A model generated the notes under the pieces. That model had not been told where the DNA came from. It did no database searches and saw only the letters and a program-made list of their open reading frames with translations. Of a DNA stretch of 64,000 nucleotides, positions 1-64,000 are shown in pieces (position 1 is the first letter of the stretch; each line of letters begins with the position of its first letter). The stretch is from assembly GCA_025766275.1 (NCBI GenBank), contig JAFKAC010000063.1:1-64000 (forward strand), given 5' to 3'. This DNA is from Lactarius indigo. Its lineage: Eukaryota; Basidiomycota; Agaricomycetes; Russulales; Russulaceae. A program made the position numbers and the translations under genes.

Positions 1-2073
1 GAGTTCCTCATGTTCTGTCAATTGTTGTTGACACCAAACCTACTTTCTCAGAGGCTCGACACCAGCAAACTACACCCTCAAGTATAACCTCATGCCTTTC
101 GTAGGCATGCTGACCCACGGAGAGGCTGCCCGCGTGACGGAACCCATCGATTTCCCGTTGGCGCGGGAGCGTGTAGAATAGACATTACCATTTGCTAGTG
201 ATTTCTAGCAGTAGTAACACCAGAGGGAACCGTTGTGCTATTTTTCGTGAAAGACACAGATGAATCTGAATTGCCGCTGGACGTGATACAGTGCCTCCAC
301 CCGAAACCCGAAACTTCCGTCAAGCCCGGGTGTAGTCGCTCTTCCTTGTCACCTGCAACCAACAACTCAGTTTTTCATTTGAATTCCTAATTCCGGTGTG
401 CAATGTGTCATCAAATGTCTTGTCATTATTAACCGGCCTCTTCGTTCTCCACCTGACTGCATTCCAAATTCAACGCTGCACAAGGATATGAAATCCGGGT
501 CCAATTTTTGCCACTCTTCCTCCATGAGGGGGCGTCCTCTGTCCTTGAATCGTGTCCGGAGATTGCCAGGAGCGCGGCTTGGTATGCAGATTGGAACTAC
601 GAAACGTCGCGAATCCGGTCCTATGGCCTAAAGGTTTAATGAAAAAACATGGACTGCACGAGGCCCTGTGCTTGTGGTGCGTTCCTCGCAACTTACTCGG
701 AGCATCAGAGGAGTGTGACACCCTGATTATCATCATGCATACTACATACCTCACTACAACCGGATCAATTGTGTTCGTTGTATGCGATGGCAAATCCAAG
801 CACCACCTGACAAAGGTGTACGGCAGGGAAAGGGGCTAACTCACATAGATCGCCAGGGTCGCGGGGAGAGGTGTGAGGCCAAAGGGGCACCCCAAACTGA
901 GCCTATGGCTTACACGAGGTAGCCAGGCTTTGTCAGGTTGTCCGAGGATCTGATGCCTCTTTGACACGCAGAGTCCGAGGCAGGGTCCGACTGGCATTGG
1001 CACCGGCACCGGCACCAGTAATTGTGGTTTGTGGGAAGACCTGGGGAAAGGTCGTCCCGAAAAACGCTGTCTTTCCAAGGGTCTCAGTCCAGTTGTTTTT
1101 TCCCGTGAAATGGAAATAAGCTGGCGTGGGAGTTTGTGGGCTCTTGTTGGAGCTTGTACTGTATCATCCATCCGCATAGGGTCAGCTGACACGTGTAATC
1201 AGATGCCGGATTTCAAACTCAAACTTACATGCTGCGACTCGGGACTTGTCAATAACCACCTTCTTTACGCGTCGCGCCCCCACGTTAGTACGACTAAGCT
1301 CGATCCTGCATGAGTGGCTCGTTATGTGATTTGGAGAATCCAGACATATGCATGTTCACTGGCACCCACGAGAGTATCCAGGCAGGTTCACGGCAGTCGC
1401 TGATGACTTCCCCATGGGGATTTTGTACCTTGGCCCACCTGGAAAGCAAGTCAACCAACGTTGCCTTCAGTCGGATGAGCAATGCGCGGAACAGGTTCTG
1501 GCAACTCACCCCCAGGCACTGGCGGCAAACGCGAGGTTCTTTTTGAGATTTCATACGTCGTGAACGCCCAGGAAGCGCGGGAGCATTATAGTGAAAGCGA
1601 AGCGACCGAATAGAAGCCCGGTTGCGTGATAGACGTGCTTCGTTCAGTTGGGGAGGGGGAGGGGGGGGGAATGCGAGGGCAGGGCATCCCACACACACGT
1701 TTGGGAGAGGATGCCGATATCGCTGCCCATGGAGAGAACTCGAGTTTGATTTACTTCATCAATTGCAACATGCCATAGGTTCACGTTTGCTTGCTTGTTC
1801 TACAGCCCAACAATTCGTGTCTGAATTGCTATTTCACTGACCAGGAACGGACAGGGCGCAATTTGGTTGTGCATGGTTCGCAACTGAAAGCATAATCGTG
1901 GGCGGGCGCTCAGTCGCAATCTACCCGCCGCCAGGTGGCCCTAGGCTTTTAGATCAGGGACTACACGCCGAATGGTATTTAATCGGAACACTGTCCTTAG
2001 GAATCCCTTCTGTCTAACCCACCTTCGCTGGCTTCTCAGCGATCCGTCCAGAGCCATCGCCGTATTTGGCGTC
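1..2073. other. No gene recognised; left-edge intergenic sequence
   Basis: No reading frame in this stretch has recognisable domains or a convincing exon chain. The open frames are short (the longest about 134 codons, minus strand, 1294-1698) and low in complexity. A short GGCACC-type microsatellite lies near 995-1018 and a G-run near 1651-1670. The 3' part probably holds the promoter and 5' UTR of the transcription factor that starts at 2074. Confidence 0.5.
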
Positions 2074-4318
2074 ATGGACATTGATCATGTGCCTCCGCAA
2101 CAGCTATCCTCTGATAGCACCCTCACAGGTTGGACACTCTACCCTTCACCAGTTTTCGATTACGCTGGAACTGGAGACTCGTGTGTGACACCTCATCACG
2201 TGAATGTTCAACAACACGACTATCAGGTATGTCCTTGACCTCAAAGTATCTGATATTTCTCATCCCACCGCGTAGCAACAATACAGACATTGCCAAGACG
2301 TTTACTATGTAACTGCACAAACCGAAGCCCCCCATGACTCGGACCTTCCCCCTGCCGACGCGCCCGTGTCGTACTGGCCGTCGGCACAGGTACCAGCCAC
2401 AGGTCCTCTGTCGACGACGCTTCCGATGGATCCCCTGTGTTACTTTCCCTCCCAGTCGTATTACGGCAACCATGAACTTCATTATCACACGGCCCCTGTC
2501 GACCAATTTCAGTCTATTCACAGTACTGCTTATGCGACAAGCTATCCCGATGTATCGCCTTCGACCCCCGTGACTGCACCGAACGCAGAAACAGCTATCC
2601 CGACCTTTGGCCCGCTTCCGACCATTGCCCCTCACCAGAGTGAAAGTGGGCATGACCTCATGCCCCAGGATGCGACAACGCACTCTGCGTTGTACGAGGT
2701 GAGTCCCCACCAGTACCCTGTGAGCGATGACGCAGCGCTAAGACACATGTCAGGGAGCTACCACTTTCCAGACAACAGACACCGGCTATGCCCAGATGGG
2801 GCTCTACGAGGATACATACGCCACGACCACAGGGGAATCACACCCCCAGGAGCGGCCACAGCCACAGCCACATGTGGTTACGTTCGCTCTTACTGCCCAA
2901 GGTCAGTATGTAGCACCAGTATCACCACCAGTTCCGGAGGCATCACTGGCGCCGGCGCCAGCGCCTTCGCCAGCTCCCCCTGCTCGACTGAAGCGGAAGG
3001 CGAGCTCCCAGTCCTTGGGTATTCGCTCCCGCGGCCGGTCGCCGATGGGCCACCTGCCGTACCAGGAGGACATAGCCAAGGCGGGGATCAAGTCAAGCCG
3101 CTCTTCCGAGTTCAGCGGGCGTTCCTCGTCGCCATCGTCGACGCCGCGTCCCTCAAGCCCCGTTTTTCAGCCGTTGACCTTCATCACGTATCCAGACCTG
3201 GAGCCAAAAGGCCACGGCCGTGGAGGTGACTGCGACGGGAATGGGGACGACGACGACGACGACGACAGCTCGTCTCGTCGTGGGAGGCGTGGGAAGAAGC
3301 AGCCAAAAAAGGAGCCCTTCCTTGCGTGCTTCTTCTGTAGGGGCCGTAAGATTGCGTGCCACCCTAAGAACGATGGTGGAGAGGATAGGACGTGCACGTG
3401 AGTACTCTTTGCATCTTTGCGGTTTGCGCCCACGTAGCACCTGGGAAAGAGGGGTTCGGTAAGCGGAGATGGGTGGGGAGGGGGGTTAAGCGAAGCCTTT
3501 TAGCCCACGGCCACGAAAAAACCACCGAGGGGAAGCTCTGCTTTTATGCTCTCGCCGGTCCATGGGACTGGGATCAGCGTCGGGCGTGCCCCCCAGCGGA
3601 CAGCCGCATATCGTCATATGATCGTATTTCTCCGCTTTCCGTCTTCCTTTTTCTTTTTCTTCCCCCCTCACTGACGTTGCTTTTTTTTTTTTTTCCCCAC
3701 ATCATTTTTCCGATTCGACCCTCCGTTCGCTCTGCAAACAACCGAACAACCGCGTGCTTCCTTTCTTTTTCCGCTCAAACTCCCTTACCTCCGATTCTTT
3801 CCTTCTTTCCCAATCCACGCGACCCTTGAAACGCTCGAATGAATAGCCAATGCGCGAAGCGCCGCCTCGATTGCAAGTATCCACACATCTCGCGTCGCGG
3901 TCAGCGCAAGCCCCCGGACTCTGCCGCCGCCGCCACCACTACTACTACCGCTTGCAAACTGAGGGCAGCGCGGGCGTCATCAAAGAGGTCTGCTTCGTCA
4001 TTCGACAGGAATCTGAGTTGGCTTGGGACTGTCCAGAGGTTCGAATTATGGGGCGGCCCCAGGGGGGTATACGCTTCCATTCCGCTTGGTTCGTTTCTAC
4101 CTTTTTTCCCCGTTTTTTTATGTATTGTGTTTTGGCGCTCTCTTTTTGAGCTGGACTTTCTCCATTTCCCTTTGCGTCCGGGATACCCCCGCATACATAC
4201 ACGTGAAAACAGTGTGCGCCCCGAGTCACTTTGTCTTGTCAATCTTTTCTTCCCCGTTGTGTCAGTTAAGTTGGATACCCTGTTACGCTCTCATGTCGAC
4301 ACAAGTTGGGTCACGTAG
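2074..4318 (+). CDS. Fungal Zn(II)2Cys6 binuclear-cluster transcription factor
   Basis: Nuclear DNA-binding regulator, target unknown. My model has exons 2074-2226, 2276-2698, 2772-3397 and 3847-4318 with GT-AG junctions, giving about 557 aa. The N-terminal half is Pro/Ser/Gln/Tyr-rich like an activation region. It is followed by a run of seven Asp and a basic stretch (GRRGKKQPKK) that could be a nuclear signal. The zinc cluster has canonical spacing, C-x2-C-x6-C-x11-C-x2-C-x6-C, with the core CRGRKIAC. It is assembled across intron 3: the first four cysteines are in exon 3 (ending at 3397) and the last two at the start of exon 4. The tail RRGQRKPP after the cluster is typical of basidiomycete members. 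Intron 3 (3398-3846, 449 nt) is unusually long for this window. The C-terminus is uncertain: the frame stays open to 4318, but sequence beyond about residue 450 looks non-conserved and may be intronic or 3' UTR. The family call is firm; the exact ends are not. Confidence 0.8.
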
Positions 4319-4642
4319 ATATTTGCAAATCTCACTTGTAGCTCCGAATGATTTGATCGATGGACTCGTGATGGAAACAAAATGCTTCAAGCAATATCCC
4401 CGTTATACCGTTCGGGCATGCGAAACGTTTTATATCGGGCAAGTGTCTTCAATGAAAGAATTTATCGATGACACTTCGTCACGATGGTGCCTGTTCGTAC
4501 TAAGAAGAGGTCGAACGCAGTGCGGAGGTAAATCAGTAGCGTTGCAAGGGGTTCTATCTCTACATCTTACAGGGACAAAAGGCAACAACACGATTCGGAA
4601 GGTCCAGGTGGAGGAAGTGGAAATAACAAATTAAAAACGTTA
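4319..4642. other. Intergenic gap between convergent genes
   Basis: Short AT-richer stretch between the 3' ends of the zinc-cluster gene (+) and the magnesium-transporter gene (-). One overlapping plus frame (4023-4634) has no recognisable domain. Nothing else is seen. Confidence 0.4.
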
Positions 4643-7451
4643 CTAGATCGTTAACCCGTAAAGAGAAAGTCCACGGTCCAGAGTGGGGAAAGATGGGAGT
4701 ATAGTGTGTGGGGGGACGATAACCAATCCGACGTAGCTCAAAAGGCGTCTGGACCAGCAGATGTTGGGGGTACTGGACTGATCGTTCAGAAACGTCCTGG
4801 CCGCGACGAATTTACGAGACGGATGGTTCCGATTGGGGACTCGGGTGACACGACAGGCGTCCGCCTCCTCGTTGTTAGTGTCTCTCCGTGGGTCCCAGAG
4901 AGACACGCTTTCTTCCTCATCGTCCGGGTTGTTTCCCCTTGGGATAGTCTCTCGAACTCCCCTGTCGAGAGAACCGTCGGTGGTGCCGTCGTGGGGGCTC
5001 ATCGTCTGGCGACGGCTCAGAGGGGAATGATTGGGACCGTGACCGTAGCAGGTGAGCCCTCAAAGGGGTCATAGTAGGTTTCAACGGGTATACCCACACG
5101 AGGCGGTGCTGTGCGCAGCCCCTCGACTGCGGGATCATAGCGCAATGGGTGCCCAGGCTTGGGATTCGTCGGAGATGAAAACTGGCCGTAACGGGTCCCC
5201 CTTGGGACTCTCGGGTGAAGAAAGAATCGGCTGTTCGGATGAGCGCGGCGACGCAAGGGGCTAGAACTGTGAGGGGCGAGACGACGCTCGTGTGTGGCCA
5301 AGTCGTCCTTGCCAGTGGTACCACGACGGTAAGAGTGGACGACGTCTTCCTCGCCAAATTTGATCGCTGGCGTGCGCATAGAGGGGTGACTAGTCATGGA
5401 TACTGAAGTCAGGGTCTCCTAAGTGGGGGACCGGAGGGTCGAAGAGCTGGTGTCTTTGCATCGCGCCATAAGTGGTCGGTGCTAGCGGCCGCAGTGCCAG
5501 AAAACTTTTTCGAACCACCCCGCTTCGACATCAAGGCGTGAACCGGAGGCCGCAAACCGACTTGAGTGTGCGGAGTTGCGGCTAGCTTGGCTAATACGGC
5601 GGGCACTGCGTGCGCGGATGATACTACCAACAGTACCGAAAGAACCCCGCAGTGCATCGATCCCGGGGTCCTCAACACTAGTGACCGATTTTTCTTCGGC
5701 GGCTTCCGTTTGTTTCCGAGCTGCCTGGAGAAGGATAGTGGAACGACGATCGAGTTTCTTAAACTCTGTCGGGTCAACCTTAGACATCTGGAGGATGGTG
5801 ATTCCCACACAGATAACGAGAAACGCCATGACGATGGTGATAATCTGACTAGGCTGAAGCCTTGAGGCCTTTGAAAAGGACCTAATGGGCATCTTTAGGC
5901 TCCCCGTTCCCGGGGATAGCATCAGACGTACCACGGTGGTGACCATGGAGCAGAAGGAGACTACCAGGCATGAGAAAAAAGATCAAAGAAGGTGGTGCAG
6001 GAAACGTACAAATCACATAGTAAGTAGGCGTGACTGGTATTGCGGATGAGCGCCTCGAGTGGATGCGGTGTGAACAGGAAACTCACCCATAGCTAGAGAA
6101 GGAAGGTGAGCGGTTCCCATATAAGGAGTGTGAGTAGGAGCTAACCAGTATTGAAAAGTGCGAGGGCTTTATTAAGGTAGAAGACCTCGGTTACTGTACA
6201 GAGTTCAGTTCGGCCCTCGGGAGGCGGAGAGCCAGTTAGAGGTAGGACTCACCTAATGTCACCGCAATGAACACCAAAAGAAAATAAATGAACCAGTGTT
6301 TAAACTACCAATAGTAGATACGTTAAGCCCGGAGGGCTCCTCCAAAAGATGGGAAACGGACCTGATTATCACCCATTACAGTCGTGACGATCGCAGATCC
6401 GAGTCCCGTAGTTACGCTGACGCTGAGTCCACCGATCAAGCTGCAGACGAGAATGTACCATATCATATTCTTGTCTCCATACCTTGGTAAGCGAATCAGT
6501 ACGATCGGGAGTCGAAAGAAGCGAGGAGAGAATGACTTGGGCCCAAAGTAGAAAATGATGGACAACGCGCCCGCAATGAGGAGTGAGGCGTATACGATGA
6601 AGAGAGGAGACAAGAATAAGTGCTGAAACTCGACTATTTGTCCAACAGAGGCTTCCTGGGGCCCTGCAAATTATCAATGAGCTAGGGACCGCGAGCAAGG
6701 TAGCCAACTTGCCATTCAAAGCAATGATGGTCGAACCGATCTATGTGGCCGTTAGCGCATGGGTTCACAGAACACGAGACGGAACGAACAATGCATAGGG
6801 CGCAGCCAAGCCAACCGAAGAACGTGAGCTTTTCGTTGAGAAATATTGAAGATAAGGCGGCGGATATTACGACCGAAAGCGCTCCGAGAGGGGTCTATCG
6901 GAGTCGCTAAAGCAGACAAATGTGACAAATAGGGGATGACGCACGACAACGAGCGCTTCGACGAAAGCGTAGGCTTTTGGAAAATGTAATCAGCTGGCGA
7001 CGTTCGATGTGTGTGTGGTAGGTCGCGCACCAGCAAAGTTACACAATTCCCCCAATATCATCACTAAGGGAGTCAGCTAAGAACTACGAAGAGAAATATG
7101 AAACATACTGATCATGCCACTCCACCATAATACCTGTTAAAGAAGCCGCGGTTGTAAGATTCGGGAGCGCACCGGAGAACAGGGGAGGTGGCATACAGAT
7201 TTCAAGTAGGCGACTCCCTCGCCTGCTGTATGCCCGGCCTGCGAGCGCAGCAGACCCTTCTTCTTGAGGACGAAGCTAGAGCCGATGAGGACGCCGCTAA
7301 GTACGGCGAGGATGATGCCAACAACCTGAGTGATGCGAAGGCAGTTGGTCAACTGAGGAAGTCGCGGAGAATACAGGAAGATAACCTTAAGACTACTAGG
7401 AGCCTGAAAAGATTTGGCTGAAGGAGAAGGAGAAGGAGTTGAGGAGGACAT
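4643..7451 (-). CDS. NIPA-family magnesium transporter (DUF803), with apparent frame breaks
   Basis: Multi-pass membrane protein expected to carry Mg2+ across the plasma membrane or endosomes. Starting at ATG 7451, exons read 7386-7451, 7197-7325, 7109-7133, 7031-7063, 6945-6973, 6790-6894, 6713-6740, 6362-6663, 6253-6304, 6146-6193, 6087-6092, 6010-6033, 5932-5960 and 5881 downward. Concatenated, they give the NIPA core with nine or so hydrophobic helices: [17 protein letters not shown], then [71 protein letters not shown] and [20 protein letters not shown]. The exon of only 6 nt (6087-6092) supplies Ala-Met of AMVTPTYY. The intron 6664-6712 is GC-AG. Around 5851 one extra base breaks the frame in the conserved KAS-PSQII loop. 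A second frame change appears near 5385, and the hydrophilic C-terminal tail (5482 down to about 4643) cannot be read in one frame. The family is certain; the stop codon and intactness are not. Confidence 0.82.
6087..6092 (-). other. 6-nt microexon of the NIPA gene
   Basis: On the minus strand an acceptor ending in CTCTAG precedes CTATGG, which is followed at once by the donor GTGAGT. Joining the previous exon (ending AAT ACT G) to CT ATG G and the next exon (TC ACG CCT ACT TAC) gives N-T-A-M-V-T-P-T-Y-Y, the conserved NIPA motif. Skipping it would delete two residues and leave the frame unchanged. Confidence 0.75.
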
Positions 7452-8235
7452 GCTGATTGGAATCGAAGAAACGGTGTAGATCCCTGGTCCGTTGTCGTCT
7501 TGGCCGGCTTGGGTCGGATTGTGGCCTGTGCGCGGCTACGACCTAATTGGTACTCCGGCCCATAGCATTACTATTTATGGAAATATCTCGGTGTTGAGAA
7601 CTGCCTCAAAAGAAAAGCGAAAAAAAAAAACTTGAAAAGAAGACACAGCCAGGAGAGAGCACGTATTAGTATTTAGCGTATTCTAAGAGGAATAGAAGTG
7701 AGCGTGTGCCCTTTGATCTATCTGGTCGAGTCCAGCTCGTGTCACGCTCGTGTCGTTCGAGCGGGAGCGGGCGAGTCAAACTGACAGACACAAGTCATTC
7801 CACGTCCAACACGTCTCCCTTTCCCCTCCTCCCTCCTCTCTTTCCCGCATCAAAGCTCTACGCCTCCGTGTAGTTGTCCTTATAATTATAATGGCGCTAG
7901 GAACACACGGTTACCTCCGAAATCCCCAGCTACTCGCACCCCCCTTCGGTCAATCTCCACCCCAATCCTCAAGTGATCTCGTTTGGCCAGACATCGAACC
8001 TGTGCGTGACTGTTCCTTTCTACCGCCTTGTCTTAGCTGTCACGCCTTACTTCCTTCTGTCTCTCCCTTTCTTTTTGTCTTTACCCATAGCCATCACTAC
8101 CTTCGAAAGGTTCCAAACCTTTCGGCTTTATGCCATCCTTTTCGCCACCACGGAACCAAGGTGGTCGTTCAACCCGATCCACCGAGTCCCATAGCGCTGA
8201 GGACCACGCAAGCAACGCGGGTAGCTCAAATAGCC
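7452..8235. promoter_or_regulatory. Divergent intergenic/promoter region between NIPA (-) and adenylate cyclase (+)
   Basis: About 0.78 kb separates two divergently transcribed genes. Pyrimidine-rich tracts, typical of fungal transcription start regions, occur at 7810-7850 and 8060-8110. A plus frame is open from 7750 through the cyclase start, so an upstream start or a non-coding leader cannot be excluded. I prefer ATG 8236 because downstream sequence resembles the family and upstream sequence does not. Confidence 0.4.
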
Positions 8236-11200
8236 ATGGCCATAGGGAACTCAGGAAACCCAAAGTCCTTCATGAATCCGCTTAACGTCATCAGGCGGGC
8301 GCGTAGCAGGGTGAGGCTCGATTCCGAGGACAGAGATATGCAAGCCACCAACAAGTCACCTCCATCCCTCCCTACTTTCGTCTCATCGAGCGGCGATAGT
8401 TCCTTCTTGAACATGGACCCGTCCTCGAGCAGATTGCGCGCAGTCCGCGGTCGCGACAAAAAGAAATCAAAAGGTGGCGCCGTGCCAACCGACTCATCTA
8501 TCGCGCCACCCGAATTTGATCTCGACTTGAGGCGCATGGAAGGAATCATCGACCCGTCACTGCTCCCCAAATTATCCCACAGCCCGCCCGTATCCGGCAT
8601 CGCTTTCGGCGAGCCAAGCGGGAGTGGCTTCAGCGCGGAGGGCCGGGCACTCACACCATCCTCATCTTCATCATCGCCTCCAACCTTGGTGGTCCCGTGT
8701 TTAGCGACCCATTTATATCCCGCCCACCAAGCGTGCGTAGCCGTGACAGCGCTCAGGATCATCGTAGAATGTCACCACGCACTATCGCGCCGGCTGCCGT
8801 ACCACCTCATCTCGTCTCCCCGTCCGGCGCGCAAGAGGGCATAGCCGCCTGGAAGGCCCCACCCAGCTGGGTCTCGGGTGACCAGCCCGAACCGGACGTG
8901 TCCAGCTCGGAGGATGAGAAAGCCCCTTCGAGCAAGCGCAAGACCCGCAGACGGGCGACGTTGTCACGTACTCTGCAGAGCCCCGGCGTAGAGCCTCGCA
9001 ATTACAAGATCCGAGTACACAGTGGGATTAACGAGCATCGCATTTTGACCTGCAGCTTGGCTACCACGGCTGCACAGCTCTCTGCCGTGTTAAATACAAC
9101 TTTGTTTGGTCGAGAGGGGCGCGAAGATCACAGATTATACCTCAAGGAGCGAGGGAGAGGTTCGTCGCGTCCTCTTGTTCCGTTTTGAAGCTCACAATTT
9201 TTCATCCACAGAGCGTATGCTTGCCCAGACCTGAGCGGCCAGCAGATATCGTACGAAGACGTTTAGAACAGGCGGGTTACGATGTCGCTGATGGGCTAGA
9301 TACCCTTGGCGAGGAGGATCTCAGCTTCTTGATGAAGTTCGTGTATAAGAGCACTGTTTTGGGACCTGCGGTCAGTCGCTTAACGACTGTTTCTCGAACG
9401 TCCGAGGTTGACAGTCGATTAGGAAGAAGATATGATCTTCACAGACTACAAGAATGTCGATCTCACAAATAAGAGCCTACGGACTGTCCCCGTCGTTCTC
9501 TACGCCCATGCGGAGGATATCAAGTCGCTCACCCTGTCGCGTAATCCGATGCTGGATATTCCAGGCGACTTTGTTCAACTCTGCACGTCGCTGCAGGAAC
9601 TTCGCTTGTCCAACATGTCCATCAAGAAGGTGCCTCAAAGCGTCCAGAACTTTAGGACTCTAATGGGACTCGACCTTTCCAGCAACCGGATCGGCGACAT
9701 CACTGACATATTCCTTTACCGTCTCCCAGACCTCCAGGAGCTCAGAGTGCAAAATAACAGGATGGAGAGGCTACCCTGGTATTTCCCCCGGCTGCATATG
9801 TTACGCCTATTGAACATTTCCAATAACAAATTCCAAGACGTACCGGAGGAAGTTTGCAAAATGTCAAGCCTGGAGGAACTGGATATTTCCTTCAATATGA
9901 TCTCTCAGCTTCCCGAAAACGTGCGATCTTGGCACCGGTTAAAAGTGCTAACCATCGTCGGGAACCGTGTGACGCGCATTCCGGATAGTTTCCAACACCT
10001 CTCAAGTTTGGCGGTGCTTGACTGTCGGAGGAACAACATCACGGAATTGGGCGCTATCAGCCTCCTTCCTAACCTCGAGGAACTCTTGGTCGGTGATAAT
10101 TGTGTCCAGGCGCTAGACCTATCGTCGGGACCATTGCTCAAGAAAATTCACATATCACGTAACGACATTACGCAAATCTCACTGGCCCCCGGACCCGTGG
10201 GCCGGATGCCGGTCGCACTAACATACCTCAACGTCGCTAGCGCCAAGCTATCGTCGCTCGACGATCTTGCTCTCGGGCAATTGACAAGCCTGGAAGAGTT
10301 GATCTTAGATCGCAACAAGTTCCGTGCGATCCCCGAGTCGCTTGGTGAGCTCAGCCTGCTTCATTCCTTCTCATGCTTCGGACAACCTGCTTGGCGCCCT
10401 CCCTTCAAGCATTGGCCGGTTGCAAAAGCTCGAGCGACTGGACGTGCATAACAACAACCTCACTGAGTTCCCTGCGGCACTTTGGAACTGCGGGTCACTC
10501 GAGCGGATTAACATGGCGTCGAACCTCATCGCGCACATACGGTTGCCATCACCTATCCCTGCCTCCGCCTCCGCCTCCTCGTCTGCCGCGTCTGTCATGC
10601 TCGAGAGTGCCTTGAGCTCGACTGTGACTTTAGTTCCGACCCTGGCAGATCGCAAAGTCTCCACGGCCGGCTCGGTTGCGGTGTCGCGTTTGTTGCCGCC
10701 TCTCGTGAAGTCCCTTCAACGATTATATCTTGGCGAGAACCGACTCACTGATGACGCATTACCATTATTAATGATCTTACGGGAGCTGAGGGTGCTCAAT
10801 CTATCCTTCAACGACATCCAGGAATTACCTAGGCAGTTCTTCAAGGAGATCGTCTTATTAGAGGAGCTTTACCTCAGCGGGAACAAGCTCGCGGGCTTAC
10901 CGACCGAGGACCTGCCACGGTTGAACAAGCTCGAGGTGTTGTATTTGAATGGGAACCGCCTGTTGACGCTGCCACAAGAGCTTGGAAAGGTCATCAATCT
11001 CGCAGTGTTAGACGTCGGCAGCAACGGTCTGAGGTACAATATCAGCAACTGGGAGTTCGACTGGAACTGGTAAGTTTTAAAGGTCCTGTGAGCCAGGGAT
11101 AACTGACGAGCGTGCTCTTTTACTTTCATAAAAGGAATTTCAATAAAAATCTCAAGTACCTCAATTTGTCCGGGAACAAGCATCTAAGAATTCAGACCTG

Positions 11201-13559
11201 GCAACGGCAAGGGGATCGAGAGGGGCCCAGTAATGGTCTCCTGGATCGACTCGCAGGGTTTCAAGAGCTGACCCAGCTTCGAGTTCTCGGGCTCATGGAT
11301 GTCACAACGACTCTTGCGGTGAACATCCCGGACGATACAGAAGACCGGCGAGTCCGCACTTCAGTTACGCTCGTCAACCAACTTCAGTATGGCATTGCGG
11401 ATAACCTCGGGAATCGGGAGTACTTGTCGATGTTCGATCTAGTGCAGCCCGCCTTTCGAGGGGGCCGTGACGAGGCCATCTTCGCCATGTTTGGGCGGTC
11501 ACACGCATCGCCTCACAATACACACATCTCGAAGTTTCTGCACGACAACTTTGTATCCATCTTTACGGAGCAGCTCAAGGCCCTCGACTCGAGCAAGGGC
11601 GAGTCATACCCGGATGCACTTCGGCGGACATTCCTCAAGCTTAACCGTCTCACTCACGACCACCTGTTCTCCACGTATTCAACCGGTGCGAACGGCCGCA
11701 AGATGTCCCAGGCTAGTCATCGTTCCGCCGGCACACTTTTCGGCATGAGCGCCGCCGATACGGCCGGCGGCGTGTCGAGCATTGGCGCTTCGGGGGTCGT
11801 GGCGTATTTTCGTGGTCACCACCTCTTCGTCGCGAATGCGGGGAATGCACTTGCGGTCATGTCTCGACGCGGTCAGGCGCAAGTCGTCTCAGTCAAGCAC
11901 GAACCGTTTGATCGGAATGAGATCATGCGCATTCGTGCAGCGGAGGGTTGGGTATCACCGAAAGGACTGGTCAATGACGAGGCGGACGTATCCCGATCGT
12001 TTGGGTATTACCACCTCTTGCCGATCGTCAATGCGCGGCCGGACGTCAGCTCGTTGAAGCTATCGGAGTTGGACGAGTTCTTAATCATCGCTAACAACGG
12101 CTTGTGGGACTTTGTCTCGTATCAGACGGCAGTAGACATTGCACGGTCCGAGCGAGCGGACCCAATGATCGCGGCGCAGAAGTTGCGTGACTTTGCCGTC
12201 AGCTACGGGTCGGAGGGCACCACTATGATCATGGTGATCTCCCTGGCCGGCATGTTCACTCCGCGTGGACAGGAGAAGGACCCGCTTCAGGACGCAGAGC
12301 TTTTCCCACCTCCGCGCCGGAACCGCAAAGACGAAGTCGGGGACAATGAGACCGGCCGGCTGGACCCTGAGATTTCGCCTCCCGTCGGTCAAGTCGTCCT
12401 CGCGTTCACCGACATCGTCAACTCGACGCACCTATGGGACGTCAATGAGACAGCCATGAGAACGGCGGTGACGATGCACCACCAATTGCTGCGGCGCCAC
12501 GTACGTATCTGCGGTGGCTACGAGGTGAAGACGGAAGGTGATTCGTTCATGGTCGCGTTCACGACGGTATCGTCGGCGTTGTTATGGTGCAGCAGCGTAC
12601 AGATGCTCCTGCTAGAGGAGTCGTGGCCAAAGGAGATCCTCGACTTGCCTGAGGGCCGTGAGGTCTACGATGTTGAAGGGACCCTCATCGTTCGTGGGTT
12701 AAGCCTCCGAATGGGTATCCACTGCGGCGCGCCGGTGTGCGAGATGGACTTGGTCTCGCGACGCATGGACTATTATGGCCCAATGGTAAACCGTGCATCT
12801 CGCGTGGCCAATTCGGCGGCGGGTGGTCAGATCTTGCTGAGTGCAGACGCGCTACGCGAGCTGAGGGTCGAGTCAGCCTCTGTGGAGTTCCAATTGATCA
12901 CCACCGTCGATGCCCTGCAGTCATTGGATCCTCAGTACATCCCCGTCGGCGAAAGGAAACTCAAAGGGCTCGAAATCCCCGAGATGATGACAGCCGTGTA
13001 CCCACGAAAGCTCCTTGGCCGCCTCCACGTGCCACCTGCCGCCGTCGCCGCTCAACCCGCGCCCGCTGCGCCTACAGAGGCTGTTGCAGAGCATCCGAGC
13101 GCGGATGAGCTGTCGCTTGACTCTGCAGGCGCCGCGTTGCCGTGGGTGGAGTGCAGCTGGACGCCAAAGCAGGTGCGCGAGCTCGCGCAGTTGGCGGTGC
13201 GCCTGCAGACGCTCGCCAGCGGACGCGTGTTCCGCCCGTTACCTGTGCGCAAGGGATCACACGCGCAGGTGGTCGCGCCTGCGGACGTGGACAGCGGGCG
13301 GTTCCTGTACAGCGACTTTGGCGCGCTCGTTCCCACTGTGTCGGAGCGCGCGTCCGAGGCGGAGGTGCTGGGCGTGCTCGACTTTCTGTTGGTGCAACTC
13401 GAGCTCGCGGTCGAGTCGCTCTCAGCGCGCTTGGACGCGCCGTCCGGACTGGCTGCAGGTGTCGAGGCCATCAGGGCCGCGTTGGCGTCCCGCATGCAGA
13501 GTGGGCACCCGCTCGATCCGGGGACGCTGCAACAAGTTCTGGAGCTGCTCGGTCGATGA
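8236..13559 (+). CDS. CYR1: Adenylate cyclase (RA - LRR - PP2C-like - class III cyclase), with apparent frame breaks
   Basis: Makes cAMP from ATP at the plasma membrane, under Ras and G-alpha control, feeding the PKA pathway. Domain order matches fungal CYR1/uac1. A Ser/Pro-rich N-terminus is followed by a Ras-association domain (about 9000-9360, starting YKIRVHSGINEHRI). A long leucine-rich-repeat array follows (9430-11250, many LxxLxLSxN units, including LKYLNLSGNKHL). Next is a PP2C-like domain (about 11360-12250), then the catalytic domain (12370-13010) with AFTDIVNSTHLWD, the metal-binding Asp motif, TEGDSFMVAF and YYGPMVNRASRV. Introns: 9160-9211, 9371-9422, 11070-11134. The last exon, 11135-13559, is clean. 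Three places need a one-base change to keep the family frame: near 8690-8700, near 9231 (AQT-ERP) and near 10377 (FSC-SDNLLG). No GT-AG intron fits there, so the N-terminal two-thirds is either misassembled or mutated. Identity is firm. Confidence 0.88.
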
Positions 13560-13890
13560 CCGATGACGATCAGTGGTGATTCAACTCGAAACGTTTTACT
13601 TTCGTCTGTTTCATTGTTCTTTGCGTTATTTATTTATTCCTTTTTTTCTTTCGCCGGTCGCGCTCACTCCTTTCCTTTGGGATCTTGTAGTGCAATGTTT
13701 TTTTATCTATACCTTGGACCATTGGGCTGTATTTGATACCATATACATATTCGACGACATTCTCACGTGACGTTAACTGTAATCTCTATCCTGTATGCTA
13801 TATGTGTACTATGTCTTCCAGCGTGTCAGCTCGTTCACGTTGACCGGAATTCGGCTCTGAGTATCAACAAGGATGTTGGGATTTTCTGTC
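13560..13890. other. 3' flank of adenylate cyclase
   Basis: AT-rich, T-run-containing sequence after the cyclase stop, consistent with 3' UTR and intergenic DNA. No gene is seen. Confidence 0.4.
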
Positions 13891-14160
13891 TCGCCGGCCT
13901 AGCGCGGTCGCGCCGCACGACGAACCTGTCTCGGCTCATTTCGTCTCTGCGATCGGGGCGCTCTTATGACAAGTGACCTTGATCAAATCAAGTCGGGCAC
14001 TGCCCTTCCCACCAAGACCAAGTATGAGATCGCGATAACCGTACATCTCCGTACGTGCTCGCGTCTTTCATTCACCGGTGTCGCCCTGGAGAAGCGTGCC
14101 CCTGCTCCTCCTTCCTACCTGTTCCTTTCTCCCAATGAGAACTAATGCAGCCGTAAGCGG
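13891..14160 (+). other. Coding-like fragment of an unrecognised gene
   Basis: The short plus frame from ATG 13966 reads TSDLDQIKSGTALPTK and then KYEIAITVHL. It runs to a plausible donor GTACGT, followed by an intron of about 100 nt with a perfect CTAAT branch point and acceptor at 14150, after which a stop follows almost at once. Directly upstream a different frame reads PHDEPVSAHFVSAIGALL, so joining the two needs a one-base shift. This looks like the C-terminal end of a small gene whose 5' part I cannot reconstruct. Function unknown. Confidence 0.25.
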
Positions 14161-15978
14161 TGGGTGTGGCCAGGACTGCGCAAAAAAATGTTCCCTGATG
14201 CTTATCGTCAATTTATACTTATGTAGATTAAATCAATAGATAAATTCGCCGGTGCGCGGTGGTGAGGGGGGTTGCAACAAGACCACGGTAAAGGCTGTTC
14301 ATAGATAGATAGATCGAACATACTTCTTTTGTCCAGTCCTTTGACGAAGAAGATCTCCATAGCTCAAGAGGTAAAGCCAACTCTGAGGCGCGATGCCGAC
14401 ACGCTTTGAAATTTGATAGGCTTCAGCAGGAGTTAAGCGGAAAGATGATCGCAAGGCTCGAGCTCTTCCTTACCTCTGTTGCTCCCTTCAACTGCCTCCG
14501 TCCATAACTGCCATTCACATGCTAGTGTGCTTTTGATGCTATGGGGCACCACCGGTTGTTAAAACAGAACGACAACTGAGAGGGGGACAGAAGAATAATG
14601 AAAGGCCGCAAACGGAGGGGGGCCTCAAGTTGAATGATGACCAAATCTTGGTACACACACCCCAGTTCTTTCTTTTCCCAAGCGCGATGCTTCGGTCGCG
14701 GTCAAGCCGTGAGGGATAGTGTAAGAGATGCCAGCGGACCAATTAGCCAGCGCGCCGATAGGGAATTCGCTGATGAGTCTATCTTCGGAAGAAGTTGGCA
14801 AGTCTACTGCGCCGCTCGCAGTACCTCATCCATGGAGCGAATGCCCGAGCATGGCGGCGTTCCCCCTCGTGTTGTGGCCGTCGCACAGGCTAGAAGCCCC
14901 CGATCGAGACCGGGACCTCTGTAGTAGGTAAAGGGCGAGGCCTAGAAATCGGACATTGTCGTCGTAGTACTATATCAGTGCAGATGTCAGCTACGAGACG
15001 CCGCTAGACTTGTGGGTGGTCTTTCCAAGGCACGGCATAACTCGGGGAAGATGAGAGGCAGTGAACGCACCTGCGTCCCTCCGAGTCAGAAATAGTCTTG
15101 AGCTTGTCCAAGGCGCGGCTCGGATGTCCATATTTGGCCCTTCGCTTCGCTCGTGCCCTGCATCGCGTGACATCGGTCGCCTTTTCGGCCACGGCTGAGT
15201 TGGCCAATCATCTAACAGTCTTGTCACGTGCCGTTGCCTGTTTGGTCCTGTTTCGAGCGACCCCTTTTTCTTCTTTATCTGTCTCCTCCTGTGCTGTACG
15301 TAATGAAGAAAGTCCCAGAATGCAAGAGACGACGTAGTCGGTCCAGCAAGTAAGGGGTCCATTCATACCCCGCATGAGGACGCATTTCCAACCAGGGCAA
15401 GACGCTCTGTTTGTCACGGTATAGCTCTTCGCTCGACAGCCCTCGTGAAAAGTTCAGGATTAGGATTCCCCGCTCTTGATAGGCTGTCGTGCTAGAATGG
15501 GTCTGTGGGCGTCACTAGCCCGGCCTCTCTACCTTTGATGGCAGATCAAATAGCCATTATACTGGGTGCGAACTGCCTCAAGGATTCCTCGTGATTCTAT
15601 GAATCAAAGATTGTCTCAATACAAGCCTTCTCACTAGCCGTTTGTTCGCATCATTTTCACGCATGACTCCTTCAATTCATCTCTGCTAGAAACGTCGTTC
15701 CGCAGCAGTTCCGTAACCTAGATCTCTGGCCTCTACCATGCAGCGTGATTCTTCACACCGGATTTTTCGTTTGAAATTCCTGGACATGCAGCAGCGGTAA
15801 AGGCTGGTCGCCTACCGAACAGAGACATTAGATCGTAATCAGAAGGACGTCATCCATACTCTGTATATGCGCTATGGAGCTCTATAACTAGCTTGACCTA
15901 CCGCACAAGTCTTTCACCAACCCTCTCATCTTTCAATCTTCGACCATCATATTTCAAGTTTTAAATCACAAAGACATC
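14161..15978. other. No gene recognised
   Basis: Only short frames are present, such as 14728-14931 (+) and 14991-15362 (-), with no recognisable domain. The last about 80 bases are CT-rich with AAATCACAAAGACATC right before the ATG at 15979, a good fungal promoter/leader for the next gene. Confidence 0.4.
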
Positions 15979-16428
15979 ATGGGCATTACAGTCAGTGTCT
16001 ATCGTTACTTGTCATCCCTCGATACTTCCCATTTGGCCAGGATATTATTAAGGCTGCGGTAGACAGCGTCGTTGGCACTACGGACACTGTTGATAAGTCG
16101 GAAGATACCAGTGCTTCGTTGCTGGATGTCTGTATTCGACCCCCTTTCACGCGTTCATATTGTGACATGGATTTCGAAAATAGCGGGCGGCTGACGCGGT
16201 CCTTGGAAAAACCGCCGAATCGCAGACCAAGCACGCATCAGTTATCGCGCCTGAGGCGAGTACCACGCCTGTCACTCAAGGTCGTCGTAGCCAGGCCCCT
16301 GATGGCAAAGTGAGTAATCCACGCTATTGATGTTATTATGTGCGCGCTGTTAATGGTCCTGCACCCGATAATAGGACTCATACCACAAGAAACCCGCCCA
16401 AGAACCCACCCCTACTCCGAAGTCCTAG
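15979..16428 (+). CDS. Small 92-residue four-exon orphan protein
   Basis: No recognised family. Exons 15979-15990, 16041-16127, 16184-16309 and 16375-16428 join with in-frame GT-AG introns of 50, 56 and 65 nt into one open frame of 92 codons plus stop. The protein begins MGITDIIKAAVDSVVGTTD, is small, hydrophilic and mildly amphipathic, and ends in a Lys/Pro/Thr-rich tail (KKPAQEPTPTPKS). There is no signal peptide (the start MGIT is not hydrophobic enough) and no cysteine. The start sits just after a CT-rich leader typical of fungal promoters, which supports it. The evidence is the simultaneous fit of three introns to one frame. A stress-induced hydrophilic protein is one possibility, but I do not assign a function. 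Confidence 0.6.
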
Positions 16429-16787
16429 GTTAGTTCATCGTGTCCCGTCTCTCTGCACATCGGTCGCGGTTTTGCAAGAGGGCGGGGGTGGGGGACGTAT
16501 GGGCGTAATTGTTCGCGTGGTTTGATATAGACATCGATGTTTTGTGAATAATCATGGAAACCGTTATGATCGCTGTCCTTTGATTGGTGTGCCAATCCCA
16601 TGACCTGTCGTCGGTAATCTTGCAAAGTTCGTTTCGCGGCACTTGCCGTTTTAGATTCTGCCAATGCACTGCCACTGAACTTACTGTACAGTGCACTTAT
16701 GTCGTCATGGGACGCTATTTGACTTCTCGCCTTCTCTCGTTCCAGGTCATCGTCTATTCGGGTACACGCCAAGGAGTCCATTGACAC
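16425..16787 (-). CDS. Hypothetical 120-codon ORF, convergent with the small gene
   Basis: Uninterrupted minus frame beginning MSMDSLACTRIDDD. The first half is charged and Ala/Ser-rich, helical-looking; the C-terminal part is Pro/Arg-rich and looks random. Its stop overlaps the stop of the plus-strand gene by 4 bases. No domain, signal peptide or membrane segment is seen. It may be part of a spliced gene or a chance frame. Confidence 0.25.
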   Translation of the reverse strand: MSMDSLACTRIDDDLEREKARSQIASHDDISALYSKFSGSALAESKTASAAKRTLQDYRRQVMGLAHQSKDSDHNGFHDYSQNIDVYIKPREQLRPYVPHPRPLAKPRPMCRETGHDELT

Positions 16788-17639
16788 ATATCGGGCCTAT
16801 CGTCACCCACACGAGAGGGAATCTAGGCTAATTAATGCTCCGCTGTATCGTGATTCGTGACCCCGGGCCAGTGAGAACCCGAAAAGGCCTGAAATCCCGA
16901 AATCATTTCTCAAAACCATTCCCTTGATCAATCCTCATGACTGGCAGCTATCATCGCCACAATAACACACCTTTTGGGGATAAATAAAGCAATTTGGAGC
17001 TTATTTGATTCTTGGAGCCGGTGCTCCCAGGAGATGATGCACGCTGCACACGCGGATTTGAAGGTTTCACTTGTGCTGCGCCCTGGATTGCTATCATAGG
17101 GCTACCCTCTGAACCTTGTAAGAAAATAAGGAGCGTGCTGAGACTTGTCAACGGTACCACCTGATCTACCGTCTCCAATAGTGTCCGACGCCCCCTTTCT
17201 GTCGTCTTGGATTGGTACCTTTCAGCGTTCTAAAGGCCGAACACGCATCTCACCAAATATTTGTTTTATTTTAGTCAACTCATACCGTGATTGATGTTTT
17301 CAGGCCTGAGAAAATATACTTCGTGGCTGCCGCTTAGTCTGTTTCGACCTGCGCAGAGGACAAAAGCGCCGTCTGCCACCTCCCTTTAGGGATTCACACC
17401 AATAGTCTGCTCACTCGATTCGATACACGACTCGAAATCTCTGCAGATCGTTACAAGTATTTAACCTTTTTTTTCCAGAAAAGGTCTCTTAACCTTGTTC
17501 AAGTCTTACGTCTTACACTAACTGTTCAACCTCTAGGCGAGGTATTGAGGCAATCTAGTCGGTTGACGTCCGAAAATCGAACATACCAATTATCTTGACT
17601 GATTTCTTTCACTTGAATCATAAATTCTTTACAGAAACA
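16788..17639. other. No gene recognised
   Basis: No open frame longer than about 75 codons and no convincing exon chain on either strand. Confidence 0.4.
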
Positions 17640-18300
17640 CCACCGCAGGGCAAAAACTGCCGGTGCCTCATTTGGCCCACGGACTGAACCAACTAAGACG
17701 AGAGCAGAATGTGGTAATGTAATCTAGAAGGGGGTATGCGTTTACACATTCTTAACTGTGGCCTGGGATCCACGGCCGTTGCAGAGGCCAGCACTCAGCA
17801 TACTTCCGTGGATATTCCGGATAACGGCATTATCAAACCCCCTAAACTCGAACATGGAAGAAAAGCCAGGGACATCTTGTTTTGGCGGGCGTCTCTGTCT
17901 TAAATAGGGACGCGGCGATTCAGGAGCTGTCGAACGACTTGGAAAAAATGGAAGATCTCAAAGGATCTGCCGCGAAGTAAGTTGATCATGCAGAGAACAC
18001 AATCTCGAAGTTCCAGCCGTACTTGAAGAAATATTGCTCCCGGAAATATACTTACGTTTCGGTTTGATGCACCAAGATGCATCAGAGCACTTCCAAACTT
18101 GCTTTCAAGACCCCACTTTCAGGGCGTTCTGAACAGAAGGTTTGAAGGCAAGGGTCGCAAGGTCTATTTTGTGGTCGATCGTCAATGGGAAGATTTACGG
18201 GAACCTAAGCCTACCAAGTCTGAAGAACTATCGCCGATATCACACATGGGTTCCGGCTTAATTTACTGAAATTAACCCTCTGACTTAGTCTTCGACAGTG
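17640..18300 (+). pseudogene. Decayed orphan gene (coding-like but interrupted frames)
   Basis: Several short plus-strand segments read like protein but do not join: TAGQKLPVPHLAHGLNQLRR near 17650, SVDIPDNGIIKPPKLEHGRK near 17830, DAAIQELSNDLEKMEDLKGS near 17910-17975, and a helical stretch just after it. Stops and frame changes separate them, and the gaps (17-24 nt) are too short to be introns. Either this is a pseudogene or the assembly has indels here. Family not recognised. Confidence 0.25.
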
Positions 18301-18491
18301 ACTGCAGGGAGGGCCGAAATTATCAACAGCTTCAATTAATAAGGACCGAGAATTTGGGCGATGGATACAGTAGTACGATGTGAGTGATGTTTTATATCAC
18401 GTTATTGACAAGTACAAGTAGTACACCCAACGTTACCAACTGAAGAACTCGTTTTCACGCCAGCTGTCAAGGACGCCCCTGTCACATATGT

Positions 18492-18983
18492 ATGGTGTCT
18501 GTGCTATTGAGCGTTCATGGAACGCTATACCTTGTTCGACGTGCGCCGTTCTTTGTCCCCACCTGTCCCTTCATCCCACACGGTAGAGATAATTGCTGCC
18601 TTCACTTACGCTCGGTGTTTTCGAGTCCCGGTTCCTCGCAGCCTACCAAGGTTCAAGCCATGTGCTCTACTACTCGACGTCGTCCGGGCTTGTTGGTGGC
18701 GTCCCCACATCTACCCAATCCCCATTACTTCGGATGCTATTATGGAGGATCGCCTCACGTCATCACTGACTTTCTTGCTAAGCCCCGTAGTGTGATTTCT
18801 GTCGCCAAAGATCCTTACGGAAGGAGTGGAGACGACTGCCCCCATCCCGCAAAGCTCACCCGAGAACGTGCTATCCTGTCCTTCATATCTGGTACTAGCT
18901 CACAAAGTGCGATGAAAGTTCACCTCCCCATAATATATGCGTTTCTTCCGTGTCTTGTGTTTCTAGGCGCCGCCGTTTCATAG
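18492..18983 (+). CDS. Hypothetical 163-codon ORF with hydrophobic C-terminus
   Basis: Single uninterrupted frame. The last about 20 residues (IIYAFLPCLVFLGAAVS) are strongly hydrophobic and follow a small-residue stretch (SGTSSQSA), the arrangement of a GPI-anchor signal. The N-terminus lacks a clean signal peptide, so the true gene may have upstream exons, or the frame may be a mixture of exons and introns. No domain is recognised. Confidence 0.3.
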   Translation: MVSVLLSVHGTLYLVRRAPFFVPTCPFIPHGRDNCCLHLRSVFSSPGSSQPTKVQAMCSTTRRRPGLLVASPHLPNPHYFGCYYGGSPHVITDFLAKPRSVISVAKDPYGRSGDDCPHPAKLTRERAILSFISGTSSQSAMKVHLPIIYAFLPCLVFLGAAVS

Positions 18984-19370
18984 GCACATTCGTGATCTTG
19001 GAAATACCTGTAACTTTACTCCAGCTGGATCATCAGGCGCCCCAGATGTAGTCTGTAACTCGTTATTTTTTAAAACCCTCGACCCGATAAGTACACATGG
19101 GCGAGTGAGTCGATCATACAAGATAAAACATAGAAGGAAACAAGAAAATGCGCAAGACAAGTGATGTAATTCATGGATTTATGGAATGAATACGTGAACG
19201 TGGATGAGATTGGGAACGTTGCATTAAAATGTGACAAAAAACTTGATCTGTTGTATCATAGCGGGTGAATGAGCTTTTGTTTGTGAAGGACTGGACGATG
19301 ATAACCCAAGCAAGCGAGCAAAAAAAAAATTTAAAAATTAAATGAGCCTCACACCAGACGCAGCAGCCAA
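18984..19370. other. Intergenic, 3' flank of the FHA kinase gene
   Basis: AT-rich with A-runs near 19320. No gene is seen. Confidence 0.4.
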
Positions 19371-21851
19371 TTAGCGAGGCGCGGCACCACCAGCAGCGCC
19401 AGCAGGTGCAGCTGCATTTCGCGAGCGCAGCGCCCGTCCCGTTCCATTACCTGGTGGCGGATCCTCCGCACTCCGCCTCCCGCGCTTCGCGGCCCTCGGC
19501 ACCTGCGCCACGCCCGCGCCATCGGAATCGGGGCCACTCGCAGGGCCGCCATCTCCCATCGCGACGTCTCCGTCCGACCCCACGGCATCGCGTGTGCGCT
19601 TGCCGCTTCCATTCGCTGGCGTGGTTGTGGCGGCCGTAGGCGAAACGCCGGCGTCGGCTTCCGCGGCGAGTTCGCGCGCTAGGACTTGGGAGCGGCGCTC
19701 GAGGGGCGCGCGGACGCGACCGCGTGCGGGCGAGCCGATGTTGAGCGCGTGCACGCCTGGCATGTCGTCTGCGGAGGGTGCGGCAGAGAGCATCGAGACG
19801 TCGCGCTGTACGTCGTCCTCTGCTGCTTCGACTTCGGCATCTTCGGGGAGCTCGGACAGCTCGGAGAGGTCGCTCAGGTTGCGGTCGATACCGGCATGCA
19901 CGGGGGCTGGGTTGGAGGTAGGGGGAGGAAGAGGCTGGGAGGTCGTAGGTGGTGGTGCTGGGTTGGAGGGGGGATGGGGAGAAAGACTCAACCAGGGGTG
20001 GTTCAGTGCATCGGTGAGCGTCATACGTGTCGACGGATTAGCGTCGAGCAAGCGGTGAATGAAATCCTGCGCTGTAACCCGACATTAATAACATGCGAAG
20101 CGGTGGGGCAGGGCGATCACGTACCTGGCGCGCTGACCCCCTTATGCCGGAGGGTCCCCCAATCAATAAAGCGCTCTGCAATGCGGCGCCGCATGTCGGG
20201 CTCGTTCTCGTCTTCAATGAACGGTCCGGTATTCGTTAGCCTGCACGCGCGCAATTCCATAGATTAGCGCGCGGAACAAGTCGATAACGAAAAATGGAGG
20301 CGCACATGGAAAAGACGATGACGCCGACGGACCAACTGTCGACGAGCTGGTCGTATCCCTTATTTTCCTCCGTTTGATTGACGACTTCTGGCGCGAGGTA
20401 ACTTGGCGTCCCACACATCGTCTGCGTCCCACATTCGCTTCAGCATCCCGGAGTACGAAAGGGAAAACTGCACACCTTGAGCATGGTGAGGCTATCGACG
20501 ACTTTGGCGAGTCCAAAGTCGGCGACCTTGACGTTTGGTGGGTCGTCTTTCGTCAGAAGAACGTTCTGCACAAGAATATATTAGCATTTTGGGCGGAGAT
20601 TCTCGAACCTGCGTTACCTCAGGCTTGAGATCGCGATGTGTGATGCCCTTGGCGTGGATGTACTGCCCGAATGTGGATGAGATAAGACCATCGAGTAGAA
20701 CAAAAGGGGCCAGAGCGGACGCGTACCGCGAGCGCATTGCACATCTGACGTGTGATATGCTGAGACACAGGTTCAGACAAGCCGTCGTGTTTGAGTATAA
20801 AGTCTAGCAAATCGCCACCCTCAACGAGTTCCAATACGAGATCTGAACCCCCACGTGGTGGCTCCGTCAGTTACGAGCTTTTCTGCTGCTGCACAGTATA
20901 GCAAACGTACAAAAATCGTGTCCCTCTTCAGGTGGGAACGTCTCGCGCAGGCGACAGATATTCGGGTGGTCGAGCGTCTCGAGGATGCCGATTTCCCTCC
21001 CGAAAGACTGAAGATGCTGGTTGCCGCCGCCATTCTGGTTATTGTTGTTGTTCCCGCGGACCTTATTGCCGTGTATTATCTTGACGGCCCACCACTCGCC
21101 CGTCGCGCGTGCCATGGCCTTCATGACGGTGGCGAAGGAGCCCTTGCCGAGCTCGTGCGCCATGTCGTAGTGCGCGTGGATGCCCGTCAGCTCGAGCGGC
21201 GCGAGGTGCCGGTAGATGTATCGATAGTCATCAAGCGGGTTCTGCTGCGGCATTGGCGACCCAAACGCGATCTCGTTCCCGTCGCGCAGGATGCGCGTAT
21301 GGCCCTTTGGCACGCGCGTGCCGTTGATCTGCGCCGGCACCCCGAGTGTCAGCCGTGCGCGTTGACGAAAATGTGGAAGGAGTTGGTTGGGGCAGATGAG
21401 ACGTACGTACCCAGGTACCGTTCGTCGAGCTGTCTTGTACGACGACTTGGGAATGGCTATTCTCGTGCCCGTCCCATACGATCTGACAATGATTAAAACC
21501 TGTTTGCACGCCGAAAAAAAAAAGGTAGATGCGCGTAGTCAGTAAAACAAAAAGAAAGCCCGCTATCGGCAGTATCGAGCGCCAAGGACAGGTCACACAC
21601 GCACTGATTCGCATGCCAGGCAGGACAAAGTCATTGGTCGGGCCCCGGCCGATTGAGTTGTTCGGCCGCGTCTTTTGAAAGTCGATGCGGCGGAGCGCGG
21701 TGTTACATGGCTGGAGACAGCCAAAGAACGGGCTCTCCATTGGATGCACCGAGCTGGCGTAGAGCGAGGCATACTGTGACGCCTGCTGCGTCGCGCCCTG
21801 CGTCTCCTCGGCATACTCGTGATCTGACATTGGCGCTGCGGGAGGCTCCAT
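19371..21851 (-). CDS. RAD53: CHK2/Rad53/Cds1-type checkpoint kinase (FHA + Ser/Thr kinase)
   Basis: DNA-damage and replication checkpoint kinase acting in the nucleus; the FHA domain binds phosphothreonine on upstream partners. Nine exons (minus): 21605-21851, 21411-21499, 20911-21328, 20727-20842, 20618-20662, 20476-20565, 20306-20421, 20125-20240 and 19371-20071. They sum to 645 codons plus stop with every phase matching. The FHA domain (about residues 50-135) shows SIGRGPTNDFVLP, RISFNHCQIVWDG and DSSTNGTW-INGTRV. The kinase (about 165-430) shows the glycine loop GKGSFATV (173-180), Lys195 of AVK, HRDLKPE (299-305), DFG (321-323) and APE (345-347). The C-terminal about 190 residues are low-complexity Pro/Ser then acidic, and end Arg/Ala-rich with a KRGRR patch that may be a nuclear signal. 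There is one FHA domain, as in Cds1/CHK2, rather than the two of budding-yeast Rad53. All catalytic residues are present. Confidence 0.92.
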
Positions 21852-22199
21852 CGGTCGACCTTGTTTTTTTTTTTTTGTGGTTTAGCTCGGTTGCTTTGGT
21901 GTTCGGGTCTTGGATTCTTGAGGAAGGTGGGAAGGTTGTTGAGCCGCGGACGGAAGGGCTATTAGTTTGTGGCGAGGGTGCGCGGAGGAAGCCGTTGATG
22001 TGGGAGAGAAAAGGCGAGATGCGCCAATGGAAGGGCTTTATAGAAAAAGCAGGCGAAGGACGTGTTATTCCAAACTGTGGACGAACGTGAGGCCTGGGGG
22101 ACACAGTTGCCCACTGTCTAGCCTGGCTCACGTGGACCCGCACGGCGATCAAAGTCTATCCACAATTTCGTGTTTTTGTTCACTGACATTTATTAACAA
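21852..22199. promoter_or_regulatory. Upstream region of the FHA kinase gene
   Basis: Contains a long A-run on the minus strand (T-run 21865-21878 on plus) within 30 bases of the ATG, consistent with a fungal 5' leader. No other gene is evident. Confidence 0.35.
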
Positions 22200-22970
22200 A
22201 AAAACTCCTATTGTATCTGTCAAGCGACTGTATACTTTCCCTGCCTCTAGCACTCTTCTAGCGTGCAAGCAAAAGCGTGATCGCTTACTACAAAGCCCAA
22301 GACAAGACAAAGCCCGGCTTGCGACGATCCTACCATTTGTGAAAAGCGGCAAGTGGCCAGCGCCTCGGTTCAATTCAATTGACGGGCGTGATGTCGCCAA
22401 CGGGAGTTTGCAACAGCTCTCAAGTCTCTGACTCCTAGAACAAACCACCCGTCTCTAACAGCTCTGGCGGCGCACCCCGCGCAATGTCGGTGTATACCAG
22501 GTTCAGATTAGACCGTGACGGCTGCAGGCCCGCCGCCTCCAGTGTCGCCCGCTAGTGGGGAAAGTAGGTACAGAATGCCGTACAGATCTCGCGACCGCGG
22601 AACGCGTGGACCCCGAGCTGGAGCTGACGGACTGGGAGCACGCCCTAGTTGGCGCGTGCGCCGAAGAATGTCGTGAGCGCGTAAATTCTCCGCCTTCAAC
22701 GAGGGGGTCGATGAACGTATGTCCTGAGGTCACGATAGAGAGGAAAAACGCGCGCCAGTTGAAATTCATGAATCGAGCTCCGTTTCTAGTGCTGCCGGAG
22801 GTGACGATGACATCATTGGTACAGTACCTGTTTTGAGACCAACTTGTGACGCGCTGACTGTGCTGCTGCGGAGGGCCACCGTCGGCGAGGGATTTCAGCT
22901 TATTGCACCGCTCCGCGAGGATTAGGAAACAGGATGGTGGCTGTGGTGAAGGTCTAGAAGGACGTGACAT
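22200..22970 (-). pseudogene. Truncated METTL24/FkbM-like methyltransferase fragment (copy M0)
   Basis: Diverged remnant of the methyltransferase found three times downstream. On the minus strand near 22440-22510 the frame reads NLNLVYTDIARGAPPELLE, matching the C-terminal NLVYINI-RG-RPEL motif of the good copies. Near 22690-22770 SGHTFID matches the start of the SAM-binding core SGHTFIDILKIDIEG. The catalytic loop between them is deleted or frame-broken, and the N-terminal anchor exon is missing. The 3' flank (22190-22400) also resembles the flank of the downstream copies, so this was a copy of the same unit, now decayed. Confidence 0.6.
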
Positions 22971-23235
22971 GGGGACATGAAGAGAATTGGAATATATGCT
23001 TTGGTGACAGTGTCTTTTCTAGTGGGCTGAGAGGGGCTTTTATCGAGAGATGAAAGACATCTTCAACTCGACTATCCTCCGATATTTAAATGTGTGCCGT
23101 GCGTGGAGAAGAGTCGTAGGCCCGAGATCATATGATTTGATCTCCATACAAGCGCGAGCTTAGCCGGGCCGGAGCCACCGCAGCGGGGACCTGCCGTCTG
23201 CCAGCACTCGTCACCGAAGGCCGCTGAGTGTACCG

Positions 23236-23823
23236 GTGACTACAGGTATGCAAGATGAGATGGGAATGGGACACACGCTCAGCCGTGTGATCGCATACAC
23301 CACAATTGATCTCTACTTCCTGTCTTCAATCCTGTGCCGAGATACTTGTGCTCATGGACGATTCCTACGCATTAATAGGGCACACATTTCTTTCGTTCAG
23401 AGCCGAAGAAGACACGAACATGGTCCTTCCTACGATCTTCTGGACTCCGGAGTCGGTCTTCCCAGAGGATTGCTCTTCTCCGCTGTAACGAGGGTGCTCA
23501 CAAGCATCCGTGCTTCGGGTAACTTTCTTCCTAAACACTTGGCACATGTCTTTAGTCGGGTCTTTCCGCGGTTGGAGGAGCCTTCGATCGTTTTCTCCAT
23601 TCCCATAGCAGAGGGAGCCGTCTGGTTCACTAGAAGCTTCCCACTCTCAAATGCCCACGTTTCAAGGCGCCAACTTGTGGCACGGTTCACGGGGCCCTAT
23701 TCTGGAGATTTCGGCATTCTACTACTCAATCGGGCTGCCTTTATGTTACTTCGCCTATCTAACTTTGATGAGTGCAACAGAGCGACCGAAGATCCCCATT
23801 GCGAGGGCCATCGCCGGCTTTGA
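23236..23823 (+). CDS. Hypothetical 195-codon ORF
   Basis: Longest frame in this stretch. It has a hydrophobic segment near the N-terminus (YFLSSILC) and others, but no recognised domain. An overlapping minus frame of 86 codons (23430-23690) is also open and is equally unconvincing. It lies between a pseudogene and repeats, so a chance frame or a decayed gene is possible. Confidence 0.2.
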   Translation: MTTGMQDEMGMGHTLSRVIAYTTIDLYFLSSILCRDTCAHGRFLRINRAHISFVQSRRRHEHGPSYDLLDSGVGLPRGLLFSAVTRVLTSIRASGNFLPKHLAHVFSRVFPRLEEPSIVFSIPIAEGAVWFTRSFPLSNAHVSRRQLVARFTGPYSGDFGILLLNRAAFMLLRLSNFDECNRATEDPHCEGHRRL

Positions 23824-23849
23824 TCGCAATACATCTCCATAGTCACGGA

Positions 23850-24130
23850 CGACTGCGGGCAGCCACGGGGCGACAGACCTTCAAGCTTTAGCCTCCGTGT
23901 GATCCGCAGAGTGATTCGACCAGCAAACGGATCCCGCGGCGCAGATCCGCAGCGCGCTCACCGGCGCCTGTGCTGCCTGTTGTACTGTAGAGCGAGTCAT
24001 GCCCGACTTTTGATAAACAGGACATGCATGCCGAATAGCAAGACGATACGACCGACCGCACGACCTGGCAACGAGCTTTCTCCAGGCCGTTTTAATGCCA
24101 GCGGTGATGTTGGCAGCACTCGAACGATAC
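23850..24130. repeat. Dispersed element E, copy 1
   Basis: GC-rich segment resembling 28,150-28,370: both contain TCACGGAC, then AC-CTCAAGC, CCCCGTGTGA or CTCCGTGTGA, and GCGC-GATC-G further on, in the same order. Moderately diverged by eye. Nature unknown. Confidence 0.4.
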
Positions 24131-24593
24131 AACGGAACGTGAACTTTGTATATTCTCTGCGGAGAGTTTTCGGTTTACGATAGTAGGAGTACTATACCGG
24201 GAAGAGGGAGACGATCGGAAAAGAGGAAAAAGGAGACCGAGCAACTGAATTGTATACGATTGTCCCTATACAAAATCAAGATGTTGCGCATTGCGTACAA
24301 CTTTTCAGAAATGAGACAGTAAACTATCCTACGAACCTCACAGGCAATCGGGACCCTTCCAAGATGCAGAGGGCCAACTGTACTTAAGAAAAAGCGCTGT
24401 GAGGTAACGAGGTTACGAGAAGAAATCGAAACTGTCGCTAGGACATACGAGGGAAGACGGTCCCATGAAGAAGCATCAGTCAATATAAAGTCCACGCTTT
24501 CAAAAGGAATGTGGGGGGGTGATAGTCCATGGCATCAGTGACTGAGCCAAGCCAAACGAGTTTGGGTGTGGTGGGTAAAGGATATAAGCGGCG

Positions 24594-24836
24594 TCAGAAG
24601 TCGTTGTCGCTGCAGGAGGTGGTCGGGGGTGGCATTTCGCCATGAGTGGTATGGGGGTGATGGTCGGTCGGAGTGGGAGTGGGGAAGTGTTTGCTCGGCT
24701 TATGCTTAACGATATGTTCTCCATGGCCGTTGTCATGGCCGTTGAGACCAAAACGCTTGATCTTTGCCTGCCTCAGCGGAGTAGCGGCGACGCTCAGAAC
24801 GAGCATGAGAAGGGTCATGGAGATAATGACGCGCAT
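24594..24836 (-). CDS. Small secreted protein SSP1 (signal peptide, dibasic site, His/Pro/Thr-rich tail)
   Basis: Eighty residues from the second in-frame Met. The N-terminus MRVIISMTLLMLVLSVAA is a classical signal peptide. It is followed by TPLRQAKIKR and then FGLNG, so a Lys-Arg dibasic site offers Kex2 processing soon after secretion. The mature part is short and rich in His, Pro and Thr. I prefer ATG 24836 to the one 30 bases upstream because the paralogue SSP2 aligns from this Met and a TATA-like element sits about 65 bases upstream. It is tandemly duplicated as SSP2 (26,647-27,066). No cysteine-rich fold; role unknown (effector, cell-wall or metal-binding peptide are possible). Confidence 0.65.
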   Translation of the reverse strand: MRVIISMTLLMLVLSVAATPLRQAKIKRFGLNGHDNGHGEHIVKHKPSKHFPTPTPTDHHPHTTHGEMPPPTTSCSDNDF

Positions 24837-24898
24837 TTTGTACAGGTGGGTTGTAAGGAGCGACAATTGTGATGCAGGTCTAAGCTGGGGGAATGCGT

Positions 24899-24910
24899 AC
24901 TTTTATAAGT
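24899..24910 (-). promoter_or_regulatory. TATA-like element of SSP1
   Basis: Minus-strand CTTATAAAAG lies about 65-75 bases upstream of the SSP1 ATG. A related CATATAAAG lies at the same place before SSP2. The 5' leader word TGCAGGTCT-AAGC is also shared between the two genes. Confidence 0.5.
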
Positions 24911-25189
24911 TGGAAGGGGTCGAAGAAGAACGCGGACATAAGCAAGATCAGCGTGCGGTAACGAGGATAATGGTGGCCATCACGTTGATGGGATCACTCA
25001 TTCCTGGAAGCTAGGCGAGCATCTCGGATGTCGGTCAGGGACGGAGCAGGAGCCAAAGCCTATTTGTGAGGGATGAGAACCCGTGACGAGAGCACTCCGG
25101 AGGTCGGTCAGGTACCAGGAACGAATTTGGATGAGATCTCGACTATGCACTGTGTAAGGACGACCCTAGGTGAGTTCCAAGGCGAAGAT

Positions 25190-25900
25190 GTATTTCAACC
25201 GTTCAACCGGAGGGGAGAAAAGGTAGAGTATAAAGGGTCTAGGGGATGCGAGAAAGCGAGAGCGGAGGCCGATAAAGACTGCAAGATCAACGAAGGTGAC
25301 AACGAGCGAGCCGGGTAGCTGCGCCCTCGACTGAGCTTCTCTCGAACCGGGATCACACGAAATTGAAATACAGGAGAGACACGGAACTCTCTATATTCAG
25401 TAAAGAGAGGTGGTTTAAATACAGGGGAACGAGTGCCTAAACCAAAGGTAAAGTAGAGGGTAAGTAAGGTAGAAGATGAGTGGCATAGCAAGGGCAGGAG
25501 AGGAGGGCACAGAGTCTGCCGACATGGGAATGAGGGGTCAAGGTGCGGGGCAATACAGTACGAAGAAGGACAACGAACACACGGAGATGAGGGACCCGAG
25601 GCTGAGACAGAAGGATGAGCGAATGAGTGCAGGTTATAGGAACAGATCTCGAACTAGAGGGAGAGTGCCGAGAGCAACAGCGCATACACCGAAAGGAAGA
25701 CCGGTGAGGCCTCAAAAAGATAGACTGATGGAGCGAGTTGACAAGACAAAAGGAGGTTGTTGTGGTGAGCATCGAGTGGATGCACAAAGGTTATACGACG
25801 CCCGAGGATACGCGGCCTCCGTACCGGTGGCCTAGGTTCCACCACAGGGCAACTTGCAACTGCAGTGTCCACGACGGAGGAGAAAGAACGAATGAGATAG
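25190..25900. repeat. Dispersed repeat R, copy 1
   Basis: Recognised by the marker CCTAAACCAAAGGTAAAGTA near 25,435, the upstream words TATATTCAG and GGTTTAAATA, and the downstream GCGAGTT-ACAAGACAAAAG block. It matches copies at 27.3, 35.4 and 51.2 kb in the same order and orientation. The minus frames inside are Ser/Leu-rich and open by composition; I do not regard them as genes. This copy lies next to SSP1. Confidence 0.6.
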
Positions 25901-26646
25901 TGAGTGTGATTTTTTTTTTTTAAAAAAAAGTAGGTAAGTGGGTGGAGAGAGGGAGAGAGAGGGAGAGATGGGGGTGGAAAGTGGGTGCGAAATCGTCGTG
26001 GGAACGCTGGTCCGAAATAGACCTTCTGAAAAATTGAAATGCTCGAGAGGAGTTTGGAATAAACTTTTGTCAAATGATTTGATTGGTCTCTGTCCGTTCG
26101 GTGTGCGACTGCCAAATTATACTCCTATCGTTAGCGTGCACTCAGGCTGGGATGCAACGCCACATGTATTCTGACTGCAGAGACACCGCGGAGGGCGACA
26201 TTACCCCATTCCTTGTGCATTTCTTTCCACATTTCCGTACACAACCGAGATCTCATCCTTTGTTCCTGCTCTGTCCTTCAGGTTGCCTCCGGAGTGTTCT
26301 CGACGTTTCCGCTGGCATCGAGTTTCAATCTCAAAAAAAAAAAAAACACTTACGCATTGTGCAAAAAAATTATACAGTAAACTTTCTACCCACGAACCTT
26401 ACTGGAAATAGCGACCCCTCCGAAATGTAGAGTGCCAGCAGTACTTAGAAAAGGCGCCATGGGGCAACGAGGGTTATACTGGGAAATCAAAACCATCGCG
26501 AGGGTATGATAGACACGACAGGAGAGCACAGTTTCGCGAAGAACAATCAGTCAAAAGCTTTCGAAAGGAGTGCGGGTACGGCGGTTCATGGCACCAGTAA
26601 CTGCGCCTGGTACAGGTACGGTATCGTGAGTGAGGGATAAGGGGCG

Positions 26647-27066
26647 TCAGACCTCACTGTAGTAGTTAGTGGTTTGAGCAGGGTATTTGCTAGAAGTGGG
26701 CATAGGGGTGTGTGTGCTAGGAGTGGGGCGGTGCTTTTTGGGACTAGGATGGTGTTTGCTGGGAGTAGGATAATGTTTGCTAGGAGTATGATGGTGTTTA
26801 GGGTGATGTTTGCTGGGAGTGGGGTGGTGTTTGCTATGAGCGGGGTGGTGCTTGCTGGAACTGGGGTGGTGTTTGCTAGGCGTGGGACGGGGGTAGTGTT
26901 TGCTAGGTGTCATTGACGGCGAAAGAGACGAAAAGGTCATGGGACTGGTTGGCTTGGGGTCGTGGTCGTTGTCACGGCCGTCGAAGCCAGGGCGCTTTAT
27001 CTTCGCCTGCTTCAGCGGTATAGCAGTGACGCTCAAAACGAGTAAGAGAAGGATCAAGATGCGCAT
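26647..27066 (-). CDS. Small secreted protein SSP2 with His-Pro repeats (tandem paralogue of SSP1)
   Basis: 139 residues. The signal peptide MRILILLLLVLSVTA is followed by IPLKQAKIKR and then PGFDGRDND, colinear with SSP1 including the Lys-Arg site. The body is a degenerate repeat of six to nine residues based on PSKHHP (about a dozen units: SKHYPRP, SKHHPSS, SKHHPAH and so on), giving a highly basic, His- and Pro-rich chain. It is longer than SSP1 because this array has expanded. The upstream TATA-like element and leader are shared with SSP1, and repeat R follows at the same distance, so gene and repeat duplicated together with a period of about 2.2 kb. His-rich arrays can bind metals; that role is speculative. 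Confidence 0.68.
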   Translation of the reverse strand: MRILILLLLVLSVTAIPLKQAKIKRPGFDGRDNDHDPKPTSPMTFSSLSPSMTPSKHYPRPTPSKHHPSSSKHHPAHSKHHPTPSKHHPKHHHTPSKHYPTPSKHHPSPKKHRPTPSTHTPMPTSSKYPAQTTNYYSEV

Positions 27067-27136
27067 TTTGCACACGTAGGAGTAGGAGCGACGACTGGGT
27101 TGCGGTGGTGCAGGTCTGAAGCACTGAAGAAATGCG

Positions 27137-27150
27137 CGCTTTATATGAGT
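27137..27150 (-). promoter_or_regulatory. TATA-like element of SSP2
   Basis: Minus-strand CATATAAAG about 75 bases upstream of the SSP2 ATG, at the position equivalent to the SSP1 element. Confidence 0.45.
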
Positions 27151-27299
27151 CGAAGGGGAACGCGGACATGAGCAAGGTCGGTATGTCGTGAGGGAATAAT
27201 GTGATAGTAGCCATGAGGTTGACGGGTTCGTTCGTTCAGGAAAGAGGGTAATTAGAAGGCAAACACCTCGGAGGTTGGTCAAGGATAGAGCAGAAACCC

Positions 27300-28010
27300 A
27301 GTCTATTCATGGAAGGATGGGGTCCGGCGGAGGCGTCGAGAAAACTCTGGAGGTCGGTCAAGGACAAAGCGGGAACCAAGCCTATTAGTAGATGACATGT
27401 CAGCTGTGTATGGTGTTAGGACAACAAGGGTAGGTGAATTCAGAGATGGATAGTTATTCTCCCAGAGGAGAGAAGAAAGATACAACGACCAATGGAACAC
27501 GAGAACGAAGGCTGACAAATGCGGCGAGTATAAGAGGGAAGGTGGGGACATGGCGCTCTCTATATTCGACAGTGTGTTGCGGTTTAAATAGAAGGGGTAC
27601 CTAAACCAACGAAGAAGTAGATTAAGGTAGAATATGGGTGGAATAACAGGGGAACGCACAGAGAGTTCCGAGAGCGAGAGTAAAATACGAGGCGACATGA
27701 TACGAAGTAAGACGACAAACACAAGAGACAGGCGACCAGAGACAGAGACAGAGGATATGCGAATGAGTGCACGTCATAGGGACAAATCTCGTACTAGAGA
27801 GCGAGCACCGAGAGCACCAGCGCATGCACTGAAAGAAAGACTGGCGATGCCCAAAAACATCAACTGGTGGAGCGGGACAACGAATGGAGCTTGTTGTGAG
27901 GACACCGAGGAATGTCCGGTGGTGATAACAACTGCACGATATCCAAGAACGTGCGTCCTGTGAACGGGTGGACTGCTGGGGCAACTTTCCACCGCGGCAT
28001 CCACCGCGGC
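27300..28010. repeat. Dispersed repeat R, copy 2
   Basis: Same ordered words as copy 1, with CCTAAACCAACGAAGAAGTA near 27,600 and the TATATTCGAC-GGTTTAAATA block before it. More diverged and shortened. It follows SSP2 as copy 1 follows SSP1. Confidence 0.55.
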
Positions 28011-28119
28011 AGCAACCATTGACAATATGGAGGAGTGTAAGGAGTGAGACGGGAGGCATAATCTAGGAAAAAACGTAGGTTACGTTTGGCGATGACGTCA
28101 TCAGGTAACAAATGCAACA

Positions 28120-28460
28120 GAAGGGCAAGCAGAAGGGTCCCCATTGAGAAGCTTTGCGTGCATCACGGACCACCGCGGCTGGCAACAACGCGACAACCCT
28201 CAAGCAGCCCCCGTGTGACGCACAAAACCGCTGAACCGACAAATTGGCCCCGTGGCGCGGATCTGGGGCGTGCTCGCCCGTACCCGTGCCGCCCCTTGCC
28301 AGAGCACTCTGAAGAGCGACTCTCGTCTGACTTTGACACTTTGACAGGGAGGGAATGGCATGTCGAGCAGACGGTATGATGGTACAGTCGACGGTGTGAC
28401 GTGGAAACGAACTTTCACAGGGTATTCGCCGAGGCTTGGGAGTTTCAAATCTGCCATGCA
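28120..28460. repeat. Dispersed element E, copy 2
   Basis: Partner of 23,850-24,130; see that entry. The minus frame across it (28,063-28,461) has no recognisable domain. Confidence 0.4.
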
Positions 28461-29269
28461 TTCGCGTGAGAGCGTTCTTACGCGCTACAGTTGGACGAGA
28501 TGGGGCTGGAACGCGGGGCTGCTACCCGCTCTGCAGGCTCTGCTTCGCGTGGATGGTGAGGTATGGAATAAGCCCACCTCAGAGGGGACGGGACGGAAGC
28601 AAAATCCACGAAGGGCAAGTGGGAGTGAAATGGCACATCTTGTTAAGGGGCCCTTTCGCTGGCTAAGGTCGCCATCCCTTTAATGTCATATTCCGTCGTA
28701 CTAATATGTTGGCACTTCAGTTTGCGCGAGAGGGAGAGAAGCTCAAGGAAGCCGAACGTAGCCTCCAGGTGTCTATAATATTACATACTCGTCACTTGTT
28801 TGACCCATAATGAGTATGAGACGGGTGCAGGCAAAGTACCACTTACTTCGATGGTGGCACCTGTACCTTACATGGAAAGACAGCCTGGCTTGTTATCTTG
28901 TACTGTGAGAGGTGGTGTTTCTCCAGAATTGCCTGTAGAAACGCAAATTAATTGGTTCTTGAAGGTTCGAAGCTGTAGCTGAACTCCTTTGCCCTTGTCT
29001 CTTTTGTGGTTGTCGACTTGGCCTTCTTCCCTTTGGCTGTGGAACTTCGGGGGATTGAATGAAACGTGACATGTGCTATTACATCAAATGTTGTACTATC
29101 AGGTTCACCAAGGAAATCTGAGTGCGGAGAGGGAGGGGGTACATCAGAAGCCATATTGCACAAGACAAAGGGCAGACGCATGTTACCCGTTAGGGCATCA
29201 GGCAAAACAAACACAACAAAACAATGAATTTTCTTGACGCGTTTCCGCATACATATAAAAAGCGCTGTA
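28461..29269. other. No gene recognised; left boundary of the tandem locus
   Basis: A plus frame of about 107 codons (28,360-28,683) and a minus frame of 100 codons (28,948-29,250) have no recognised features. Similarity to the downstream 16-kb units begins close to 29,270. Confidence 0.4.
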
Positions 29270-29476
29270 ACAAAGAAAACAAAAATAACTCCAAAAGTGC
29301 GTCTGCCATTGAATTTTATGATATGTGAGTATGATTGTATGTTATCGATAGGCCCCCTTTTCTGCTTTTAGCGCGCGAGAAAAAAGCGTGATCACGTAAA
29401 AAAAAAAAAAAGCCCAGCCCGACTTGTGACGATCCTACCAGACATTAAATACGGTAGTGGCGGCGAATGCCTCGAA

Positions 29477-30875
29477 TCAGTTGAACGCCTCGTTAACGAG
29501 TGCGTGGTCTCCACGGATGTTAATAAACGAGTACTGCAAAGTTGGGAAAAGGGGGATATCAACGGCAAGTCCTAAGCCTCAATGTTAAGAAAGAACCAAG
29601 AGACGCACCTCTACCAGCTCTGGCCGCGCGCCGGGCAAAATATTAATGTACACCAGGTTCGGCTCCGACCAGAACGGCCTCAGGCCCGCCGCCTCCAGCG
29701 TCGCCCACCAGTTTACAAAGTAATCAAACTTTTCGTGACCTTCATACGCGTGGATCTCGACTTGAAGCTGGCCGACGGGAAATACCTTCTCCTCGCCGGC
29801 GCGTGCGTCGAGGAATGACGTGAGTGCTTCGAATTCTGCACCTTCGATGTCGATCTTGAGGATGTCGATGAACGTGTGTCCTGAGATTGCCTGTCATTAG
29901 CGCTCTTCGTAGGAGCAGAGAACGTGTGCGCACGTACCATTGAGATCCATGAGCGAGTCGAGCGTCCAGAATTTCGGGTTGTCGTTGTCTTCGTGTTTGT
30001 TTGTTCCGCCGAGCGCGAAGGGCTTGAAGTGAGCCCGGTCCCTCAGTTCCGGATCGCCAGTGATCTCGGGTCCCCACTGATTACTCATGTGTCCAATTAA
30101 TTCAGATGATAGAGGCATGGAGGAGAAAACACGCACGCTGTTAACGCTATAGTCATATCCCCAGACCTCACATCCCGGCGCGCGCTTCAACAATGTCGAT
30201 TCGAACGAAGACTCGTCGTTGATACCTATGACATAAAGAGAAGGCCGAGGTCAGTCCGCTCCGCGGAATTGGAGGAAAAGAAGAACAAAATGAAGGAACA
30301 GACCGAAAGAGTAAATCACGCATTTGTCTTGTTTGGCCACGCGGTCCAGACCACAGACCCATTTCCCCCCGTCGCCCAATGTGCCAACGCGTTGCACACG
30401 ATGGGGACACTGGAATGCCGGGATGAAAAAGTCCCCTATCACGATGGTGCTCCGGTCTCAGCAGATTAGATACGGGGGACGAACGGACGACACACATAGG
30501 GTATATAATTCTCCATGTGTTGGATACCTGATGGGGATCAAAGATAAATCACGAAAGGGAGAGCCCGCGCGCACACGTGGGTTTGCCTTTGTGTGCGCGT
30601 GCGAGCTGTGGGAGAGTACAGTAGTAGGCGACTTACGGTTCGACAGCATCATCTCTGGGTCCCCACTTTTTGATCAGCTCCAGCCGTTCTTGTACAGCAA
30701 CAACATAGCGGGCCTCCTCATCCGCGAGCCAAGTACGAAGGGAGCGACTGGGTCCAAAGGCGTCGCGGTAGTACGACGAGAAGCCATTTAAGGTTTCCGA
30801 AAATGACCGGAGGAGAAGAATGACAGCGACGGTGATCAATAGCACGATGGTAATGATGGTCGGACGGAGTGGCAT
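29477..30875 (-). CDS. Membrane-anchored METTL24/FkbM-like methyltransferase M1
   Basis: Probable SAM-dependent methyltransferase; substrate unknown. Seven exons (minus): 30637-30875, 30496-30527, 30304-30435, 30137-30225, 29938-30076, 29609-29880 and 29477-29533. They give 319 codons plus stop with all phases consistent. Residues about 6-24 (TIITIVLLITVAVILLL) form one membrane anchor, so it is a type II membrane protein probably facing the secretory lumen. After a stem comes DFFIPAFQCPH, then VGTLGDGGKWVCGLDR and GCEVWGYDYS (expected SAM pocket), FIDILKIDIEGAEFEAL (the FkbM-type acidic motif) and NLVYINI near the end. The C-terminus is YSFINIRGDHALVNEAFN. An upstream in-frame Met at 30893 exists in copies 1 and 2 but not in copy 3, so I start at 30875. 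The gene opens unit 1 and is transcribed away from the NLR remnant. Confidence 0.75.
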
Positions 30876-31082
30876 AGTAAAAGTCACAGCCAAAGGGTGG
30901 GAGATGATGGAAAGGAAGAAGAGTAACGTTTGAGTGACGTGTCAATCAAAAGAATTGATGCGACCAGAAGACCGCGGGGGACTTCATGCCACATTTCGGA
31001 TATCTCGATCCAATATTCCTACAACCAATGAAGCAAGCGTCACTCTGGCTATCCCATCCATAATCTCATGATATATATAAGC

Positions 31083-32553
31083 TCAGCCGGTCATCAGTAT
31101 GGGCGTCCATCTCCAACCTCGACTAGTACGCACCTGCTCCGTCTGCTGCCTTATAAACGGGCGAATAATTTCCCACAGATATTCATAAACGGGTACTGCG
31201 TTCAGTGGATCAGTCACGTTTCCCAAACCGGAGCAAGGGTATGCACCTCGGCCGGTTTTGGATTCCCACCTAGGTTGTAGTTCACGTACACTAAGTTCGC
31301 TTTGGTCCGGAACCGCCTCGAGCGCGGCCCACCAGCCGTGGAACAAGTCAAACGCGGCATCACGTGTGCAGCCCGATCTACAGCTGCCCGATCGGGAACG
31401 TCATACTCGAAAACGGGCTCAGGAGCTTGTGCGCCGCCAGGAATGCGACCAGCATGTCAAACTCGGCACTCACAACCTTGACCTTGAGCACGTCGATGAA
31501 TGCGTGACTTGCATTCCCACAAAAGATTAGACCGTGAGATGTAAAAAGGAAATGGGAAAGACGGGCCTACCGTTCAGCTGCATGAGCGCATCAAGGGTAT
31601 AGTATTTTGACAAATCGTCGGGTTACGACTGCCCGGCGCCCACTGGAAGAAATGCGCACGCTCCTTCAGGTTAGGCGAATCTTCAATCTCGGGGCCAAAC
31701 TGTGCGCATCAACCAGCTCATAACATATTGGTCGAACTTTGGGAACACACGCTGTTCACGGTAAGTCGCACCCTCAAACTTCACAACCTGGCGGGCGCTC
31801 CAGCAGCGTAGCCTCGAACAACGACTCGCCGTTGATGTCTGTGTGCGCAACCTACGATCAGCCTCTCACCGCCAAAAATGGGGTGATGTTAGACACACCG
31901 GATGAGTAGATCGCACGCCTTGCTTGCTCCGCGATGCACTCCATACCGCATACCCACTTACTGTCGGGGCCGAGCACGCCGATTCGCTCGACATGGTACG
32001 ATGAAATCCCCTGCACAGAAATGTCACGTCGACACTAGAACAGCGGGAGATTAGGCGGCGAACTTACATTTGTTGTAGCTCCTGGTGGTAGGGTACATAG
32101 ACCCCAAATCAAATCCCGTTAGCCAAACATGAATTTATGTTTTTGGCAGGAATAGGAATGAGGGCGCGTCGCAAGCAAGCTCCCAGCACCACCACATCAC
32201 ACTCATAGCTCCCAAAACGCGCCTCAAATAATGGACTGTGAGTGGCCCAAAATAAAAATAAAAAAGAGGGTTGTTCTGTACTCACGACTCGATCTCCACC
32301 TTGGGCCATGCTCCTCGATGAATCCCTCGCATAGATTCAGCATCGCTATGTATCGTACCTCTTCTCACAGACACGCGACGAGCGAGGCTGTATGAAAGTC
32401 GTATGGTTCTCAGTGGTACAGTTCCTCGATTCCAAACGAAAGCGCCCAGAAAAAGAGGCTGAGGGTGACGAGAGAAATGGCCGTGAGGAGAAGTGGGTGC
32501 TGATACGGAGTGTCACGGATGCCAGTTAACAGCGGTCGGGTGACGGCGTGCAT
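31083..32553 (-). pseudogene. Decayed paralogous methyltransferase M1'
   Basis: The first exon (from ATG 32553) still encodes an anchor, HPLLLTAISLVTLSLFFWAL. Further on, the minus strand reads GVLGPDSKWVCGMECIAEQA, parallel to VGTLGDGGKWVCGLDRVAKQ of M1. Then come VVSAEFDMLVAFL (parallel to IEGAEFEALTSFL) and FHGWWAALEAVPDQSEL near the end. Stops and frame changes interrupt all of these, and the acidic DxEG motif is lost. The copy has the M1 order but is far more diverged, so it is an older duplicate that became a pseudogene. It is repeated in unit 2. Confidence 0.6.
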
Positions 32554-32805
32554 TTTTGTGGGTTGTCATGATGGACAAATGAGGCTGGGTGCGGCAAGCG
32601 TTCACGATAAGGTAAGTCAATAAGGAGTGGAGGGACGTTGCACCCTCGTCCGATTTTTTGTTATTGTAGAAGACAGGAGTGCTGGGTACTACCGATACTC
32701 CCGTCTTTTACAACTCAGCGTTGTCAGTCACGACCTGGGTCTGACTGGCTCAGACCCGCGAGCTGGGTGGTATGACTCCGACCTGTTATGTAGGGTCAGA
32801 CTCTG

Positions 32806-33068
32806 TCACTGGAACCGGGAATTGGTCTTTCAGCAAAAAATCTTGGAATAAAACTTGAATCAGACTCAAAGTATTTATTTGTAAATTTATGTGACAATAT
32901 ATTTAAAGTTTATCGATCACATGACAGCTGCAACGGGCGCGTTTCAGGGCATATGATTTACAAACTTTAAATATATTGTCACACAAATTTACAAATAAAA
33001 TACTTTAAGTCTTAATTAAGTTTTATTTCAAGATTTTTTGCTGAAAGATCAAATCCCGGTTCCAGTGA
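32806..33068. mobile_element. Foldback/MITE-like element with ~105-bp inverted arms
   Basis: The left arm (32,806-32,913) and right arm (32,964-33,068) are inverted complements. TCACTGGAACCGGGA, CTTTCAGCAAAAAATCTTG, ATTTGTAAATTTATGTGACA and ATATATTTAAAGTTT in the left arm all recur reversed in the right arm with few mismatches. The spacer is about 50 bases. No coding capacity. The matching site in unit 2 (about 49,000-49,045) lacks it, so it inserted into unit 1, or left unit 2, after the duplication. I could not fix a target-site duplication. Confidence 0.7.
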
Positions 33069-33804
33069 TATGTGATAGTTTTCTATGCTCGTTACTCACG
33101 TGTTCTTTCTCACGTGACACTTTCCTTTTTTATCGATTGGCACAAGCCGTAATGACTAAGCGGACCCACCGATTCGAAAAACGGTCTGACTCTCATTGTG
33201 ACCTGTCAATTGACCCGGACTGACTTGGCTGACTACGACCTATTTGACCCTGAGGCAGGCCGACCCGTACAACATTCATCAGTTATGTCGATGGGATTGG
33301 GATGGGAATGTTGTTTTCAGAGTGAGGACGACCGCCAATAGGCACGAATGAGGCGGTTCTGGGCAGTTCGTGTCGTGAGAATGACTCCCTTCCCCCAGAT
33401 CATAGAGATATGTCAAGGCCCTGGGTGGAAGGAATCGAATGGGATCAGAAGGATCGGAAAGATTCCAACACATCCAATGTAACTTTAACTTCTTCATCCA
33501 TGTCACTTGATGCTTTGATGCTTGGCACCATACGACGTTGGCCATAATGGATAATCGACATGTATGCGAAGGACGTACAATGGAGCGTGCTACGCAGACG
33601 CAGAGTGGGTACGAGTGTGCCAGTTGGTAGATGTAATGTATGCCGATGACAGAACGTGGCTGGAGGGATCATGAAGCGCGCTTGCCTGTAACTTTCCTGA
33701 TAATCACCCTTGATTCCAGCTGGGGTTCCACAGCTCCTCGACCCTCTGAAATCAGGGGGGTCAATTCCTTCTGTTGTGGAGACATGGCTGGTCGAAAACC
33801 GTCT

Positions 33805-34639
33805 ATGAACAGCATTCGAATCGTCGAATCCCAGGGAAGCCGATCCCAGCTAGTAAGTGTTGTAGAGATGACCGGTGCGTACTCAAATCCCGAAGTCGTT
33901 TAATCCTCGATAAGTATCTAATTTCTTCGTTAGTCATCCGAGCACGCAACTTTCCCCGTATCGAGGCTACCTTCGGTGGAAAGAGGGAGTCCTTCATCAC
34001 TATAACCTATGGAGCGACAACGAAGGAGACTAAGACTAAGAGGCGATCTAAGAAGACGAAAATTATTCATATTGACAGACGGACAGCGGTGTGGGACCAG
34101 AGGCGTGACGCTTTGTAGGACTTTCTTCTTTTCAATCTCTTTTTTTTCGGCTGAGAGTTCCTATCAGTTTCCTACAACCGTCTTCATAACGTATTCTACA
34201 TCTTCATGCGAAGCGGTTCAAAAAAAGTGATACCCTTATCGGAACGCTCAAGACGGTGATACCTGCAGAATCTGCGAGTGGTTCGTCTAATCTTCGTAGA
34301 ATTCTTGTTCATATGGCTAACCGAGCATCTTACGCGTAGACATTTGTTTTGTTCTCGGCCATGGCAACGGACAGGCTGGACACTCAAGTTGGGTCACGTC
34401 TGTGGCATTCCGGCCAGATAGCAAGCGGATCGTCTCAGGCTGTTTTGATCAATTCGTCTCATGAACCCCACAACGGGAGACACGGAGACAGGCCCATTCT
34501 CTTTTCACACGGATTGCATCCAGTCCAGGCATTCTCGCCAGATGACCAGCAGATCGTCTCAGGCTCGGAAGATCGAATAGTTTTTGTGTGGAACGACATG
34601 ACGGGAGATACGGGGGCAGGCCCATTTGCTGGACGCTGA
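33805..34639 (+). pseudogene. NLR remnant 1: C2 exons fused to a short WD40 stub
   Basis: Exon 1 from ATG 33805 (MNSIRIVESQGSRSQ) and exon 2 (VIRARNFPRIEATFGGKRE) match the N-terminal C2 exons of the full NLRs. Exon 3 has a TAA within its first codons (after LQPSS). The linker, helical and NACHT exons are absent: sequence passes straight to a WD40 stub near 34,380-34,639 (FSPDDQQIVSGSEDRIVFVW), itself frame-shifted, ending in a stop after FAGR. So 4-5 kb of the gene centre is missing. An equivalent remnant lies in unit 2. Confidence 0.7.
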
Positions 34640-34799
34640 TTCAATAAACTTACATCTGACGGGTCACGACCACCAGTACTAACATGAGGCTGTCTAGCAA
34701 TATTACTGCCTTGATGAGCTCCGACCTAATCCGTACAATTACACATCAAACCCAGTACTAGTAAGAAAAAACAGATTGCTGTAGCAGTTCTATCTCTCA

Positions 34800-35214
34800 G
34801 GAATATAGCTCATCCAACTACGTCCATGGACGAACTTAAAAGGATCTAAATGGGTTTTGTGCGGCCAGATATTACGCGGCCAATGGAGACTTGCCCTATG
34901 CGTTGCAGTGGTGGAATCTGCATTAAGAGTTCGCGCTCGTCACCACAAATCCACCCGTCATCGTAGCAGGAGTCATAACTGGCCAAGACTAGGGCTGACC
35001 TTGAAGCACACGACGCGTCTTGAGTCGAAGGTGTACAAACAGATTTGATGCTATATGTAACACGGCTGCAGGGGCACGGCGCATCATACGTAGACTTAGA
35101 GAGAATAAGATGTGCCCATTTGGCTAGAAATGAGGGAAATTTCAGTACCGATGTTCCGGGCAGTGCAGTGCGTGTTACACCTAATAAACGCAGATCCTCG
35201 ACCCAGAGTGGCAA
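34800..35214 (-). pseudogene. Inverted NLR C-terminal fragment (unit 1)
   Basis: Minus strand reads DDGWICGDERELLMQIPPLQ and then, shifted, the complement of FVHGRSW. This corresponds to EDGWICGDNGELLMWIPP...FVHG-SWTSC, the last 70 residues of the intact NLRs, here in the opposite orientation directly after the remnant. The frame beyond is open to 35,214 but unrecognisable. Confidence 0.6.
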
Positions 35215-35394
35215 TTTACTTCAGATGTCACTCACTGCAGTGAAGGGAAGATCTCCCCACGAGTCGCGGAGATATGTCAAGGGCCTGGGCGTGAATAGTA
35301 GGCGGCGAAATGTGGAACGGAAAGGAATCGGAAGGATACACAAAGATCGAGAAGACCAGACAAATCACAGAACCCTAACCCCGGTAAGACTCAC

Positions 35395-36000
35395 CTTACG
35401 CTGGTCTAATGGAGGGTGAGAACGAAGGGTGAGCAATGCGACGAGAATAACGAAAGCAGCGGGCGGGCGCCCTCAATTGGGTTGAAATCGAACCGAGATC
35501 ACACGAAATATAAGGGGGGAGGTGGTGACATGGCACTCTATATTCAGCAGAGAGCGGCGGTTTAATATAAAGGGAACAAGTACCTAAACCAAAGGTCAAG
35601 TAGAGGGTAAGTAAGATAAAGGGCGAGCGAGATAGCAGGGGAAAGAGAAGAAGACACAGAGGGTGTCGGGACTCGGGAACGAGAGAGTGAGGTAGAAGGC
35701 GGCACAATGGGAAATAAGGCGACAAATACAAATGATGGGCGACCCGAGGCCGAGACGGAAGGACAAGTGGATGGGTATATGTCATAGAGCACAGGAACGG
35801 ATCTCGTACTTGAGGGCTAGTGCTGAGAATAACAGCGCACGTACCGAGACAAAGACCAGCGAGGCCCCAAAATCTCGACTGGTGGAGCGAGTTTACAAAA
35901 CAGCAAAAGAAAGTTGCTGTGATGAGCATCGAGTGACGACAAAAGCCGAGAACGCGCATCCTGTGGTCCCACTATCGGGGTGACTCGCCACCGCAGCGTC
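35395..36000. repeat. Dispersed repeat R, copy 3
   Basis: Carries CCTAAACCAAAGGTCAAGTA near 35,583, the TATATTCAGCAGAGAG-CGGTTTAAT block and GCGAGTTTACAAAACAGCAA, all in repeat R order. It is close in sequence to copy 4 in unit 2 and more distant from copies 1 and 2. Confidence 0.6.
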
Positions 36001-36300
36001 CATCAACAATATGGAGGAGTGTGAAGGGACAGGAAGAAGTGACGCGTACGATGTCGATGACGTCACCACGTCTGCTGAGTACTGATACGGTCCCAGCCTT
36101 CTCCATCTCTCGACCTGCACATCGGGCTTCTTGACCTTGTTTTGTACCCGGACCAGCTGTATATCACTCGGCCTCAGTTTAGACGTACCTTCTAGCCAGC
36201 CATCTTCGACGGATTTCTCGATGTCAGCCTGGTATTTCCTTTAGATTCTGCCACCCTGGCGGCTACAGCAGCTGTGACCGCCGCATCAATGGCCTGCGCT
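36001..36300 (-). pseudogene. Truncated copy of the charged helical ORF of unit 2
   Basis: Minus strand retains VERWRRLGPYQYSADVVTSS, as in the unit-2 frame at 51,700-52,263. It is cut off at about 36,298, where 1.1 kb present in unit 2 is missing. Confidence 0.5.
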
Positions 36301-36339
36301 CAAATCTTGTTCGTGCTATCCTGGGCCCCAATTCGGTAA

Positions 36340-38660
36340 GTCTGAATACTGTGCGCGTACTACAGTACTGTAGCAGGGCATCCTCAGCCGAGACAAGACT
36401 TCGTCTTTCCAGTCGGGCGTAACGCGTAGCGCCCCAAACCAATTGCAGAAGGTAGGAAAAAACAAATTTATTTGGTAACCGTATGGTCTACACCGCAATC
36501 ACTGCAAGGAACGGTCGTACTGCCAAATTAAGCCGTGCTGTTCTTCACTCGCTAAATTGCGAATACAAAGTTCCCAAGTTCGTCACATTTCTAGTTGGTG
36601 GATGGGTCGTATGATTGCATGCAGGGTTCAGAGCGTAGTCCTTGAAAGAGATAGGTATATCAGGAGGTAGGCACGCAGATGATGCACCATGGCTTCAAGA
36701 ACGAGGCGGTGAGAGAAACGGATATCCTCGACGGCCCCGAGCGCGCGCTTCTTTCTTGCCAGGGCTGAGTCGTGAAATGAGGCTGGGAAATGCACACGTC
36801 ATGACATTTAGTGGGAGGATCCTCGGTAAATGGCTCCTTCCACAATTCAGCGTACAGCGCTTAGATAGTCAAAAAAAAATCAGAGACGGGTGACGACTTC
36901 GTATTTTGAACGATTGGTGGACAAGGCTCGACGTCGGTTGGTCGTTTCCCATGAACACCAACTCCATTTTCTCAGCCTTTCCTGGCTCGGGGTAGGTGGT
37001 CGCAAGATTGCAGTACCATCGTGAGTCAGGTTCGTAAAACGCAAGAAATCCAACAAGTCCGCTTACAGTCTCCCATTAAGCGTTCCACATTCGTTTTCTC
37101 GGCTCGCCTACCAATGAATGCTCAGGAGTATAATCACTTTGGCAATTAGAACAAATCAGCCATGAGTAGACATTCCCCAAATATACCATGATACCTTGTG
37201 AGGGAAGGGCAGTCTTCAAACATCCTCAACTCCGTGACTGCGGTCATCACTTCCAGCGATACCATTCCTAAAGGGCAACATTCAGTACGCCGATAACCAC
37301 CAGCGCGAGTCAGCAGACATACAAATCGCGACGTATCAGTCTGTCCACTATTTAAAGACAAATGCTCGTCCGATAAGGTTCAGACTGAGTGGCAGATACG
37401 CGACGGACTGAGGCGATTACAGCTGCCCGGGAACGGAATGACCCTCGGACCTGCAACGCCTGTTATAGTTCTACGGATGATTCCGGGACCGGAAAGGTTT
37501 TAGCGTCCTGTATAACCAGTCAGATGCACAGGAGGTGACAGCCCCACATCAGGACCTTGTTGAATGACCCGTCCGACCATCAGACATCGGGTTATGAGCT
37601 CTACTAGTCTCAGGAAGAAGTGGAGTTAGCTGAGCCCAGTCATTCCCCTGGAGATCAGGCTTACCGCGTTGCGTCAACGAAAGGGGTCCGAAACCCAAAT
37701 TTGTCCCACCTTGCACGAGAAGACCTACTTCCAACAACACGGACCCTGTAAGCCCGAAGGTGTTGGGTATGTTGCACAACGACCGTTGTGTGGGAGCGTG
37801 TCGCTTACTGACTCACTAACGCCGCTCATCTGCGTGGAAATGCCGAGCAAGACGGGAAGATAAGTGTTCAGGTACTCCAACACGAGGATGACGACTCGTA
37901 CGCTGCCGCGCCACCAGTGTCGCTGTCATCGGTAAAGGCATCGTGGCATTGCCGGTCACTGCACATAAATTTGGCATCCCTGCGGAACTTGCACGTATGT
38001 GTGTGCACGCCAGGATCTATGATAAGCATCGAGGTAAAGGAAATTGAGAAACGGGGGCGCACCGGCGCGTAATTTTCGCTGGGAGCACCTGAATCCCGAC
38101 AAGGGTTGATCGATTTGCTGAGCGAATATCATGATGAGCAGTGTGAGAAATGCGCCGGTTTACGTCGGGAGATCAGCAATAGAAGGCGGTGCGGGTGTCG
38201 GGGGGTGTTTGCAAATAGGTAGTCACTCCGAGAGCATGATGGTGAGGGAGAAGGGTTGCCGGAAGAGGTACAGGAGCTCGAGGTGCAAATGTGAGGGCAG
38301 CAGGTGAGAAGGAAAGACGACACGTACTGGTTAAATGACAACGTGGACGTGTTCTGGATGAGCTCTTGTGCGAACATGGTGTAGGTCCTCGAGTTGCGGG
38401 GTTATCCGGTTCTAACTGCCTTGCTACTCGCCGAAGCCATGTACTTTGACATCGAAACATAGTCGTTCAGAAAGAGACAAAGTGCTGGCAGTTCGGCTGA
38501 GGAAGGGTGGAGGTGATGGGCTCGGACGCGAGACGATGAGAGTCGGTCCCAATCTGGACAGCACGTTGACAGTCGTGGGAGGTGGGACCATTCGAGACGC
38601 ATACAAACCCAACGTGGTCGCCTAGGTATTTGAACCAAACACACACCCTCAACGGCCTTA
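36340..38660 (-). other. Unrecognised hydrophobic multi-frame stretch (unit 1)
   Basis: Several minus-strand segments look like exons of a membrane protein: LHLELLYLFRQPFSLTIML near 38,250, VVILVLEYLNTYLPVLLGIS near 37,870, and SVLLEVGLLVQGGTNLGFGP near 37,700, each bounded by plausible GT/AG. I could not join them into one frame, and the family is not recognised. Unit 2 (53,260-55,620) carries a close copy. Comparing synonymous against non-synonymous changes between the two copies would decide whether it is coding. Confidence 0.3.
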
Positions 38661-38864
38661 CCGCAATCATCCGTTAATTTTCCAAGATATGGACCACAGG
38701 CAAACCATCTCGAATTCGTGAGTAGATCGCCCTTGACCCATCACTTTCCCGATAATGACCCCCGATCCCATCCCAGCTCGGCAGGTTCCTCAGCGCCTCG
38801 ACCCTCTCAAATACGGTAAGTCAATTATTTCTGTTGTGGAGCGATGTTCGATCAAAAACTATTT

Positions 38865-41800
38865 ATGGACAGCACTCAAATCGCCGGATCTCAAGGAAGC
38901 CGATCTCAGCCACTAAGTGTTGAAGTGACCGGTGCGTACTGGAAGCCAAACTCGTTCAGGCGTTCATAAGTCTTTAATCTCTTTCTTAGTTCTCCGAGCG
39001 CGCAATGTTCCCCAATTGAAGACTACCTTCGGCGGGAAGAGGGAGTACTTCGTCACCATGACCTATGGGGCGACAACGAAGAAGACTAAGAAGCAAACTG
39101 AGAAGAGGACGAAAAGTGTTCAAATTGACCGGCAGATGGCGGTGTGGGACCAGAGACTTGATGCTTTGTAAGACTTTCCTCTTTTCGGTCGCATTTTTCG
39201 GCTGAAAGTTCCTATCAGTTTCGTACAGCCGTCTTCTCATCAAGCTTCTCATCTTATTATATGTCTCTATGTGAAGTGGTTGAAAATAAATAATATCCTT
39301 ATCGGAAGGCATGAGATGGTGATACCCGTCGAATCCGAGAGTAATTCGTCAAATCGTTATAGAATTCTCGTTCATACGACTAAGTTAACATCTCACATGT
39401 AGATATTTCCCTTGCCCTCGGCGACAGCAATGGACAAGCTGTACGATTGGCACCACCAGTCATGCTCGACTTAATGATTACCGTGTCAGCATCTCCGAGC
39501 GACCCTCAAATAATACCGACCGAAGAAGACGACACTCCCGCCAAAGGTGTTCCCACATTCACTGCCCCAGATTCCAGAGCACCTGATCCATCCTCTGCTC
39601 CCGATCATTCTTTACATCCGCCAGATCAACTTCCCGTTCAGAGTGGCACTCCCACGCCACAGGACCAAGGAGAAGTCGAGAAGCTTCTCGTTAGCCTGAG
39701 CGTCGAGGAGTTGGTCGACCGATCGAATACATGGGAAGGGGCTGTTGGGAGGATCAAGTGGGTGATGGATATGCTGAGGCCAGTGGCAGATGTGGGTGTG
39801 GTATTCGTTCTGCCTATCCTCGACTGAGCCAACTTGCGCTCTCAGCTCCATCCAATTGCGCAGATGGCGTATAAAGTACTTTCGGTGATCCCTGAGGTAC
39901 CCCTGCTTATGTTATTATTCGAAGACACACTTATCTGGATACCAGGAACTCTCAAAACAGTATCAACGCGACGGCAACGTCCGAAAGCTAGTCAAGAGCA
40001 TGCACGATGCTTTTGATTTCGCAACCCACGAAGACACTTTGAAGTCCATTAAGCCCAAGTCAAAGGAGGCCGAAATCCTTACTCGAATGTTGCAGGACGT
40101 CTCTAGTTGCAGTGACTTCATCCAATCATATATAAAGGACTCGCAATTCTGTATGTTTTCATTCACTTACTTCATTGGCCAATTCGAGCGTAAAATTTCA
40201 GTGGCGCGGATGGCGAGGAGTATCGGCGGCGGAGTGGAAGAAAAAATTGAGGAGTTGTCCATTGCGTTTGAGGAGAATAAGAAGGCCTTTTTGGATCAAG
40301 CCATCGTGACTACAAAGATAACTGCGTTCCAAATTCTAAACGAAATGGGAAACATCTCGACTAAGGTTGACGGTGTATTTACCCGGCTTGAGTGGGTATC
40401 GAGCCAAGTTTCAGATACTGGTACGTAGTCGTGAACGTGCAGGAATCGTCGAACTGACGACAGTCCCAGCGCTAGATGCAAAAATCGAACAAATCCCATA
40501 TAGGATCGGCTCGCGCTTCACCCCAGACAAGGGTTGTCTTCTTGGAACCCGCACGACTCTCCTCGACTTCATTGTTGATTGGGTCAATAATCCCGCTTCC
40601 GAGCGTGGTCTCGTTATTTTCGGCCAGGCAGGCACGGGAAAGTCGTCCATAGCACATGAGATCGCGCGTCGCTTCGATGAAATGGACCGTCTTACCTTGT
40701 CCTATATGTTTGTACGAAAGGAGCAATCCAAGACCGACGCTCACCATCTCTTTACGAATCTCGCTCACAATCTCGCTGCCCGCTACCCGTTATTCAAAAC
40801 CGCTCTTGGAAGGGTCATAAAGGACAACATCTCGCTTCGACTCGACACACGTGACTACGGCACGCTCTTTCGACGCCTCATCCAGGAACCTCTTAAGGAT
40901 CTGCACATCGTCGGTCCGATTGTTGTTGTAATCGACGCCTTGGATGAGAGTGGAGATACAACTGGCAAAGGCGGGTTACACAGATTTCTCGCCAATCACA
41001 TCTCGGAACTGCCATTGAACTTCCGTGTACTCATCACCTCGCGGCTTGAGGGTGACATCGGGCCTGCGTTTATTGGAGCAGAATCAGTCGTCATCAAATA
41101 CATGAACGACGATGCGCTGAGGGCTACAACGCATTCGGATATTTCCACCTTCCTTCGGGAGAAGCTCGATCCAGCCGATTTCAGACAGTATGGCGAAGCG
41201 CTAGCAAGGAGGGCAGAGGGGCTTTTTCAGTGGGCGGCAGTTGCCTGCGAATACATCCAAGAACCCAAGTCGGTTGGTGGGAAGAGAGAGCGAATCAAGC
41301 ATCTCTTACAATTGGCTACTGATCACCATGGACAAGATCCGCTAGACAAATTATACCATCGGGTCCTTGAAGCATACTTCAAGAACGAAAAGGCAGTACT
41401 TCGGTTTCTGGTTGGACAGCTCCTTGCCGCTTTTGAACCCCTCTCCATCCGCTCCCTGACCACACTGCTACGACACGCCCCCGACGACGACGATGCTCCG
41501 AATTCAGTTGGTGAAACGCTCAGTCAGCTCGGCTCATTGCTGAGTAATGTTATTTCGTCGGATGATACGCTTCCGATCGTTCCCCTTCATACCTCATTCC
41601 GCGATTTTGTGACGAATAAAGAGAAGAGCGGCGATTTTTATGTTGATCTCCGCGTCGCGCACCGGCAATTGGCCCATTCTTGTCTCGGTCTAGCGCTCAG
41701 TTGCCTCAAATTCAACATCTGCAATCTGGAATCGTCATACGTTGCCAATAAAGATGTCAAAGACCTTGAGTCGCGGATTGTCGAGCACCTGCCACCTGCG

Positions 41801-44548
41801 CTGTCGTATGCCTGTCGTTTTTGGGACGATCATTTGAAATGTGTTGGTTTCGAAACCGATCTGTTTGGCAAACTTCAAAGATTCTTCGAGGAGAAATTTT
41901 TGTATTGGCTGGAGGCGCTTAGCTTGATGAGTGGTGTGTGTCTTGCTTCGGCAGCACTTTCGGCTCTGAGCGTATGGTTGGCCTCAAGTGATGGTGTGAG
42001 TAGAAATGTGATATGGTTGGCGCAGGCGAATTACTGATAACTCCGATAGCAGGTCCCTCAAACAGAGCTAGAGCGATTGAGGTCATTCACCAACGACGCG
42101 TCTGTGTTTGTGCGGCATTTCGCGATGGCGATGGCAAAGAGTGCACCACACGTGTATCTTTCTGCTCTACCATTTGTGCCGAGGAATTCGCTCGTTTCTA
42201 TACGCTATTCGAGTTCATTTCCTCGTATGCTGCGGGTGGAACGTGGGCGATTGTCTGATTGGCCACCAACGGAGATGGTGATTTCAAATGCTGGAGGCGC
42301 GGTCAATTGTATTGCACTCTCGCCGGATGGCCACCGGATCGTCTCAGGATCGAGAGATCGAACAGTTCGTGTGTGGAACGCCACAACGGGAGACATGGAG
42401 ATAGGCCCATTGTTTGGACACATGGATGAGGTCCGGTCTGTGGCATTCTCACAAGATGGCCACCGGATCGTCTCAGGCTCGCAAGAAGGAACAATTCGTG
42501 TGTGGAACGCCACAACTGGAGACATGGAGATAGGCCCATTGTCTGGACACACGGATTCGGTCCAGTCTGTGGCATTCTCGCGAGATGGCCAGAGGATCGT
42601 CTCAGGCTCGCATGATCGAACAATTCGTGTATGGAACGCCGCAACGGGAGACACGGAGATAGGCCCATTGCCTGGACACACGGGTTGGGTCCTATCTGTG
42701 GGATTCTCGCAAGATGGCCAGAGGATCATCTCGGGCTCAGATGATCGAACAATTCGCGTGTGGAACGCCACAACGGGAGACATAGAGATAGGCCCATTGT
42801 CTGGACACAATAGTTGGGTCCAGTCTGTGGAATTCTCGCCAGATGGCCAACGAATCGTCTCAGGCTCTTCTGATGGAACAATTCGTGTGTGGAACGCCAC
42901 AACGGGAGACCTGGAGACAGGCCCATTGTCTGGACACGAGGATTCGGTCCGGTCTGTGGCATTCTCGCCAGACGGCCACCGGATCGTCTCAGGCTCAGAA
43001 GATCGAACAATTCGTGTGTGGAACGCCACAACGGGAGATACAGAGATAGGCCCACTGTCTGGACACACGGGTTGGGTCCTGTCTGCGGGATTCTCGCGAG
43101 ATGGCCAGAGGATCGTCTCAGGCTCGCATGATCGAACAATTCGTGTGTGGAACGCCACAAAGGGAGACACGAAGATAGGCCCATTGTCTGGACACAATGG
43201 TTGGGTCCAGTCTGTAGCATTCTCGCCAAATGGTCAACGGATCGTCTCAGGCTCGCATGATGGAACAATTCGTGTGTGGAACGCCATAACGGGATGCATG
43301 GAGATAGGCCCACTGCCTGGACACACAGGTTGGGTCCAGTCCGTGGGATTTTCGCCAGATGGCCAGAGAATTGTCTCAAGCTCGCAAGATGGAACAATTT
43401 GTGTGTGGAACGCCACAACGGGAGACTCGGAGATAGGCCCACTGTCTGGACACAAGGGTTGGGTCCAGTCTGTGGCATTCTCGCCGGATGGCCAGCGGAT
43501 CGTCTCAGGCTCGGATGATGGAACAATTCGTGTGTGGAACACCATAAAGGGAGACTCGGAGATAGGCCCATTTCCTGGACACACGAGTTGGGTCCGGTCT
43601 GTGGCGTTCTCACAAGATGGCCACCGGATCGTCTCAGACTCGCAATATCGAACAATTCATGTGTGGAACGCCACAACGAGAGACATGGAGATAAGCCCAT
43701 CGTCTGGACACACGGATTGGGTCCAGTCTGTGGCATTCTCACGAGATGGCCAGCGGATCGTCTCAGGTTCGCAATATGGAACTATTCGTGTATGGAACGC
43801 CACAACGGGAGACACGGAGACAGGCCCATTGTCTGGACACACGGATTCGGTCCAGTCTGTGGCATTCTCGCAAGATGGCCAGAGGATCGTCTCAGGCTCT
43901 TTTGATGAAACAATTCGTGTATGGAATGCCAGAACGGGAGACACAGAGATCGGCCCATTGTCTGGACACACGGGTTCGGTCCAGTCGGTGGGATTCTCGT
44001 CAGATGGCAGGCGGATCGTCTCAGGCTCTTTTGATGAAACAATTCGTGTGTGGAACGCCGCAACAGGAGACATGGAGATAGGCCCATTGTCTGGACACAC
44101 GGATTCGGTCCAGTCTGTGGCATTCTCGCCAGATGGCCACCGGATCGTCTCAGGCTCGCAAGATGGAACAATTCGCGTGTGGAACGCCACAACGGGAGAC
44201 CCACAGATACACCCATTTACTCGACAGGAAAACCCTGTCGGCTCCGCGACATCCTCACCAAATGATAAGCGGATCTTCCCATCTGGAGATAAGTCAACTC
44301 ATGCGTTGGATGCTACCACAGGAAGTCTGATAACTATCACACAGGTCAACTTTACGGACTGCTCTGTGATAAATGAGGACGGATGGATATGTGGTGATAA
44401 TGGCGAACTTTTGATGTGGATTCCACCGACGCATAGGGCAAATCTTCATAGGCCGCGTACTATCTGGGTCGCTGGCGAACACGAGACCCGCTTGGACCTT
44501 TCTAATTTCGTCCACGGATGTAGTTGGACGAGTTGTATTGACACCTAG
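38865..44548 (+). CDS. NLR1: C2 - helical - NACHT - WD40 NLR-type (STAND) receptor
   Basis: Cytosolic signal-transducing NTPase of the fungal NLR class, likely sensing non-self or modified host targets. Nine exons: 38865-38931, 38990-39167, 39219-39383, 39428-39791, 39846-39896, 39946-40150, 40202-40420, 40470-41995 and 42053-44548. They give 1,756 codons plus stop; every intron is GT-AG and in phase. A C2-like domain (about residues 20-137; VLRARNVPQLKTTFGGKRE) is followed by a Pro/Ser/Asp-rich linker to about 258. A helical region follows (259-416; starts LHPIAQMAYKVLSVIP). The NACHT domain has Walker A GQAGTGKS (468-475), Walker B VVVIDALDE (568-576) and sensor VLITSRLE. Fifteen 43-residue WD40 units follow (about 1017-1661), then a 95-residue C-terminal cap. 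All key residues are present and no stop interrupts it. It resembles HET-E/HNWD-type proteins but with a C2 rather than a HET domain. Closest relative: NLR2 at 55.8 kb. Confidence 0.88.
42326..44260 (+). repeat. WD40-coding minisatellite: 15 x 129 bp
   Basis: Fifteen head-to-tail units of exactly 129 bp, no unit out of frame. The unit consensus is DGQRIVSGS-xD-TIRVWNAT, then TGDxEIGPLSGHTxxVQSVAFSP. Variation concentrates just after SGS, in the two residues after GHT, and at the residues flanking SV and preceding FS. Units 8-11 are the most divergent (for example AITGCME, NTIKGDS, TTRDMEIS); the rest are near-identical. Confidence 0.95.
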
Positions 44549-45129
44549 GTGATAGAACCGCTATGAAAATATGTTTTCTCTTACAGAGTTTGAAGTGTAA
44601 TTGTATGGATTATGTCCGAGCCCATTAACACGTCAGTAGTGGCGATTGTGACCTGTTCAATGTGAGCATATCCGTCTTGTTTCAGCAGCAGAGCCAATAG
44701 GCAATTGGTCCAGACTGGGCACAACGTAGGCACAACCTTGAATCACGCGGGGACTCCGTGTCGATGGCAAACAGACGGGGCTAGTGCTGGATGTGGTACG
44801 GGTGCAGAGATGCGGCGCCTCATATTTACACTTACTAAATAAACACGATGTTGGCCCAGAGTTCGAGACGGTGCAGTCGCATCCTTGCATGTGCGCAGAT
44901 CTTCTACCCGTGGAGAGGTTCGCCTACCGCAGTGAATGTGAGATCCTCTCCCAAGGTATGAAGATATATCCGAACCATGGGTGGAGACAGGAGACGAATA
45001 ACAGAATAGAAAGAAATCGACGTGCGCGAAGTTCCTAGGCGACCCGAAATTATATCCTTACCCGGTAAGACCCACCTTCTTACACCTAGGGACGCGAATC
45101 CAAGCGCGGACTATAGCAAATTAACTACC
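44549..45129. other. 3' flank of NLR1 with decayed coding-like sequence
   Basis: Resembles the 3' flanks at 34.7-35.3, 50.5-51.2 and 61.4-62.0 kb (shared words such as GAGCCAATAGGCAATTGG and CGACGTGCGCGAAG). Minus frames here are remnants of uncertain origin. No intact gene. Confidence 0.45.
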
Positions 45130-45421
45130 TACTAGGTGTCGACTTCGTCGACGGGGACCTTGCTTGGGGTTCGGTATTTGGTTTTGTAGAACAGACAAAT
45201 ACGTTTTGTATATTACGCTAAGACTTCTTACGATGAGTGCCCAAAAGTGCGTGAATGACTCTTGATTTGCTATCGTACGAATTCGAATTTTTTACCCACA
45301 GCCCCTTCTCCGGATGAAAGACTGCACACAGAATGTATTTGTTCAAATTTAGGATTGTTTGGAGTTGTTGTCGATCCGGTCAGAATTTCGACCTGCCATG
45401 GGACCTTGTCAAGCAAGGTGA
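45130..45421. mobile_element. 292-bp insertion present in unit 1, absent from unit 2
   Basis: The flanks TTGCAAATTAACTACC (left, unit 2 form) and ATCCGCATCAC-TTCGACGC (right) are contiguous at about 62,063 in unit 2. In unit 1 they are separated by this segment. No terminal repeats are evident by eye. It could equally be a deletion in unit 2. Confidence 0.55.
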
Positions 45422-45789
45422 ATCCGCATCACATTCGACGCGCGTAGTCAGCCAACCGAGTTGGCGAGGAAAGTGAATACTTTTTTGGTCGGAATCAGCG
45501 AAGGAGAATTGACTTACTCCAATTACCAAAAAAAGAAATTCACCAAAGGGTCTGAGGGATATCTAATTCGTGTCCGTCCCAGTGACAATGAATATTAATA
45601 AAGAAAACAAATTAAGTCCAAAAGTGCGTATGCAATGAAATTTTATGATATGTGAGTGTGATCGTATGTTATCGATGGGCCCTTTTTCCTGCTCTCAGCG
45701 CGCGAGCAAAATGCATGATCACGTACCCAGCCCAACTTGTGACGATCCTACCAAACGTAAAAAGTGATGGTGGCGGCGAATGCCTCGAA

Positions 45790-47148
45790 TCAGTTGAATG
45801 CCTCGTTAACAAGCGCGTGGTTTCCACGAATGTTAATGAGCGAGTACTGCAAAGAGGAAACGAATGTGTTAGTCAAATTCTCAAGTCTCGGACATCAAAA
45901 GGACACACACCTCTGCTAGCTCTGGCCGCGCACCGCGCACAATATTGATGTACACCGAGTTCGGCTCCGTCAAAAATGGCCTGAGGCCTGCCGCCGCCCA
46001 CCTATGCGCAAAGTACTCAAAGTTCTCGCGACCTTCGCGCGCGTGGATCTCCAGCTGGAGCTGGCCGACGGGGAGCACCTTCCCATCGCCGGCGCGTGCG
46101 CTGAAGAACGTCGTGAGCGCATCGAATTCTCCTTCCTTGATGTCGATCTTGAGGATGTCGATGAACGTGTGTCCTGAGGATTGCCTGTCATCAGCAGCGC
46201 TCTTCGTGGCGGAGCGGAGATCACCCGGCAGACGCACCGTTGAGCTCCATGAGCGAGTCGAGCAATCCAGAATTTGGGGTTGTCGTGGTCTCCGTGGTTG
46301 TTGGTTCCGCTTTGAGCGCGAAGGGCTTGAAATGAGCCCAGTCCCTCAGTACCGGATCGCTGGTGACCTCGGGTCCCCACTGGTTACTCATAGATCTAGT
46401 TCAGTGGGCAGAGGTAAGGAGGAGGGAACACGCACGCTGTTGACGCTATAGTCGTATCCCCAGACCTCACATCCCGGCGCGCGCTTTAACAATGTCGATT
46501 CGAGCAAAGACTCATCGCTGATGCCTATGATGTAATGAGAAATCACGCTCCGCGGAACCGAGAAAACGAAATGAAGAAACAGACCGAAAGAGTAGATCAC
46601 GCATTTGTCTTGTTTGGCCACGCGGTCCAGACCGCAGACCCATGTCCTGATGCGCTGCACACGATGGGGGCACTGGAACGCCGGGATGAAAAAGTCTCCT
46701 ATTGCGATGGCGTTCCAGACTCAGCAGGTCGGATACGGGGGATGAACAGACGACGCACACAATGTATAGAATTCTCCATGTGTCGGATACCTACAGTGAT
46801 GGGGAATTAAACAGATCAGATGGTGTGAGAACTATCACGAAAGGGCGAAGCCTAGTGCACATGCGTGGGTGTGCATGTGCAAGCTGCGGGAACGTAGAAC
46901 ACAACTCACGGCTCTACAGCATCATCTCTGGGTCTCCACCTTTTGATTATTTCCAGCCGTTCTTGTATGGCCACCGCATAGAGCGCCTCCTCATCCGCGA
47001 GCCAAGTACGGAGGGAGCGACTAGGTCCAAAGGCGTCGCGGTAGTACGACGAGAAGCCATTTAAGGTTTCCGAAAATGACTGGAGGAGAAGAATGACAAC
47101 GACGGTGATCAATAACACGATGGTAAGGATGGTCGGACGGGGTGGCAT
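45790..47148 (-). pseudogene. Methyltransferase copy M2, inactivated
   Basis: Same seven-exon layout as M1 and M3 (anchor MPPRPTILTIVLLITVVVIL; acidic motif DILKIDIKEGEFDALTTFF, with an altered DxEG; C-terminus YSLINIRGNHALVNEAFN). At the exon 2-3 junction the conserved TGG (Trp before DFFIPAF) is TGA, because exon 3 starts GAGAC where M1 and M3 have GGGAC: a premature stop. A block corresponding to VGTLGDGGK is shortened to IRT. After FALK a +2 and then a +1 indel replace the conserved GGTNNHGDHDNPKFWT with 17-18 unrelated Thr-rich residues before the frame returns at LDSL. WW is RW, and three residues of the AELEAAG loop are lost. Confidence 0.7.
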
Positions 47149-47214
47149 AGTAAAAGTCGCAGCCAAAGGGTAGGAGATGATAGAAAGGAAAAAGAGTGAC
47201 GTTTGAGTGACGCG

Positions 47215-48785
47215 TCAATCAAAAGAATTGATGCGACCAGAAGACTGCGGAGGACTCCATGCCACATTTCGGATGTCTCGATCCAATATTCCGACAACCA
47301 ATGAAGCAAGCGTCATTCTGACTATCCCATCCATAATCTCATGATATATATAAGGCCAGCTGGTCATCAGTACGGGCGTCCATCTCCAACCTCGACTAGT
47401 ACACACCTGCTCCGTCTGCTGCCTTATAAACAGGCGAATAATTTCCCACAGATATTCATAAACGGGTACTGTGTTCAGTGGATCAGTTACGTTTCCCAAA
47501 CCGAAGTGAGGGTACGCACCTCGGCCGGTTTTAGATTCCCACCTAGGTTCATGTACACCAAGTTCACTTTGGTCTGGAACCTCGAGCGCAGCCCACCAGC
47601 CGTGGGACAAGTCAAATGTGGCATCACGTGTGCAGCCCGATCGGGAACGTCATACTCGAAAACGGGCTCAGCAGCTTGCACGCCGCCAGGAATGCGATCA
47701 GCATGTCAAACTCGGCACTCACAACCTTGACCTTGAGCACGTCGATGAATGCGTGACTTGCATTCCCACAAAATATTAGACCGTGAGATGTAAAAAGGAA
47801 ATGGGAAAGACGGGCCTACCGTTCAGCTGTATGAGCGCATCAAGGGTATAGTATTTTGACAAGTCGTCGGGTTACGACTGCCTAGCGCCCACTGGAAGAA
47901 ATGCACATGCTCCTTCAGGTTAGACGAATCCTCAATCTCGGGGCCAAACTGTGCGCATCAATCAGCTCATAACATATTGGTCGAACTTTAGAGGCAACAC
48001 ATGCTGTTCACGGTAAAGTCGTACCCTCACGCTTCACAACCTGGCGCGCGCTCCAGCAGCGTAGCCTCGAACAACGACTCGCTGTTGATGTCTGCATACG
48101 CATCCTACGATTACCCTCCTTGCCGCCAAAAATGAGGGGATGTTAGACACACCGAACGAGTAGATCGCACGCACTCCATACTGCATACCAACTTACCGCC
48201 GGGGTCGAGCATGCCGATTCGCTCGACATGGTGCGATGAAGTCCCCTGCACGGAAATGTCACATCGACACTAGAACAGCGGGAGATTAGGCGACGAACTT
48301 ACATTTGTTGTAGCTCCTGGTGGTAGGGTACCTAGACCCCGTTAGTCAAACATGCTTTTATGTTTTTGGCAGGAATAGGAACGAGGGCGCATCATAAGCA
48401 AGCTCCCAGCACCACTACATCACACTTATAGCTCCTCAACTGTGCCTCAAATGGAGGAGTGTGTGTCCGAACAAGAGTGGTCCAAAATAATAATAAAAGA
48501 GGGCTGTTCTGTACTCACGACTCAATCTCCACCTTGGGCCATGCTCCTCGACGAACCCCTCGCGTAGATTGGCATTGCCATGTATCGCACCTCTTCTCAC
48601 AGACACACGATGAGCGAGGTTGCATGAAAGTCATACGGTTCTTGGTAGTACAGCTCCTCGATTCCAAACGAAGGCACCCAGAAAAAGAGGCTGAGGGTGA
48701 CAAGAGAAATGGCCGTGAGGAGAAGCGGACACTGGTATGGAGTGCCACGAATGCTAGTTAACGACAGTCGGGCGACGGCGTGCAT
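47215..48785 (-). pseudogene. Decayed paralogous methyltransferase M2'
   Basis: Counterpart of M1' in unit 2: anchor exon from ATG 48785 (CPLLLTAISLVTLSLFFWV), WWAALEVPDQSEL near 47,590, and the same broken middle. The shared lesions show that it was already a pseudogene before the unit duplicated. Confidence 0.6.
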
Positions 48786-48789
48786 TTTT

Positions 48790-49600
48790 GTGGGTCGTCA
48801 TGATGGGCAAATGAGGCTGGGTGCGGCAAGTATTCACGATAAGGTAGGTCGATAAGGAGTGGAGGAACGTTGCACCCTCGTCCGATTTTTTGTTGTTGTA
48901 GAAGACGGGAGTACTGGGTACTACCGATACCCCCCGTCTTTTAGAACACAGCGTTGTCATGACCTGGGTCTGACTGGGTCGGGTAGTCTGACTCTGACCT
49001 GTTATGATCAGATAAATTGTTAATATTCGAAAAATCTTCCATCATCACTCATGGTTCTTTCCCACGTGTCACTTTCCTTTTTTATCGCAGCTTCGGGCTG
49101 GGCGGGCCATTGGTCTATTGGCACAAGCTGTAATGATTAAGCGGACCCAGCGATTCCAAAAATGGTCTGACCCTCATTTTGACCTTTGACCTGAGTCAAT
49201 TGACCCGTACTGGCCTGGCTGACCACGACCCATTTGACCCTGAGTCAGGCCGACCTGTACAACACTGGGCAGAGGTGGCAGAGTGCCAACCAGGCACGAA
49301 TGTTGTTCCCAATCCAGACAACACCGTGGGGCCATTCGAGACACGTGGACGCAGCGTGGGTCGCCTAGGCGCTCAATCCAAACACGCACCCTCAACCCCA
49401 CCGTTATGGTGACACCTCCATCTACTCTGCATGCAAAAGACTCTTCTGAGAAAGGGAGCACAGGCAAATCATCTCGAACTCGTGAGTCAATTGCTCTTGA
49501 TCCATAACCTTCCCGATGATGACCCTCGATCCCAGCTCGGGTTCCATAGCGCCTCGACCCTCTGAAATGAGGGGGGTCAATCCCTTCTATTGTGGGACAA
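48790..49600. other. Intergenic; empty site of the foldback element
   Basis: Colinear with 32,560-33,780 of unit 1 but lacking the foldback element near 49,000-49,045. The minus frame 49,174-49,635 (153 codons) has no recognised domain. Confidence 0.45.
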
Positions 49601-49618
49601 TGGCCTGTCAAAAACCGT

Positions 49619-50440
49619 TCTTGGACAGCACTCAAATCGCCGAATCTCGGGGAAATCGATTGCGGCCAGTAAATGTAAAGGTGACTGGTGCGTATCTAAA
49701 TCCTAAACTCGTTCAAGCCTTGATACATATTTAATCTCTTTGTTAGTCTTCTAAGCACTCAACGTTCCCCGATTCAAGACTACCTTCGGCACGGAGAGGG
49801 GGTTCTTTGTCACTATAGCCTATTTGGCGACTACGAAGGCTAAGAAGCGAATTAAGAAGACCACGAAGAGCGTTCGCATTAATGGACGGACGGCTGCCAG
49901 GTGGGGCCAGAAGCTTAACGCTTTGTAGGACTTTCTTCTTTTCAATCTCTTTTTTTCCGGCTCAAAGTTTTTTCCAGTTCCGTACGGCTGTCGTTACAAT
50001 GCATTCTGCGTTCTTATGCGAAGCGGTTGAGAAAAATTGGTATCGTTAGCGGAATGCACGAGACGGTGGTACCAGCCAAATCCGAGAGTGGTTCGTCTAA
50101 TCGTCGTAGAATTCTTGTTCATATGGCTAACTGAGCATCTTACACGTAGACGTTTGTTTGTTTGTTCTCGGCTATACCAACGGACAGGCTAGACACTCGA
50201 GTCGCGGTCACATCCGCAGCATTCTCGCCAGATAGCAAGCGGATCGTCTCAGGCTGTTTTTATCGAACAATTTGTCTCATGAATGCCACGATGGGAGACA
50301 CGAAGGCAAGCGATTCCGTCCAATTCATGGCATTCTCGCCAGATGGCCAGCGCATCGTCTCAGGCTCGGAAGATGGAACAATTCATGTGTGGAACACCAC
50401 AACGGGAGACACGGGGGTAGGCCCATTTATTGGACGCTGA
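49619..50440 (+). pseudogene. NLR remnant 2: C2 exons fused to a WD40 stub
   Basis: Same truncated layout as remnant 1. The first codon is TTG instead of ATG (then DSTQIAESRGN). Exon 2 begins VF and then TAA before ALNVPRFKTTFG. The NACHT region is missing. The WD40 stub at 50,200-50,440 is better preserved (AAFSPDSKRIVSGC and FSPDGQRIVSGSEDGTIHVW), ending FIGR-stop. The central deletion is shared with remnant 1, so it predates the unit duplication. Confidence 0.7.
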
Positions 50441-50599
50441 TGCAATATAGATACGCTCATATCTAACGAATCACGACCTCCAGTACTAACCTGCGATGGT
50501 AGTACGGCTTGTGCCTTGATGAGCTCGGACTTAATACGTACAATTACACCTCAAACCCCGTACCAGTAAGAAAAACATATTACTGTAGCGATTCTATCC

Positions 50600-51000
50600 C
50601 TGAGGAGTCAATATAACTCATCCGACTACATCCGTAGACGAACTTAGAAAGATCTGAGTAGATTTCGTGTTTGCTAGCGACCCAGATATTACTCGGGCGA
50701 CGAAGCTCGATGAAGATTTGTCCTGTGCGCTAGTGGAGCCCCCTATTAAAAGTTTGCACTCATCACTACAAATCCATTCGTCGTCATATCAGGAGTCAAT
50801 AGGCAATTGGCCGAGACTAGGGCAGACCTCGAAGCACGCGACACCTCTGAGCTGAAGGCGTACAAACAGATTTGATAGCATAGGTGCAGGTGCGCGGCGC
50901 CTCATACGTAGACTTGAAAGGATGAGATGTGCCTATTTGGCTAGAAATAAGGGGGATATCACTACCAATGTTCCGGGCAGTGCATCGCGTGTTACGCCTA
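50600..51000 (-). pseudogene. Inverted NLR C-terminal fragment (unit 2)
   Basis: The complement of the NLR end is recognisable at 50,615-50,790 (complement of the FVHG-S block, then DDEWICSDE-KLL), matching the inverted scrap at 34.8-35.0 kb in unit 1. Confidence 0.55.
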
Positions 51001-51199
51001 GCAGATGCAGATCCTCGACCCAGAGGGGTGATAATTTACTTCAGATGTCGCTCACTGCAGTGAAGGGAAGATCTTCCCACGAGGCATGGAGCCATGTCAA
51101 GGGCCTGGTTTGGAATAGGCGGCGAAATGTGGAATGGAAAGGAATCGGAGGAGTTCACGAAAGACCGAGAAGACCAGACAAATTACAAAACCTTAACCC

Positions 51200-51800
51200 C
51201 GGTAAGACTCACCTCGAGAGAGAGCCAGGGTGAAAACGAGGGCTGACCAATGCGACGAGACTAACAAAAACAGTGGGTGGGCGCCCTCAATTAGGTCGAA
51301 CTCGAACCGAGATCACAGTAAATATATGGGGGGAGGTGGTGACATAGCACTCTATATTCAGCAGAGAGCGGCGGTTTAATGTAAAGGGAATGAGTACCTA
51401 AACCAAAGGCAAAGTGGAGGGTAAGTAAGATAAAGGGCGAGTGAGACATCAGGGGAAAGAGAGGAGGGCACAGAGAGTGTGGGGAACGAGCGAGTGAGGT
51501 AGAAGGCGGCACAATGGGAAGAAAGACGACATATACAAGTGATGGGCGACCAGAGGTCGAGACAGAAGGACAGGTGGATATGGGCGTATCATAAAGAATA
51601 GGGACGGATCGTGTACTTAAGGGCTAGTGCCGAGAATAACAGCGCACGTACCGAGACAAAGACCAGCGAGGCCCCAAAATCTCGACTGGTGGAGCGAGTT
51701 TACAGGGCAGCAAAAGAAAGTTGCTGTGATGAGCATCGAGTGGCAACAAAAGCCGAGAACGCGCATCCTGTGGTCCCACTATCGGGGTGACTCGCCACCG
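51200..51800. repeat. Dispersed repeat R, copy 4
   Basis: CCTAAACCAAAGGCAAAGTG near 51,398, preceded by the TATATTCAGCAGAGAG-CGGTTTAAT block. Close to copy 3, as expected from the unit duplication. Confidence 0.6.
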
Positions 51801-52263
51801 CAGCGTCCATCAACAATATGGAGTGTGAAGGGACAGGAAGAAGTGACGCGTACGATGTCGATGACGTCACCACGTCTGCTGAGTACTGATACGGTCCCAG
51901 CCTTCTCCATCTCTCGATCTGCACATCAGGCTTCTTGACCTTGTTTTGCACCCGGACCAGCAGCGTATCCCTCAGCCTCAGTTTCAACGTACCTTCTAGC
52001 CAGCCATCTTCGACGGATTTCTCGATGTCAGCCTGGTATTTCCTTTTGGACTCTGCCTCCCTGGTTGCCACAGCAGCTGTGACCGCCGCGTCAATGGCCT
52101 GCTTTTGGTCTTCTGCCATGGGAATGTGTACATGTGCAGATTCTTGCGCCTTGGCCATCGTGGCTTCGACTGTCTTATCCCGTTCCTCGTGGTGCTTCGC
52201 GACGAGGCTTCTTCCAGAGTCCATAGTTCTTCGGCGTGTGGCTTGGTAAATTCCTTGAGTCAC
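51700..52263 (-). CDS. Hypothetical charged helical ORF (187 codons)
   Basis: Open minus frame, no known domain. The middle (KQAIDAAVTAAVATREAESK and on through KYQADIEKSVEDGWLEGTL) is Ala/Glu/Lys-rich and strongly helical-looking, unlike shadow frames. The C-terminal third (from about 51,700-51,900) overlaps repeat R and looks non-coding, so the true gene end or an intron probably lies near 51,900. Unit 1 keeps only the part up to 36,298. It could be one exon of a larger gene extending to 53.2 kb. Confidence 0.35.
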   Translation of the reverse strand: MTQGIYQATRRRTMDSGRSLVAKHHEERDKTVEATMAKAQESAHVHIPMAEDQKQAIDAAVTAAVATREAESKRKYQADIEKSVEDGWLEGTLKLRLRDTLLVRVQNKVKKPDVQIERWRRLGPYQYSADVVTSSTSYASLLPVPSHSILLMDAAVASHPDSGTTGCAFSAFVATRCSSQQLSFAAL

Positions 52264-53227
52264 GTTGCGGGTGGAGCGTTGTCCACTTCACTTGTAGCTT
52301 TTCCACCGCGGCCTTGATGTCAGCGTCCTGCTCCTCTGCTCCCCTCGGCCGCGCCTTCTGTTCGTCGCGTACCTGAGAGCTGAGTCTTCCTGCCGGCAGT
52401 CAGAGGAAGCCAGACGCAGAACGACGCGGCGAGTACTATTATGTTGGTCATACAGAGGCCATGTTCGGCTCCTCTGCCTCCTTTTGCGCGATCTGAGGTG
52501 CCACCATATTAGTACGATGAAGCGTGACTTTATAGGGACGCTACCTTGGCCAGCTAAAGAGTCTTATATGACCCTTGACAAGATCTGCCTTGCTACCCTC
52601 TCGCTCCTTGGCTTCTGTCCCCTCGGAGGTGGGGTTATCCCATGCCTCCTTGTCTGCGTAAATGAGCACCCGCAAAATGGTCTGCCATCCCATTGTCGTC
52701 CGCCGCGGTGGTGTGACTGGTCATTAGCGACCTCAGCGTCCATCACCACCCCATCTTCTCTACATCGCCTAATCGAGCTCGCAGAGGTCCGGTTGCTCCA
52801 ATGCGCAAACCTTCCGCTGCGAACGCTGCTGCGGGTACTGCAGGCTCTGCTGGAAGGGAAAGTCAACTTGTGCGTAGTCATGGGGGAGATTCGGCGCATG
52901 AAGGGGGCATCGGTATCCGTGGCGTCGTACTAGCCTGGCACGGCAGGTCTGGCGGGGTCGCTATCATGGGTGCTGCGGAGAAACGAACGCGGGAGGAGGG
53001 AAAGGTGGATACAGAGGACTCGGCTGCGAAGCGCCTCCTGCTGACCGTAACGCGAACACCAGTGACTCAACTGGTGGAGCGCATCACCTTGTTGTACAAT
53101 CATGTCTATCCCTCGTGCTTCGTGATATTGGTCTTGTTTGGACTTATTCGCCTATCTCATTCGTTCGCTTTGTCCATTTTTGTCGTCTCGCATCTTATAC
53201 ATAGAAGGACTTGTGCGTCATGTCATC
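52103..53227. other. Unit-2-only segment of about 1.1 kb
   Basis: The sequence on both sides (ATGGCCTGC on the left; GCTTAAAACTTGTTCGTGCT on the right) is joined directly in unit 1 near 36,297-36,305. The segment includes the 5' half of the charged ORF and GC-rich frames with no recognised domain. I read it as a deletion in unit 1 because it interrupts an otherwise open frame there. Confidence 0.55.
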
Positions 53228-53259
53228 GCTTAAAACTTGTTCGTGCTGTCCTGGCCCCA

Positions 53260-55620
53260 ATTCGGTAAGTCTGAATACTGAGCGCGTACTACAGTACTGT
53301 AGTAGGCATCCTCAGCCGAGACAAGACTTCGTCTTTCCAGTCGGGCGTAACGCGTAACGCCCCAAACCAATTGCAGAAGGTAGGAAAAAAATAATTTATT
53401 TGGTAACCGTATGGTCTATACCGCAACTACTGCAACAAACGGTCGTACTGCCAAATTAAGCCATGCTGTTCTTCACTCGCTAAATTGCGAATACAAGGTT
53501 CCCAAGTTCGTCACATTTCTAGTTAGTAGATAAGCCGTATGATTGCGTGCAGGGTCAGAGCGTAGTCCTTGAAAGAAACAGGTATATCAGAAGGTAGGCA
53601 CGCAGATGACGCACCATGGCTTCAAGAACGAGGTGGTGAGAGAAACGGACATCTAATATCGTCGACGGCCCCGAGCGCCCGCTCCTTTCTTGCCAGGGCT
53701 GAACCGTGAAATGAGACCGGGAAATGCACACGTCATGACATTTAGCGGGAGGATCCTCGGTAAATGGCTCCTTCCACAATTCAGCGTACAGCGCTTAGAT
53801 AGTCAGAAAAAAATCAGAGACGGGTGACGACTTCGTATTTTGAACGATTGGTGGACAAGGCTCGACGTCGGCCGGTCGTTCACCATGAACACCAACTCCA
53901 TTTTCTCAGCCTTTCCTGACTCGGGGTAGGTCGTCGCAAGATTGCAGTACCATCGTGAGTCAGGTTCGTAAAACGCAAGAAATCCAACAAGTCCGCTTAC
54001 AGTCTCCCATTAAGCGTTCCACATCCGTTTTCTCGGCTCGCCTACCAATGAATGCTCAGGAGTATAATCACTTTGGCAATTAGAACAAATCAGCCATGAG
54101 TAAACATTCCCCAAATATACCATGAGACCTTGTGAGGGAAGGGCAGTCTTCAAACATCCTCAACTCCGTGACTGCGATCATCACTTCCAGCGATGCCATT
54201 CCTAAAGGGCAACATTCAGTACGCCTATAACCACCAGCGCGAGTCAGCAGACATACAAATCGCGACGTATCAGTCTGCCCACTATTTAAAGACAAATGCT
54301 CGTCCGATAAGGTTCAGACTGAGTGGCAGATACGCGACGGACTGAGGCGATTACAGCTGCCCGGGAACGGAATGACCCTCGGACCTGCAACGCCTGTTAT
54401 AGTTCTACGGATGATTCCGGGACCGGAAAGGCTTTAGCGTCCTGTAGACATCAGTCAAACTCTGCTAATCCACATGGAGGGTAACGGCCCCACATCAGGG
54501 AATCATCGTACTTGATGAGGACCTTGTCGAATGACCCGTGCGGCCATCAGAAATCGAGTTATGAGCTTTACTAGTCTCAGAGTTAGCTGAGGCCCGTCAT
54601 TTCCTTGTAGATCGGGCTTACCGGGTTGCGTCAACGAAAGGGGTCCGAAACCCAAATTTGTCCCACCTTGCACGAGAAGGCCTACTTCCAACAACACGGA
54701 CCCTGTACGCCCGAAGGCGTTGGGTATGTTGCACAACGACTGTCGTGTGGGAGCAGGTCGCTCGCGGGCTCACTTACGCCGCACATCTGCGTAGAAATGC
54801 CGAGCAAGGCAGGAAGATAAGCGTTCAGGTACTTCAACGCGAAGACGAGGACTCGTACGCTGCCGCGCCACCAGTGTCGCTATCATCGGTAAAGGCATCA
54901 TGGCATTGCCGGTCACTGCACATAAATCTGGCATCCCTGCAGAACCTGCGCGTATGTATGTGCGCGCCAGGATCTATGACCAGCGTCCAGGTAAAGGAAG
55001 TCGAGAAATGGGGACGCACCGGCACGTAATTTCCGCTGGGAGCACCCGAATCCTGACAAGGGTTGACCGATTTGCTGAGCGGATATCATGATGAGCAGTG
55101 TGAGGAATGCGTCGGCTCACGTCGGGAGATCAGCAATAGAAGGCGGTATGGGTGTCGGGGGGTGTTACAAAAGGTAGTCGCTCTGAGAGCATGATGGTGA
55201 GGGAGAAGGGTTGTCGGAAGAGGTACAGGAGCTCGAAGTGCAAATGTGAGGCTAGCAGGTACGAAGGGAAAGACAACACGTACTGGTTAAATGACAACGT
55301 GGATGTGTTCTTGATGAGCTCTTGTGCGAACATGGCGCAAGTCCTCGAGTTGCGGGGTTATCCGGTTCTAACTGCCTTGCTACTCACTGAGGCCATGTAC
55401 TTTGACATCGAAACATAGTAGTTCAGGAAGAGACAAAGTGTTGACAGTTTGACTGAGGAAGGGTGGAGGTGATGGGCACGGACGCGAGATGATGAGAGCC
55501 GTCCATGCTTGTTCCCAATCTGGACAGCACGTTGGCAGTCGTGGGACCATTCGAGACGCTTACAGACGCAGCGTGGTCGCCTAGGTACTCGAACCAAACA
55601 CGCACCCTTAACGGCCTTAC
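53260..55620 (-). other. Unrecognised hydrophobic multi-frame stretch (unit 2)
   Basis: Close copy of 36,340-38,660. Shared minus-strand segments include GSVLLEVGLLVQGGTNLGFG (54,640-54,700) and LHFELLYLFRQPFSLTIML (about 55,200). A single frame was not found. Most differences between copies are point changes with few indels, which hints at some constraint or a recent duplication. Confidence 0.3.
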
Positions 55621-55822
55621 CCCAATCATCTGTCTATTTTCCAAGATATGGACCACAGGCCAACTATCTCGAGTTCGTGAGTAGATCGTCCTTGACCCAT
55701 AGCTTTCCCGATAACTTTCCCGATCCGATCCCAGCTCGGCGGGTTCCACGACATCTCGACCCTCTGAAATACGGTAAGTCAATTATTTCTGTTGTGAAGC
55801 GATAATCGATCAAAAACCATCT

Positions 55823-58800
55823 ATGGACAGCACTCAAATCGCCGAATCTCAGGGAAGCCGATCTCAGCCACTAAGTGTTGAAGTGACCGGTGCGTACTTG
55901 AAGCCAAACTCGTTCAGGCGTTGACAGGCCTTTGATTTCTTTATTAGTTCTCCGAGCGCGCAACGTTCCCCAATTGAAGACTACCTTCGGTGGGAAGAGG
56001 GAGTACTTCGTCACTATGACCTATGGGGCGACAACGAGGAAAATTAAGAAGCAAACTAAGAAAAGGACGAAAAGTGTACATATTGACGGGCAGACGCTGA
56101 CATGGGACCAGAGGCTTGATGCTTTGTAGGAATTTCTTATTTTCAACCATATTTTTCGGCTGAAACTTCCTATCAGTCTTGCACAACCGTCTTCACGTAT
56201 TATTTTGCGTCTTTATGCGAAGAAATTGATAAAAGATGATATTCTGATCGGAACGCATGAGATGACGTTACCGATCGAATCTCAGATTAGTGCGTCTATT
56301 CATTATAAGATCCTCGTTTATGCGACTAAGTAAGCATATTACATGCAGATATTTCCGTTGCCCTCGGCGACAGCAAAGGCCAAGCTGTACGATCGACGCC
56401 GCCAGTCACGCTCGACTTAACGATCGCCGTGTCAGTGTCTCCGAGCGACCCTCAAACAATGCCGACCGGAGGAGACGACACTCCCGCCGAAGATGTTCCT
56501 AAATCCACTGCCCCAGATTCCAGAGCACATGGTCCATCCTCTGCTCCCGATCATCGTTTACATCCGTCAGATCGGCTTCCCGTTCAGAGTAGCACTCCCA
56601 CGCCACAGGACCAAGGAGAAACGTCCCATGTCGAGAAGTCTCAGATTGTTCTCGTTAGCGCTGATGAAGTCGAGGAGTCGATCGACCAATCGAATACATG
56701 GGAAGGGGCAGTTGGGAGGATCAAGTGGGTGATGGATATGCTGAGGCCAGTGGCAGATGTGCGTGTGGTATTCGTTCTGCCTATCCTCGACTGAGCCAAC
56801 TTGCGCTGTCAGCTCGATCCAATTGCGCAGATGGCGTATAAAGTACTTTCGGTGATCCCTAAGGTATTCCTACTTATGTTATTATTCGAACACACACTTA
56901 TCGTATGTCTATCTGGGTACCAGGAACTCTCAAAACAGTATGAACGCGACAACAATGTCCGAAAGCTAGTCAAGAGCATGCACGATGCTTTTGATTTCAC
57001 TAGCCGCGAGGACATTCTGAAAACCATTAAGCCCGAGTCAAGGGAGGCCGAAATCCTTACTCGAATGTTGCAGGACGTCTCCAGTTGCAGTGACTTCATC
57101 CAATCATATATAAAGGACTCGCAATTCTGTATGTTTTCATTCACCTACTCTATTGGCCAATTTGAACGTATAATTTCAGTGACGCGGATGGCGAAGAGTA
57201 TGGTGGGCGGAGTGGAAGAAAAAATTCAGCAGCTATCCATCGCGTTTGACGAGAATAAGAAGGCTTTTTTGGATCAAACCGTCGTGGCTACAAAGATAAC
57301 TGCGTTCCAAATTCTAAACGATGTGGGAAACATCTCGGCCAAGCTTGAGTGGGTGTCGAGCCAAGTTTTAGATACTGGTACGTAGTCATGAACATGCGGG
57401 AGTTATCGAACTGACGATCGTCCCAGCGCTAGATGCAAAAATCGAACAAATCCCATATAGGACAGGCTCGCGCTTCGCCCCAGACAAGGGTTGTCTTCCG
57501 GGAACCCGCACAACTTTCCTCGACTTCATTGTTGATTGGGTCAACAATCCCGCTTCCGAGCGTGCTCTCATTCTTTTCGGCCAAGCAGGCACGGGAAAGT
57601 CGTCCATCGCACATGAGATCGCCCGTCGCTTCGATGAAATGGACCGTCTTACATCATCCTATGTGTTTGTACGGAAGGAGCAATCCAAGACCGACGCTCA
57701 CCATCTCTTTACGAATCTCGCTCACCATCTCGCTGCCCGCTACCCGTTATTCAAAACGGCTCTTGGAAGGGCCGTAAAGGACAACATCTCGCTTCGACTC
57801 GACACACGTGACTACGGCACGCTCTTTCGACGCCTCATCCAGGAACCTCTTAAGGATCTGCACATCGTCGGTACGATTGTTGTTGTAATCGACGCCTTGG
57901 ACGAGAGTGGGGATACAACTGGCAAAGGCGGATTGCACAGATTTCTCGCCAATCACATCTCGGAACTGCCATCGAACTTCCGTGTACTCATCACCTCGCG
58001 GCTGGAGGGTGACATCGGGCCTGCGTTTATTGGAGCAGAATCAGTCGTCGTCAAATACATGAACGACGATGCGCTGGCCACAACTCGTTCGGATATTTCC
58101 ATCTTCTTTCAGGAGCGGCTCGATCCAGCCGATTTCGGACAATATGGCGAAGCGCTGGCAGGGAGGGCGGAGGGACTTTTTCAGTGGGCGGCGGTTGCCT
58201 GTGACTACATCAAAAAACCCAAGTCCGTTCGTGAGAAAAGAGAGCGAATCAAGCATCTCTTACAATTGGCCGCTGGTCACGGTGGACAAGATCCGCTGAA
58301 CGAGTTATACAAAGGGGTCCTTGAAGAATACTTCAAGGGCGAAGAGGCAGTATTTCGCTTTCTGGTGGGACAACTCCTTGCCGCTTTTGAACCCCTCTCC
58401 ATCCGCTCCCTGACCACACTGCTACAACACGCCCTTGACGACGACGACGCTCCGAATTCAGTTGGTGAAACGCTCAGTCAGCTCGGCTCATTGCTGAGTA
58501 ACGTCACTTCATCGGATGATACGCTTCCGATAGTTCCTCTTCATACCTCATTCCGCGATTTCGTGACGAATAAAGAGAAAAGCGGCGATTATTATGTTGA
58601 TCTCCACGACGCGCACCGCCAATTGGCCCATTCTTGTCTCGGTCTAGCGCTCAGTTGCCTCAAATTCAACATCTGCAATCTGGAATCGTCATACGTTGCC
58701 AATAAAGATGTCAAAGACCTCGAGTCGCGGATTGTCGAGCACCTGCCACCTGCACTGTCGTATGCCTGTCGTTTTTGGGACGATCATTTGGATGGTCTCG

Positions 58801-61394
58801 ATTTCGAAACCGATCTGTTTAGCAAACTTCAAAGATTCTTCGAGGAGAAATTTTTGTATTGGCTAGAGGCGCTTAGCTTGATGAGTGGTGTGGGTCTTGC
58901 TTCAGCAGCACTTTCGGCTCTGAGCGTATGGCTGGCCTCGAGTGATGGTGTGAGTGGAAATGTGAATTGGATGGCGCGGGCGAGTTACTGATAGTTCTGA
59001 TGGCAGCAGGTTCCTCAAGAGGTTCCTCGAGCAGAGCTAGAGAGATTGAGGTCATTCATCAACGACGCGTCTGTTTTTGTGCGGCATTTCGGAATGGCGA
59101 TGGCAAAGAGTGCACCACATGTGTATCTTTCTGCTCTACCATTTATGCCGAGGAATTCGCTCGTTTCTAGGCACTATTCAAGATCATTTCCTCGTATGCT
59201 GCGGGTGGAACGTGGGCAATTGTCTGATTGGCCATCAACGGAGATGGTGATTTCAAACGCTGGAGGCGCAGTCGATTGCGTTGCACTCTCGCCGGATGGC
59301 CAGCGGATCGTCTCAGGCTCTTTAGATGGAACAATTCGTGTGTGGAACGCCACAACGGGAGACGCGGAGATAAGCCCATTGTCTGGACACACGCGTTCGG
59401 TCCAGTCTGTGGCATTCTCGCCAGATGGCCACCGGATCGTCTCAGGCTCTTTAGATGGAACAATTCGTGTGTGGAACGCCACAACGGGAGACACGGAGAT
59501 AGGCCCATTGTCTGGACACGCGGGTTGGGTCCGGTCTGTGGGATTCTCGCCAGATGGCCACCGGATCATCTCAGGCTCTTTAGATGGAACAATTCGTGTG
59601 TGGAACGCCACAACGGGAGACACGGAGACAGGCCCATTGTCTGGACACACGGATCCGGTCCTGTCTGTGGGATTCTCGCCAGATGGCCACCGGATCATCT
59701 CAGGCTCTTTAGACGGAACAATTCGTGTGTGGAACGCCACAACGGGAGACACGGAGATAAGCCCATTGTCTGGACACACGGATCCGGTCCAGTCTGTGGG
59801 ATTCTCGCCAGATGGCCACCGGATCATCTCAGGCTCTTTAGATGGAACAATTCGTGTGTGGAACACCACAACGGGAGACATGGAGATAGGCCCATTGTCT
59901 GGACACACGGGTTGGGTCCAGTCTGTGGGATTCTCGCCAGATGGCCACCGGATCGTCTCAGGCTCTTATGATGGAACAATTCGTGTGTGGAACGCCACAA
60001 CGGGAGACACGGAGATAGGCCCATTGTCTGGACACACGCGTTCGGTCGAGTCTGTGGCATTCTCGCCAGATGGCCACCGGATCGTCTCAGGCTCTTATGA
60101 TGGAACAATTCGTGTGTGGAACGCCACAACGGGAGACATGGAGATAAGCCCATCGTCTGGACACATGGATTGGGTCGAGTCTGTGGCATTCTCACGAGAT
60201 GGCCAGCGGATCGTCTCAGGCTCTTATGATCGAACAATTCGTGTGTGGAACGCCACAACGGGAGACGCGGAGATAGGCCCATTGTCTGGACACACGGGTT
60301 GGGTCCAGTCTGTGGGATTCTCGCCAGATGGCCACCGGATCGTCTCAGGCTCTTCTGATGGAACAATTCGTGTGTGGAACGCCACAACGGGAGACGCGGA
60401 GATAAGCCCATTGTCTGGACACACGCGTTCGGTCGAGTCTGTGGCATTCTCGCCAGATGGCCACCGGATCGTCTCAGGCTCTTCTGATGGAACAATTCGT
60501 GTGTGGAACGCCACAACGGGAGACACGGAGATAGGCCCATTGTCTGGACACACGGATCCGGTCCTGTCTGCGGGATTCTCGCCAGATGGCCACCGGATCG
60601 TCTCAGGCTCTTATGATGGAACAATTCGTGTGTGGAACGCCACAACGGGAGACATGGAGATAGGCCCATTGTCTGGACACACGGATCCGGTCCTGTCTGC
60701 GGGATTCTCGCCAGATGGCCACCGGATCGTCTCAGGCTCTTATGATGGAACAATTCGTGTGTGGAACGCCACAACGGGAGACACGGAGATAGGCCCATTG
60801 TCTGGACACACGCGTTCGGTCGAGTCTGTGGCATTCTCGCCAGATGGCCACCGGATCGTCTCAGGCTCTTCTGATGGAACAATTCGTGTGTGGAACGCCA
60901 CAACGGGAGACACGGAGATAGGCCCATTGTCTGGACACACGGATCCGGTCCAGTCTGTGGCATTCTCGCCAGATGGCCACCGGATCGTCTCAGGCTCTTC
61001 TGATAGAACAATTCGTGTGTGGAACGCCACAACGGGAGGCACGGAGACACACCCATTTACTCGACAGACAAAATCAGTCGGCTCTGTGAGATCCCCACCA
61101 AATGACAAGCGGATCGTCTCATCGGGAGATAAGTCAACCCATGCATTGGATGCTACGACAGAAAACCTGATAACTACCACACAGGTCGACTTTACGGACC
61201 GCTCTGCGATGAATGAGGACGGATGGATATGTGGCGATAATGGCGAACTTTTAATGTGGATTCCACCAGTGCATAGGACAGGTCTTTATCGGCCGCGTAC
61301 TATCTGGGTCACTGGCAAACACGAGACCCGCTTGGACCTTTCTAACTTCGTCCATGGACGTAGTTGGACGAGTTGTATTGACGCTAGGAGATAG
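55823..61394 (+). CDS. NLR2: C2 - helical - NACHT - WD40 NLR-type (STAND) receptor
   Basis: Paralogue of NLR1 with the same nine-exon layout: 55823-55889, 55948-56125, 56177-56329, 56374-56758, 56813-56863, 56924-57128, 57180-57377, 57427-58949 and 59010-61394. They give 1,714 codons plus stop, in phase throughout. C2-like domain about residues 20-132 (VLRARNVPQLKTTFGGKRE); linker to about 261; helical region to 412. Walker A GQAGTGKS is at 464-471, Walker B VVVIDALDE about 100 residues later, and the VLITSRLE sensor is present. Fourteen WD40 units (about 1016-1617) and a 97-residue cap follow. Versus NLR1 it lacks seven residues in exon 7 (the KVDGVFTR stretch), gains four at the exon 9 start (VPQEVPRAE) and has one WD40 unit fewer. 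The NACHT exon is nearly identical to NLR1, while the linker and WD40 arrays differ most. Confidence 0.88.
59295..61100 (+). repeat. WD40-coding minisatellite: 14 x 129 bp, highly homogenised
   Basis: Fourteen in-frame 129-bp units. Most differ only at the residue after SGS (L, Y or S), at the pair after GHT (RS, GW, DP, DW) and at the Q/L/E and A/G positions around SV-F. Units 1-5 share SGSLDGT, units 6-8 SGSYDGT/SYDRT, units 9-10 and 13-14 SGSSDGT/SSDRT, units 11-12 SGSYDGT: block patterns that suggest duplication of adjacent units. The last unit has the degenerate FTRQTKSVGSV ending shared with NLR1. Confidence 0.95.
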
Positions 61395-62240
61395 AACCGC
61401 TACGGAAATATGTTTTCTCTTACAGGGTTTGAAGTGTAATTGTCTGGATTATGTCCGAGCTCATTAACACGCCAGTACTATTTACCAGCTTGTTTCCCGG
61501 ACAGCCTTGTGTTGATACTGGGGATTGTGACCCGTTCGATGTGAGCATATCCGTCTTGTTTCAGCAGCGGAGCCGATAGGAAACTGGTCGAGACTGGGGC
61601 ACAACGTACGCACAACCTTGAAGCACGCGAGGACTCCGTGTCGATGGCGAACAGACGGGGCTAGTCCTGGATGTGGTACTGGCACCTCATATGTACACTT
61701 AAATAAATACACGAATCGCCTGCCCCCTCTACTACCGATACATTCTCACATGGGATCAGACGAGGGGCCCTTTTTTTGAGGACGAATTTGAGCTAATGTT
61801 GGCCGAATGTTTGAAACGGTGGAGTTGCATCCTTGGATATGCGCAGATCTTCGACCCATAGAGAGGTCTGCCCACCGCAGTGAAGGGAAGATCCTCCCCC
61901 AAGGTACGAAGACATATCGGAACCATGGGTGGAGACAAAAGGCGAATAATAGAATAGAAAGAAATCGACGTGCGCGAAGTTCAAAGGCGGCCCAAGATTA
62001 TGTCCTAACCCGGTAAGTACACCTAGAGACGCGAACCCAAACGCGGAAGATTGCAAATTAACTACCACTCCGCATCACGTTCGACGCACGTAGTCAGCCA
62101 ACAGAGTTGGCGAGGGTATTGCATACTTTTTTGGTCGGAATCAACGAAGGAGATTTGACTTACTCCAATTCCCAAAAAAAGAAATTCACCAAAGGGTCTG
62201 AGGGATATCTAATTCGTGTCCGTCCCAGTGACAATAATTA
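61395..62240. other. 3' flank of NLR2 and junction to unit 3
   Basis: Colinear with 44,549-45,595 without the 292-bp insertion. No intact gene. The junction to unit 3 lies near 62,240. Confidence 0.5.
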
Positions 62241-64000
62241 TTAACAAAGAAAAACAAAAATAAGTCCAAAAGTGCGTATGCAATGGAATTTTATGATATG
62301 TGAGTGTGATCGTATGTTATCGATGGGCTCTCTTCCCTGCTCTTAGCGCGCGAGCAAAAAGCGTGATTACGTACCCAGCCCCGACTTGCGGCGATCCGAC
62401 CAAACGTGAAAAGCGATGGTGGCGGCGAATGCCCCAAATCAGTTGAACGCCTCGTTAACGAGCGCGTGGTTTCCACGGATGTTGATAAACGAGTACTGCA
62501 AATGAAAAGGGGGGAACGAATCAACTCTCAAGCCTCGGACCATCAGAAGAACACACAGACCTCTGCTAGCTCTGGCCGCACACCGCGCACGATATTGATG
62601 TACACCAAGTTCGGCTCCGTCCAGAACGGCCTCAGGCCTGCCGCCTCCAGCTCTGCCCACCAATGCGCAAAGTACTCAAAGTTCTCGCGACCTTCGCGCG
62701 CGTGGATCTCCAGCTGGAGCTGGCCGACGGGGAGCACCTTCCCCTCGCCCGTGCGTGCGCTAAGGAACGTCGTGAGCGCATCGAATTCTCCGCCCTCGAT
62801 GTCGATCTTGAGGATGTCGATGAACGTGTGTCCTGAGGATTGCCTGTCATCAGCAAGCCCTTTCTTTCGTAGAGGAACGGAGATAGCGCGTGCGCTCACG
62901 CACCATTAAGCTCCATGAGCGAGTCGAGCGTCCAGAATTTGGGGTTGTCGTGGTCTCCGTGGTTGTTGGTTCCGCCGAGCGCGAAGGGCTTGAAATGAGC
63001 CCGGTCCCTCAGTGCCGCATCGCCGGTGATCTCGGGTCCCCACTGGTTACTCATATGTCTTGTTCAGTAGGCAGAGATAAGGAGGAGGGCACACGCACGC
63101 TGTTGACGCTATAGTCATATCCCCAGACCTCACATCCCGGTGCGCGCTTCAACAATGTCGATTCGAACGAAGACTCGTCGTTGATGCCTATGACATAATG
63201 AGAAACATCAGTACGCTCTGCGGGACCGAGAAAACGAAATGAAGAAGCAGACCGAAGGAGTAGATCACGCATTTGTCTTGTTTGGCCACGCGGTCCAGAC
63301 CGCAGACCCATTTCCCCCCGTCGCCCAATGTCCCGACGCGCTGCACTCGATGGGGGCACTGGAATGCGGGAATGAAAAAGTCCCCTATTGCGATGGCGTT
63401 CCGGGTCTCAGCAGGTCGGGATACGGGGGACGAACGAACGACGCACACAACGTATAGAATTCTCCATGAGTCGGATATCTAATGGGGATCGAACAGACGG
63501 CGTGAGATCAATCACGAAAGGGCGAGGCCCAGGGCACATGCGTGGGTGTGCATGTGCAAGCTGTGGGAACGTAGAACGCAACTCACGGCTCTACAGCATC
63601 ATCTCTGGGTCCCCACTTTTTGATTAGCTCCTGCCGTTCTTGTATGGCCACCGCATAGAGCGCCTCCTCATTCGCCAGCCAAGTACGGAGGGAGCGACTG
63701 GGTCCAAAGGCGTCGCGGTAGTACGACGAGAAGCCGGTTAAGGTTTCCGAAAATGACCGGAGGAGAAGAATGAGAGCGACGGTGATCAATAACAAGATAG
63801 TAAGGACGGTCGGACGGGGCGGCATAATGAAAGTGGCAGTCGTGAGGGTAGGAAAGGAAAAGAGAGTGGGGTTTTTATTATTGACAAGGAGTGATGTGTC
63901 AAACGAAAGAATTGATGCGTCTAGAAGACTGCGGAGACTCCACCTCGACTCCGCGCCACACTTCAGACGCCTCGATGTAATATTCCTACAACCAATCACT
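62241..64000. repeat. Tandem segmental duplication, unit 3 (partial, leaves the window)
   Basis: Opens with the same unit-start words as units 1 and 2 and carries methyltransferase M3. The rest lies beyond the window. Confidence 0.8.
62439..63825 (-). CDS. Membrane-anchored METTL24/FkbM-like methyltransferase M3
   Basis: Third copy, apparently intact, with the same seven-exon layout as M1. The start MPPRPTVLTILLLITVALIL gives a single N-terminal anchor. Then come FSSYYRDAFGPSRSLRTWL, DFFIPAFQCPHRVQRVGTL, GKWVCGLDRVAKQDKCVIYS, GCEVWGYDYSVNS, WGPEITGD, FKPFALGGTNNHGDHDNPKF, FIDILKIDIEGGEFDALTTF, EPNLVYINIVRGVRPELAE and the C-terminal YSFINIRGNHALVNEAFN. The Trp codon at the exon 2-3 join is TGG, unlike M2. 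The upstream Met used by M1 and M2 is missing here, which supports starting at MPPRP in all copies. Substrate unknown; type II anchoring suggests the secretory pathway. Confidence 0.75.

Follow-up and report, generated by a model that had tools for sequence, protein, structure and literature searches.

Gene content and layout of the array

The window analysed here, a stretch of 64,000 nucleotides from a Lactarius indigo contig (C252), carries methyltransferase (MT) and NLR genes in a tandem array with the order MT1-NLR1-MT2-NLR2-MT3 (Table 1). The same gene order was found on a second contig, C35 (~1042-1077 kb, minus strand), where the main allelic blocks show 95-98% identity with the haplotype of C252 and the segmental copy number is equal.

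Table 1. Features of the MT-NLR array on C252 and their state on C35
Feature	Position	Strand	Remarks
MT1	29480..30875	-	Methyltransferase (Methyltransf_22/FkbM), putatively membrane-anchored; open frame, 319 aa, 6 introns; C35 copy also open
psi-MT1b	31140..32511	-	Dead copy of the MTb paralogue; stops/frameshifts: 11 in C252, 10 in C35
Foldback insert	32807..33091	.	~285 bases, long foldback (arms of 71 and 50 nt); no counterpart in C35
Decayed NLR, unit 1	33689..34636	+	N-terminal exons plus roughly two WD40 units
Inverted NLR C-terminal tail, unit 1	34802..35019	-	Adjoins the decayed NLR
NLR1	38865..44548	+	9 exons, 1755 aa; C2-like N-terminus, NACHT (NPHP3_N), 15 WD40 repeats; open in both haplotypes
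Insert	45132..45420	.	289 bases; missing from C35
Junction, 3' flank of NLR1	45423..45595	.	Common to 62069-62241
MT2	45792..47148	-	Methyltransferase, chimeric and dead; both haplotypes have a stop at codon 91 and a frameshift at 202
Crossover point	46984..46995	.	Homologous to 30711-30722 and 63661-63672
psi-MT2b	47413..48743	-	Dead MTb copy
Decayed NLR, unit 2	49505..50437	+	
Inverted NLR C-terminal tail, unit 2	50604..50705	-	
Extra segment, unit 2	52103..53226	.	1.1 kb; in both haplotypes, not in unit 1
NLR2	55823..61394	+	C2-like/NACHT/WD40; 14 WD40 repeats here, 5 in C35; open in both haplotypes
Junction, 3' flank of NLR2	62069..62241	.	Common to 45423-45595
MT3	62441..63825	-	Open-frame methyltransferase
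MT3b	contig 64068-65494		Paralogue of MT3, beyond the window; aligned part without stop or frameshift

Self-comparison of contig positions 28000-100000 revealed two full repeat units of ~16.3-16.6 kb and a third that is limited to its initial ~3.4 kb, starting at 29268, 45596 and 62242, almost to the base where the initial annotation had placed them (29,270, 45,600 and 62,245). That annotation described a triplication of a ~16.6-kb unit; the repeat at an offset of ~16-17 kb was present, but a third full unit was not, and the similarity of unit 3 to units 1 and 2 is limited to 62242-65651, so that the array is made up of two units and an outer methyltransferase block. From one unit to the next, equivalent landmarks are displaced by 15.8-16.9 kb, a range somewhat wider than the 16.3-16.9 kb given at first, and the proposed colinearity holds for units 1 and 2 in blocks (29268-32790 at 83.5% identity, 33689-36297 at 81.1%, and 36297-44152 at 88.7%) but for unit 3 only within the methyltransferase block. 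Paralogous units differ by ~8-25% from each other, and the identity between units 1 and 2 is uneven, ranging from 64 to 96% per 500 bases, which points to later conversion or decay beyond a single clean event. A shared junction of ~173 bases does precede units 2 and 3, although "near-identical", as it had been called, is too strong for 161/173 matching positions (93.1%) in C252 and 154/171 (90.1%) in C35. Indels between copies had been proposed as well, and three were located (32807-33091, 45132-45420, and 52103-53226); in place of the foldback insert, C35 has 27 other bases. Sequence 80% similar to the extra segment of unit 2 was observed on a further contig, C231.

MT1 contains neither stop nor frameshift, and both Pfam domains (Methyltransf_22 and FkbM) score above the cut-off, in agreement with its annotation as a methyltransferase with a membrane anchor, the latter predicted from the sequence. 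The search for solved-structure relatives of the methyltransferase by sequence gave none at E<=1. MT1 and MT3 are constrained (dN/dS 0.17), and the deposited L. indigo protein P0001 has exactly the sequence encoded by MT3 on C35. The decayed relatives of both genes that had been announced correspond to the dead MT2, psi-MT1b and psi-MT2b, and to the decayed NLRs in units 1 and 2. In both haplotypes, psi-MT1b and psi-MT2b share a stop at 51 and a frameshift at 192 that MT3b lacks, and these common lesions help to order the events at the array. Relatives of the methyltransferase were found across Russulaceae; the tree comprised 22 selected proteins, from 120 listed of 752 matches, and six from this genome. 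Methyltransf_22/FkbM-type methyltransferases of Agaricomycetes have the same Pfam domains, tandem and chimeric copies being the feature of this locus.

The description of NLR1 and NLR2 as NLR-type receptors was borne out by open frames with a NACHT-type NTPase domain and C-terminal WD40 repeats, as in fungal NACHT-WD40 NLRs. The NPHP3_N match (E 3e-24) is above the cut-off and the NACHT match (E 5.5e-5) below it, and the sequence GQAGTGKS, which we take to be the P-loop motif, is present in both NLRs of both haplotypes. The N-terminus of NLR1 shows a C2 match (E 7.7e-4, 20.1 bits) under the Pfam cut-off of 22, and no HET domain was detected at E<=1 in its first 429 residues. Outside the repeats, dN/dS between NLR1 and NLR2 is 0.46-0.47. 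The possibility that NLR2 is a pseudogene was discarded: a TAG in the gene is intronic, and after splicing the frame stays open through residues 1-1000 and on to the stop.

Chimeric structure of unit 2

In both haplotypes, the methyltransferase block of unit 2 is mostly unit 3-like to the left of 46,984 and mostly unit 1-like to the right of 46,995. Out of 669 sites fixed within units, 92 at which units 1 and 3 agree were excluded and 577 assign unit 2 to unit 1 or unit 3; 189/229 sites left of the break are unit 3-like, and 304/348 on the right are unit 1-like. The chi-square value of this breakpoint (280) was reached in 0/1000 shuffles. Identity of unit 2 with its parent was 89.0% in the left arm and 92.0% in the right arm, vs 77.1-78.9% in all other comparisons. 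A middle unit that is chimeric between both neighbours at one point is the product expected for a tandem array formed by unequal crossing-over, here between the outer methyltransferase blocks, and its single sharp breakpoint provides direct evidence for the crossing-over origin proposed in the initial annotation.

A mosaic MT2 could also have been generated by gene conversion, with unit 3 as donor for the left portion of MT2 in an already tandem array. Patchy exchange does occur at the locus, the 3' part of NLR2 being a mosaic between alleles and NLR1, and the tract is not perfectly clean, since sequence near 45.8 kb groups with neither unit 1 nor unit 3. However, the unit 3-like tract begins at the junction and extends to a single breakpoint, which is what the crossover behind the duplication would require, and the divergence of unit 2 from its parents is similar in the two arms (11% and 8%); we regard conversion as a rather unlikely origin.

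Under unequal crossing-over, the starting state would have been one NLR between two methyltransferase blocks already ~22% diverged, the ancestral left block comprising MT1 and a dead MTb, and the right block MT3 and MT3b. Misaligned recombination between MT1 and MT3 within MT exon 1 would have generated the second NLR and the chimeric MT2, which would have lost its function after the crossover. This is the order of events that we infer for the array. The NLR1-NLR2 dS value (0.15) is higher than allelic dS (~0.03 for the NLRs, 0.02-0.08 across five genes), indicating that the duplication predates the split of the two haplotypes. Altogether, a (MT-NLR)2-MT array derived from one crossing-over, with the NLRs as sensors and the methyltransferase carried along, is in our judgement the probable reading of the locus.

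Association of the methyltransferase with NLR genes

The methyltransferase looks like a conserved Russulaceae gene carried along as a passenger, since it is eroded beside two other NLRs (C231 and C216) whose frames are open as far as checked. A functional module, co-duplicated for joint action, in which the methyltransferase would for instance modify a target guarded by the NLR, fits the convergent NLR-MT pairs at the array, on C231 and on C216, as well as the open and constrained frames of MT1 and MT3. We consider such a module improbable: on C231 and C216 the methyltransferase is only a fragment, MT2 is dead with NLR2 still open, the gene has relatives across the family, and the methyltransferases on C188 and C269 have no match to the NLR non-repeat part in the 10 kb covered, hits confined to WD40 repeats having been filtered out of these searches. 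A possible further pair of NLR and MT, on C1, was disregarded: the sole MT match there covers 30 residues (E 4.7e-4) and lies on the NLR's own strand.

Variation of the WD40 repeats

Both NLR1 alleles contain 15 WD40 repeats, and the NLR2 alleles of C252 (NLR2-A) and C35 (NLR2-B) contain 14 and 5, respectively. This 14 vs 5 count is the part of the data most exposed to assembly error, and short-read assemblies are known to render NLR WD40 arrays unreliably (available portion of PMC12222747). An array collapsed or expanded by the assembly is nevertheless hardly credible: its presence on C35 at 95-98% identity makes a misassembly confined to C252 very unlikely, the two contigs are ~3% apart and show one architecture, each with its own indels and insertions, the chimeric point is common to both, and the paralogous units are well diverged.

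In NLR1, 26 of the 27 repeats used have their counterpart at the same position of the other allele, vs 0 of 17 in NLR2. The effector/NACHT half of NLR2 is >99% identical in DNA between haplotypes, and allelic divergence jumps near 58.8 kb. Concerted evolution (homogenisation) of repeats is a mark of the Podospora HNWD genes; here, the nearest repeat lay exclusively within the same array for 11 of 13 repeats of NLR2-A (2 tied), 4 of 4 of NLR2-B, 8 of 12 of the C231 NLR, and 0 of 27 of NLR1. Repeat position 26 is L, Y or S in 14/14 A repeats and E in 5/5 B repeats. On average, NLR2-A repeats are nearly as similar to NLR2-B repeats (92.2% identity) as to one another (93.3%). Repeats without GH at positions 4-5 or of deviant length were dropped, leaving 14/15, 13/14, 13/15, and 4/5 in use; on C231, 12 of 13 recognised repeats were used, and an 86-residue gap suggests 14.

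Four test codons were set beforehand from Podospora and mapped by spacing, positions picked by entropy being dropped as circular. Nonsynonymous repeat variation is concentrated at these codons: in the five genes, 24, 5, 19, 35, and 37 out of 20000 randomly drawn codon sets attained the observed rate. In the two NLR1 alleles, pN/pS was 3.84 and 3.13 at the four codons and 0.56 and 0.49 at the other positions, with a weaker contrast on C231 (1.26 vs 0.45); in NLR2, synonymous changes are so few that the ratio carries little meaning (5.46 and undefined in the rest of the repeat). Positions outside the four, chiefly 40 and also 6, 7, and 16, are equally variable in some genes, position 40 reaching the level of the four codons in NLR1 and C231. 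Of the fast-evolving recognition locus claimed at the outset, these data retain the NLR2 WD40 array but not segmental copy number, in which the haplotypes do not differ. After the duplication, the NLR1 array would have stayed stable, and the repeats of NLR2 would have continued to turn over, by recombination within the gene as well as by exchange of patches with NLR1-like sequence. The 5-repeat allele of NLR2 may be non-functional.

Discussion

NLR1 and NLR2 are most likely fungal sensors of nonself or modified self. The WD40 array would bind a ligand, the NACHT ATPase would switch and oligomerise, and the C2-like N-terminus might act at the membrane, leading to cell death or defence. The HNWD/NWD genes of Podospora anserina (het-e, het-d, het-r) likewise combine NACHT with WD40 repeats of high internal identity; their alleles differ in repeat number and vary at two codon pairs, each flanking a conserved codon (PMC1805685, PMC2873952, and PMC12222747, in their available portions). 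Internal WD40 identity above 80%, a mark of HNWD genes, was also found here (mean nucleotide identity 85.3-95.1%), as was the nonsynonymous excess at the four codons. In contrast, HNWD proteins carry an N-terminal HET domain and NLR1 a C2-like one, the repeat unit is 43 aa vs 42 in Podospora, and 15, 14, and 5 repeats compare with usually 11 in functional Podospora alleles. Podospora HNWD genes trigger heterokaryon incompatibility, whereas the L. indigo array is not known to do so.

Few basidiomycetes have been reported to carry a C2 domain in their NLRs, WD40 being prevalent there, and the accessible part of that study describes neither a two-haplotype allelic pair nor a crossover-made tandem array among the C2-NACHT-WD40 candidates (PMC4986451). 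Literature searches gave nothing on NLRs in Lactarius among the matches listed, and no match on basidiomycete NLR haplotypes. Somatic incompatibility in basidiomycetes has been described as poorly understood, with models borrowed from ascomycetes (PMC8229728, in part). A speculative and on balance unlikely extension is that NLR2 is a basidiomycete allorecognition determinant, the duplication having freed one copy to diversify, so that the two nuclei of this dikaryon would carry different sensors on the same effector/NACHT half; the C35 allele, with five repeats and about two degenerate tail repeats, would form one seven-blade propeller, and the C252 allele about two. When the two WD40 regions were modelled without an alignment, mean pLDDT was low (29.0 and 31.9), and the propeller counts are accordingly put forward tentatively.

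The mechanism of origin is ordinary, and the interest of the locus lies in the fast-changing NLR2 sensor. The formation of an NLR tandem pair is documented here down to the breakpoint, and a Podospora-like pattern of sensor variation appears in an NLR of the Russulales whose N-terminus is of another kind. With a near-identical effector half and a replaced sensor half between haplotypes, the NLR2 alleles are concrete candidates for somatic incompatibility.

Two haplotypes and the layout of the array

The assembly of the milk-cap mushroom Lactarius indigo comprises 90.3 Mb in 291 contigs. The window covers positions 1-64000 of contig C252 (345,902 bases), which was colinear with a second contig (C35; 1,560,789 bases) at 95-98% identity in the main blocks. 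A search of the whole genome with 1 kb of the neighbouring cyclase gene gave one match on C252, one on C35 and no others. From this colinearity and the single cyclase match per contig it follows that the assembly contains two haplotypes, A (C252) and B (C35). A methyltransferase translated from C35 matched a deposited L. indigo protein exactly. On one strand, the window also encodes PP2C and guanylate/adenylate cyclase domains downstream of leucine-rich repeats, the architecture of fungal adenylate cyclase.

The initial annotation had described a tandem triplication of a ~16.6-kb receptor/methyltransferase unit starting near 29,270, 45,600 and 62,245. Self-comparison confirmed the starts (29268, 45596 and 62242) and recovered colinear blocks with offsets of 15.8-16.9 kb (proposed, 16.3-16.9 kb); over C252 28000-100000, copy 3 stopped at 65651 and covered the methyltransferase (MT) block only. 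The order of the locus was MT block - NLR - MT block - NLR - MT block, also on C35. The junctions before units 2 and 3, claimed to be near-identical, were similar but matched at only 93.1% in A (161/173) and 90.1% in B (154/171). Identity between units 1 and 2 was patchy (64-96% per 500 bases), and this unevenness therefore indicates decay or conversion since the array formed. Eroded scraps upstream of unit 1 are possibly older units. The array lies close to a large NLR cluster, with many further NACHT matches on both contigs (e.g. C252 173-341 kb and C35 575-936 kb).

Coordinates of features in and around the array
Feature	Location	Remark
Cyclase-type gene region	window 7750-13556	
Eroded unit-related scraps	window 22447-28742	upstream of unit 1
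MT fragment	window 22447-22683	upstream of unit 1
Unit-related pieces	window 25321-25778, 27529-27874, 28558-28742	upstream of unit 1
Inserts of ~287 bases	window 32807-33091, 45132-45420	haplotype A only
NLR2 effector/NACHT half	window 55921-58420	99.2-99.8% identical, A vs B
Second tandem array	C252 77722-87965	three copies, ~3.5-3.8 kb apart, 80-84% identity
19.2-kb insertion	C35 1077346-1096512	haplotype B only; ~90 bases upstream of unit 1

The insertion in C35 contained 14 frames of at least 150 aa, two of the three scanned being Copia-type (one gag, the other reverse transcriptase plus integrase), and a 389-base direct repeat with 100% identical copies. One of the two short inserts of haplotype A is a long foldback; no likeness was found between them, the best match being 25 bases. 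At the second tandem array, where one open frame gave a borderline HAD-hydrolase match, C35 carries an extra 3.8 kb, and the copy number therefore probably differs between haplotypes.

Receptor and methyltransferase genes

The NLR-type receptor proposed for the unit was recovered in NLR1 (unit 1), a gene of nine exons and 1755 residues with a NACHT domain (NPHP3_N), 15 WD40 repeats and an N-terminal, weak C2-like match below the Pfam cut-off. The frame of its unit 2 counterpart, NLR2, was open in both haplotypes, as was that of a relative on contig C231. The family is large: scoring 77 of 478 candidates for the NACHT exon gave at least 82 matched stretches across the two haplotypes.

MT1 has seven exons, Methyltransf_22 and FkbM domains and a hydrophobic N-terminal stretch, in line with the predicted membrane anchor. 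Spliced alignment to a Lactarius akahatsu relative revealed neither stops nor frameshifts in MT1, MT3 and the paralogue MT3b in either haplotype. MT2 was disrupted in both haplotypes, which share a stop (codon 91) and a frameshift (202). The paralogues psi-MT1b and psi-MT2b were disrupted in both haplotypes as well: all four copies carry a stop (codon 51) and a frameshift (192), and a further stop (156) and frameshift (210) occurred in three of the four. These dead copies, together with a decayed NLR adjoining an inverted NLR tail in each unit, bear out the decayed relatives of both genes noted initially. In the tree, MT and MTb were old paralogues within Russulaceae (MTb group support 100/100); support for grouping MT1 with MT3 within L. 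indigo was only 85/80. Protein P0041 of Lactarius hatsudake, MTb-like in its N-terminal half and MT-like in its C-terminal half by eye, may be one more recombinant or come from a merged gene model.

Probable formation of the array by unequal crossing-over

The proposed origin by unequal crossing-over was supported by the chimeric structure of unit 2. Aligned MT blocks of the three units in the two haplotypes gave 669 two-state sites fixed within units, of which 577 were used after setting aside 92 uninformative sites with units 1 and 3 equal. Left of 46984, 189/229 sites placed unit 2 with unit 3; right of 46995, 304/348 placed it with unit 1 (chi-square 280; top value among 1000 shuffles, 18). 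The left arm was 89.0% identical to unit 3 and the right arm 92.0% to unit 1, with 77.1-78.9% in the other comparisons, values that fit one event. A misaligned crossing-over between MT1 and MT3 would have produced this chimera, as such an event must give. The left arm departs from a clean pattern in a short stretch near 45.8 kb that resembles neither parent unit. Because psi-MT1b and psi-MT2b have lesions in common that MT3b lacks, the left-block MTb was probably already dead when the array formed. Synonymous divergence (dS) ranked the events as MT1-MT3 (0.35), NLR1-NLR2 (0.15) and NLR alleles (0.03-0.035), allelic dS being 0.02-0.08 over five genes measured.

A convergent NLR-MT pair was also found on contigs C231 and C216, where the MT is a fragment only. 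For the MT sequences of C188 and C269, the two further contigs compared, the 10 kb retrieved contained no match to the NLR outside its repeats. MT2 died and NLR2 remained open. On the simplest reading, the MT is a passenger and provided the repeat that recombined.

Repeat variation between NLR alleles

Both haplotypes have 15 repeats in NLR1. Of the 27 repeats used, 26 had their same-numbered counterpart in the other allele among the nearest, the lone exception having its partner dropped as off-length. For NLR2 the counts were 14 (A) and 5 (B), with the same-numbered repeat among the nearest in 0/17 cases: 11 of 13 used A repeats were closest only within their own array (two tied), as were 4/4 B repeats within theirs. 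Mean identity between the two arrays (92.2%) was still near that within A (93.3%). Position 26 was L, Y or S in 14/14 A repeats and E in 5/5 B repeats.

In the non-repeat part, NLR2 alleles differed at 15/2800 sites before 58.6 kb and at 37/648 after it, vs 45/2798 and 16/645 in the NLR1 control; the best split was at 58805 (0/500 shuffles). Between 59060 and 59230, NLR2-B equalled NLR1 of its own haplotype at 10/10 differing sites and NLR2-A at none, and between 58800 and 59060, NLR2-A matched haplotype-B NLR1 at 14/21 differing sites and NLR2-B at 6. This stretch of NLR2 is a mosaic in both directions. Hence the two alleles have the effector/NACHT half nearly in common and differ by replacement or shuffling of the sensor end. 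Elsewhere in unit 2 the haplotypes are mostly 94-98% identical, and the high identity of the effector/NACHT half points to recent shared ancestry or exchange of the stretch.

Variable codons and relation to known NLRs

In Podospora, four variable codons are reported, 7, 9, 25 and 27, as pairs around conserved codons 8 and 26 (PMC1805685). Mapped by spacing to codons 8, 10, 26 and 28 of the L. indigo repeats, these positions concentrated nonsynonymous change in 5/5 genes, the observed rate being reached by 24, 5, 19, 35 and 37 of 20000 random codon sets. The NLR1 alleles had a pN/pS of 3.84 and 3.13 at the four codons vs 0.56 and 0.49 in the rest of the repeat, and the C231 gene one of 1.26 vs 0.45; NLR2 had too little synonymous change for the ratio to carry meaning. 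Outside the four, variation was equally strong at position 40 and, for some genes, at 6, 7 and 16.

A functional Podospora allele usually carries 11 repeats and a further three cryptic ones, an arrangement modelled as two propellers of seven blades each (PMC12222747); by this count, the five-repeat NLR2-B allele would be either a single propeller or inactive. The L. indigo NLRs resemble Podospora HNWD in how alike their repeats are, in changing repeat number and in where the variation is located. They differ in that the domain scan of the first 429 residues of NLR1 found no HET domain (E <= 1), and membership of HNWD was rejected for this reason. In fungal NLRs, WD40 sensing switches the NACHT ATPase, freeing the N-terminus to act; by analogy, sensing by the WD40 repeats of NLR1 and NLR2 would switch the ATPase and let their N-terminus act. 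The history of the locus is unusually legible.
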